Shown here: piece by piece, positions 1 through 64,000 of the stretch
Numbering within the stretch: position 1 is the first letter of the stretch
How the letters are laid out: every line of letters starts with the position of its first letter
From: Owenia fusiformis
Lineage: Eukaryota > Annelida > Polychaeta > Sabellida > Oweniidae
Length of the DNA stretch: 64,000 nucleotides
Reading direction: 5' to 3'
Assembly (NCBI GenBank): GCA_903813345.2
Contig: CAIIXF020000011.1
Coordinates: 8,084,571-8,148,570 of the forward strand
Notes under the pieces: generated by a model
Seen by the model: only the letters and a program-made list of their open reading frames with translations
What the model was told of the DNA's origin: nothing
The model's database searches: none
Program-made: the position numbers and the translations under genes

Positions 1-216
1 AATTATATCCATTTTTTTTCAGCCATTTTACTTAACACCGATTTGTCCATCTGTCTCTCAGTCAGTCCAAAATAGTGGCAAGTGGCTTGAAATAATTTTG
101 TTACAAAAAATCAGCAAAAAATTATATCCGTTTTTTTTATTTTCTGTCATTTTAGCCATCATTTACTTTTGAGCAACACCATGTGAGCCCAGTACCCACG
201 GTACTAATTTTTTCTT
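1..216 (+). repeat. 3' end of a dispersed repeat family (GTGAGCCCAGTACCCACGG end)
   Basis: The segment reads from an A/T-rich TTATATCC block through a 'tgtccatctgtctctc' block to an end containing GTGAGCCCAGTACCCACGG. The same succession recurs around 9,700-10,085, including the same terminal sequence, so this is one end of a multi-copy element cut by the window edge. The end is partly inverted relative to the CTCACATGGTGAGCT start seen at 3,012, which suggests loosely inverted termini. No coding potential. Family name unknown to me. Confidence 0.6.
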
Positions 217-354
217 TAATGACTGATTTTTTTTGTTAGGATACTCATTCTGACTCTTAGCAGGGGGTTAATTCTGCATCAAAACTCATGAAAAAGTAAA
301 TATTCTTATAAAATATAACTAGGACAGTAATAAAAACCATATTTCACAATATGG

Positions 355-453
355 GACCAAAAGGGCATTAGGTTGGTAAAGCACGTGGCTTTCTCTTTGG
401 TACAAGGCGGTCATAATCACGATAAGTAAAAGAGACCGTCTTGGGCAAGGCTA
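355..453. mobile_element. Fragment of a TTAGCC-ended MITE
   Basis: Shares 'ggctttctctttggtacaag', a 'cggtcataatcacgat' block and a GGGCAAGGCTA end with the right end of the element at 3,532-4,321. Only the terminal part is recognisable here and the opposite end is not found, so it is probably a truncated copy. Confidence 0.5.
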
Positions 454-454
454 T

Positions 455-1040
455 CACACATGTTACATGGTAAGAAGTTCTTGAGCTGATTAACTTTTCG
501 GCAGCCATCTCACATTCTAGCGGCCATCTTGGAAGTTTTTAGAGAAATCTTGTCGTCGCAATTCCAGGAAAACAACGGCTTTGATTTAAATTTTCATACA
601 TGTTACGTGGAGCTGATTAACTTTTTGGATGGCCATCTTGCATTCTGGCGGCCTCCTTGGAACTTTTTAGACAAATCTTGTCATCGCAATTCCAGGAAAA
701 CCACTTAAGGGATTTGCTTTAAATTTTCACACATGTTACATGGTAAGAAGTTCTAGAGCTCATTAACTTTTCGACAGCCATCTTGCATTCTGGTGGCCAT
801 CTTGGAAGATTTTAGATAAATCTTCATCGCGATTCCAGGAAAACCACTTTACGATTTACTTCAAATTTTCACACATATTACATGGTAAGAAGTTCTAGAG
901 CTGATTAACTTTTCGGCGACCATCTTGCATTCTGGTGGCCATCTTAAAGATTTTAGATATATCTTTTCATAGCGATTCCAGGAAAATAACTTTACGGATT
1001 TGCTTTAAATTTTCACACATGTTTCATAGTAAAAGTTCAA
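455..1040. repeat. Tandem repeat, unit about 140 bp, rich in GGCCATCTTG motifs
   Basis: Four to five units start at 'tgttacatggtaagaag' (near 461, 601, 734, 877 and 1,020; spacing 133-143 bp). Each unit holds a 'gctgattaactttt' block, one or two copies of a GGCCATCTTG-like motif, and 'gattccaggaaaacca'. The array is cut at about 1,046 by an inserted element and resumes near 2,100 with the same unit, so the two halves were once continuous. The repeated motif resembles the vertebrate YY1 binding consensus on the reverse strand; function here is unknown. Confidence 0.8.
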
Positions 1041-1084
1041 GAAATTATCCCATCGAACAAAGTTCGGAGGGATATAAGGAACGC

Positions 1085-1211
1085 CTCTGTCCATCCGTGC
1101 GTCCGTCCATCCGTGCGTCCGTGCGTCCATACGTGCGTCCGTCCGTCCGTACGTGCGTCCGTAAGCGAGTCCGGATGCGCGTCCGTACGCGCGTCCGTTT
1201 GTCCGTCCTCT
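1085..1211. repeat. Degenerate GTCC/GTGC tetranucleotide microsatellite
   Basis: Runs of GTCCATCC, GTGCGTCC and GTACGC-type tetramers follow the GTTCGGAGGGATATA header. The Arg/Val/Ser-rich short open frame across it is a by-product of the repeat. Confidence 0.85.
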
Positions 1212-1474
1212 GGCAATAACTCAAATACCGTTGGCTAGAATTTGTTCATATTTTGTACATATATACCCTATGGGTATGGGTGATTTTCAAAATGGCCGCT
1301 TATTTTAAAATGGCGGCCATTTTAGTGCCTATTTTAAAGTAATTTAGGTGCAATATGTAAAAATGTAATAGCAATACGTTTTAAATGTAAAAAAATTAAA
1401 TTGGACATAATAAAGCTAGAAATGTAGATATTAAAGAAGCACATGGCAGCCATCTTGAAAATTGGCTTCCTTTA

Positions 1475-2045
1475 CTCTTTATTTTTTTTATTTTTGCTGT
1501 AATTAGAAAACTAGTAAAGCGATATTGTTAATATTTGGTATGTGAATACTATAAGCATGGCACACTGTCTAATGACACTTTTGGTAGAAGGCGGCCATTT
1601 TGAAAAATGGCGACCATTTTAACGTATTTTACTATAACTCGAAAAGTAGTGGAGCGATTTTGTTCATATTTGGTATGTGAATACTATAAACATGGCACAC
1701 TGTCTAGAGACACTTTTGTTAGAAGGTGGCCATTTTTCAAAATGGCCGCAATTTTAACGTATTTTACTAAAACTCAAAAAGTAGTGGAGCGACTTTGTTC
1801 ATATTTGGTATGTGAATACTATAGAGTATGGCACACTGTCTATTGTCTAATGACACATTTGGTAGAAGGCGGCTATTTTGAAAAATGGCCGCCATTTTAA
1901 AGTATTTTACTATAACACGAAAAGTAGTGGAGCGATTTTGTTCATATTTAGTATGTGAATACTATAAGCATGGCACACTGTCTAATCACACTTTTGGTAG
2001 AAGCTAGGGCCATTTTGAAAAATGGCTCCCATATTTGCTATATAC
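1475..2045. repeat. Tandem repeat, unit about 135 bp, with AAAATGGCCGCCATTTT motifs
   Basis: Four units are marked by 'tatgtgaatactata' (near 1,541, 1,676, 1,811 and 1,954), spaced 135, 135 and 143 bp. Each contains a 'gcacactgtctaatgaca' block and a palindrome-like AAAATGGC(C/G)GCCATTTT. Because 135 is a multiple of three, an open frame of 97 codons persists at 1,607-1,900; it encodes the same 45-residue block twice and I treat it as an artefact. Confidence 0.8.
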
Positions 2046-2099
2046 TTTGTTTGTAAATATGCCAGTCATGGCTGTTCGATGGGATTTTCTACGCTTTGG

Positions 2100-2560
2100 C
2101 ATTGCTGTTGTCTAGTTAACTTTTGGCGGCCATCTCGCATTCTGGCAGCCATCTTAGATCTTTTTAGATAAATCATATCATCGCGATTCCAGATTCCGAT
2201 TTCTCACATCTCACATTCTAGCGGCCATCTCACATTCTAGCGGCCATCTTGGAAGTTTTTAGAGAAATCTTGTCATCACGATTCCAGGAAAACCACTTGA
2301 TGGATTTATTTCAAATTTTCGCACTTGTTGCATGGTAAAAAGTTCTAAAGCTGATTAACTTTTTGGTGGTCATCTGGCTGCCTTGGAAGTTTTTAGATAA
2401 ATCTTGTCATCGAGATTCCAGGAAAACCACTCTACGGAGTTACTTCGAATTTTCATACATTGATGTCCTAGAGCTCCTTTCTTTCTGGCCATCTTAGATT
2501 ATGGTGGCCATCTTGGAAGTTTTTTGATAAATCTTAACATCGCGATTCTACACTGCTATG
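2100..2560. repeat. Resumption of the 140-bp GGCCATCTTG tandem repeat
   Basis: Three to four degenerate units with the same GGCCATCTTG, 'ttagataaatctt' and 'gattccaggaaaacca' blocks as 455-1,040. It is the right-hand remnant of the array split by the 1,047-2,085 element. Confidence 0.75.
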
Positions 2561-3011
2561 TTTCAGGTATGACCTTGTTCACCCTGTGCCTTGTTCCAAT
2601 TGTTGACATTATAATTCCATTGTTGGCAGGGATATGTTCGTCAAACATTTTTTCTATAGAAAAGCCCTGATTAATGACTGCATCGATTTCATTCAATGTA
2701 CCATGAAGCCATGTTTCATTTTTAAATCACCACCAAGAAGTGGTGACATATTGTTATTGTCTCCGTTTTTGTGGCGTCTGTTGGTGATCGGCAGGCGGCG
2801 GTTGGCAGTTGGCATAAATTGAAAATTGAAATTGACTTGATAAGAACTCAGAGAGGATCAATCATTCTAAGTGTCATTATAAAAAATTTGAAAAGGCAGT
2901 GTTTGAACATCCGTTAAATTCTGTTATGGATAAACTATGATTACTGGCTCTAAGGATAAATAATAGCTGAGGACCTTGGCCCGAGTCTATTAGTTCTCCT
3001 CAGATCCATTA
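2561..3011. other. No gene seen; repeat-like AT-rich sequence
   Basis: No open frame of note. A short motif near 2,730 (CACCACCAAGAAGTGGTGAC) is an imperfect palindrome and is similar to 13,588-13,612, so both may be remnants of one dispersed repeat. Confidence 0.5.
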
Positions 3012-3175
3012 TTAGCTCACATGGTGAGCTATTGAAATCACTCACTTGTCCATCTGTCCATCCGTCAGTCTGTCCGTCCATCTGTTTGTCAACAATTGGC
3101 CTGTTTCAAAACCTCTGTGAATAGGATTCCCGTTTTAAGTTATAAGTGAATGGCCACTTCCGCAAGCCAAGACAA
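3012..3175 (+). repeat. 5' fragment of the GTGAGCT-start dispersed repeat
   Basis: Begins with the palindromic AGCTCACATGGTGAGCT, then 'tgtccatctgtccatccg' and a block (CTCTGTGAATAGGATTCCCG) that matches the unit repeated at 8,790, 9,128 and 9,465. It is the start of the family whose other end is at 1-216 and 10,050-10,085. Confidence 0.6.
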
Positions 3176-3299
3176 CTCTAATTTATACCTCAAAAGAAAC
3201 ATTATTACCGTGGACACAGTTTAGTGTTGACTGTTGAAATTACTATGGGCCTTCTATTTAATATCATGGTAATTTTTTCCTATTGTATATGAATTTCAG

Positions 3300-3492
3300 A
3301 TGCACTACTCTTACCTTGAAGATAAAAATGTCTGTCCTTTCCGAGAAGTCAGAGAATAACAACAATATGCAGTATCTATCCCCAGCGCCTATATCTGCAT
3401 ACGATATTGTTATTCTGGTGGTGTCTCTCAGTGTGACTGACTGAATGAGTGATTGTCCAGCATAGGAAGGATGTCTCTAGGATTCTGTTCAA
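3300..3492 (+). other. Exon-like cassette A (AG acceptor, GT donor)
   Basis: The segment is flanked by GAATTTCAG on the left and GTAGGTACAG on the right, matching animal splice acceptor and donor patterns. It is about 193 bp and aligns along its length with 10,520-10,710 and more weakly with 13,869-14,034. Shared parts are the start (ATGC.CT.CTCT.ACCTTG), the middle (GCA.AT.TTGT) and the end (TCTCTAGGAT.CTGTTCAA). The same frame is not open in the three copies, so a conserved protein is unlikely. It could be a repeated non-coding RNA exon or a repeat whose ends mimic splice sites. Confidence 0.4.
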
Positions 3493-3531
3493 GTAGGTAC
3501 AGTATTTTTATTTCCTTATTTACAGTATTTC

Positions 3532-4321
3532 TTAGCCTTGCCCAAGTCAGTATTTTTTACTTGATCTTGATCTTGAATTACTAACGCCTTGTACAATCTA
3601 ATGCGTCATTGCTGATATTATGATAAGTTATTCAGCGGTTTCGTGATATTCATAATTTCCTTGCTGTCAGGGTTATCCTGAAACTGTATTGATTGGCAGA
3701 TTGCGTGGCGTGTCCAATCAAAATTTTATCAGGTTTACCTGCATAAACTAAGCAAACTACCCATCTTTGACTTTGAATTTTCAATAATCTGATCGAGTAT
3801 TTTTTCAGAATTACAATACATTCTGGAATTAAATGTACATTGGAATGTAAGCAGGCATTAATATAAACTAAATCCTGCGATTTAATGTTGATTAAAACTG
3901 AATTCGCGATGAAAATGCACAAAGACCTAGTCCATATAGTTGTCGATATGATTCAGTGATTGATCGGAATCTCGGCGTAGATTGAAGCTATCATGTTTCA
4001 GCAAACTTTTCAACGTTTCTTGTTGAAATCTTCTCACCTCCGGGTATCCGATCTATGCTCCCACATCCACTAAACTCTGATTCATATTTATCTGGTAAAA
4101 TATTTGTATTTTCATAATGAATTGTGCAAGATTTGTTCGTGAAAAGTGTATTTGTTTTGACTGTACATATTAATGAGCTAACGCTGCATGGCGCGGTCAT
4201 TGATTGGTCAAATTTACCGACATAAACATTCAGTAGGTAAAGAATATGGCTTTCTCATTGGTACAAGGTGGTCATAATAGAAATCAAGATGAGTTAAAGA
4301 GAATGAGTTGAGCAAGGCTAA
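3532..4321. mobile_element. MITE with TTAGCCTTGC ends and 7-bp target duplication GTATTTC
   Basis: Ends are inverted: TTAGCCTTGCCCAA on the left, TTGAGCAAGGCTAA on the right, with imperfect inverted similarity reaching about 75 bp inward. Direct repeats GTATTTC flank it at 3,525-3,531 and 4,322-4,328. The paralogous sequence at 10,739-10,757 reads through the site once (CAGTATTTCTTTCAG), which is the uninserted state. The element encodes nothing recognisable, so it is non-autonomous. It landed in the pyrimidine tract before an AG of duplication copy A. Confidence 0.8.
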
Positions 4322-4793
4322 GTATTTCTTTCAGATCTACAGAATGTACCTTTAGCTTTGATCAGCTAACTACAGAGGTGTCACAGATACCCGATTTTGT
4401 TCTGTTACGCAGAACTAGGCTCTCGGGTAGGAATGAAAATTTCCAATTAACATGCGTGACATATAGGGGATTTGCGTGACAAATCCGAACAAATTGCGTT
4501 CGGTTTTTTTACCGTATCGTAAACATATTTTGAAAAATTTTCTACAGAAATATTTTTGCTTGACAATTACCAGGTAAAATGCGTATTTGCGTGACATTTT
4601 CTGTCACGCAAAAAAACTGGCGTGACTTCAAATTCTTCAGCAAATGCGTGACAAATACGCAAATTGCGGGATAGTTGACAGGCCTGCAGATAGACCTAGT
4701 CCATCAACTTATTTATACGTACTAAATATGCTGAGGGTTTATCTTTCTTGAGTATCATGATTTGCGACTTTGCACTGATCATGGATCATGAAA

Positions 4794-5525
4794 GGGTTTG
4801 TGTAAAAAACCGGGTGACCGGGTAACCGGTTGACCGGGTACTTAACGTTCCTAGCAGGGTTAGGAATTTTTTTATTTATAACGTTGGACGATACATGTAC
4901 GTTCGACGTCACGTTTGAGGTTATTTCACATCGTATTGACGTAAGAACGTTTTGACAACGTTAACTTTTAACGTTAAAATAACGTCGGTAATGAACCGAT
5001 TTAGTGAGAACAAAGTTTTTGTCATGTTTTTTTCCACCAACAAATATTTTGATATTAAAAGCCCGTTTTGACAACGTTGAATTTTAACGTTTGAGTTACG
5101 TCACATATGGACCAATGTAGTAAAAAATCAAACGTTCCTGTTTGTTATGTTTTCCACACTAACAAACTTTACAGACACGTTACAGCAAGTTCTTTTTATA
5201 CCATCAATAAGTGTCTTATGTTTACGTTGCCTTGATGTGTAAAGAGCGAAAATGTGCAACGTCTTCTAGGAACTTATATGCTAGGCCTACTTATGAGCAA
5301 CGTGACATGGACGACACTGTTTGCTGGATCGATTATTTTAAAAGGCTCTGTCTCGTATAGGGTAAAGATATCGAACAGAAGTGCACTCGGTAGGCTAAGT
5401 CTGTCAAGTCAATTGGCTACTATATATCGGGGGAAATGTGGAACTTTGAAAGTTGGTAACCCTGCTAGGAATGTTAGGTACCCGGTCGACTGGGTACCCG
5501 GTTACCCTGTTTTCTACACAAACCC
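4794..5525. mobile_element. Mutator-like (MULE) non-autonomous element, 9-bp target duplication
   Basis: Terminal inverted repeats of about 70 bp begin GGGTTTGTGTA and contain a short tandem GGGTNACC pattern; by eye they agree at roughly 85% of positions. Identical 9-bp direct repeats ATCATGAAA flank the element (4,785-4,793 and 5,526-5,534). Long TIRs with a 9-bp duplication are diagnostic of the Mutator superfamily. The interior is rich in AACGTT, with a duplicated block (TTTTGACAACGTT near 4,952 and 5,076). The 92-codon frame at 5,254-5,532 runs through the right TIR and is not a transposase. Confidence 0.85.
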
Positions 5526-5853
5526 ATCATGAAACCCGAGAAACAATGTATTTAGACACTTCGAATGACAGAAAAATCCATGTTTGGAAATATTGCGGTA
5601 ATCTCGCGATCGGGGGTTAGGTTCAGCAGGACCTAAACCCCGAGAGTGCCTTCAAAGATGTGAGGGTCTAATAACAGATGCTCAAGGTGAATTGATCTGA
5701 TCAATTGGTGAATTGATTGTTTTTCGTCCCAGTTCGAATGGGAGATGTACTTCTTGGACACGTAGATCTAATTTTTTATTTGCTGTACAAGCTAGATAGT
5801 CATTGTTCATAGATTCACAAAATTATGTAGCCTAGTTTTGTTGCAAACGACTA

Positions 5854-7561
5854 CAGGCCCGTAAGACACTTTTCTCCAAGGGGGGTGCGGTTTTAAGCTT
5901 ACTAAAGAGAATATAAAATTGTCAAAGGGGGGGGGGGGCTCAGTTACTCCCTATATTGGTTTGGAATTAACAAATGCAACTTTCAATTGTTTTGTGGGGG
6001 GTGTGAGTAGTGGTCCACTCCCCCTAGAATATTTTACAGTTTTGAGACGCTATTTGGTGCTCTCTGGGCACTTTCAAAGTGTAAGTTTCCAAGAAGTACG
6101 CCACCACCACGGGAATAAGAGTTGAGCGAATAAAAAACCGAGCATTCAGGGGGTTTTGGGGGTTAACCCCCGGGAAAATTGTGAAATTTGGTTGTATTTG
6201 GAGCGAATTTGCAACCATCTGGTACACCTGTGAGTTATGAGCCAATAAGAAAAATGTGATTTTTTTTTCAAATTCTTTTGGGGGTGTCAAAGAGGATGAG
6301 AGGATGAAGTGGGGTGGGGTGCCAGGAGGGGAGCAAGGGGTTGTCCCCCAGAAACATTGACTATATCAAGGTGCTATTTGATGATGTCTGGGCACTTAAA
6401 AAATGTCTGAGACAATACATGAAATTCAGAATATTTTCTTTTGTTTTGTGGGGGATGTGAGGGGTGGCTAACTCTCCTAGAAATTTTTACAATTTAAAGA
6501 TGATATTTGGTGCTTCTGGGCACTTTTAAAGTGTATAAGTCAATAAAAACAATCACAATTTTTTTCAAATTTTGGGGGTGTCAAAGGGAGGGGGGTGCCA
6601 GAGGGGGAGATGGGGCTGGGGTCCCAGAGGGGGAGCAAGTGTTTGTCCCCCATATCAAAATTTACAATATCAAGGTGCTATTCGATGAAGTTTGGGCTCT
6701 TTAAAAGTGTCTGTGCCTAAAAGTGCCTATTTCCCAAGAAAAATTTACAATTTTAAGATGCTATTTGGTGCTTTCTTGGCACTTTCAAAAGGTATGAGTC
6801 AATAAAAATTTTTGAAAAATCTCAATTTTTTTTGGAGGGTGGGGGTGTTAAGGGGGGGGGGGGGCTGCCAGAGGGGGAGGTGAAGTGGGGATGCCAGAGG
6901 GCGAGTAAGTGTAAGTCTTCCAGTATCATTAACTTTATCAAGGAGCTATTTGATGGTGTCTGGGCAATTTAAAAGTGTCTGACACAATACATAAAACAAA
7001 TTCAGAACTTTTCCACTGTTTTGTTTGGGGTGTGAGGGGTGGCCCACTCTCCCTAGAAAATTTTACAATTTTACGACGCTATTTGGTGCTTTCTGGACAC
7101 TTTCAAAGTGTATGAGTCAATTAAAGAATTTGAGAAAATCACAATTTTTTTTTTGGGGGGGGGGGGTCAACGGGGGTGGGGGGTGCCTGAGGGGGGGGGG
7201 TATGCAAGTGCAAGATGCAAGAGGGGGAGCAATTCCCCCAGAAACACTAACTATATCAAGGAGCTATTTGATGATGTCTGGGCACTTTAAAAGTGTCTGA
7301 GACAAAACACTAAAATAAATTTAGAACTTTTCCATTGTTTTGTGGGGGGTGTGAGGGGTGGCCAATACCCCTAGAAAATTTTACAATTTTAAGATGCTAT
7401 TTGGTGCTTTCTGGGTACTTTCAAAGTGTATGAGTCAATGAAAAAAAATTTAAAATTCTTTTTTTTTTAATTTAAAATTTTATTTTTTTTAAATTTATTT
7501 TGGGGGGTGACAAAGGGGGGTGCGGTCGCACCCATCGCACCCCCCCCATCTGACGGCCCTG
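5854..7561. mobile_element. G-rich element with CAGG(C/G)CCGT inverted ends
   Basis: The left end is CAGGCCCGTAAGA and the right end TCTGACGGCCCTG. Both are followed inward by the same GGGGGGTGCGG block in inverted orientation. A 5-bp direct repeat GACTA flanks it (5,849-5,853 and 7,562-7,566). The interior is a tandem array (next entry). CAGGGCC-type ends occur in hAT-like elements, but an 8-bp duplication is not clear here, so the superfamily is uncertain. Confidence 0.55.
5920..7520 (+). repeat. G-rich tandem array, units about 290-450 bp
   Basis: The module 'ctatttggtgctttctgg...actttcaaagtgt' recurs near 6,049, 6,507, 6,760, 7,080 and 7,397. It alternates with strongly G-rich blocks (GGGGGTGTCAAAGG, GCCAGAGGGGGAG) and 'aaggtgctatttgatgatgt'. 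Several runs of 8-14 G lie on the + strand, giving strong G/C strand asymmetry. Short open frames here repeat the same peptide and are by-products. Confidence 0.8.
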
Positions 7562-7714
7562 GACTAGATCTTGTCCTACAATATATGGGGCAAGTAAGAG
7601 TATAATACACATAGTCACTTTGTTCCGTCCAAATTGTTCCATTCCGAAGTCAAATGTCCCGAACCAAACCGTTCCGACTTTTTTTGTGCCATGACACCTC
7701 TAGCTAACAATTAT

Positions 7715-7985
7715 CTGGGCCACAAACTGTCAAGATACAAACTGGAAGACAGACCGCTCATTGGAAGCAAAGCTGCCCTATGAAAGATGATCTACTCACT
7801 GCAATATGATCCACCCGCTGGAGGATTAGCCACCCACTTGAAATCAAGCTACAAACTGGAAGCCAAACCACCCATTGGAAGCCAATTGCCATCTGAATGA
7901 CAGTCTATCCAAATGAAAATCCATCCACTGGAATATGATTCAACCTCTGGAAGTTAAGCCACCCAGTGGAAGATGAGCAACCTCC
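7715..7985 (+). repeat. Degenerate CCACTGGAAG-type minisatellite, copy A
   Basis: Repeated but diverged blocks such as CCACCCATTGGAAGCCAA and CCACCCAGTGGAAGATGAG, about 18-20 bp each. It is homologous in position and sequence to 10,770-11,500 in copy B, where part of the array has been homogenised. This places it within the segmental duplication. Confidence 0.65.
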
Positions 7986-8165
7986 TAAGTTAAGGAATCT
8001 TAGTCCTTCTATATTGGGTCATCTGTCAGCTAGACATGCTTTCCATCTGTGGTGGTGGAAGGTCTGTACAAACTTGTACGGAAAGTGGAACACCTTCCAG
8101 TTTGATTGATCTGGCTATTGGCCAACCACGATAACCTCAGTTGGGATACAGTAGGCATTCAACCT
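7986..8165. repeat. Tail of segmental duplication copy A
   Basis: Matches 11,555-11,745 in order: AAGTTAAG(G/T)AATCTT, GGGTCATCT, CAGCTAGACA, TTTCCATCT, CACCTTCCA, TTTGAATGA/TTTGATTGA, GGCCA. Neither copy has a usable open frame. Confidence 0.6.
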
Positions 8166-8440
8166 AGAGGGTATATCAAAATACCATTAAGGTATGGCAC
8201 AAAGGGCAACATACTGAAAACGCAAATCATAAAATAACCCCTAAAAATATATATATATCATATGATAAATTGAACCTTGTTAAATGTGTTCTGAACAATA
8301 GTACCATGATCACCCTAATTGAAGTAGCTTTAACATTACTGTAGCTTTAATCAACCTCGGTATTCAACCTAGATACTTTGTCAAAACATCATTAAAGAGA
8401 AGGTGGAACACAAAGAGCAACAGTTGGAAATACAAAATCT
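8150..8440. repeat. Pair of direct repeats about 206 bp apart
   Basis: The block starting ATTCAACCTAGA at 8,157 (through CACAAAGGGCAACA) recurs at 8,362 (ATTCAACCTAGA through CACAAAGAGCAACA). This is a local duplication without coding potential. Confidence 0.55.
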
Positions 8441-8535
8441 AAATTCAAGCTTAATCTAGTTGCGACTTTCTTTGCATTATATTTTCTTTGGCATTGTCAA
8501 AAAATTAAAACAATGACATACTGACATAATGGTCT

Positions 8536-8705
8536 TATTATCCCATCGAACGAAGTTCGGAGGGATATAGGGAACGCCTCCGTCCATCCGTCCGTCCGTC
8601 TGTCCATCCGTCCGTCTGTCCATCCGTCCGTCTGTCCATCCGTCTGTCCGTCCGTCCATCCGTCCGTCTGTCCATCCGTCCGTCTGTCCGTCCGTTCGTA
8701 CATCC

Positions 8706-8764
<59 letters not shown>

Positions 8765-8765
8765 A
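8536..8765. repeat. ATCCCATCGAAC header plus (GTCC/GTCTG)n microsatellite
   Basis: The header ATCCCATCGAACGAAGTTCG matches the end of the 1,047-2,085 element. It is followed by GTCCATCC/GTCC repeats to about 8,705 and a nearly pure GTCT tract to 8,760. Thr/Asp/Arg-rich frames on the minus strand arise from the repeat. The different repeat attached downstream (8,766-10,085) shows that the header and the GTCAACAATAG family have been joined. Confidence 0.85.
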
Positions 8766-10085
8766 ACAATAGTGGCACGTTATAAAACCTCTGTCGATAG
8801 GATTCCTGTTTTAAGTTATTTCTGTTCAACATCAATACAGAAAACTCCCCTATGACTCCTGGTTCAAAAGCTCGCCTATTTTCAAAATGGCCGTCACTTT
8901 TGTCTCGCGAAATTCACTTTTGACCCATTTCCTAGCTTTACAAATAATTTCAAGTGTCCTACATTGTAAAGATTCATGTCAATGTAAAGAGTAGATGTAT
9001 GAAATAATTTTGTTACGAAAAATCGGCGAAAAATTATATCCATTTTTTTTATTTTTCAGCCATTTAAGTTAATATGGATTTGTCCATCTGTCTCGCAAAA
9101 TCCACTTTTGGACCATTTACCTTAAACTCTCTGTCGATAGGATTCCCGTTTTAAGTTAATTTTGTTCAACATCAATACAAAAAACTCTCCTATGACTCTT
9201 GGTTCAAAAGCTTGCCTATTTTCAAAATGGTCGCCATTCTTGTTTCGCGAAATTCACTTTTTGCCCATTTCCTAGCTTTACAAATAATTTCAGCTGTCCT
9301 GCATTGTAAAAAGCCATGTCACTGTAAAGAGTAGTTGTATGAAATAATTTTGTTACAAAAAATCAGCGAAATATTATATCCGTTTTTTTATTTTCAGCCA
9401 TTTTAGTTTACATTGAATTGTCCATCTGTCTCGCGAAATCCTCGTTTGGACCATTTGCTTAAAATCTCTGTCGATAGGATTCCAGTTTCAAATTATTTTG
9501 GTTCAACATCAATACAAAAAACTCCCCTATGACTCCTGGTTCAAAAGCTTGCCTGATTTCAAAATGGTTGCCATTTTTGTCTCGCAAAATTCAATTTTGG
9601 CCCATTTCCTAGCTTTACAAATAATTTCAGGTGTCTTGCATTGCAAAAAGTCATGTCACTGTAAAGAGTAGTTGTATGAAATAATTTTGTTACAAATAAT
9701 TGGCAAAAAATTATATCCGTTTTTTTCAGCCATTTTACTTAACATCGATTTGTCCATCTGTCTCTCCGTCAGTCCAAAATAGTGGCAAGTGGCTTGAACT
9801 AATTTTGTTACAGAAAATCAGCAAAAAATTATATCCATTTTTTCTGCCATTTTACTTCACTGGAAAGAGTAGTTGTATGAAATAATTTTGTTACAAATAA
9901 TTGGCAAAAAATTATATCCGTTTTTTTTCAGCCATTTTACTTAACATCGATTTGTCCATCTGTCTCTCAATCAGTCCAAAATAGTGGCAAGTGGCTTGAA
10001 CTAATTTTGTTTCAAAAAATCAGCAAAAAATTATATCCGTTTTTTTCTGTCACCATGTGAGCCCAGTACCCACGGTACTAATTTT
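8766..10085 (+). repeat. Dispersed repeat with 338-bp internal tandem units
   Basis: Three units start at CTCTGTCGATAGGATTCC (8,791, 9,129 and 9,467; spacing about 338 bp). Each carries CCTATGACTCCTGGTTCAAA, TTTCAAAATGG and ATTTCCTAGCTTTACAAAT. The last part is a shorter repeat of TTATATCCGTTTTTTTCAGC and AAATAGTGGCAAGTGGCTTG (9,708 and 9,908; spacing about 200 bp). It ends at GTGAGCCCAGTACCCACGG, exactly as at the left window edge. This is the most complete copy of the family in the window. Confidence 0.8.
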
Positions 10086-10519
10086 TTATTATAAATCTGC
10101 TATTCTAAAACCTATGTTCATCAGGACATAGTTTTCGCTATCACATGGTAGAATCAAATAATCTCCACCGAATGGATGTATGAAACTATAAAACAATGCA
10201 GATTTATGTCTTAAAATATGGACTCCCAAGTTATATGATGCAATGTTGAAAGGCATGCAATTTGTTAGTGTTTCAAACTGCTTGCATAGTATGCACACAG
10301 TTGGGATATGGCATCCTGATAACTATTCATTGAAAAAGCTGATGACGCTACATGGGGATAAAGTGGTGTGGGTGTTGCACAAGAATTTCACTTGTGTGTG
10401 TATACTCATAATATGAGTCAATAGCAGGCGATTTCAGGTTATTGCATTGGTAAGCGCCCTAGTCAAGTACAATGCTTCTGAGAGCTTTACTGACTTTTCC
10501 TATTTTTATGTACTTTCAG
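10086..10519. other. No gene seen
   Basis: AT-rich sequence with only short frames and no recognisable repeat boundary. It ends in TGTACTTTCAG, the acceptor-like sequence of cassette B. Confidence 0.4.
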
Positions 10520-10710
10520 ATGCTCTCCTCTGACCTTGGAGATGTAAAGCTCTGTCTTGTCTGAGAAATGTTGGATAGGAACTACAATCTGAACGGTCTG
10601 ACTGCAGCATTTGTATCCGCACTCCACATTGTTGACTACTTCTGGTGATGTCTTTATGCGACTCATATAGCATTGTTGAGGATGGGACATGTCTCTAGGA
10701 TCCTGTTCAA
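10520..10710 (+). other. Exon-like cassette B (AG acceptor, GT donor)
   Basis: A 191-bp segment between TACTTTCAG and GTAAGTACAG, a near-consensus donor. It is collinear with cassette A. All three + frames hit stops within the first 50 bases, so it is not a coding exon on +. A 67-codon minus-strand frame spans it (10,487-10,690), but that frame is not conserved in cassette A or C. A second AG (TATTTCTTTCAG) lies 44 bp past the donor, which would make an unusually short intron. The empty MITE site is here. Confidence 0.4.
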
Positions 10711-10769
10711 GTAAGTACAGTATTTCATTTCCTAATGTTCAGTATTTCTTTCAGATTTACCTTTAGCCT

Positions 10770-11500
10770 GGAGTTTAGAAGCCCACTAGAATCTGAACCA
10801 CAAACCGGAATCTAAGCTGGCCTCTGGAAGACCAAGGCATCTGCTGGAAGATGAGCAACAAATGGAAGCCAAGCCATCAATTGGAAGTCAAGCCAAGATG
10901 GTCATCCTTAAGGAAGTCAAGCCAAGATGGTCATCCTACAGGAAGTCAAGCTGCCCTCTGGAAGATGAGTCCCTTGCTGACAGATGAGTCACCTGCTGGA
11001 AGATGAGTCAGCTGCTGGAAGATGAGTCACCTGCTGGAAGATGAGTCACCTGCTGGAAGATGAGTCACCTGCTGGAAGATGAGTCACCTGCTGGAAGATA
11101 GCCACCTGCTGGAAGATAGCCACCTGCTGGAAGATAGCCACCTGCTGGAAGATAGCCACCTGCTGGAAGATAGCCCCCTGCTGGAAGATGAGCCACCTGC
11201 TGGAAGATGAGCCACCTGCTGGAAGATAGCCACCTGCTGGAAGATAGCCACCTGCTGGAAGATGAGCCACCTGCTGGAAGATGAGCCACCTGCTGGAAGA
11301 TAGCCACCTGCTGGAAGATGAGCCACAAATAAGCATCAAGCCACAAATGGAAACCTAGCCACCCATAAGCATCAAGTCACAAATGGAAACCTAGCCAATC
11401 CAAGTGAAGGTGACCTACCTACTGAAAACCAAGCCGCCCTCTGGAAGATTAATCACCTGCTGGAGTGTGAGCCACACATGGGAAGCCAAGCCAAGATGAC
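10770..11500 (+). repeat. GGAAG minisatellite region, copy B
   Basis: Degenerate blocks (CAAACCGGAATCTAAGC, AAATGGAAGCCAAGCC, AAGTCAAGCCAAGATGG) flank a homogeneous core at 10,979-11,325. The arrangement mirrors 7,715-7,985 and belongs to the segmental duplication. Confidence 0.75.
10979..11325 (+). repeat. 18/19-bp minisatellite CACCTGCTGGAAGAT(A/GA)GC
   Basis: About 18 tandem units alternate between 18-bp (GATAGCCACCTGCTGGAA) and 19-bp (GATGAG(T/C)CACCTGCTGGAA) forms. The near identity of units against diverged flanks shows recent expansion. On the minus strand the 18-bp form gives open hexapeptide repeats in every frame (LPAGGY, IFQQVA, SSSRWL), an artefact of the unit length. Confidence 0.95.
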
Positions 11501-11554
11501 CTGTACACTGGAAACTACTCTAACACGACCCCTGATGTGTTGCAATGTTCCTGT

Positions 11555-11745
11555 CACCCAAGTTAAGTAATCTTGATTTTTTATGTTGTATTTTTTATGT
11601 TGTATTTTTTATGTCATTTAAAGGGTCATCTCCAGCTAGACAATAATTTCCATCTATGGGTTGGGAGGCAGGTTCTTCTCGTTTAGTGGGGCACCTTCCA
11701 TTTTGAATGAACCGGTGGATTTTGCTGGCCAGCCCATTATTCTGG
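11555..11745. repeat. Tail of segmental duplication copy B
   Basis: Collinear with 7,986-8,165, with an added TTTTTTATGTTGTA triplication near 11,575-11,612. This ends the recognisable duplication. Confidence 0.6.
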
Positions 11746-13868
11746 AGTGGAGGAATGTGGAGTCTGCTATGAAGCTGGATGGCTGAACATGTCTTAACAC
11801 GAGATCAAGTATTGGGAGGCCTTCCTTTGTTCATGTTTTATGTTGTCCCGATTGATTTTGAGGAATATCTAAGAATGGCATCGTTGAGCATGAGTCATTC
11901 TGATCCATTGCATTGAGAGCTCTGGCTTACTTGATCATACCATTTGATGTTCCTTGTGGTATCTCCACTGTGATTCTGATGATCAGTGTCTATCAATCTC
12001 TAGATGCATGGGTTTCAGGTATCAATTCCTTGTAAGTCCCAACCCAACAGTTTCCATTGTTGGACTCTTATTGTTGAACTTGGTTCTTGTTTCGCCTATA
12101 TTCTGATGGCCGATGAAAGCCACAGTTACTCGTTAGTAAACGTGGTCGACCTGCACCCACCAGGATGTAGGTCAATGTATTGCTGTGGTGCCGGTGTGCA
12201 TTCGATAGTTCCCGAGGGGTCTCGGTGAATTCTGGTGATGGTCCACTCATTTTTGCTTTCAAGCATCAGTGTCGATTAGTTGGCTATGACGAGTATAGTG
12301 TGATTCTTAAGATCTTGTGAGGAGGCAGCTAGGGTTCACGTGGTTACTGTACAGGAACGGCATTGGAGTTGATACATGTTACCCTTGTACTCTTTAGGTA
12401 GGTAGACATTGCTTATCAGTGTTACAGTAAAGATACTATCAGGAATTGATAGTGGTCTGGTCTTGTATTTCATCTTTTTAATGTGATGTATCCTAATGAT
12501 GCATGGCCAAGGATGGCATTCTTGTAATTCTTCTTAATCTCTCTGGACAGCATACAGCATGAGCGAGGGGACGGTCACCCAATGTTTGATCTTTTGTTAA
12601 GGTGTGGTTGGCTTGAAAGCTTCCTAACAGGTTCTATGTTCTGAAATGAAAGAATAGTGGAATCCACCAATGGTTCATTTCAAAATGGAAGAGATGTGCG
12701 CCATATTTGGAAATGTTGTCTTCATATTGTTTTTATAAATTCACTTTCACCTGAGAGTTAACATACTAAGTATGTTAGTCTCAGTTTTTAGGTTTCAATT
12801 TTCAATTCTTTTTTTTGGTGCGAGCTGGAAGATGGTTCTCTGTGTTGTAGCCTATTTGTAGCCAATTTTTAGTTTTCAACTATTTTTTTCTTGTGTTGAG
12901 GTCAGTGTTAATGTGACCATGATTTGGTCCAAAAAACAATCAACTGTATAGGTATTTATGACCTAGACTCTGATTGTTTAAAGCAAATTGTTCAGGTTTT
13001 GCAAATGATAATCCCTTGCTTGCTTTGGAGTTAAGGTAGTCATTAAAACAACTTTTCTCAATATAGGTGGTTTTAAGAGAGATGCTGACTTCTACTGCTT
13101 TGGACAACAACTACTACTATTGCATAGAAGATACTAATAAATCGATTTTCTCCTTGCACAAAATCACAATTTAGCCAGAAGTATGAACTTGGCAGAAGGC
13201 ACACAATGGATGCAATGCTGGAAGCAGTTTTGTATTGTCTAGATAAAATGTATTACTACCTTACTCCATCCCTCCTAATTGATTCTTTTTTTGGCAATTT
13301 GTTTACATTGTGATATTATCTGAGTATTACAGCATCTTTTTGTATTTTCAGCAAAGCAGATCTTGGGCTGCAACACCAGGAACAGTGGTCTTGTTTACAT
13401 GTGTTTGGTAATTTATGTTCTGTGACTACTGGGAAAATAGTTAATATTCTATCAATTTAGTTTTGATCAATATAATAATGCTAACTTTCAAGTAACAAGT
13501 TGCCAATTAATTCAGCGGTGATAAGGTGATATATTCATAGTTCTTAGTAAAGTGTACTTACTCAGCAATGATTTGATTTTTATGTCGCCACCAAAAGTAG
13601 TAACATAATGTTACATGTATATTTCTGTGAACAAAGCTCTTTATGGATTGCGGCCAGCAATTGGTGTTCATCTACTGTAACAGATTGCATCTTTAACAAA
13701 TGGCCAGTGGTGACATTTTGCATATTAATGCATTCTCTTAAAGTGATATTTAAACATACTCATATCTGAAAATGGCCATTCCAGAGAGATGGGTATATTA
13801 ACTTATCACTTTAAAGGAAAAAAGTCAAATCATTGCTGACTTTTTTCCTTTTTTCTAAGTACTTTCAG
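11746..13868. other. About 2.1 kb without a recognisable gene
   Basis: More GC-balanced than the surroundings, but with no open frame above 75 codons on either strand and no protein family I recognise. Two overlapping short frames near 12,004-12,262 run on opposite strands and neither looks conserved. It might hold decayed coding sequence, but I cannot name it. Confidence 0.4.
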
Positions 13869-14525
13869 GTCATTACACTTTGAACCCCAGTTGAGAAGTT
13901 ACATAAAAGATAGACAATCTACGTTAGCTTTTTGCAGTGTCTGTATCTACATGGCATATTGTTACTACTAGTGATAGATCTGTTTAACTAAAGTGGCATC
14001 TTCGAGGAGGGGACAGTCTTTGGATCCTGTTTAAGTAAGTTGAATTATTTAATAATTTACAGCGCATAGGAATTAATTTTTAAAAGATGAAACATGTTTT
14101 ACCAGTATTCAGTAACGTTGTATAATAGTATGCTTTTTTGGAAAACAAGACCAAAGGTAAAAAAGCTTGTTGTTGTGTGGATTACACAAAGCTTTACAAA
14201 CCTCTAAATTTATCTTGATATCATTCAATGATTCTCCTTAAGATCTTACATCTCATTTGTTTTGTGGTAAGGAGCTACTTGCAAAATGTTACAACTGACT
14301 GATTAGATCTTCTTTCAAAATTGACACTTGTGTTTGGCCCTTGTTTTTTTTCTTCAATTTAAACTGAATGGAGTTAATAAACCATCAATTTTGTATATAA
14401 GCATGCATGGGCGCATGGACTGTATGATTGTAATTATGAGTTAGGCATTGTAACAAATGGCAAGGTGACAATTTGCATATTAATGCTCTTTAAAATGATG
14501 AGTAAAATATACTCATCCCTGAAAA
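13690..14525. repeat. Duplicated 90-bp block flanking cassette C
   Basis: A block containing 'gacattttgcatattaatgc', 'aaacatactcatatctgaaaa' (13,712-13,785) recurs at about 14,462-14,525 ('gacaatttgcatattaatgc', 'aaatatactcatccctgaaaa'). The copies are in the same orientation about 750 bp apart, on either side of cassette C. Confidence 0.6.
13869..14034 (+). other. Exon-like cassette C (AG acceptor, GT donor)
   Basis: A 166-bp segment between CTAAGTACTTTCAG and GTAAGT, with the shared end TGGATCCTGTTTAA and the central GTGTCTGTATCTACATGGCATATTG resembling cassettes A and B. It is the most diverged of the three. No open frame is conserved. Confidence 0.35.
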
Positions 14526-14539
14526 GGTTATATCATTTT

Positions 14540-15890
14540 GATTTTAGACTGCAATGATGGTGGTGGGTGGAACTCAGTTATGGTTTGTGATTAAATATTC
14601 TGTGATGGCCTGCTATTACAAATTGTTTGCAATACTTTCCTTGGAGAGAACAACATCATCATACTCTGATGTGGCAGTAAACTAGACTATGGTGATGGTT
14701 GAAGCTAGTTATGTACTGATTTTACATATTGTGTGCAATCCTGACCTTGACCTTGCAGATAACCACATTATTACACTATTGTTGGCACCTCTACTGACTG
14801 TGTAACATAGACTTTTAATAGAGGTGGATTTTATGGACTCCGATACCATATGCAATCCTTACCTTGGATTGAACAACATTATCATACTCTGATGTGGCAT
14901 CACTTTACTTTATTCACATTCCTTACTTTGAAGAGAGCAACATTATCATACTCTTCTGTGGTACAACTAGTGACTTTGTAACCTAGACTACAATGGTGAT
15001 GGAACCTAGGTTTATTGTACAAAGACTTACCTTGGAGAGAACAACATCATCATACTCTTCTGTGGTACAACTAGTGACTTTGTAACCTAGACTACAATGG
15101 TGATGGAACCTAGGTTTATTGTACAAAGACTTACCTTGGAGAGAACAACATCAAACCTAGTGACCTTGTAACTTAGACTTAATGGTGGTGGAACTTAGTT
15201 TTATTTTGCGTAATCCTTAATCTGTTACCTAGACTATAATGTAGTTTGAAATAAGTTATGGACTGCAATGACATATTGGGTGAAATCCTTAACATGGAAA
15301 GGGACAACATTATCTGATGTGGTTGCGACACCAATGATTCTGTTAATGATGGGGTTTAATCATGTACTGCTACTAAATATTGTGCTCAATTCTTATCCTC
15401 ATAATGAACATTCAACTTTATCATATTCTTCTGGGGCAGCACTTATCACTCTGTTACCTACATTAAAATGGTCATGGAACCCCTGTTAACTTAATTATTG
15501 ACTGCAATTATAGATTGTGTGCAATCCTTTACTTGTAGAAAACAACATTATCACACTCTTCTGTGGCACCACTAATGACTTTGTAACCCACATGTTGTTA
15601 AGGAGTAAGATTTCTTAATTTTGTACAACCTTCAACTTGGAGAAACAACAACAACCACTTATGACTGAAATCTAGTTATGGACTGCTGTGACATATTGTG
15701 TGCAATCTTTAACAAGGAGAGAACATTATCAGAGTCTGTTGTTGTACTACAAATTGCACAAATTACAATCTTTACCTTGGAGAGAATTATCGTACCCTTA
15801 TTTTGTAACAAAGACTGTAATGATGGTGATAGTTATGTGTGGCGACTTCATATTCTGTGTTGAACAAATCGTGATCTTACCAACATACTA
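14540..15890 (+). repeat. Degenerate tandem array, unit about 104-170 bp
   Basis: Repeated modules in fixed order: CCTTGGAGAGAACAACAT, TATCATACTCT, TGTGGCA/TGTGGTACAAC, TAGTGACTTTGTAACCTAGA, AATGGTGATGGAAC, and GGACTGCAATGACATATTGTG. Two adjacent units at 14,951 and 15,055 are identical across their 104-bp period; the rest are diverged. Short + frames here (15,268-15,489 and 15,678-15,863) encode repeat-derived peptides only. Confidence 0.8.
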
Positions 15891-15917
15891 GCAATGAGCT
15901 ATATATAATGTGTGTAC

Positions 15918-15923
15918 AATAAA
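15918..15923 (+). promoter_or_regulatory. Candidate poly(A) signal AATAAA
   Basis: AATAAA is followed by a T/G-rich stretch (GCTGTACTGTTT) about 25 bases later, the usual arrangement of an animal 3' end. It lies just beyond the tandem array. If cassettes A-C are transcribed on +, this could end that transcript; the link is inference. Confidence 0.3.
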
Positions 15924-15949
15924 CATGATTTATTGAATGCTGTACTGTT

Positions 15950-16560
15950 TACTCCTATTTTACATATGTATTACAAACATTCTGACTTGCATGTTGATGT
16001 CTTAATGTGAATTAAAGAATTTTACAATTTGGTGCAGGTTCTATCAGGACTCATGATTGACTCATGATTGAATAATATTCCTTTATAAATAAAATTGGTC
16101 AGTTTTCTCGTGTTATTTTATTTTAAATGACTGGCAAATCCACTATCCAATAGTATTGAAGACTCAATCTGTCAACAGTTGGTATAACCTTTTTTCAATA
16201 TAAATATTTTTCAGTTTTTTGAAAAATATTACTGAAATTGACCCAATTTTGGAATACCCTGCGTGCAGAGTCTAGTTAAACGAAGCTCTCTTTTAAGAAG
16301 TGTAGTCAAACGAATGCAAAGGGTAATTTTGGAACAGAATTAAGATTTGAATTGGTGATTGATAGATTACTGATCAAAATATGGAAAAACAGACACAAAT
16401 CCCTAAATTTCATGAATCGCCATCGAACATACTCAATACTGTAGTTTCTAAATGGCTGAATAAAGCCGACATTATAGGACTATGCCATATACCGCAGATG
16501 AAAACGTGATACAGATTTGATTTGATTGGTCGAAAGAATCTATTCTAAATGTAAACTACG
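15950..16560. other. No gene seen
   Basis: AT-rich sequence without open frames or clear repeats. Short block TATGCCATATACCGCA near 16,482 recurs at 17,498. Confidence 0.4.
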
Positions 16561-16572
16561 CTGGATTACCAA

Positions 16573-17077
16573 TATACACGGGTTACAAGAGTATCCGCGT
16601 ATATTGAGTATGACCGGTTCTTAGGCTACGAATATGACCTGTTTTGGAAAGTCATGAGGGGCACAGCTGCTTAAAAATGGAAAATATCATATTTGGACAG
16701 AGCAGGCTAAATTATTTAAAATATTCATGACTAATTCGTAGATCTAGCTATATATTATAAATAAGATGTGTCATCCTCTTCGGAGTTGCGTTGTGTTACA
16801 CAAAAACTGATCAAAGATGCTGGAAACTAGGATTTTACGGCTTCAATCTAATATTAATACGTTTTCTCTTGATTAAGGCCCCTTGTGATATGCCTGGCAT
16901 TATAAGTATACCAAGTATCATTCATTGACCAAGTAGGATAAAAAGAAAACGTTCGAAAGTGTTCATAAAAAGCAAGTACTCACCTTGTCTGTTTATAGGA
17001 ACAGAAATACGGTCACACTCGTAAGCTTAGAACCGGTCATACTCAATATACGCGGATACTCTAGTATCCCGTGAATA
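16573..17077. mobile_element. Foldback element with 33-bp perfect inverted arms
   Basis: The arms at 16,589-16,621 and 17,029-17,061 are perfect inverted repeats beginning GAGTATCCGCGTATATTGAG. Weaker inverted similarity takes them to about 70 bp. The 407-bp interior codes for nothing visible. No clear target duplication, so the family is not assigned. Confidence 0.65.
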
Positions 17078-17079
17078 TA

Positions 17080-18100
17080 GTTGGCGGTTTGAGTACTAAT
17101 ATAAATGAACTCTGTATTGATAAAGTACGTTTATAACATGTTATTGCTGAATGATAAACCTACTCCTGAAAATATTTGAAATGTGTAAATCGTGATTGAA
17201 AGTTTACATTTGGCCATAAAAGTCACTTATGAGCTTCACGAACATAGGTTCGTTTTTTTGTTAAATTGTTTTCCTTGAAGTGTGATTTTGCATCTAACAC
17301 CTACAGAAAACATCATCAAACAATACAAGTAACGTACTGGTGTATATTATTCAATTGCATAAGTTGATATATTCCACTTTTCCGTGCACCAAGATGTTTA
17401 ATCGGTAATCATAATAATTTAGAGTAGCAAGTTCGTTGAATCGATGTAATTGAAAATTACGTACATGCGTATTGCGCTCTTATTGGTTAGTGTGTATGCC
17501 ATATACCGCAAGTAAATAGGCCATATTCGTTGCGGAACATGACGTATATTTGTATCCTGTTTACTGCAAGGTCCCTGCAACAATGAATTTAAATTTAAAT
17601 TAAAAAAAATCGCACATGATTATTGCTATTGAATGTTGACTAGATTAGTGCTGTATAATTAGTGTTTTTGTAGAAAACTGAAAACTAGTACCGATGTGAA
17701 AGGGTAGAAGGTCCCATCAAATTATGGTCCTACTCTCCATTGATTTATATGGTGACCTAATTACAATTATTTTCCTTATTATTTATACACAGTCAGGGCC
17801 GCAACGAAGGGGACCATAATCCCCAGGTACCATAATTTCTTTTACACCGGGTCGATGTAGTCTTTTATGATATGTTGAATGTCAGATGTTTTTGGAGTTT
17901 ATCTGCTCCAGTGATTTTGCATTTAATCATGGAACGCTCATCACCAGACACCTCAAAACAAACATTATCCTCTTTGCCTAGCGACAAAGTAAAGGGGCAT
18001 TTCTTGAGCGAGTTTTCAGATTCATAAAAATACAATTGAATAACATACTAGAAAACGTACATATAACACAATGACACGCAGTTTAGATAACAGTTAACCG
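17080..18100. other. About 1 kb without a recognisable gene
   Basis: AT-rich with short inverted motifs only, such as CAAATTATGGTCCTAC near 17,719 facing GGACCATAATCCCCAGGTA near 17,812. No open frames of interest. Confidence 0.4.
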
Positions 18101-18109
18101 TCGATACAT

Positions 18110-18223
18110 GTATGTTATGACATGCGCAAAGGTCTATTTAGTAATATTTTCATTTCAAATATGGCGGCCAATCCGATGTCGGACAACCAAAATCTAGGCA
18201 GTGTGCATTTTTACCTCCTGTAA
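18110..18223 (+). promoter_or_regulatory. Candidate promoter / first-exon region with CATGCGCA and AATATGGCGGC
   Basis: ACATGCGCA at 18,120 resembles an NRF-1 half site, and CAAATATGGCGGCCAAT at 18,156 combines a YY1-like core with a CCAAT box. The ATG inside it (18,161) opens a 20-codon frame, MAANPMSDNQNLGSVHFYLL, ending in TAA at 18,221. Such ATGGCGGC starts are common at first coding exons of animal housekeeping genes, but no good GT donor is seen after it and no downstream exon can be named. Weak evidence overall. Confidence 0.2.
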
Positions 18224-18467
18224 AATAACAAGTGGAATTTAGGCTAGTAGTTGTTTTGTGTTTTGTTATCATTCTGCATCGTAATTCTATGGGATGTGGT
18301 GTTCAAATGTCAGCAGAAATACATATCCATACGATAATCGAGTGAATTAGATAACAGATTTTTCGAAAACCCGTCTCCTGCTATGAGTGTAAAAACTTGT
18401 ATTAACATGCTCAAAAGTGCCAATGTGCACATCACTGTCAAGCTAAATCAATTTTGTGTCTAAAACA

Positions 18468-18900
18468 GAAACCTTACCTACTCAAAACAGCTTGTCATTC
18501 GCGTATACACGCTTAGCAAACGGCGAAATGATCTGAATCTTGGAATTTCGTTTGAGAGCTAGTAATGTTTGCTCCGGTCTTCGTCATAAGTGTTCATCAG
18601 ACTTCACGCATGCTCAGGAGAAAACAATCGACCAATAACGTTTATAAATCAATTTTTCGCATGCGCCTTACAAGGGTAAAGAAATCCGTATTTATAAACG
18701 AACCAATTTGAGATAACCCGATATCAGTCGGAGAAATCTGACGATCTGCGAAACCTTACCTACTCAAAACAGCTTGTCATTCGCGTATACACGCTTAGCA
18801 AACACGGTGAAATGATCTGAATCTTGGAATTTCGTTCGAGAGCTAGTAATGTTTGCTCCGGTCTTCGTCATAAGTGTTCATCAGACTTCTCGCATGCTAA
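18468..18900. repeat. Direct duplication, two 150-bp copies 282 bp apart
   Basis: Copies start at GAAACCTTACCTACTCAAAA (18,468 and 18,750) and run to about GTTCATCAGACTTC.CGCATGCT, with only a few differences. The spacer holds a perfect 11-bp inverted pair CGTTTATAAAT / ATTTATAAACG (near 18,639 and 18,690) and GCATGCGCC. The high identity indicates a recent duplication. Confidence 0.85.
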
Positions 18901-19118
18901 CATATTCGAAGTGAAACTTACACTGAAACTTACACGCTCTGACGATAATTAAATGAGTGGCAGTCGATTTGCTATCACTATTTCTAAACCATGTTGGTTT
19001 GAAAGCATGATTCTGTAAAAAACCGACCGCCGACCAAGCACCGACCTCCCACCTCATGGATCAAACTGTGGAGAGTGACTGGTCGGTGGTCGACAGCTAG
19101 TCTTTTTCGTAATCCTGT

Positions 19119-19430
19119 GACTTGGAATCTTGTCCGAAAACTGACATTTCGTCCATACCGCAGACTGCATCATTGATTTATGACGGATTAGATATTAAAT
19201 ATTTCCCTAAATTAAAGATCAATCAACAAGTCCTTGTTGGGCAAACGTAAAACTATATACTCAAATGTCTCGCAAATTAGGAGACGATTCGCTGTTCCAA
19301 GCGTGACGTAAGACTTAAATGTACATGTAGGACTTGTCCGAAAACTGACATTTCGTCTATTGCGCGAACCGCAACTTTGATTTATGACGAATTAGATTTT
19401 AAATATCTCCCTAAATTAAATGATTTATGG
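19119..19430 (+). repeat. Isolated, highly diverged satellite monomers
   Basis: Two copies of TTGTCCGAAAACTGACATTTCGTC at 19,129 and 19,334 (about 204 bp apart), with 'aatcaacaagtccttg', 'caagcgtgacgtaagac' and 'gatttatgacg(g/a)attaga' in the order of the 186-bp satellite that starts at 26,833. They are much more diverged than any monomer in the array and lie 7.4 kb away, in forward orientation. They are a relic of an older array edge or a dispersed progenitor. Confidence 0.8.
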
Positions 19431-20103
19431 TTAAGCACATAAATGAACATTGTAACATGATTTTAACCTTTGATACTTTTATCACTTATTTGTTTTATTG
19501 ATTTATTCCAATTAAAGTTTATAATTAAAGATTTGTAATGAATGGAAACAACATTTCACGTCAACATATAGCATGTAAAGTAGATGTGACAAGTAGATTT
19601 CAAAAGGTTCTACATAATCATATTTTCCTTAAAGCAAACCAGACATTTATAACCGTATCCCAACGGTGACGTCATTTTTCACTCACTAACGCTAAGTGGA
19701 GAGAGCGTGCAAATACATGATATATTTAAGTCACATGGACCAATCAGATTGCAGGGAATTTCACCATCATGCATGGAATAAAGAAATGTGTATAGCGCGC
19801 ATACAAAACAAGCGCTGCTTGGTCTACTTCAAATATTTGATCAGCTTCAGAGCTGTGTTTAGAACGATTTGCAATTTCGCCTTGATGTCAACTGAAATCA
19901 TAATACTCATGTCTATTGAATACTATGCTGGTAATTTTGATTTCGATGTGAACTATAATGCTATAATAAAAACGAGTCTGATATCTTATTACAGTAAAAT
20001 TTTAAATGTTTGAAACTACTTTGCATCTAAAAAATAAGCAATTAAAGGACCATATTGAAACAGAATATGAAAAAAGAGAGATTAATAGATTATCCTAATA
20101 TGA
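19431..20103. other. No supported gene
   Basis: Contains GGTGACGTCATTTTTC (a CRE-like TGACGTCA at about 19,669) followed by a 105-codon + frame at 19,696-20,013. The frame has no recognisable domain, an AT-driven composition and no homologous copy here; I do not call it a gene. Confidence 0.35.
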
Positions 20104-20216
20104 GGTTCATGATATTGGGATTATCCCAAGGCAACTATAATATATCTGCCGAGGGCCGCAGGTCCAGACGGAAAATATATTATATTGGCCAAGGGATAAT
20201 CCCAATATCCTGAACC
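20104..20216. mobile_element. Hairpin (foldback) MITE, 47-bp arms
   Basis: A 113-bp near-palindrome: GATATTGGGATTATCCC on the left faces GGGATAATCCCAATATC on the right, and TATAATATAT faces ATATATTATA. The loop is about 20 bp (GAGGGCCGCAGGTCCAGAC). The minus-strand frame 20,107-20,340 passes through it. Confidence 0.7.
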
Positions 20217-20569
20217 GACTATAGGATAATATCTTTATCCCATACCAATCTTGGTCATCTGGTTCACATTGTTCAATCGGGTCCAGTTTTGTTTTCTTGG
20301 CCGTGGGCGGATTTTCCTGTTCTCTCAAATATTCCCACATTTATTTACTTTACTCGAATTTTTGATCGATTAAGTGGATACTCCTTCCCTTTTTACGCGA
20401 ACGTCACAAATTATGAATAAATATGCGAGCGGCGATTATGACGAAGCGGATATACCATTTCTGCCCACTCAAAGCGGGACGTAAAGCTATATCTGCCCGC
20501 TGATGAAAATATAAGTTTTTACAAACCGGCTTTATGTACCTGTAACACGTCCAAGTATGGGATAAAAAT

Positions 20570-20780
20570 ATTTATACATGTCCTAACTTTTGTATATTTT
20601 AGTTTGTTTTGTAGTTTTGCTGTCACATCTGTGGCCACTTATATTTTGATGCTTCTCGGTCATGTTATTTTGAAAAAATTAACATGGCTGAAACTCTCCA
20701 AACTCTCAAGACCACTGCTTTGCTGCTGCACATTATACATAACTATCTGAAATATAGAAAGTTAGGGCTTGTACATATGT
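20570..20780. mobile_element. Palindromic MITE, copy 1
   Basis: The halves are inverted copies of each other: CCTAACTTTTGTATATTTTAG against CTGAAATATAGAAAGTTAGG, with the centre at CATGTTATTTTGAAAAAATTAACATG. The family recurs at 22,044-22,236; together the two copies flank the Tc1/mariner-type MITE. Non-coding. Confidence 0.65.
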
Positions 20781-20913
20781 TTCCGTATTTTCATATACTG
20801 TTGCAATATAGTCATTTGATTGCTTATTTCTTCAATTTAAAGTAGTTCCAAACATTTAAAATTTTACTTTAAACGCGTTTGTTTAAAATATGTATCATAG
20901 AAAACAAGCTATA

Positions 20914-21822
20914 CAGGGCGTATAAAAACGCAACAAGCAGTTTTCTCGTAAAATCACAAAACTAGTGATGACTACATCAATTTCATTTTATGTAGCATAA
21001 AGCCACGTCCCTCCCCTTTGCAATGATATGTCATTCATTAACATGTGGTCATGGTTGGGTGAGAAATCCTTCCATTTGCACAGTGAGTCAAAATCTGCTC
21101 TGAACCAAGTTTCAGATATTGCAAAAATAAGTTCAAGGGCTAAGTGCCAATGGGAGTTCTCCTGTCTTGAATTGTTGTGACTTTTTCTTTTGGAGCTATC
21201 TCAGGAGCATCTGTGCTCACAATTCCTGCACTAGATATTGCAAAACTTCGAGAAAGAATTCCCAATGGGCTGCTTTTCTCCGCTTTAACCCACAGATGAC
21301 TCGGGGCTTAATCATGCATGGTGTGGAGAGCGGAGCGCATCTTTATGTGCAAAGAAGTGATGGCAATTTACATATAATAATCTAGAGGGGTATAGGTATT
21401 CTTGCAAGAGTATGAGTATGAACACTTTACTGTCTCTGCCACACCTGTCACACCTTCTTCCTTCGTCTTTTGGAATGTTTAACACCTGGGTCCGAGCTGA
21501 ATTTTGCCCCACTTTGCGAAATTAATGATTATTCGGACAGTCATGACTCCCTGTGAATGAAGGACATTCCATTGCAGAGAAGTAATTTGGCTTTTTGGTA
21601 CATTGATTGAAAATGATGCAGTCATCATTTGTTTTATGTTTTATGGCCCACTTTGCAAAGGGAATGATTACTCGCCAAACCATGACCAGATATTAACGAA
21701 TGATATACCATTGTAAAGAGGAGACACGTGGCTTTATAGTACATTGAATGAAATCAATGCTGTTATCACTGGTTTTGTGCTTTTTCGAGATAACAATCTG
21801 TTGCGATTTTTGATACGCACTG
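20914..21822. mobile_element. Tc1/mariner-type MITE, TIRs about 170 bp, TA target site
   Basis: The left end is CAGGGCGTATAAAAACGC and the right end GCGATTTTTGATACGCACTG, each flanked by TA (20,912-20,913 and 21,823-21,824). Inverted similarity continues for about 170 bp (shared: ATAAAGCCACGT, CATTCATTAACAT/ATTAACGAATGAT, GGTCATGGTT/AACCATGACC). A second copy of the right subterminal block lies inside at about 21,507-21,650. The interior frames (21,167-21,385 + and 21,312-21,512 -) are too short for a transposase. I see a non-autonomous derivative; the superfamily is inferred from the TA site and CAGGGCGT ends. Confidence 0.75.
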
Positions 21823-22043
21823 TATAACTATCAATGGCATATTACACGATGATGTGTAGTCTATGCATCGGACTAAGTAAACACTGTAACTGAACGATTA
21901 TTCAAGTGAGGAAACTACATGTGCATTAGTATAGGGTAACTTTTTAGTACAGGTTTACGTGTTGATTTTATATGCATTGCTTAACCTCTTGAATCCCAGG
22001 CTCATTTTTGCCACCTTTTGACATTTAAGTACTATGCGTATAC

Positions 22044-22236
22044 AATGAATGACATTTGTATATTTCAGATTTTTTAGTTTTTTGTGCAATAAGCCTGTGC
22101 CGTCTTGTAATTTGAAGAACTTCAGCCATGTTAATCTTATTGAAAATAACATGGCAGAGAAACATCCAAATATAAGAGGCCACACACTTTATAAGCCAAA
22201 CTAGAAGCAATCCAAGATATACAAATGTCATTCATG
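22044..22236. mobile_element. Palindromic MITE, copy 2
   Basis: Ends ATGAATGACATTTGTATAT and ATATACAAATGTCATTCAT are near-perfect inverted repeats; the centre is TTCAGCCATGTTAAT / ATAACATGGCAGAGA. It matches copy 1 in its core and arms but has better preserved ends. Confidence 0.75.
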
Positions 22237-23095
22237 TACATTATGAATATACTTTTCCATATATTATTGCACAATGGTCTCCCAATTTCTTATTTTTGCC
22301 GTTCTACTGACGAAATGAAGCAGTGAAATGGACTCTAAGTGACTGGATGGACCAAATGACAAAAGAGGAACAGTTTCTTTAACATTTAACTTTCTTCTGA
22401 GTTGAAGCTTGACCTTTAACTGAGTCATTATGTAATTTTCCTATTTGTCTTACATATGATCATTGGGTTTATCCACATAACCATGTGGTCCCCTCAACAT
22501 GTTCTCCAAAGCAAATCTGAGGTACCCTTGCCCATGCGCACATGCATTGTAATATCACACTGATTCCATCAATTATTTTGGCAGAAGTTCATTTAGGTCA
22601 GTTTGTGATGTTGTAAAGCGCTTTCAGAAGCCCTTCAAAAAATCAAGGGTGTAAAGTGGCATGACAACGGGACCAATCAATTGGGTAATTCAATGCTATC
22701 CTCTGATTTCCAAAGAGTTCTACCAAACGATCTGCCATAGGTATTTGCACCATCCTGTTGCCATCATACGTAACAAAATTGAATACCTGGTACCTGATAA
22801 TGGAATCTTGTATTACTATCCAGGAAAAAACACCTGGATCATTGATCATATTAAGATATCACTGTCCACAGAGTTCACACCAAAAAAGAATTGATCACTA
22901 CATGTCCAATCACTGAGAAGTTGGCGCAAATCAGATTTCATATGCGTCTGTAAAATCTGACCTGTGCAGCCAATCATGGACGGATTTTGAATCTGATAGT
23001 GTGGATTTATTTGAAAAAGACTGGTCTTTTGGTATCTAAGTATATTTTAGGGGAAAATTCAAAATCATGAAAGATATTGAACTTTTTGTAAGTGT
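22237..23095. other. Unassigned; two overlapping opposite-strand short frames
   Basis: Frames of 77 codons (+, 22,661-22,894) and 68 codons (-, 22,643-22,849) overlap almost entirely, which usually marks a lack of stops and not a gene. No family recognised. The segment leads into a mariner-like right end, so it may be part of that element. Confidence 0.35.
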
Positions 23096-23119
23096 AACAT
23101 TTTTTTGAGACACACTGTA
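23096..23119. mobile_element. Mariner-like right terminus (solo)
   Basis: TTTTTTTGAGACACACTGTA is close to the complement of the TACAGGGTGTCTCAAAAAAA end seen at 25,997, a pattern of mariner-family TIRs. The matching left end is not found upstream within this window. Confidence 0.5.
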
Positions 23120-23584
23120 GAGATTTTATATTTTGGCATGCCAACCTAAGGTCCTTGCGATGGCATGGGTGCACTAAGGTCCCATCACTTTTGGAAGAGT
23201 TTATTTTCATTCATAAGGTAGTATAGGAGTTTTTACATTTTATAAGCACAACATTTGAATACACACTCAGTGGAGCCAGTTACTTGAATAAAACCTAGAC
23301 ATTGCAAATCTATGTAGTATAGTAAATGTACTAGTTTATAACTTATCAATGTGCAAAAGGCCCCATGCAGAACAGTTCTAGTGATAAAGACAGTCTTCCC
23401 ATTACAAACCAAAGGCTTTACCAAAACGCCCAAAAAAATCACTATGAATTTTTTCTATTTTTGCAGACATTTATAGTTAGTTTATTGACTAAATTACACA
23501 AACAGGTACATTTCTAAAAAATATCTTACTTCGAAATACGGTACTTATAATTAACCGTTGGGTTCTATATACAAATTAAAATAT

Positions 23585-24930
23585 GTTAATGGTTCATGCA
23601 TGCACATTGATGAATAAACAAAATATTTGTTCATACAAACTGGAGAACGTACAACATCTGCGTTCATACACACTGGAGAAAGTACATATTATTTGTTGAT
23701 ACAAAATGTGTGTTCATAAACAATGGAGTACATGTACATAATGTTTGTTCATACATACTGGAGAAAGTATACACACAGGCGTGTCGCTTCGCTTCATACA
23801 TGTATACATGTTCATACTGGAGAACATATTGTCTCTTCATACACACTATATATATTATAGTAGTACATAAAATTCGTTCATACACACTGGTTTAGGTATA
23901 TTTTATTCGTTCTGACACATTAATTAATTAACAAAATATTTGTTGAGACACGGAAGAGAATGAACAAAGATTGGTTCATGCACATTGGAGAAAGTACAAA
24001 TGATTTGCTTAGACATATTGGAGAAATATTTGTTCATATATGCAGGAGAAAGTACATAAACTGTGTTCATAGAAAGTGGAGAACGTACAGAGTATTGGTT
24101 AAATAACTGGTGAAAGTACATAATATTTGCTCATACACACTGGAGATCATACACACTGGAGAAAGTACATGATATTTGTACACACCGTTAAAAAGTATTG
24201 TTTCATATATACAATGAAAAAATACACAGGAGTATGACTCAGAAAATGTGACTAAAAAACAGTTAAAAGTTGGACTTTTGGAAAGGTCACCAGACAAAAT
24301 CTATTGCATTTTTCAGAAAGTGTGCCAAATATATTAATTGAAATGATAGGAGCTTTTTGAATTCATTCCTAGAAATAAAAAAAATGAGAAACTAATTTAG
24401 AAAGCAATCCATTTTCTTTTTTTGTTTCGGACAACTTTTCAAGATTTCAAAGCTCCTTATAATGATTTAGAGCAATTTATATTGGGCTCATTTTCTGAAA
24501 AAATCAGAACATTCTGTTTAGCGACATTTTCAAAGGTTAACTTTTTAAGCATTTTTCAGTCACAACTTCAGAGGGCTGAAAAGTCTCACATGATGTTTAG
24601 AGTCATTCTGAGCATGATCATTGTGATCCTGGTCATGTAAATGATATATGGGAGTAGTGAAACTGATTGATGGGCACAACAGAACTCTATTCAGTTTTAA
24701 AAAAATTGAATATCAACGTGTTTTTTCATTTCCTGTTTTGTGTACATTTCTGATAACTACTTCCCAGGGAACTACTTTCTTAACCCAAACTGGAGACAGT
24801 ACAAACTGTTAGTTTATACACCCTGAATAAAACACCCTGAGAAAATATGAGTTCAACGTTTGAGATGTTTGATCTCTACATACTGAACAATCATACAAAC
24901 TGGAGAGACTATGCGAATATTGATTAATCC
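23585..24930 (+). repeat. GTTCATACACACTGGAGAAAGTAC minisatellite, split by an insertion
   Basis: Irregular units of roughly 30-60 bp share TTCATACACACTGGAGAA and AGTACATAATATTTG. The array runs to about 24,232, is interrupted by the foldback-family element, and reappears as AACTGGAGACAGTACAAACT and CATACAAACTGGAGAGAC at 24,788-24,915. Minus-strand short frames across it repeat one peptide and are by-products. Confidence 0.75.
24237..24770. mobile_element. Foldback-family repeat F, inverted-arm copy
   Basis: The left part (24,245-24,400; AAAGGTCACCAGACAAAATCT, TTTTTCAGAAAGTGTGCC) and the right part (24,436-24,770; TTGGGCTCATTTTCTGAAAA, ACAGAACTCTATT) are inverted relatives of each other. Both match the single-arm inserts inside the satellite at 28,533-28,834 and 59,787-60,122. 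It splits the minisatellite here. Non-coding. Confidence 0.7.
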
Positions 24931-25581
24931 AATCTGAGTAATATGATAGATAGTTGGTTCTTCAAAATAAGAGGTCACTTAGATTTTGAATATCAATATA
25001 TATTTGTATCAAGTGTTATAAAGATTCTGATCTTTGTAACTTACTTAACTTTAGCATGCGGATTAATATTCAATGGGTTTACATTAATTGCAGAGTTCCT
25101 GTGACAGTGTCATTTATTTATTTTTAGTGATCAAGAAAGTACTTTGCACGCTCCCGCCAAGTTATATAGGAAGAAAGCCAGAGCATTTTCATTCTGATAC
25201 ACATCGCATCTAAAAACATGTCTGTGTCTATGGTGCAAGAAGAGAGGGTCATGGTATTCCATGATGGAGCCTTGGTTTAGCTTTGGATCCCTATGCTATC
25301 ACTATGTGGCAGAAATGCATTCTGATTGGATATAAATGATCACATGACCTTAGTTCACCTTAGTTCACCAAGGGATCAGGAGATGGGATGCCAAAATGTA
25401 AAATCTCTAATAACAGGAGTGGCATTCGGAGTCCGTTAATAATTCCTGATGAAGTCCAAATATTGACATTTCGTTAATTTAGACATTTCTTTTATTAGCC
25501 AGCGCATCTCCAGTATTCACGAACGTTTTATTAAGCCCAATATACAGCAAGCCAAAGGTGAAATTTCACTTGACCACTTTT
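24931..25581. other. No gene seen
   Basis: AT-rich filler. ACCTTAGTTC occurs twice in tandem near 25,348-25,372. The stretch at 25,440-25,480 (GATGAAGTCCAAATATTGACATTTCG) vaguely resembles a satellite monomer core but is too short to call. Confidence 0.4.
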
Positions 25582-26829
25582 TCATTTAAACATTGCGAAG
25601 GATGGTTACATCAATGCATCAAATGTGCTTGATACTCTATACCAATACCAAAACGATCTCATATATGGAAATCCAAATATCCCAATATGGTTATTCATAT
25701 AAACACTGCGAAGGTTGGTTATATCTCTGCATCCGTGTGTTCGTATCTCAATACCAATACCAAAACGATCTCATATATGGCAATCTCAATATCCCAATAT
25801 GGTTATTCATATAGACATTGCGAAGGTTTGTTATATCTCTGCATCAGTGTGTTCGTATCTCAATACCAAAACGATCTCATATATGGAAATCCAAATATCC
25901 CAATATGGTTATTCATATACATGTAAACATTGCGAAGGATGGCTATATCTCTGCATCAGTGTGTTCGTATCTCAATACCAATGCCAATACGATCTCATAC
26001 AGGGTGTCTCAAAAAAATGTACCCAAAAGTATATCAAGAGCACAGATAAACCAATAAATATTATCAGTCATTTTTTGCATGGTCATGTAGCCAAAACATG
26101 AAAGTTTTCTCCCCAATACACCATTTTTATCTCAGTCTTGTCTTTTTGATGCTTTAACCATTTACCTTTTACACCACATAATCGATGTAACCTCATATAA
26201 ACATTGCTAAGGATGGTTATATCTCAGCATCAAATGTGTTCGTATCTCAATACCAATACCAAAATGATCTCATGTATGGAAATCTCAATATCCCAATATG
26301 GTTATTCATATAAACACTGCGAAGGTTGGTTATATCTCTGCATCCGTGTGTTCGTATCTCAATACCAATACCAAAACGATCTCATATATGGAAATCTCAA
26401 TATCCCAATATGGTTATTCATATAAACATTGCTAAGGATGGTTATATCTCAGCATCAAATGTGTTCGTATCTCAATACCAATACCAATACGATCTCATAT
26501 ATGGAAATCTCAATATCCCAATATGGTTATTCATATAGACATTGCGAAGGTTGGTTATATCTCTGCATCAGTGTGTCCGTATCTCAATACCAATATCAAC
26601 ACGATCTCATATATGGAAATCTCAATATCCCAATATGGTTATTCATATACATGTAAACATTGCGAAGGATGGTTATATCTCTGCATCAGTGTGTTCGTAT
26701 CTCAATACCAATGCCAATACGATCTCATATATGGAAATCTCAATATGGTTATTCATATAAACATTGCTAAGGATGGTTATATCTCAGCCTCAGTGTGTTC
26801 GTATCTCAATTCCAATACCAATACCTTGG
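25582..26829 (+). repeat. 112-bp tandem array
   Basis: About ten units with an AAGG landmark at 25,711, 25,823, 25,935, 26,209, 26,322, 26,434, 26,547, 26,665 and 26,769. Core blocks are CATTGCGAAGGATGGTTATA, CTCTGCATCAGTGTGTTCG, TCAATACCAATACC and CCCAATATGGTTATTCATAT. Unit variants alternate (GCGAAGG/GCTAAGG). Because 112 is not a multiple of three, an open frame drifts through all three phases, giving overlapping look-alike peptides. The array directly abuts the satellite. Confidence 0.95.
25997..26193 (+). mobile_element. Truncated mariner-like insertion in the 112-bp array
   Basis: TACAGGGTGTCTCAAAAAAA-type end starts immediately after CGATCTCA of a 112-bp unit; the array resumes at CTCATATAAACATTGC. 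No matching right terminus is present, so the insert is truncated or was trimmed by unit exchange. Confidence 0.6.
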
Positions 26830-26832
26830 TGG

Positions 26833-28532
26833 TGCAAATGCAAAAATACAAACTCTAACGTGTCTCAAACTAACAACCCACATGGACGTAAGACTGATCC
26901 GAAAATTGACATTTCGTCTAGAGCGCAATATAAAAAAGAGCTTCATGACAAATTACATATTCCATATATCTCAAAGAGAATGACTAATCAACAAGTCCTT
27001 GGTAGAGAAAATGTAAAAATGTGTCCTCCAAAATCTCATTAATTAGCAAATAGCATGCTGCCACCAACGTTACGTACGACTGGTCCGAAAATTGACATTT
27101 CCTCCAGAGCACAAACTGCATCATAGATTTAAGACAAATTAGATATAAAATATTTCATGACCAGAAACACCAGTCATTAAATCCTTTGTAGAGAAAACGT
27201 AGAAACATGTACTGGAATTTCTCACAAATTAGCAAAGGACTATCTGGTACCAGTGTGACGTACGACTGGACAGAAAAATGACATTTTGTCCAGAGCGAAA
27301 TGTAAATCAGAGCTTTATGACAAACTAGATACTCATAATCTCACGAATAGAATGATCATACAACAAGTCCTTGGAAGAGCAAATGCAAAATTTATATCCT
27401 TACACGTTTCTCAAATAAGCAAACATCATGCTCCTACCAGCGTGACGTAAGACCGGTCCGAAAATTGCAACAAATCCTACAAATTAGATTCTCTATATCT
27501 CATGAATAGAATGACCAATCAATAAGTCCTTGGCTTGGCAAATGTAAAATGTGTCCTTAAATATAGCACCGGTCCGAAAATTTACATTTCGTCTAGGGCT
27601 TTGCGACAAATCCTACAAATTAGATACTCTATATCTTATGGATAGAATGACCAAAAACCAATGACCAAGTCCTTGGTAGGGCAAATGTAAAAATGTATCC
27701 TTAAACGCTCATTAATCGCCAAATATCTTGCTTTCACCAGCGTTACGTACGACTGGTCCGAAAATTGACATTTCTTCTAGCGCGCAAACTGCATCAGAGA
27801 TTGAAGACAAATTAAATATAAAATATATCACGAAAGGGATCAGTCATCATATCCATTGAAGAGCATACTCCAAAATAAATACTTAAACGTCTCACAAAAT
27901 AGCATAGGACTAACTAGTAGCAGTGTGACGTACGACTGGTCCGAAATTGACATTTCTTTAAGAGGGCAAACTGCATCAGCGATTTAAGACAAATTAGATA
28001 TAAAATATATCACGAACGGAAACATAAGTCATTCTATCTTTCGTAGAGCAAACGTAGCAACATATTATGAAACGTCTCTCAAACCAGCAAAGGACGAGCT
28101 AGCACCAGCGTAAAGTGCGACTGGTCAGAAAAGAGCGCAATAAAAATCAAAGCTTTATGTCAAATTAGATACCCAATATCTCACGAATAGAATGACTACT
28201 CAACAAGTCCATGGTAGAGCAAATGCAAAAAATATATACTTAAACGTCTCTCAAACTAACAAATTACGTGCTGCTACCAGTGTGACGTGAGACTGGTTCG
28301 AAAATTGACATTTTGTCTAGAGTGCAATGTAAATCAGAGCTTTACGACAAATTACATATTCCACATCTCTCGGATAGAATGACTAATCAACAAATCCTTT
28401 GTAGAGCAAATGTAAAGATGTATCCTTCAAAATCTCATTTATTGGCAAATAGCATCCTGCCACCAACGTTACGTACGACTGGTCAGAAAATTGACATTTC
28501 GTCTATATCGCAAACTATATCAGCGATTTAAG
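26833..28532 (+). repeat. Satellite, diverged left edge, forward orientation
   Basis: About nine monomers with the landmark CGAAAATTGACATTTCGTC/CTCC roughly every 185 bp. Individual monomers differ from each other and from the inner consensus far more than inner monomers do, and they do not follow the strict A-B-C order. This is the expected decay at a satellite edge. Short frames such as 28,313-28,531 are parts of monomers. Confidence 0.9.
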
Positions 28533-28834
28533 GTGCCATGGAAGTTAACAGGAAATGACAAAACAGGAAGTGACAAAATATTTTGCATTTTTAGACATTT
28601 TTTGAACAAAGATAACAGAGTTCTGTTTTGACCTCCAGTCTATTCAACTAGTTCCAAATACCGTTTACAGGTCCAGGATAACAATGTCCATGGTCAGAAT
28701 GACCCTAAACATGATGAAATAACCCTTTTCAGAAGGAGGTAGGAAAGGTCACTGAACAGAATCTTTCGAATTTTTCAGAAAATGTGCCCAATATATTGCT
28801 CTAAATGATACAATCTTTGAAATTTTAGACAATT
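28533..28834. mobile_element. Repeat F insert at a satellite orientation switch (left)
   Basis: Non-satellite DNA from GTGCCATGGAAG to GAAATTTTAGACAATT lies exactly between the forward edge and the reverse block. It shares AACAGAGTTCTGTTTTGACC, CATGGTCAGAATGACCCTAA and GAATTTTTCAGAAAATGTGC with 59,787-60,122. Relative to that copy it lacks about 34 bp after CCCTTTTCAG. The family has an inverted-repeat copy at 24,237-24,770. Confidence 0.8.
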
Positions 28835-31800
28835 GCAATTTTGTGAGACGTTTACATATATATTTTGGAGTATGCTCTTGGATGGATTTAATGAATGATG
28901 TTCCCGTTCGTGATATATTTTATATCTAATTCGTCTTAAATCTATGATGCAGTTTGTGCTCTGGAGGAAATGTCAATTTTCGGACCAGTCGAACGTAACG
29001 CTAGTGACAGCATGATATTTGTTATTTAGTGAGATGTTTCAGGATACATTTTGACATTTGCCCTACCGAGGACTTGCTGATTGGTCATACTATTCATGAG
29101 ATATTGAGTATGTAATTTGTCATACAAGTCTGATTCACTTTGGGCTATGTACGGAATGTCAATTTTCGGACCAGCTGTACACCGCACTGGTAGCAGCGAC
29201 TATTTTGATATATTGTGAGACGTTTATGTATATATTTTTACGTTTGCCAAAGGAGGGATGTATCGATTGACTTCTCTGTTAGGGGGATATATAATATCCA
29301 ATTCGTCTTAAATCGCTTATGCAATTTGCGCTCTTGACGAAATGTCAATTTTCCGACCAGTGGTACGTCACACTGGTACATGCCAGTCCTTTGCAATTTT
29401 GTGAGACGTTTAAGTATATATTTTGGAGTATGCTCTTGAATGGATTTAATGAATGATGTTCCCGTTCGTAATATATTTTATATCTAATTCGTCTTAAATC
29501 TATGCTGCAGTTTGTGCTCTGGAGGAAATGTCAATCTTCGGACCAGTCGTACGTAACTCTGGTGACAGCATGATATTTGTTATTTAGTGAGATGTTTTAG
29601 GATACATTTTGACATTTGCCCTATTGAGGACCTATTGATTGGTCATACTATTCATGAAATATTGAGTATCTAATTTGTCATACAAGTCTGATTTACTTTG
29701 GGCTATGTACGGAATGTCAATTTTCGGACCAGCTGTACATCGCACTGGTAGAAACGACTAGTTTGATATATTGTGAGACGTTTATGTATATAATTGTACG
29801 TTTGCCAAAGGAGGGATGTATCGATTGACTTCTGTGTTAGGGGGATATATAATATCCAATTCGTCTTAAATCGCTTATGCAATTTGCGCTCTTGACGAAA
29901 TGTCAATTTTCCGACCAGTCGTACGTCACACTGGTACATGCCAGTCCTTTGCAATTTTTGAGACGTTTAAGTATATATTTTTTAGTATGCTCTTGAATGC
30001 ATTTAATGAATGATGTTCCCGTTCGTGATATATTTTATATCTAATTCGTCTTAAATCTATGATGCAGTTTGTGCTCTGGAGGAAATGTCAATTTTCGGAC
30101 CAGTCGTACGTAACGCTGGTGGCAGCATGATATTTGTTATTTAGTGAGATGTTTCAGGATACATTTTTACATTTGCCCTAACTAGGACTTGTTGATTGGT
30201 CATACTATTCATGAGATATTGAGTATCTAATTTGTCATACAAGTCTGATTTACTTTGGGCTATGTACGGAATGTCAATTTTCGGACCAGCTGTACATCGC
30301 ACTGTTAGCAGCAACTAGTTTGATATATTGTAAAACGTTTATGTATATATTTTTACGTTTGCTAAAGGAGGGATGTTTCGATTGACTTCTCTGTTAGAGG
30401 GATATATAATATCCAATTCGTCTTAAATCGCTTATGCAATTTGCGCTCTTGACGAAATCTCAATTTTCCGACCAGTCTTAAGTATATATCTTGGAGTATG
30501 CTCTTGAATGGATTTAATGAATGATTTCCTGTTCGTGATATATTTTATATCTAATTCGTCTTAAATCTATGATGCAGTTTGTGCTCTGGAGGAAATGCCA
30601 ATTTTCGGACCAGTCGTACGTAACGCTTGTGATAGCATGATATTTGTTATTTAGTAAGATGTTTCAGGATACATTTTGACATTTGCCCTACCGAAGACTT
30701 GTTGATTGGTCATACTATTCATGAGATAGTGAGTATCTAATTTGTCATACAAGTCTTATTTACTTTGGGCTATGTACGGAATGTCAATTTTCGGACCAGC
30801 TGTACATCGCACTGGTAGTAGCGACTAGTTTGATATATTGTGAGACGTTTATGTATATATTTTTACGTTTGCTAAAGGAGGGATGTGTCGATTGACTTCT
30901 CTGTTAGGGGGATATATAATATCCAATTCGTCTTAAATCGCTTATGCAATTTGCGCTCTTGACGAAATGTCAATTTTCCGACCAGTCGTACGTCACACTG
31001 GTACATGCCAGTCCTTTGCAATTTTGTGAGACGTTTATGTATATATTTTGGAGTATGCTCTTGAATGGATTTAATGAATGATGTTCCCGTTCGTGATATA
31101 TTTTATATCTAATTCGTCTTAAATCTATGATGCAGTTTGTGCTCTGGAGGAAATGTCAATTTTCGGACAGGTCGTACGTAACGCTGGTGACAGCATGATA
31201 TTTGTTATTTAGTGAGATGTTTAAGGATACATTTTGACATTTGCCCTACCGAGGACGTGTTGATTGGTCCCACTATTCATGATATATTGAGTATCTAATT
31301 TGTCATACAAGTCTGATTTACTTTGGGCTATGTACGGAATGCCAATTTTCGAACCAGCTGTACATCACACTGGTACACTGGTAGCAGCGACTATTTTGAT
31401 ATATTGTGAGACGTTTATGTATTCATTTTTACGTTTGCCAAAGGAGGGATGTATCGATTGACTTCTCTGTTAGGGGATATATAATGTCCAATTCGTCTCA
31501 AATCGCTTATGCAATTTGCGCTCTTGACGAAATGTCAATTTTCCGACCAGTCGTACGTCACACTGGTACATGCCAACCCTTTGCAATTTTGTGAGACGTT
31601 TAAGTATATATTTTGGAGTATGCTCTTGAATGGATTTAATGAATGATGTTCCCGTTCGTGATATATTTTATATCTAATTCGTCTTAAATCTATGATGCAG
31701 CTTGTGCTCTGGAGGAAATGTCAAATTTCGGACCAGTCGTACGTAACGCTGGTGGCAGCATTAAAAAATGTTATTTAGTGAGATGTTTCAGGATACATTT

Positions 31801-34800
31801 TGACATTTGCCCTACCGAGGACCTATTGATTGGTCATACTATTCGTGAGATATTGAGTATCTAATTTGTCATACAAGTCTGATTTACTTTGGGCTATGTA
31901 CGGAATGTCAATTTTCGGACCAGTTGTACATCGCACTGGTAGCAGCGACTAGTTTAATATATTGTGAGACGTTAATGTATATATTCTTACGTTTGCCAAG
32001 GGAGGGATGTATCGATTGACTTCTCTGTTAGGGGGATATATAATATCAAATTCGTCTTAAATCGCTTATGCAATTTGCGCTCTTGACAAAATGTCAATTT
32101 TCCGACCAGTCGTACGTCACACTGGTACATGCCAGTCCTTTGCAATTTTGTAAGACGTTTAAATATATATCTTGGAGTATGCTCTTGAATGGATTTAATG
32201 AATGATGTTCCCGTTCATGATATATTTTATATCTAATTCGTCTTAAATCTATGATGCAATTCGTGCTCTGGAGGAAATGTCAATTTTCGGACCAGTCGTA
32301 CGTAACGCTGGTGACAGCATGATATTTGTTATTTAGTGAGATGTTTCAGGATACATTTTGACATTTGCCCTACCGAGGGCGTGTTGATTGGTCATACTAT
32401 TCATGAAATATTGAGTATCTAATTTGTCATACAAGTCTGATTTACTTTGGGCTATGTACGGAATGTCAATTTTTGGACCAGCTGTACATCACACTGGTAG
32501 CAGCGAATAGTTTGATATATTGTGAGACGTTTATGTATATACTTTTACGTTTGCCAAAGGAGGGATGTATCGATTGACTTCTCTGTTAGGGGGATATATA
32601 ACATCCAATTCGTCTTAAATCGCTTATGCAATTTGCGCTCTTGACGAAATGTCAATTTTTCGACCAGTCGTACGTCACACTGGTACATGCCAGTCCTTTG
32701 CAATTTTGTGAGACGTTTAAGTATATATCTTGGAGTATGCTCTTGAATGGATTTAATGAATGATGTTCCCGTTCGTGATATATTTTATATCTAATTCGTC
32801 TTAAATCTATGATGCAGTTTGTGCTCTGGAGGAAATGTCAATTTTTCGGACCAGTCGTACATAATGCTGGTGGCAGCATGATATTTGTTATTTAGTGAGA
32901 TGTTTCAGGATACATTGTTACATTTTCCCTACCGAGGACTTGTTGATTGGTCATTCTATTCATGATATATTGAGTATCTTATTTGTCATACAAGTCTGAT
33001 TTACTTTGGGCTATGTACGGAATGTCAATTTTCGGATCAGCTGTACATCGCACTGGTAGCAGCGACTAGTTTGATATATGTGAGACGTTTATGTATATAT
33101 TTTTACTTTTGCCAAAGGAGGGATGTATCGATTGACTTCTCTGTTAGGGGGATATATTATAATATCCAATTCGTCTTAAATCGCTTATGCAATTTGCGCT
33201 CTTGACGAAATGTCAATTTCCCGACCAGTCGTACGTCACACTGGTACATGCCAGTCCTTTGTAATTTTGTGAGACGTTAAAGTATATATATTGGAGAATG
33301 CTGTTGAATGGATTTAATGAATGATGTTCCCGTTCGTGATATATTTTATATCTAATTCGTCTTAAATCTATGATGCAGTTTGTGCTCTGGAGGAAATGTC
33401 AATTTTCGGACCAGTCGTACGTAACGCTGGTGGCAGCATGATATTTGTTATTTCCTGAGATGTTTCAGGATACATTTTGACATTTGCCCTACCGAGGACT
33501 TGTTGATTGGTCATACTATTCATGAGATAGTGAGTATCTAATTTGTCATACAAGTCTGATTTACTTTGGGCTATGTACGGAATGTCAATTTTCGGACCAG
33601 CTGTACGTCACACTGGTACATGCCAGTCCTTTGCAACTTTTGAGACGTGTAAGTATATATATTTAAGTATGCTCTTGAATGGATTTAACGAATGATGTTC
33701 CCGTTCGTGATATATTTTATATCTAATTCGTCTTAAATCTATGATGCAGTTTGTGCTCTGGAGGAAATGTCAATTTTCGGACCAGTCGTACGTAACGCTG
33801 GTGGCAGCATGATATTTGTTATTTCCTGAGATGTTTCAGGATACATTTTGACATTTGCCATACCTAGGACTTGTTGATTGGTCATACTATTAATGAGATA
33901 TTGAGTATCTAACTTGTCATACAAGTCTGATTTACTTTGGGCTAATTGTACGGAATGTCAATTTTCGGACCAGCTGTACATCGCACTGTTAGCAGCGACT
34001 AGTTTGATATATTGTGAGACGTTTATGTATATATTTTTACGTTGGCCAAAGGAGGGATGTTTCGATTGACTTCTCATGCTAGGGGGATATATAATACCCA
34101 ATTCGTCTTAGATCGCTTATGCAATTTGCGCTCTTGACGAAATGTCAATTTTCCGACCAGTCGTACGTCACACTTGTATCTTCCAGTCCTTTGCAATTTT
34201 GTGAGACGTTTAAGTATATATTTTGGAGTATGCTCTTAAATGGATTTAATGAATGATGTTCCCGTTCGTGATATATTTTATATCTAATTCGTCTTAAATC
34301 TATGATGCAGTTTGTGCTCTGGAGGAAATGTCAATTTTCGGACCAGTCGTACGTAACGCTGGTGACAGCATGATATTTGTTATTTAGTGTGATGTTTCAG
34401 GATACATTTTGACATTTGCCCTACCGAGGACGTGTTGATTGGTCATACTATTCATGAGATATTGAGTATCTAATTTGTCATACAAGTCTGATTTACTTTG
34501 GGCTATGTACAGAATGTCAATTTTCGGACCAGCTGTACATCGCACTGGTATTAGCGACTAGTTTGATATATTGTGAGACGTTTATGTATATATTTTTACG
34601 TTTGTTAAACGAGGGATGTGTCGATTGACTTCTCTGTTAGGGGGATATATAATATCCAATTCGTCTTAAATCGCTTATGGAATTTGCGCTCTTGACGAAA
34701 TGTCAATTTTCCGACCAGTCGTACGTCACACTGGTACATTCCAGTCCTTTGCAATTTTGTGAGACGTTTAAGTATATATTTTGGAGTATGCTCTTGAATG

Positions 34801-35646
34801 GATTTAATGAATGATGTTCCCGTTCGTGATATATTTTATATTTAATTCGTCTTAAATCTATGATGCAGTTTGTGCTCTGGAGGAAATGTCAATTTTCGGA
34901 CAGGTCGTACGTAACGCTGGTGACAGCATGATATTTGTTATTTGGTGAGATGTTTAAGGATACATTTTGACATTTGCCCTACCGAGGACTTGTTGATTGG
35001 TGTTACTATCCATGAGATATTGAGTATCTAATTTGTCATACAAGTCTGATTTACTTTGGGCTATGTACGGAATGTCAATTTTCGGACCAGCTGTACATCG
35101 CACTGGTACACTGGTAGCAGCGACTATTTTGATATATTGTGAGACGTTTATGTATTTATTTTTACGTTTGCCAAAGGAGGGATGTATCGATTGACTTCTC
35201 TGTTAGGGGGATATATAATGTCCAATTCGTCTCAAATCGCTTATGCAATTTGCGCTCTTGACGAAATGTCAATTTTCCGAAGAGCCATACGTCACACTGG
35301 TACATGCCAACCCTTTGCAATTTTGTGAGACGTTTAAGTATATATTTTGGAGTATGCTCTTGAATGGATTTAATGAATGATGTTCCCGTTCGTGATATAT
35401 TTTATATCTAATTCGTCTTAAATCTATGATGCAGCTTGTGCTCTGGAGAAAATGTCAAATTTCGGACCAGTCGTACGTAACGCTGGTGGCAGCATTAAAA
35501 ATTTTTAGTGAGATGTTTCAGGATACATTTTGACATTTGCCCTACCGAGGACCTATTGATTGGTCATACTATTCATGAGATATTGAGTATCTAATTTGTC
35601 ATACAAGTCTGATTTACTTTGGGCTATGTACGGAATGTCAATTTTC
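28835..35646 (-). repeat. Satellite block, reverse orientation, A-B-C trimer repeats
   Basis: About 36 monomers of 186 bp in the order C-B-A on the + strand, i.e. the reverse complement of the forward block. Landmarks: GGAGGAAATGTCAATTTTCG (C), GTACGGAATGTCAATTTTCG (B), GACGAAATGTCAATTTTCCG (A). Trimer phase is broken at least at about 30,475 and 33,600. Sub-blocks share private variants with the forward block at 45.6-48.0 kb. Confidence 0.95.
35580..35646. other. Spacer of a satellite palindrome (inversion junction)
   Basis: Mapping x to 71,226 minus x aligns the left arm ending near 35,579 with the right arm starting near 35,647. The arms share private variants, for example TATGGCTCTTCGG (35,935 and its inverse near 35,278), GTACCAGTGTACCAGTG, AAATAAATACAT and CATGGATAGTA. 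High similarity holds for about 600 bp per arm and then falls to the level of ordinary monomers. Confidence 0.8.
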
Positions 35647-38600
35647 AATGAAACGAATGACCAATCAACAAGTCCTCGGTAGGGCAAATGTCAAAATGTA
35701 TCCTGAAACATCTCAATGAATAACAAATATCATGCTGCCACCAGCGTTACGTACGACTGGTCCGAAAATTGAGATTTCCTCCAGAGCACAAACTGCATCA
35801 TAGATTTAAGACGAATTAAATATAAAATATATCACGAACGGGAACATCATTCATTAAATCCATTCAAGAGCATACTCCAAAATATATACTTAAACGTCTC
35901 ACAAAATTGCAAAGGGTTGGCATGTACCAGTGTGACGTATGGCTCTTCGGAAAATTGACATTTCGTCAAGAGCGCAAATTGCATAAGCGATTTGAGACGA
36001 ATTGGACATTATATATCCCCCTAACAGAGAAGTCAATCGATACATCCCTCCTTTGGCAAACGTAAAAATAAATACATAAACGTCTCACAATATATCAAAA
36101 TAGTCGCTGCTACCAGTGTACCAGTGCGATGTACAGCTGGTCCGAAAATTGACATTCCGTACATAGCCCAAAGTAAATCAGACTTGTATGACAAATTAGA
36201 TACTCAATATCTCATGGATAGTAGGACCAATCAACAAGTCCTCGGTAGGGCAAATGTCAAAATGTACCCTGAAACATCTCACTAAATAACAAATATCATG
36301 CTGTCACCAGCGTTACGTACGACTGGTCCGGAAATTGACATTTCCTCCAGAGCACAAACTGCATCATAGATTTAAGACGAATTAGATATAAAATATATCA
36401 CGAACGGGAACATCATTCATTTGATCCATTCAAGAGCATACTCCAAAATATATACTTAAACGTCTCACAAAATTGCAAAGGACTGGCATGTACCAGTGTG
36501 ACGTACGACTGGTCGGAAAATTGACATTTCGTCAAGATCGCAAATTGCATAAGCGATTTAAGACGAATTGGATATTATATATCCCCCTAACAGAGAAGTC
36601 AATCGATACATCCCTCCTTTGGCAAACGTAATAGTATATACATAAACGTCTCACAATATATCAAACTAGTCGCTGCTACCAGTGTGATGTACAGCTGGTC
36701 CAAAAATTGACATTCCGTACATAGCCCAAAGTAAATCAGACTTGTATGACAAATTAGATACTCAATAGCTCATGAATAGTATGACCAATCAACACGTCCT
36801 CGGTAGGGCAAATGTCAAAATGTATCCTGAAACATCTCACTAAATAAAAAATATCATATTGTCACCAGCGTTACGTACGACTGGTCCGAAAATTGATATT
36901 TCCTCAAGAGCACAAATTGCATCATAGATTTAAGACGAATTAGATATAAAATATATCATGAACGGGAACATCATTCATTAAATCCATTTAAGAGCATACT
37001 CCAAGATATATACTTAAACGTCTCACAAAATTGCAAAGGACTGGCATGTACCAGTGTGACGTACGACTGGTTGGAAAATTGACATTTTGTCAAGAGCGCA
37101 AATTGCATAAGCGATTTAAGACGAATTTGATATTATATATCCCCCTAATAGAGAAGTCAATCGATACATCCCTCCCTTGGCAAACGTAAGAATATATACA
37201 TTAACGTCTCACAATATATTAAACTAGTCGCTGCTACCAGTGCGATGTACAGCTGGTCCGAAAATTGACATTCCGTACATAGCCCAAAGTAAACCAGACT
37301 TGTATGACAAATTAGATACTCAATATCTCACGAATAGTATGACCAATCACCACGTCCTCGGTAGGGAAAATGTCAAAATGTATCCTGAAACATCTCACTT
37401 AATAACAAATATCATGCTGTCACCAGCGTTATGTACGACTGGTCCGAAAATTGACATTTCCTCCAGAGCACAAACTGCATCATAGATTTAAGACGAATTA
37501 GATATAAAATATATCACGAACGGGAACATCATTCATTAAATCCATTCAAGAGCATACTCCAAAATATATACTTAAACGTCTCACAAAATTGCAAAGGACT
37601 GGCATGTACCAGTGTGACGAACGACTCTTCGGAAAATTGACATTTCGTCAAGAGCGAAAATTGCATAAGCGATTTAAGACGAATTGGATATTATATATCC
37701 CCCTAACAGAGAAGTCTATCGATACATCCCTCCTTTGGCAAACGTAAAAATATATACATAAACGTCTCACAATATATCAAACTAGTCGCTACTACCAGTG
37801 CGATGTACAGCTGATCCGAAAATTGACATTCCGTACATAGCCCAAAGTAAATCAGACTTGTATGACAAATTACATACTCAATATCTCATGAATAGAATGA
37901 CCAATAAACAAGTCCTTGGTATGGCAAATGTAAAAATGTATCCTGAAACATCTCACTAAATAACAAATATCATGATGCCACCAGCGTTACGTACGACTGG
38001 TCCGAAAATTGACATTTCCTCCAGAGCAGAAACTGCATCATAGATTTAAGACGAATTAGATATAAAATATATCACGAACGGGAACATCATTCATAAAATC
38101 CATTCAAGAGCATACTCAAAAATATATACTAAAACGTCTCACGAAATTGCAAAGGACTGGCATGTACCAGTGTGACGTACGACTCTTCGGAAAATTGACA
38201 TTTCGTCAAGAGCGCAAATTGCATAAGCGATTTAAGACGAATTGGATATTATATATCCCCCTAACAGAGAAGTCTATCGATACATCCCTCCTTTGGCAAA
38301 CGTAAAAATATATACATAAACGTCTCACAATATATCAAACTAGTCGCTACTACCAGTGCGATGTACAGCTGATCCGAAAATTGACATTCCGTACATAGCC
38401 CAAAGTAAATCAGACTTGTATGACAAATTACATACTCAATATCTCATGAATAGAATGACCAATCAACAAGTCCTTGGTAGGGCAAATGTAAAAATGTATC
38501 CTGAAACATCTCACTAAATAACAAATATCATGATGCCACCAGCGTTACGTACGACTGGTCCGAAAATTGACATTTCCTCCAGAGCACAAACTGTATCATA

Positions 38601-41600
38601 GATTTAAGACGAATTAGATATAAAATATATCACAAACGGGAACATCATTCATTGCATCCATTCAAGAGCATACTCCAAAATATATACTTAAACGTCTCAC
38701 GAAATTGCAAAGGACTGGCATGTACCAGTGTGACGTACGACTGGTCGGAAAATTGACATTTCGTGAAGAGCTCAAATTGCATAAGCGATTTGAGACGAAT
38801 TGGATATTATATATCCCCCTAACAGAGAAGTCAATCGATACATCCCTTCTTTGGCAAACGTAAAAATATATACATAAACGTCTCACAATATATCAAACTA
38901 GTCGCTGCTACCAGTGCGATGTACAGCTGGTCCGAAAATTGACATTCCGTACATAGCCCAAAGTAAATCAGACTTGTATGACAAATTACATACTCAATAT
39001 CTCATGAATAGAATGACCAATCAACAAGTCCTTGGTAGGGCAAATGTAAAAATGTATCCTAAAACATCTCACTAAATAACAAATATCATGATGCCACCAG
39101 CGTTACGTACGACTGGTCCGAAAATTGACATTTCCTCCAGAGCACAAACTGTATCATAGATTTAAGACGAATTAGATATAAAATATATCACGAACGGGAA
39201 CATCATTCATTGCATCCATTCAAGAGCATACTCCAAAATATATACTTAAACGTCTCACGAAATTGCAAAGGACTGGCATGTACCAGTGTGACGTACGACT
39301 GGTCGGAAAATTGACATTTCGTGAAGAGCTCAAATTGCATAAGCGATTTGAGACGAATTGGATATTATATATCCCCCTAACAGAGAAGTCAATCGATACA
39401 TCCCTTCTTTGGCAAACGTAAAAATATATACATAAACGTCTCACAATATATCAAACTAGTCGCTGCTACCAGTGCGATGTACAGCTGGTCCGAAAATTGA
39501 CATTCCGTACATAGCCCAAAGTAAATCAGACTTGTATGACAAATTAGATACTCAATATCTCATGAATAGAATGGCCAATCAACAAGTCCTCGGTAGGGCA
39601 AATGTAAATATGTATCCTGAAACATCTCACTAAATAACAAATACCATGCTGCCACCAGCGTTACGTACGACTGGTCCGACAATTGACATTTCCTCCAGAG
39701 CAGAAACTGCATAATAGATTTAAGACGAATTAGATATAATATATATCACGAACGGGAACATCATTCATTAAATCCATTCAAGAGCATACTCCAAAATATA
39801 TACTTTAACATCTCACGAAATTGCAAAGGACTGGCATGTAACAGTGTGACGTACGACTGGTCGGAAAATTGACATTTCGTCAAGAGCTCAAATTGCATAA
39901 GCGATTTAAGACGAATTGGATATTATATATCCCCCTAACAGCGAAGTCAATCGATACATCCCTTCTTTGGCAAACGTAAAATATATACATAAACGTCTCA
40001 CAATATATCAAACTAGTCGCTGCTACCAGTGCGATGTACAGCTGGTCCGAAAATTGACATTCCGTACATAGCCCAAAGTAAATCAGACTTGTATGACAAA
40101 TTAGATACTCAATATCTCATGAATAGTATGACCAATCAGCAAGTCCTAGGTATGGCAAATGTCAAAATGTATCCTGAAACATCTCACTAAATAACAAATA
40201 TCATGCTGCCACCAGCGTTACGTACGACTGGTCCAAAAATTGACATTTCCTCCAGAGCACAAACTGCATCATAGATTTAAGACGAATTAGATACAAAATA
40301 TATCACGAACGGGAACATCATTCATTAAATCCATTCAAGAGCATACTAAAAATATATACTTAAACGTCTCAAAAATTGCAAATGACTGGCATGTACCAGT
40401 GTGACGTACGACTGGTCGGAAAAGTGACATTTCGTCAAGAGCGCAAATTGCATAAGCGATTTAAGACGAATTGGATATTATATATCCCCCTAACAGCGAA
40501 GTCAATCGATACATCCCTCCTTTGGTAAACCTAAAAATATATACATAAACGTCTCACAATATATCAAACTAGTCGTTTCTACTAGAGCGATGTACAGCTG
40601 GTCCGAAAATTGACATTCCGTACATAGCCCAAAGTAAATCAGACTTGTATGACAAATTAGATACTCAATATCTCATGAATAGTATGACCAATCAATAGGT
40701 CCTCGGTAGGGCAAATGTCAAAATGTATCCTGAAACATCTCACTAAATAACAATTTTTAATGCTGCCACCAGTGTTACGTACGACTGGTCCGAAATTTGA
40801 CATTTCCTCCAGAGCACAAGCTGCATCATAGATTTAAGACGAATTAGATATAAAAAATATCACGAACGGGAACATCATTCATTAAATCCATTCAAGAGCA
40901 TACTCCAAAATATATACTTAAACGTCTCACAAAATTGCAAAGGGTTGGCATGTACCAGTGTGACGTATGGCTCTTCGGAAAATTGACATTTCGTCAAGAG
41001 CGCAAATTGCATAAGCGATTTGAGACGAATTGGACATTATATATCCCCCTAACAGAGAAGTCAATCGATACATCCCTCCTTTGGCAAACGTAAAAATGAA
41101 TACATAAACGTCTCACAATATATCAAAATAGTCGCTGCTACCAGTGTACCAGTGCGATGTACAGCTGGTCCGAAAATTGACATTCCGTACATAGCCCAAA
41201 GTAAATCAGACTTGTATGACAAATAAGATACTCACTATCTCATGAATTGTATGACCAATCAACAAGTCCTCGGTAGGGCAAATGTCAAAATGTACCCTGA
41301 AACATCTCACTAAATAACAAATATCATGCTGTCACCAGCGTTACGTACGACTGGTCCGGAAATTGACATTTCCTCCAGAGCACAAACTGCATCATAGATT
41401 TAAGACGAATTAGATATAAAATATATCACGAACGGGAACATCATTCATTAAATCCATTCAAGAGCATACTCCAAAATATATACTTAAACGTCTCACAAAA
41501 TTGCAAAGGACTGGCATGTACCAGTGTGACGTACGACTGGTCGGGAAATTGACATTTCGTCAAGAGCGCAAATTGCATAAGCGATTTAAGACGAATTGGA

Positions 41601-44600
41601 TATTATATATCCCCCTAACAGAGAAGTCAATCGATACATCCCTCCTTTGGCAAACGTAAAAATATATACATAAACGTCTCAAAATATATCAAACTAGTCG
41701 CTGCTACCAGTGCGATGTACAGCTGGTCCGAAAATTGACATTCCGTATATATCCCAAAGTAAATCTGACTTGTATGACAAATTAGATACTCACTATCTCA
41801 TGAATAGTATGACCAATCAACAAGTCCTCGGTAGGGCAAATGTCAAAATGTACCCTGAAACATCTCACTAAATAACAAATATCATGCTGTCACCAGCGTT
41901 ACGTACGACTGGTCCGGAAATTGACATTTCCTCCAGAGCACAAACTGCATCATAGATTTAAGACGAATTAGATATAAAATATATCACGAACGGGAACATC
42001 ATTCATTAATCCATTCAAGAGCATACTCCAAAATATATACCTAAACGTCTCACAAAATTGCAAAGGACTGGCATGTACCAGTGTGACGTACGACTGGTCG
42101 GAAAATTGACATTTCGTCAAGAGCGCAAATTTCATAAGTGATTTATGACGAATTGGATATTATATATCCCTCTAACAGAGAAGTCAATCGAAACATCCCT
42201 CCTTTGGCCAACGTAAAAATATATACATAAACGTCTCACAATATATCAAACTAGTCGCTGCTAACAGTGCGATGTACAGCTGGTCCGAAAATTGACATTC
42301 CGTACATAGCCCAAAGTAAACCAGACTTGTATGACAAATTAGATACTCAATATCTCACGAATAGTATGACCAATCACCACGTCCTCGGTAGGGAAAATGT
42401 CAAAATGTATCCTGAAACATCTCACTTAATAACAAATATCATGCTGTCACCAGCGTTATGTACGACTGGTCCGAAAACTGACATTTCCTCCAGAGCACAA
42501 ACTGCATCATAGATTTAAGACGAATTAGATATAAAATATATCACGAACGGGAACATCATTCATTAAATCCATTCAAGAGCATACTCCAAAATATATACTT
42601 AAACGTCTCACAAAATTGCAAAGGACTGGCATGTACCAGTGTGACGTACGACTCTTCGGAAAATTGACATTTCGTCAAGAGCGCAAATTGCATAAGCGAT
42701 TTAAGACGAATTGGATATTATATATCCCCCTAACAGAGAAGTCTATCGATACATCCCTCCTTTGGCAAACGTAAAAATATATACATAAACGTCTCACAAT
42801 ATATCAAACTAGTCGCTACTACCAGTGCGATGTACAGCTGATCCGAAAATTGACATTCCGTACATAGCCCAAAGTAAATCAGACTTGTATGACAAATTAC
42901 ATACTCAATATCTCATGAATAGAATGACCAATAAACAAGTCCTTGGTAGGGCAAATGTAAAAATGTATCCTGAAACATCTCACTAAATAACAAATATCAT
43001 GATGCCACCAGCGTTACGTACGACTGGTCCGAAAATTGACATTTCCTCCAGAGCACAAACTGCATCATAGATTTAAGACGAATTAGATATAAAATATATC
43101 ACGAACGGGAACATCATTCATTGCATCCATTCAAGAGCATACTCCAAAATATATACTTAAACGTCTCACAAAATTGCAAAGGACTGGCATGTACCAGTGT
43201 GACGTACGACTGGTCGGAAAATTGACATTTCGTGAAGAGCTCAAATTGCATAAGCGATTTGAGACGAATTGGATATTATATATCCCCCTAACAGAGAAGT
43301 CAATCGATACATCCCTCCTTTGGCAAACGTAAAAATATATACACAAACGTCTCACAATATATCAAACTAGTCGCTGCTACCAGTGCGATGTACAGCTGGT
43401 CCGAAAATTGACATTCCGTACATAGCCCAAAGTAAATCAGACTTGTATGACAAATTAGATACTCAATATCTCATGAATAGTATGACCAATCAACAAGTCC
43501 TAGGTATGGCAAATGTCAAAATGTATCCTGAAACATCTCACTAAATAACAAATATCATGCTGCCACCAGCGTTACGTACGACTGGTCCGAAAATTGACAT
43601 TTCCTCCAGAGCACAAACTGCATCATAGATTTAAGACGAATTAGATATAAAATATATCACGAACGGGAACATCATTCATTAAATCATTTCACGAGCATAC
43701 TCCAATATATATACTTAAACGTCTCACGAAATTGCAAAGGACTGGCATGTACCAGTGTGACGTACGACTCTTCGGAAAATTGACATTTCGTCAAGAGCGC
43801 AAATTGCATAAGCGATTTAAGACGAATTGGATATTATATATCCCCCTAACAGAGAAGTCAATAGATACATCCCTTCTTTGGCAAACGTAAAAATATATAC
43901 ATAAACGTCTCACAATATATCAAACTAGTCGCTGCTACCAGTGCGATGTACAGCTTGTCCGAAAATTGACATTCCGTACATAGCCCAAAGTAAATCAGAC
44001 TTGTATGACAAATTAGATACTCAATATCTCATGAATAGTATGACCAATCAGCAAGTCCTAGGAATGGCAAATGTCAAAATGTATCCTGAAACATCTCACT
44101 AAATAACAAATATCATGCTGCCACCAGCGTTACGTACGACTGGTCCAAAAATTGACATTTCCTCCAGAGCACAAACTGCATCATAGATTTAAGACGAATT
44201 AGATATAAAATATATCACGAACGGGAACATCATTCATTAAATCCATTCAAGAGCATACTAAAAATATATACTTAAACGTCTCAAAAATTGCAAAGGACTG
44301 GCATGTACCAGTGTGACGTACGACTGGTCGGAAAATTGACATTTCGTCAATAGCGCAAATTGCATAAGCGATTTAAGACGAATTGGATATTATATATCCC
44401 CCTAACAGCGAAGTCAATCGATACATCCCTCCTTTGGTAAACCTAAAAATATATACATTAACGTCTCACAATATATCAAACTAGTCGTTTATACTAGAGC
44501 GATGTACAGCTGGTCCGAAAATTGACATTTCGTACATAGCCCAAAGTAAATCAGACTTGTATGACAAATTAGATACTCAATATCTCATGAATAGTATGAC

Positions 44601-47600
44601 CAATCAATAGGTCCTCGGTAGGGCAAATGTCAAAATGTATCCTGAAACATCTCACTAAATAACAATTTTTAATGCTGCCACCAGTGTTACGTACGACTGG
44701 TCCGAAATTTGACATTTCCTCCAGAGCACAAGCTGCATCATAGATTTAAGACGAATTAGATATAAAATATATCACGAACGGGAACATCATTCATTAAATC
44801 CATTCAAGAGCATACTCCAAAATATATAATTAAACGTCTCACAAAATTGCAAAGGGTTGGCATGTACCAGTGTGACGTATGGCTCTTCGGAAAATTGACA
44901 TTTCGTCAAGAGCGCAAATTGCATAAGCGATTTGAGACGAATTGGATATTATATATCCCCCTAACAGAGAAGTCAATCGATACATCCCTCCTTTGGCAAA
45001 CGTAAAAATATATACATAAACGTCTCAAAATATATCAAACTAGTCGCTGCTACCAGTGCGATGTACAGCTGGTCCGAAAATTGACATTCCGTATATAGCC
45101 CAAAGTAAATCAGACTTGTATGACAAATTAGATACTCAATATCTCATTAATAGTATGACCAATCAACAAGTTTTAGGTAGGGCAAATGTCAAAATGTATC
45201 CTGAAACATCTCAGGAAATAACAAATATCATGCTGCCACCAGCGTTACGTACGACTGGTCCGAAAATTGACATTTCCTCCAGAGCACAAACTGCATCATA
45301 GATTTAAGACTAATTAGACATAAAATATATCACGAACGGGAACATCATTCATTAAATCCATTCAAGAGCATACTCCAAAATATATACTTAAACGTCTCAC
45401 AAAATTGCAAAGGACTGGCATGTACCAGTGTGACTTACGACTGGTCGGAAAATTGACATTTCGTCAAGAGCGCAAATTGCATAAGCGATTTGAGACGAAT
45501 TGGATATTATATATCCCCCTAACAGAGAAGTCAATCGATACATCCCTCATTTGGCAAACGTAAAAATATATACATAAACGTCTCAAAATATATCAAACTA
45601 GTCGCAGCTACCAGTGCGATGTACAGCTGGTCCGAAAATTGACATTCCGTACAATTAGCCCAAAGTAAATCAGACTTGTATGACAAGTTAGATACTCAAT
45701 ATCTCATTAATAGTATGACCAATCAACAAGTTTTAGGTAGGGCAAATGTCAAAATGTATCCTGAAACATCTCAGGAAATAACAAATATCATGCTGCCACC
45801 AGCGTTACGTACGACTGGTCCGACAATTGACATTTCCTCCAGAGCACAAACTGCATCATAGATTTAAGACGAATTAGATATAAAATATATCACGAACGGG
45901 AACATCATTCGTTAAATCCATTCAAGAGCATACTTAAATATATATACTTACACGTCTCAAAAGTTGCAAAGGACTGGCATGTACCAGTGTGACGTACAGC
46001 TGGTCCGAAAATTGACATTCCGTACAATTAGCCCAAAGTAAATCAGACTTGTATGACAAATTAGATACTCAATATCTCATGAAAAGAATGACCAATCAAG
46101 TCCTCGCTAGGGCAAATGTGAAAATGTATCCTGAAACATCTCAGGAAATAACAAATATCATGCTGCCACCAGCGTTACGTACGACTGGTCCGAAAATTGA
46201 CATTTCCTCCAGAGCACAAACTGCATCATAGATTTAAGACTAATTAGACATAAAATATATCACGAACGGGAACATCATTCATTAAATCCATTCAAGAGCA
46301 TACTCCAAAATATATACTTAAACGTCTAACAAAATTGCAAAGGGTTGGCATGTACCAGTGTGACGTACGACTGGTCGGGAAATTGACATTTCGTCAAGAG
46401 CGCAAATTGCATAAGCGATTTAAGACTAATTGGATATTATAATATCCCCCTAACAGAGAAGTCAATCGATACATCCCTCCTTTGTGAAAAGTAAAAATAT
46501 ATACATAAACGTCTCACATATATCAAACTAGTCGCTGCTACCAGTGCGATGGACAGCTGATCCGAAAATTGACATTCCATACATAGCCCAAAGTAAATCA
46601 GACTTGTATGACAAATAAAATACTCAATATATCATGAATAGAATGACCAATCAACAAGTCCTCGGTAGGGAAAATGTAAAAATGTATCCTAAAACATCTC
46701 ACTAAATAACAAATATCATGCTGCCACCAGCGTTATGTACGACCGGTCCGAAAAATTGACATTTCCTCCAGAGCACAAACTGCATCATAGATTTAAGACG
46801 AATTAGATATAAAATATATCACGAACGGGAACATCATTCATTAAATCCATTCAAGAGCATACTCCAAGATATATACTTAAACGTCTCACAAAATTGCAAA
46901 GGACTGGCATGTACCAGTGTGACGTACGACTGGTCGGAAAATTGACATTTCGTCAAGACCGCAAATTGCATAAGCGATTTAAGACGAATTGGATGTTATC
47001 TATCCCCCTAACAGAGAAGTCAATCGATACATCCCTCCTTTGGCAAACGTAAAAGTATATACTCACAATATATCAAACTAGTCGCTGCTACCAGTGTGAT
47101 GTACAGCTGGTCCGAAAATTGACATTCCGTACATAGCCCAAATTCAATCAGACTTGTATGACAAATTAGATACACATCCCTCCCTTGGCAAACGTAAGAA
47201 TATATACATTAACGTCTCACAATATATTAAACTAGTCGCTGCTACCAGTGCGATGTACAACTGGTCCGAAAATTGACATTCCGTACATAGCCCAAAGTAA
47301 ATCAGACTTGTATGACAAATTAGATACTCAATATCTCACGAATAGTATGACCAATCAACACGTCCTCGGTAGGGAAAATGTCAAAATGTATCCTGAAAAA
47401 TCTCACTAAATTACAAATATCATGCTGTCACCAGCGTTACGTACGACTGGTCCGAAAATTGACATTTCCTCCAGAGCACAAACTGCATCATCGATTTAAG
47501 ACGAATAAGATATTAAATATATCACGAACGGGAACATCATTCATTAAATCCATTCAAGAGCATACTCCAAAATATATACTTAAACGTCTCACAAAATTGC

Positions 47601-50600
47601 AAAGGGTTGGCATGTACCAGTGTGACGTACGACTGGTCGGACAATTGACATTTCGTCAAGAGCGCAAATTGCATAAGCGATTTGAGACGAATTGGACATT
47701 ATATATCCCCCTAACAGAGAAGTCAATCGATACATCCCTCCTTTGGCAAACGTAAAAATGAATACATAAACGTCTCACAATATATCAAAATAGTCGCTGC
47801 TACCAGTGTACCAGTGTGATGTACAGCTGGTCCGAAAATTGACATTCCGTACATAGCCCAAAGTAAATCAGACTTGTATGACAAATTAGATACTCAATAT
47901 ATCATGAATAGTGGGACCAATCAACAAGTCCTCGGTAGGGCAAATGTCAAAATGTATCCTGAAACATCTCACTAAATAACAAATATCATGCTGTCACCAG
48001 CGTTACGTACGACCTATCCGAAAATTGACATTTCCTCCAGAGCACAAACTGCATCATAGATTTAAGACGAATTTGATATAAAATATATCACGAACGGGAA
48101 CATCATTCATTAAATCCATTCAAGAGCATACTCCAAAATATATACTTAAACGTCTCACAAAATTGCAAAGGACTGGCATGTACCAGTGTGACGTACGACT
48201 GGTCGGAAAATTGACATTTCGTCAAGAGCGCAAATTACATAAGCGATTGAAGACGAATTGGATATTATATATCCCCCTAACAGAGAAGTCAATCGACACA
48301 TCCCTCCTTTAGCAAACGTAAAAATATATACATAAACGTCTCACAATATATCAAACTAGTCGCTACTACCAGTGCGATGTACAGCTGGTCCGAAAATTGA
48401 CATTCCGTACATAGCCCAAAGTAAATAAGACTTGTATGACAAATTAGATACTCACTATCTCATGAATAGTATGACCAATCAACAAGTCCTCGGTAGGGAA
48501 AATGTCAAAATGTATCCTGAAACATCTTACTAAATAACAAATATCATGCTATCACCAGCGTTACGTACGACTGGTCCGAATATTGGCATTTCCTCCAGAG
48601 CACAAACTGCATCATAGATTTAAGACGAATTAGATATAAAATATATCACGAACAGGAACATCATTCATTGAATCCATTCAAGAGCATACTCCAAGATATA
48701 TACTTTAACGTCTCACAAAATTGCAAAGGACTGGCATGTACCAATGTGACGTACGACTGGTCGGAAAATTGAGATTTCGTCAAGAGCGCAAATTGCATAA
48801 GCGATTTAAGACGAATTGGATATTATATATCCCCCTAACAGAGAAGTCAATTGATACATCCCTCCCTTGGCAAACGTAAAAAATATATATATTAACGTCT
48901 CACAATATAGCAAACTAGTCACTGCTACCAGTGCGATGTACAGCTGGTCCGAAAATTGACATTCCGTACATAGCCCAAAGTAAATCAGACTTGTATGACA
49001 AATTAGATACTCAATATCTCATGAATAGTATGACCAATCAACACGTCCTCGATAGGGCAAATTTCAAAATGTATCCTGAAACATCTCACTAAATAACAAA
49101 TATCATGCTGTCACCAGCGTTACGTACGACTGGTCCGAAAATTGACATTTCCTCCAGAGCACAAACCGCATCACAGATTTAAGACGAATTAGATATAAAA
49201 TATATCATGAACGGGAACATTATTCATTAAATCCATTCAAGAGCATACTCCAAGATATATACTTAAACGTCTCACAAAATTGCAAAGGACTGGCATGTAC
49301 CAGTGTGACGTACAACTGGTCGGAAAATTGACATTTTGTCAAGAGCGCAAATTGCATACGAGATTTAAGACGAATTTGATATTATATATCTCCCTAACAG
49401 AGAAGTCAATCGATACATCCCTCCCTTGGCAAACGTAAAAATATATACATTAACGTCTCACAATATAGCAAACTAGTCGCTGCTACCAGTGCGATGAACA
49501 GTTGGTCCGAAAATTGACATTCCGTACATAGCCCAAAGTAAATCAGACTTGTATGACAAATTAGATACTCAATATATCATGAATAGTTTGACCAATCAAC
49601 ACGTCCTCGGTAGGGAAAATGTCAAAATGTATCCTGAAACATCTCACCAAATAACAAATATCATGCTGTCACCAGTGTTACGTACGACTTGTCCGAAAAT
49701 TGACATTTCCTCCAGAGCACAAACTGCATCATAGATTTAAGACGAATTAGATATAAAATATATCACGAACGGGAACATCACTCATTGAATCCATTTAAGA
49801 GCATACTCCAAAATATATACTTAAACGTCTCACAAAATTGCAAAGGACTGGAAGATACAAGTGTGACGTACGACTGGTCGGAAAATTGACATTTCGTCAA
49901 GAGCGCAAATTGCATAAGCGATCTAAGACGAATTGGGTATTATATATCCCCCTAACATGAGAAGTCAATCGATACATCTCTCCTTTGGCAAACATTAAAA
50001 TATATACATAAACGTCTCACAATAAATCAGACTAGTCGCACATACCAGTGCGATGTACAGCTGGTCCGAAAATTGACATTCCGTACATAGCTCAAAGTAA
50101 ATCAGACTTGTATGACAAATTAGATACTCAATATCTCATGAAACGAATGACCAATCAACAAGTCCACGGTAGGGCAAATGTCAAAATGTATCCTGAAACA
50201 TCTCACTGAAAAACAAATATCATGCTGCCACCAGCGTTACGTACGACTGGTCCGAAAATTGACATTTCCTCCAGAGCACAAACTGCATCATAGATTTAAG
50301 ACGAATTAGATATAAAATATATCACGAACGGGGACATCATTCATTAAATCCATTCAAGAGCATGCACCAAAATATATACTTCAACGTCTCACAAAATTGC
50401 AAAGGACTGGCATGTACCAGTGTGACGTACGACTGGTCGGAAAATTGACATTTCGTCAAGATCGCAAATTGCATAAGCGATTTGAGACGAATTGGATATT
50501 ATATATCCCCCTAACAGAGAAGTCAATCGATACATCCCTCCTTTGTCAAACGTAAAAATATATACATAAACGTCTCAAAATATATCAAACTAGTCGCTGC

Positions 50601-53600
50601 TACCAGTGCGATGTACAGCTGGTCCGAAAATTGACATTCCGTACATAGCCCAAAGTAAATCAGACTTGTATGACAAATTAGATACTCACTATCTCATGAA
50701 TTGTATGACCAATCAACAAGTCCTCGGTAGGGCAAATGTCAAAATGTACCCTGAAACATCTCACTAAATAACAAATATCATGCTGTCACCAGCGTTACGT
50801 ACGACTGGTCCGAAAATTGACATTTCCTCCAGAGCACAAACTGCATCATAGATTTAAGACGAATTAGATATAAAATATATCACGAACGGGAACATCATTC
50901 ATTGAATTCATTCAAGAGCATACTCCAAAATATATACTTAAACGTCTCACAAAATTGCAAAGGACTGGAAGATACAAGTGTGACGTACGACTGGTCGGAA
51001 AATTGACATTTCGTCAAGAGCGCAAATTGCATAAGCGATCTAAGACGAATTGGGTATTAAATATCCCCCTAACATGAGAAGTCAATCGATACATCTCTCC
51101 TTTGGCAAACATAAAAATATATACATAAACGTCTCACAATAAATCAAACTAGTCGCAGCTACCAGTGCGATGTACAGCTGGTTCGAAAATTGACATTCCG
51201 TACATAGCTCAAAGTAAATCAGACTTGTATGACAAATTAGATACTCAATATCTCATGAAACGAATGACCAATCAACAAGTCCACGGTAGGGCAAATGTCA
51301 AAATGTATCCTGAAACATCTCACTGAATAACAAATATCATGCTGCCACCAGCGTTACGTACGACTGGTCCGAAAATTGACATTTCCTCCAGAGCACAAAC
51401 TGCATCATAGATTTAAGACGAATTAGATATAAAATATATCACGAACGGGAACATCATTCATTAAATCCATTCAAGAGCATACACCAAAATATATACTTCA
51501 ACGTCTCACAAAATTGCAAAGGACTGGCATGTACCAGTGTGACGTACGACTGGTCGGAAAATTGACATTACGTCAAGATCGCAAATTGCATAAGCGATTT
51601 GAGACGAATTGGATATTATATATCCCCCTAACAGAGAAGTCAATCGATACATCCCTCCTTTGTCAAACGTAAAAATATATACATAAACGTCCCAAAATAT
51701 ATCAAACTAGTCGCTGCTACCAGTGCGATGTACAGCTGGTCCGAAAATTGACATTCCGTACATAGCCCAAAGTAAATCAGACTTGTATGACAAATTAGAT
51801 ACTCACTATCTCATGAATTGTATGACCAATCAACAAGTCCTCGGTAGGGCAAATGTCAAAATGTACCCTGAAACATCTCACTAAATAACAAATATCATGC
51901 TGTCACCAGCGTTACGTACGACTGGTCCGGAAATTGACATTTCCTCCAGAGCACAAACTGCATCATAGATTTAAGACGAATTAGATATAAAATATATCAC
52001 GAACGGGAACATCATTCATTAAATCCATTTAAGAGCATACTCAAAAATATATACTTAAACGTCTCACAAAATTGCAAAGGACTGGGAGATACAAGTGTGA
52101 CGTACGACTGGTCGGAAAATTGACATTTCGTCAAGAGCGCAAATTGCATAAGCGATCTAAGACGAATTGGGTATTATATATCCCCCTAACATGAGAAGTC
52201 AATCGATACATCTCTCCTTTGGCAAACGTAAAAATATATACATAAACGTCACACAATAAATCAAACTAGTTGCAGCTACCAGTGCGATGTCCAGCTGGTC
52301 CGAAAATTGACATTCCAAACATAGCCCAAAGTAAATCAGACTTGTATGACAAATTAGATATTCAATATCTCATGAAAAGAATGACCAATCAACAAGTCCT
52401 CGGTAGGGCAAATGTCAAAATGTATCCTAAAACATGTCACTGAATAACAAATATCATGCTGCCACCAGCGTTACGTACGACTGGTCCGAAAATTGACATT
52501 TCCTCCAGAGCACAAACTGTATCATAGATTTAAGACGAATTAGATATAAAATATATCACGAACGGGAACATCATTGATTAAATCCATTCAAGAGCATACT
52601 CCAAGATATATACTTAAACGTCTCACAAAATTGCAAAGGACTGGCATGTACCAGTGTGACGTACGACTGGTCGGAAAATTGACATTTCGTCAAGAGCGCA
52701 AATTGCATGAGCAATTTAAGACGAATTGGATATTATATATCCCCCTAACAGAGAAGTCAATCGAAACATCCCTCCTTTGGCCAACGTAAAAATATATACA
52801 TAAACGTCTCACAATATATCAAACTAGTCGCTGCTAACAGTGCGATGTACAGCTGGTCCGAAAATTGACATTCCGTACAATTAGCCCAAAGTAAATCAGA
52901 CTTGTATGACAAGTTAGATACTCAATATCTCATTAATAGTATGACCAATCAACAAGTTTTAGGTAGGGCAAATGTCAAAATGTAACCTGAAACATCTCAG
53001 GAAATAACAAATATCACACTGTCACCAGCGTTACGTACGACTGGTCCGAAAATTGACATTTCCTCAAACTGCACAAACTGCATCATAGATTTAAGACGAA
53101 TTAGATATAAAATATATCACGAACAGGAACATCATTCATTAAATCCATTCAACAGCATACACCAATATATATACCTAAACGTCTCACAAAATTGCAAAGG
53201 ACTGGCATGTACCAGTGTGACGTACGACTGGTCGGGAAATTGACATTTCGTCAAGAGCGCAAATTGCATAAGCGATTTAAGACGAATTGGATATTATAAT
53301 ATATCCCCCTAACAGAGAAGTCAATCGATACATCCCTCCTTTGGCAAAAGTAAAAATATATACATAAACGTCTCACATATATCAAACTAGTCGCTGCTAC
53401 CAGTGTGATGTACAGCTGATCCGAAAACTTACATTCCGTACATAGCCCAAAGTAAATCAGACTTGTATGACAAATAAGATACTCAATATATCATGAATAG
53501 AATGACCAATCAACAAGTCCTCGGTAGGGAAAATGTAAAAATGTATCCTGAAACATCTCACTAAATAACAAATATCATGCTGCCACCAGCGTTATGTACG

Positions 53601-56600
53601 ACTGGTCCGAAAATTGACATTTCCTCCAGAGCACAAACTGCATCATAGATTTAAGACGAATTAGATATAAAATATATCACGAACGGGAACATCATTGATT
53701 AAATTAATTCAAGAGCATACTCCAAGATATATACTTAAACGTCTCACAAAATTGCAAAGGACTGGCATGTACCAGTGTGACGTACGACTGGGCGGAAAAT
53801 TGACATTTCGTCAAGAGCGCAAATTGCATGAGCAATTTAAGACGAATTGGATATTATATATCCCCCTAACAGAGAAGTCAATCGATACATCCCTCCTTTG
53901 GCAAACGTAAAAGTATATACATAAACGTCTCACAATATATCAAACTAGTCGCTGCTACCAGTGTGATGTACAGCTGGTCCAAAAATTGACATTCCGTACA
54001 TAGCCCAAAGTAAATCAGACTTGTATGACAAATTAGATACTCAATATCTCATGAATAGTATGACCAATCAACACGTCCTCGGTAGGGCAAATGTCAAAAT
54101 GTATCCTGAAACATCTCACTGAATAACAAATATCATGCTGTCACCAGCGTTACGTACGACTGGTCCGAAAATTGACATTTCCTCCAGAGCACAAATTGCA
54201 TCATAGATTTAAGACGAATTAGATATAAAATATATCATGAACGGGAACATTATTCATTAAATCCATTCAAGAGCATACTCCAAGATATATACTTAAACGT
54301 CTCACAAAATTGCAAAGGACTGACATGTACAAGTGTGACGTACAACTCGTCGGAAAATTGACATTTTGTCAAGAGCGCAAATTGCATACACGATTTAAGA
54401 CGAATTTGATATTATATATCTACCTAACAGAGAAGTCAATCGATACATCCCTCCCTTGGCAAACGTAAAAATATATACATTAACGTCTCACAATATAGCA
54501 AACTAGTCGCTGCTACCAGTGCGATAAACAGTTGGTCCGAAAATTGACATTCCGTACATAACCCAAAGTAAATCAGACTTGTATGACAAATTAGATACTC
54601 AATATATCATGAATAGTTTGACCAATCAAAACGTCCTCGGTAGGGAAAATGTCAAAATGTATCCTGAAACATCTCACTAAATAACAAATATCATGCTGTC
54701 ACCAGCGTTACGTACGACTGGTCCGGAAATTGACATTTCCTCCAGAGCACAAACTGCATCATAGATTTAAGACGAATTAGATATAAAATATATCACGAAC
54801 GGGAACATCATTCATTGAATCCATTCAAGAGCATACTCCAAAATATATACTTAAACGTCTCACAAAATTGCAAAGGACTGGAAGATACAAGTGTGACGTA
54901 CGACTGGTCGGAAAATTGACATTTCGTCAAGAGCGCAAATTGCATAAGCGATCTAAGACGAATTGGCTATTATATATCCCCCTAACATGAGAAGTCAATC
55001 GATACATCTCTCCTTTGGCAAACATTAAAATATATACATAAACGTCTCACAATAAATCAAACTAGTCGCAGCTACCAGTGCGATGTACAGCTGGTCCGAA
55101 AATTGACATTCCGTACATAGCCCAAAGTAAATCAGACTTGTATGACAAATTAGATACTCAATATCTCATGAAACGAATGACCAATCAACAAGTCCTCGGT
55201 AGGGCAAACGTCAAAATGTATCCTGAAACATCTCACTGAATAACAAATATCATGCTGCCACCAGCGTTACGTACGACTGGTCCGAAAATTGACATTTCCC
55301 CAGAGCACAAACTGCATCATAGATTTAAGACGAATTAGATATGAAATATATCACGAACGGGAACATCATTCATTAAATCCATTCAAGAGCATACTCCAAA
55401 ATATATACTTGAACGACTCACAAAATTGCAAAGGACTGGCATGTACCAGTGTGACGTACGACTGGTCGGAAAATTGACATTTCGTCAAGATCGCAAATTG
55501 CATAAGCAATTTGAGACGAATTGGATATTATATATCCCCCTAACAGAGAAGTCAATCGATACATCCCTCCTTTGTCAAACGTAAAAATATATACATAAAC
55601 GTCTCAAAATATATCAAACTAGTCGCTGCTACCAGTGCGATGTACAGCTGGTCCGAAAATTGACATTCCGTACATAGCCCAAAGTAAATCAGACTTGTAT
55701 GACAAATAAGATACTCACTATCTCATGAATTGTATGACCAATCAACTAGTCCTCGGTAGGGCAAATGTCAAAATGTACCTTGAAACATCTCACTAAATAA
55801 CAAATATCATGCTGTCACCAGCGTTACGTACGACTGGTCCGGAAATTGACATTTCCTCCAGAGCACAAACTGCATCATAGATTTTAGGCGAATTAGATAT
55901 AAAATATATCACGAACGGGAACATCATTCATTAAATTCATTCAAGAGCATACTCCAAAATATATACTTAAACGTCTCACAAAATTGCAAAGGACTGGCAT
56001 GTAGCAGTGTGACGTACGACTGGTCGGAAAATTGACATTTCGTCAAGATCGCAAATTTCATAAGCGATTTGAGACGAATTGGGTATTATATATCCTCCTA
56101 ACAGAGAAGTCAATCGATACATCCCTCCTTTGGCAAACGTAAAAATATATACACAAACGTCTCAAAATATATCAAACTAGTCGCTGCTACCAGTGCGATG
56201 TACAGCTGGTCCGAAAATTGACATTCCGTACATATCCTAAAGTAAATCAGACTTGTATGACAAATTAGATACTCACTATCTCATGAATAGTATGACCAAT
56301 CAACAAGTCCTCGGTAGGGCAAATGTCAAAATGTACCCTGAAACATCTCACTAAATAACAAATATCATGCTGTCACCAGCGTTACGTACGACTGGTCCGG
56401 AAATTGACATTTCCTCCAGAGCACAAACTGCATCATAGATTTAAGACGAATTAGATATAAAATATATCACGAACGGGAACATCATTCATTAAATCCATTC
56501 AAGAGCATACTCCAAAATATATACTCAAACGTCTCACAAAATTGCAAAGGACTGGAAGATACAAGTGTGACGTACGACTGGTCGGAAAATTGACATTTCG

Positions 56601-59230
56601 TCAAGAGCGCAAATTGCATAAGCGATCTAAGACGAATTGGGTATTATATATCCCCCTAACATGAGAAGTCAATCGATACATCTCTCCTTTGGCAAACATA
56701 AAAATATATACATAAACGTCTCACAATAAATCAAACTAGTCGCAGCTACCAGTGCGATGTACAGCTGGTCCGAAAATTGACATTCCGTACATAGCTCAAA
56801 GTAAATCAGACTTGTATGACAAATTAGATACTCAATATCTCATGAAACGAATGACCAATCAACAAGTCCTCGGTAGGGCAAATGTCAAAATGTATCCTGA
56901 AACATCTCACTGAATAACAAATATCATGCTGCCACCAGCGTTACGTACGACACACCGAAAATTGACATTTCCTCCAGAGCACAAACTGCATCATAGATTT
57001 AAGACGAATTAGATATAAAATATATCACGAACGGGAACATCATTCATTAAATCCATTCAAGAGCATACTCCAAAATATATACTTAAACGTCTCACAAAAT
57101 TGCAAAGGACTGGAATGTACCAGTGTGACGTACGACTGGTCGGAAAATTGACATTTCGTCAAGATCGCAAATTGCATAAGCGATTTGAGACGAATTGGAT
57201 ATTATATATCCCCCTAACAGAGAAGTCAATTGATACATCCCTCCTTTGTCAAACGTAAAAATATATACATAAACGTCTCATAATATATCAAACTAGTCGC
57301 TGCTACCAGTGCGATGTACAGCTGGTCCGAAAATTGACATTCCGTACATAGCCCAAAGTAAATCAGACTTGTATGACAAATTAGATACTCACTATCTCAT
57401 GAATTGTATGACCAATCAACAAGTCCTCGGTAGGGCAAATGTCAAAATGTACCCTGAAACATCTCACTAAATAACAAATATCATGCTGTCACCAGCGTTA
57501 CGTACGACTGGTCCGGAAATTGACATTTCCTCCAGAGCACAAACTGCATCATAGTTTTAAGACGAATTAGATATAAAATATATCACGAACGGGAACATCA
57601 TTCATTAAATCCATTCAAGAGCATACTCCAAAATATATACTTAAACGTCTCACAAAATTGCAAAGGACTGGCATGTACCAGTGTGACGTACGACTGGTCG
57701 GAAAATTGACATTTCGTCAAGATCGCAAATTGCATAAGCGATTTGAGACGAATTGGGTATTATATATCCCCCTAACAGAGAAGTCAATCGATACATCCCT
57801 CCTTTGGCAAACGTAAAAATATATACATAAACGTCTCAAAATATATCAAACTAGTCGCTGCTACCAGTGCGATGTACAGCTGGTCCGAAAATTGACATTC
57901 CGTACATATACCAAAGGAAATCAGACTTGTATGACAAGATAGATACTCAATATCTCATGAAACGAATGACCAATCAACAAGTCCTCGGTAGGGCAAATGT
58001 CAAAATGTATCCTGAAACATCTCACTGAATAACAAATATCATGCTGCCACCAGCGTTACGTACGACACACCGAAAATTGACATTTCCTCCAGAGCACAAA
58101 CTGCATCATAGATTTAAGACGAATTAGATATAAAATATATCACGAACGGGAACATCATTCATTAAATCCATTCAACAGCATACTCCAATATATATACTTA
58201 AACGTCTCAGAAAATTGCAAAGGACTGCCATGTACCAGTGTGACATACGACTGGTCGGAAAATTGACATTTCGTCAAGAGCGCAGATTGCATAAGCGATT
58301 TAAGACGAATTGGATATTATATATCCCCCTAACAGAGAAGTCAATCGATACATCCCTCCTTTGTCAAACGTAAAAATATATACATAAACGTCTCAAAATA
58401 TATCAAACTAGTCGCTGCTACCAGTGCGATGTACAGCTGGTCCGAAAATTGACATTCCGTACATAGCCCAAAGTAAATCAGACTTGTATGACAAATAAGA
58501 TACTCAATAGCTCATGAATTGTATGACCAATCAACAAGTCCTCGGTAGGGCAAATGTCAAAATGTACCCTGAAACATCTCACTAAATAACAAATATCATG
58601 CTGTCACCAGCGTTACGTACGACTGGTCCGGAAATTGTCATTTCCTCCAGAGCACAAACTGCATCATAGATTTAAGACGAATTAGATATAAAATATATCA
58701 CGAACGGGAACATCATTCATTAAATCCATTCAAGAGCATACTCCAAAATATATACTTAAACGTCTCACAAAATTGCAAAGGACTGGCATGTAGCAGTGTG
58801 ACGTACGACTGGTCGGAAAATTGACATTTCGTCAAGATCGCAAATTGCATAAGCGATTTGAGACGAATTGGGTATTATATATCCCCCTAACAGAGAAGTC
58901 AATCGATACATCCCTCCTTTGGCAAACGTAAAAATATAAACATAAACGTCTCAAAATATATCAAACTAGTCGCTGCTACCAGTGCGATGTACAGCTGGTC
59001 CGAAAATTGACATTCCGTACATAGCCCAAAGTAAATCAGACTTGTATGACAAATTAGATACTCAATATCTTATGAATAGTATGACCAATCAACAAGTCCT
59101 AGGTAGGGCAAATGTAAAAATGTATCCTGAAACATCTCACTAAATAACAAATATCATGCTGCCACCAGCGTTACGTACGACTGGTCCGAAAATTTCCTCC
59201 AGACATTTCCTCCAGAGCACAAACTGCATC
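35647..59230 (+). repeat. Satellite block, forward orientation, 558-bp trimer higher-order repeat
   Basis: About 127 monomers of 186 bp. The measured steps at 43,582, 43,768, 43,954 and 44,140 are each 186 bp. Monomer types are A (CATTTCGTCAAGAGCGCAAA), B (CATTCCGTACATAGCCCAAA) and C (CATTTCCTCCAGAGCACAAA), repeating as A-B-C (558 bp). Longer periods: 5.03 kb (37,240 to 42,267; 49,571 to 54,601) and 1,117 bp (49,951, 51,068, 52,185). Trimer order breaks at about 45,989 (A skipped) and 47,165 (B joins A). As 186 is 62 codons, 60-80-codon frames such as 45,056-45,301 recur in nearly identical form; stops interrupt every trimer. No function is claimed. Confidence 0.97.
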
Positions 59231-59786
59231 ATAGATTTGAGACAAATTAGATATAAAATATATCACGAACGGAAACATAAGTCATTCTATCTTTCGTAGA
59301 GCAAACGTAGCAACATATTCTGAAACGTCTCTCAAACCAGCAAAGGACGAGCTAGCACCAGCGTAAAGTGCGACTGGTCAGAAAAGAGCGCAATAAAAAT
59401 CAAAGCTTTATGTCAAATTAGATACCCAATATATCACGAATAGAATGACTACTCAACAAGTCCATGGTAGAGCAAATGCAAAAATATATACTTTAACGTC
59501 TCTCAAACTAACAACTTACGTGCTGCTACCAGTGTGACGTGAGACTGGTTCGAAAATTGACATTTTGTCTAGAGTGCAATGTAAATCAGAGCTTTACGAC
59601 AAATTACATATTCCACATCTCTCGAATAGAATGACTAATCAACAAATCCTTTGTAGAGCAAATGTAAAGATGTATCCTTCAAAATCTCATTTATTAGCAA
59701 ATATAGCATCCTGCCACCAACGTTACGTACGACTGGTCAGAAAATTGACATTTCGTCTATATCGCAAACTATATCAGCGATTTAAG
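59231..59786 (+). repeat. Internal copy of the diverged satellite edge
   Basis: Three edge-type monomers almost identical to 27,978-28,532 (shared: GGAAACATAAGTCATTCTAT, GGACGAGCTAGCACCAGCG, GACTGGTTCGAAAATTGAC; offset about 31,253 bp). They sit between homogeneous forward monomers and the repeat F insert. A short internal duplication (TTTCCTCCAGACATTTCCTC) at 59,193 marks the junction. Confidence 0.85.
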
Positions 59787-60122
59787 GTGCCATGGAAGTT
59801 AACAGGAAATGAAAAAACAGGAAGTGACAAAATATTTTGCATTTTTAAACATTTTTTGAACAAAGATAACAGAGTTCTGTTTTGACCTCCAGTCAATTCA
59901 ACTAGTTCCAAATACCATTTACAGGTCCATGATCACAATGTCCATGGTCAGAATGACCCTAAACATGATGAAATAACCCTTTTCAGCCCTTTGAATATGT
60001 GACTGAAAAATAGCTAAAAGAAGGAGGTAGGAAAGGTCACTGAACAGAATCTTTCGAATTTTTCAGAAAATGTGCCCAATATATTGCTCTAAATGATACA
60101 ATCTTTGAAATTTTAGACAATT
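59787..60122. mobile_element. Repeat F insert at a satellite orientation switch (right)
   Basis: Same insert, same flanking bases (GCGATTTAAG on the left, GCAATTTTGTGAGACG on the right) and same orientation as 28,533-28,834. It includes the segment CCCTTTGAATATGTGACTG that the other copy lacks. The 106-codon frame at 59,565-59,885 crosses from satellite into the insert and is not a gene. Confidence 0.8.
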
Positions 60123-63100
60123 GCAATTTTGTGAGACGTTAAGGTATATATTTTTTAGTATGCTCTTGAATGCATGTAATGAATGATGTTCCCGTTCGTG
60201 ATATATTTTATATCTTATTCGTCTTAAATCTATGATGCAGTTTGTGCTCTGGAGGAAATGTCAATTTTCGGACTAGTCGTACGTAACGCTGGTGGCAGCA
60301 TGATATTTGTTATTTAGTGAGATGTTTCAGGATACATTTTTACATTTAACCTACCTAGGACTTGTTGATTGGTCATACTATTCATGAGATATTGAGTATC
60401 TAATTTGTCATACAAGTCTGATTTACTTTGGGCTATTTACGGAATGTCAATTTTCGGACCAGCTGTACATCGCACTGTTAGCAGCAACTAGTTTGATATA
60501 TTGTAAAACGTTTATGTATATATTTTTACGTTTGCTAAAGGAGGGATGTTTCGATTGACTTCTCTGTTAGAGGGATATATAATATCCAATTCGTCTTAAA
60601 TCGCTTATGCAATTTGCGCTCTTGACGAAATGTCAATTTTCCGACCAGTCGTACGTCACACTTGTACATGCCAGCCCTTTGCAATTTTGTGAGAATTTAA
60701 GTATATACTTTGGAGTATGCTCTTGAATGGATTTAATGAATGATGTTCCCGTTCGTGATATATTTTATATCTAATTCGTCTTGAATCTATGATGCAGTTT
60801 GTGCTCTAGAGGAAATGTCAATTTTCGGACCAGTCGTAAGCAACGATGGTGACAGCATGATATTTGTTATTTAGTGAGATGTTTTAGGATACATTTTGAC
60901 ATTTGCCCTACCGAGGACCTATTGATTGGTCATACTATTCATGAGATATTGAGTATCTAATTTGTCATACAAGTCTGATTTACTTTGGGCTAAGTACGGG
61001 ATGTGAATTTTCGGACCAGCTGTACATCGCACTGGTAGAAACGACTAGTTTGATATGTTGTGAGACGTTTTTGTATATATTTTTACGTTTGCCAAAGGAG
61101 GGATGTATCGATTGACTTCTGTGTTAGGGGGATATATAATATCCAATTCGTCTTAAATCGCTTATGCAATTTGCGCTCTTGACGAAATGTCAATTTTCCG
61201 ACCAGTCGTACGTCACACTGGTACATGCCAGTCCTTTGCAATTTTTGAGACGTGTAAGTATATATAATTAAGTATGCTCTTGAATGGATTTAATGAATGA
61301 TGTTCCCGTTCGTGATATATTTTATATCTAATTCGTCTTAAATCTATGATGCAGTTTGTGCTCTGGAGGAAATGTCAATTTTCGGACCAGTCGTACGTAA
61401 CGCTGGTGGCAGCATGATATTTGTTATTCAGTGAGATGTTTCAGGATACATTTTGACATTTGCCCTACCGAGGACTTGTTGATTGGTCATTCGTTTCATG
61501 AGATATTGAGTATCTAATTTGTCATACAAGTCTGATTTACTTTGAGCTATGTACGGAATGTCAATTTTCGGACCAGCTGTACATCGCACTGGTAGCTGCG
61601 ACTAGTTTGATTTATTGTGAGACGTTTATGTATATATTTTTATGTTTGCCAAAGGAGAGATGTATCGATTGACTTCTCATGTTAGGGGGATATATAATAC
61701 CCAATTCGTCTTAGATCGCTTATGCAATTTGCGCTCTTGACGAAATGTCAATTTTCCGACCAGTCGTACGTCACACTTGTATCTTCTAGTCCTTTGCAAT
61801 TTTGTGAGACGTTTAAGTATATATTTTGGAGTATGCTCTTGAATGGATTTAATGAATGATGTTCCCGTTCGTGATATATTTTATATCTAATTCGTCTTAA
61901 ATCTATGATGCAGTTTGTGCTCTGGAGGAAATGTCAATTTTCGGACCAGTCGTACGTAACACTGGTGACAGCATGATATTTGTTATTTAGTGAGATGTTT
62001 CAGGATACATTTTGACATTTTCCCTACCGAGGACGTGTTGAATGGTCAAACTATTCATGATATATTGAGTATCTAATTTGTCATACAAGTCTGATTTACT
62101 TTGGGCTATGTACGGAATGTCAATTTTCGGACCAACTGTTCATCGCACTGGTAGCAGCGACTAGTTTGCTATATTGTGAGACGTTAATGTATATATTTTT
62201 ACGTTTGCCAAGGGAGGGATGTATCGATTGACTTCTCTGTTAGGGAGATATATAATATCAAATTCGTCTTAAATCGCGTATGCAATTTGCGCTCTTGACA
62301 AAATGTCAATTTTCCGACCAGTTGTACGTCACACTGGTACATGCCAGTCCTTTGCAATTTTGTGAGACGTTTAAGTATATATCTTGGAGTATGCTCTTGA
62401 ATGGATTTAATGAATAATGTTCCCGTTCATGATATATTTTATATCTAATTCGTCTTAAATCTGTGATGCAGTTTGTGCTCTGGAGGAAATGTCAATTTTC
62501 GGACCAGTCGTACGTAACGCTGGTGACAGCATGATATTTGTTATTTAGTGAGATGTTTCAGGATACATTTTGAAATTTGCCCTACCGAGGACGTGTTGAT
62601 TGGTCATACTATTCATGAGATATTGAGTATCTAATTTGTCATACAAGTCTGATTTACTTTGGGCTATGTACGGAATGTCAATTTTCGGACCAGCTGTACA
62701 TCGCACTGGTAGCAGTGACTAGTTTGCTATATTGTGAGATGTTAACATATATATTTTTTACGTTTGCCAAGGGAGGGATGTATCAATTGACTTCTCTGTT
62801 AGGGGGATATATAATATCCAATTCGTCTTAAATCGCTTATGCAATTTGCGCTCTTGACGAAATCTCAATTTTCCGACCAGTCGTACGTCACATTGGTACA
62901 TGCCAGTCCTTTGCAATTTTGTGAGACGTTTAAGTATATATCTTGGAGTATGCTCTTGAATGGATTTAATGAATGATGTTCCTGTTCGTGATATATTTTA
63001 TATCTAATTCGTCTTAAATCTATGATGCAGTTTGTGCTCTGGAGGAAATGCCAATTTTCGGACCAGTCGTACGTAACGCTGGTGATAGCATGATATTTGT

Positions 63101-64000
63101 TATTTAGTAAGATGTTTCAGGATACATTTTGACATTTGCCCTACTGAGGACTTGTTGATTGGTCATACTATTCATGAGATAGTGAGTATCTAATTTGTCA
63201 TACAAGTCTTATTTACTTTGGGCTATGTACGGAATGTCAATTTTCGGACCAGCTGTACATCGCACTGGTAGTAGCGACTAGTTTGATATATTGTGAGACG
63301 TTTATGTATATATTTTTACGTTTGCTAAAGGAGGGATGTATCGATTGACTTCTCTGTTAGGGGATATATAATGTCCAATTCGTCTCAAATCGCTTATGCA
63401 ATTTGCGCTCTTGACGAAATGTCAATTTTCCGACCAGTCGTACGTCACACTGGTACATGCCAACCCTTTGGAATTTTGTGAGACGTTTAAGTATATATTT
63501 TGGAGTATGCTCTTGAATGGATTTAATGAATGATGTTCCCGTTCGTGATATATTTTATATCTAATTCGTCTTAAATTCATGATGCAGTTTGTGCTCTGGA
63601 GGAAATGTCAATTGTCGGACCAGTCGTACGTAACGCTGGTGGCAGCATGATATTTGTTATTTCCTGAGATGTTTCAGGATACATTTTGACATTTGCCCTA
63701 CCTAAAACTTGTTGATTGGTCATACTATTAATGAGATATTGAGTATCTAACTTGTCATACAAGTCTGATTTACTTTGGGCTAATTGTACGGAATGTAAAT
63801 TTTCGGACCAGCTGTACATCGCACTGGTAGCTGCGACTAGTTTGATATATTTTGAGACGTTTATGTATATATTTTTACTTTTGCCAAAGGAGGGATGTAT
63901 CGATTGACTTCTCTGTTAGGGGGATATATTATAATATCCAATTCGTCTTAAATCGCTTATGCAATTTGCGCTCTTGACGAAATGTCAATTTCCCGACCAG
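60123..64000 (-). repeat. Satellite block, reverse orientation, runs off the window
   Basis: About 21 monomers, reverse-orientation trimer repeats as in 28,835-35,646. The stretch 60.9-63.3 kb carries the private variants of the forward stretch 48.2-50.7 kb in inverted order. The first units (60,123-60,600) match 29,960-30,440 (shared GCACTGTTAGCAGCAACTAG and TTGTAAAACGTTTATG). The array continues past the window. Confidence 0.95.

Follow-up and report, generated by a model that had tools for sequence, protein, structure and literature searches.

The window analysed here, a stretch of 64,000 nucleotides from the annelid Owenia fusiformis (contig C11), contains a tandem repeat in which three types of 186-bp monomers alternate. 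Such an organization raises two questions: how the array was built, and whether it marks a centromere. Positions given below are those of the window. For the adjoining DNA, sampled as another six 10-kb pieces of C11, the window numbering was continued (extended coordinates).

Monomer types and the trimeric repeat unit

TRF and a profile HMM agreed on the presence of tandem 186-bp repeats in the window, and TRF assigned them to most of the 28.8-64 kb interval. The full-length monomers of the window (n = 190) comprised 60 of type A, 63 of type B, 60 of type C and 7 divergent ones. Full-length core monomers lying next to each other on one strand formed 178 pairs, of which 175 kept the order A>C>B>A, the three exceptions being located at 33413, 45817 and 46932. 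The spacing between monomers of the same type peaked at 558 bp (mostly 557-559 bp). In the C11 region from 28 kb on, identity within a type reached 95.5% (A), 94.4% (B) and 94.1% (C), compared with 64.3-70.5% between the three types. The sequence therefore shows both features of a higher-order repeat (HOR) satellite, i.e. a repeating multi-monomer unit and units that are more alike than the monomers of which they consist.

In a FastTree analysis of the 190 window monomers, type A (60/60, support 0.938) and type C (60/60, support 0.987) each formed a single clade, as did type B (63/63), with a support of just 0.29. The original prediction of a 186-bp satellite with a 558-bp trimer HOR is thus confirmed by TRF, the profile HMM and the monomer order, and the three clades that had been set beforehand as its test were recovered, weakly in the case of B. 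Average-linkage clustering at 20% distance was applied to 860 full-length monomers from the C11 region and 14 further loci (L027-L040, among which L032 contributed no full-length monomer). It distinguished types A (292), B (263), C (251), D (21), E (12), F (9) and G (9), as well as three singletons. Some pieces of contig C12 carry other monomer orders, e.g. ACBAACBA, which means that the trimer is not the sole HOR of this genome.

The left border of the array adjoins a 112-bp tandem repeat (225-bp dimer; TRF; plus strand, 25581-26824, split by an insert at 26000-26192), and not a transposon end. It is built of plus-strand divergent monomers of types D, F and G with single A- and B-like ones (26825-28532; typed from an HMM block of 10 hits at 26898-28532). 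The first monomer, as read from the sequence, is partial (26825-26897), and the full-length ones at 26.8-28.5 kb follow in the order F, D, G, B, A, D, F. Outside the array, an isolated diverged stretch of about 1.5 monomers was found at 19132-19413 (plus strand; HMM scores of 107 and 48 bits), with 68-71% blastn identity to satellite copies at the sampled loci.

The edge had been predicted to consist of decayed monomers bordering a homogenised HOR. The divergent edge does exist. However, monomers of types D and F turn up again within the region, immediately before 59.79 and 109.48 kb, and divergent types are also present on C2 and elsewhere on C11 (L027, L028, L038, L040, L043), hence the edge is not simply the product of decay of the neighbouring trimer. 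Judging by their sequences, these monomers look like an older layer of the satellite family.

Strand switches and insertions

A satellite filling 37 kb had also been described. The satellite is indeed there, but it lies on mixed strands, contains MITE arms and runs beyond the window. The profile HMM revealed plus-strand monomers at 26.8-28.53 kb, minus at 28.83-35.65, plus again at 35.64-59.79 and minus from 60.11, so that the orientation switches at 28.5, 35.65 and 59.8 kb. The first minus-strand block (28827-35646, 37 monomer hits) is an A-C-B trimer array read on that strand. The following plus-strand block (35641-59786, 131 monomer hits) ends with monomers of the old D and F types, and the second minus-strand block (60115-64000) passes the end of the window.

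Each of the switches at 28.5 and 59.8 kb contains a single arm of a palindromic, dispersed MITE, in both cases on the plus strand: the arm at 28533-28826 is 88% like that at 59787-60114 and has a deletion. The minus-to-plus junction (35628-35670) is devoid of a MITE arm, and the same 43 bases are found at extended 83730 and at position 6224 of the unplaced contig C97. The arm at 59787 had at least 82 matches of 84-100% identity on C1 to C12 and C158 (40 of 1819 candidates scored), and the MITE copies among the matches listed mostly consist of two inverted arms about 90 bp apart. Six plus-to-minus switches are present in all the sampled sequence, and five of them, all on C11, have a single MITE arm (28.5, 59.8 and extended 109.5 kb, as well as C11:8.525 and 8.927 Mb). 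No arm was found at the sixth (C2, L038) or at any of the three minus-to-plus switches of the sampled sequence. Within the array region, MITE arms sit at inner strand switches only.

Beyond the window, in extended coordinates, the array continues on the minus strand to 67873 and then, after insertions, at 69727-76470 and 77517-83748, on the plus strand at 83743-109484, and again on the minus strand at 109813-110588. A 500-N gap at extended 110589, about 47 kb past the window, ends the assembled array, and the right border is lost in it. The whole region spans approximately 84 kb, including insertions and MITE arms, the 37 kb in the window being a part of it. Two insertions with inverted ends were recognized by eye, one of 1853 bp with a duplicated TTAT (extended 67874-69726) and one of 1046 bp (extended 76471-77516), whose inverted ends we take to be mariner-like. 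Both are transposon-like.

Duplication and inversion of blocks

The 127 complete trimers showed a mean identity of 0.948 for all pairs and 0.949 for the 112 neighbour pairs, and inside a block identity was flat with distance (0.949 at one unit and 0.950 beyond 20 units). For 45 of the 47 trimers located at 31.7-60.3 kb, the best match was found in the 79.8-110 kb segment (mean 0.994), with offsets of 47-50 kb in 42 of these 45 cases, which points to recent copying of a block of approximately 30 kb. Sixteen of 45 minus-strand trimers had a plus-strand partner with an identity of at least 0.98, and collinear inverted runs were observed among the partners (e.g. 61948 and 62506 versus 49132 and 48573). 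Copying also involved the border: the left flank (23.8-26.8 kb), with its 112-bp repeats, has a copy of about 95-98% identity at C11:8.52 Mb (L027), where the copied block consists of the 23.8-26.8 kb segment, the MITE arm and a minus-strand array.

Since the 31.7-60.3 kb segment has a counterpart of about 99.4% identity 47-50 kb further on, and distant trimers are as alike as neighbouring ones, the C11 region is one that was altered through block duplication and inversion, and not one homogenised array. In this respect the predicted homogenised HOR gives way to a mosaic of blocks. On three large contigs, three monomer types with a common ancestry are fixed in the 558-bp trimer. The C11 copy later underwent transposon insertion, and blocks thousands to tens of thousands of bases long were duplicated and inverted in it, the joins lying at a MITE arm and at a single short joint without homology. 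The blocks may have originated when broken DNA or stalled replication forks were repaired between repeats, possibly by template switching or by unequal exchange between sister chromatids.

On C2, one private variant occurs 56 times over 31 kb (11.639-11.670 Mb), mostly at 558-bp intervals, which indicates that local homogenisation does take place elsewhere in the family. The locally homogenised appearance of this array (11.64-11.67 Mb) is counted against the pericentromeric explanation presented below.

Genomic distribution of the satellite

The genome searched comprised 498,259,871 bases in 525 contigs; the main text describing the published assembly reports 505.8 Mb and 12 chromosome-scale scaffolds (PMC9977687). 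Two primers published for O. fusiformis, syt1 forward and elav1 reverse (PMC8111721), each had a single, exact match in this genome, in sequences recognizable as the synaptotagmin membrane segment and as ELAV RRM3, which makes the species very probable. The elav1 forward primer, on the other hand, gave no match with up to 2 mismatches and is absent from L047, and the syt1 reverse primer is absent from the 3 kb of L046; introns could account for both. A search of the assembly for COX1 was negative. A core 20-mer, with up to 2 mismatches allowed, gave 5175 matches versus 2 for the reversed control. At 186 bp each, this corresponds to approximately 0.96 Mb (0.19% of the genome). This is a minimum estimate, since the core 20-mer misses diverged monomers.

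The absence of the satellite from contigs was judged solely from two complete lists of rare core variants (46 and 95 places, 141 in total), and not from the core-20-mer listing, in which exact matches contained in L041 and L042 do not appear. The two lists included, respectively, 9 and 69 places on C2, 19 and 9 on C11, 16 and 14 on C12, 1 and 2 on C97, and 1 and 1 on C483; the second list is not independent, as 56 of its 69 places on C2 belong to one array. None of the 141 sampled variant monomers was located outside C2, C11, C12 and the unplaced C97 and C483; any relatives whose core has changed would be missed by these patterns. Of an older core form, 100 of 212 places were listed, all on C2, which has no bearing on other contigs. 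Contig C9 has a small satellite patch (4.23 Mb), which lies next to a copy of the 1853-bp element. Centromere satellites commonly, although not obligatorily, occur on every chromosome. As all 141 sampled places lie on three large contigs (out of about 12 chromosomes) or two unplaced ones, with the C9 patch in addition, this is not a genome-wide centromere satellite.

One main region was apparent on C11 (7.65-8.93 Mb; 18/19 and 9/9 sampled variants) and one on C12 (24.5-25.6 Mb; 15/16 and 10/14), the clusters of the latter contig lying at 17.3, 22.2 and 24.5 Mb; locus L044 (C12:25.540-25.544 Mb) contained no monomer. On C2 the satellite is spread over 9.9-18.9 Mb, with clusters at 9.9, 11.2, 11.64, 12.64, 16.25, 17.9 and 18.6 Mb. 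This spread is wider than a compact pericentromere, and we count it against the explanation given in the next section. The same trimer types were identified on C2 (L036-L038) and C12 (L033-L035), where they are 91.6-95.7% like the C11 blocks, i.e. approximately as within C11, the C11 locus L028 being lower (90.0-93.2%).

Possible chromosomal role of the satellite

A centromeric or pericentromeric role of the satellite is plausible, and on sequence grounds we treat it as a candidate. In our opinion the array is probably (with a probability of about 0.62) a non-coding, heterochromatin-type complex satellite, likely pericentromeric, persisting by passive spread; the confidences in this explanation and in its alternatives are not exclusive shares. 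The array would be packaged as silent chromatin, and the part of it in the window would have no kinetochore role. The most economical reading appears to be that of a heterochromatic satellite residing on three chromosomes and spreading via block copying and inversion. No Pfam match was obtained for the 12 left-flank ORFs scanned (out of at least 30 ORFs of at least 75 residues), and no part of the window matched an Rfam family at gathering score.

It is also possible, albeit clearly less probable, that the satellite forms interstitial heterochromatic knobs, or is specific to a subset of chromosomes, and is unrelated to the centromere. Its limitation to three chromosomes and the several separated clusters per chromosome (C2, C12) fit such a scenario, against which it speaks weakly that the clusters occupy the interior zone of each chromosome and not its ends.

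Several features of the monomers were analysed in relation to a putative centromere function. Of the 186 circular windows, the 13-mer AAATTGACATTTC varies least over A, B and C (0.0185 versus 0.038). Its low variation could mean that it is bound by a protein, which is counted against the passive heterochromatic explanation. For low variation, the window GAAAATTGACATT, which overlaps AAATTGACATTTC, comes first in B and fourth in C, whereas its rank in A is 112. Types A, B and C share an identical run of at most 13 (weakly significant, p 0.028), and the invariant columns of the seven type consensuses were not significantly clustered at window sizes of 20, 30 and 40 (p 0.10, 0.28 and 0.21, respectively). 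The dyad CCAGT...ACTGG was rejected as a conserved box, given that the ranking of the 186 windows by low variation places CCAGTGTGACGTACGACT, which sits at the alignment end where C has gaps, at 93 in A, 45 in B and 175 in C. When folded as single-stranded DNA, one trimer outperformed each of 100 shuffles (z -3.05). The 13-mer constraint and the trimer folding are leads, not centromere evidence. As predicted, the CENP-B box (NTTCGNNNNANNCGGGN) is absent from the array: the only match in the window (up to 1 mismatch; 5.05 expected) is at 20387, outside the array. This box is missing from many centromere satellites.

It seems to us doubtful that C2, C11 and C12 have their functional (CENP-A) centromeres in the HOR arrays, with other satellites acting on other chromosomes. 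The trimer HORs, the near-nucleosomal unit length, the single main regions on C11 and C12, the weakly constrained 13-mer, the folding of the trimer and the locally homogenised look of the C2 array at 11.64 Mb would all suit a centromere. Active human HOR cores, however, show local homogenisation, which the C11 region lacks, and the dispersal over 9 Mb on C2, the lack of sampled monomers on the remaining large contigs and the lack of a CENP-B box in the window array also argue against this view. A cenH3 gene is present in O. fusiformis, according to PMC12153100, and is counted in its favour.

The strand switches and the 48-kb duplication might, on the other hand, be assembly errors, i.e. unpurged haplotypes or chimeric joins, which we regard as improbable. 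The 500-N gap and the different arrangement of the unplaced C97 (93-98% identity) could be taken as signs of such errors, as could the making of the published assembly, for which PacBio reads were assembled with CANU and combined with Bionano and Hi-C (PMC9977687). Against this, not a single N occurs in the window or up to 110588, the minus-to-plus joint is letter-identical at three places, one of them on another contig, and the boundary composed of plus array, MITE arm and minus array recurs at C11:8.525 and 8.927 Mb. Least credible is the suggestion that the inverted, alternating HOR blocks are the working centromeres of three chromosomes in this deep-branching annelid, the kinetochore being borne by these blocks and not by a single head-to-tail core, with a short conserved box recruiting a stand-in protein for CENP-B.

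Relation to known satellites and significance

The satellite family is new; its kind, a HOR satellite, is already known. Primate alpha-satellite consists of 171-bp monomers arranged in multi-monomer HORs, with divergent edges and occasional inversions. The Owenia satellite is similar in its nucleosomal-length monomers, in the fixation of diverged types in a multi-monomer unit, in its divergent edge monomers and in its occasional inversions. It differs in monomer length (186 bp), the absence of a CENP-B box in the window, the distance-independent identity, the short strand blocks and its sampled occurrence on three large contigs only, and no sequence kinship is claimed. PcH-Sat of the limpet Patella caerulea (PMC11121367) is likewise a satellite of a spiralian marine animal, likened here by description alone; unlike the Owenia family, its title suggests an origin from Nin-SINE. 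In the open-licence literature no Owenia satellite or centromere sequence was found in print: judging by title, none of the works on annelid satellites or 186 bp satellites describes the Owenia 186-bp family, and the word 'satellite' is absent from the main text of PMC9977687.

Should the satellite be centromeric, its HOR could be used directly as a probe for FISH and ChIP in a key annelid. If it is not, the region would still be a clear case in which large block duplications, both inverted and direct, shaped a satellite region in the absence of distance-dependent homogenisation. The 558-bp repeat may be useful mainly as a marker to locate the centres of Owenia chromosomes.

Left flank of the array

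Long ORFs are absent from positions 1-26800 of the window, a region in which TRF detected abundant tandem repeats (units of 142, 135, 318, 337 and 19 bp, among others) and of which several stretches recur at 9.19 Mb of the same contig. A diverged relative (69-75%) of the palindromic MITE, whose arms lie at strand switches of the satellite array, is located at 24238-24758. The 112-bp tandem repeat adjoining the left border of the array is split into two blocks by a 193-bp insert (26000-26192), the start of which resembles a mariner-type inverted end (CAGGGTGTCTC...). No match to this insert was found in any of the other fetched loci, including the copy of the border at 8.52 Mb.

Related arrays on other contigs

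The minus-to-plus joint of the array is also carried by C97, an unplaced contig of 29.6 kb, where it is connected to an inverted copy of the 62.2-72.8 kb segment (window numbering carried past 64000); this arrangement may represent another haplotype, another locus or a chimera.

On another large contig, C2, a 31-kb array of the higher-order repeat (11639193-11670202) contains one private variant 56 times, mostly at a spacing of 558 bp, and therefore this array was probably amplified locally from one unit.
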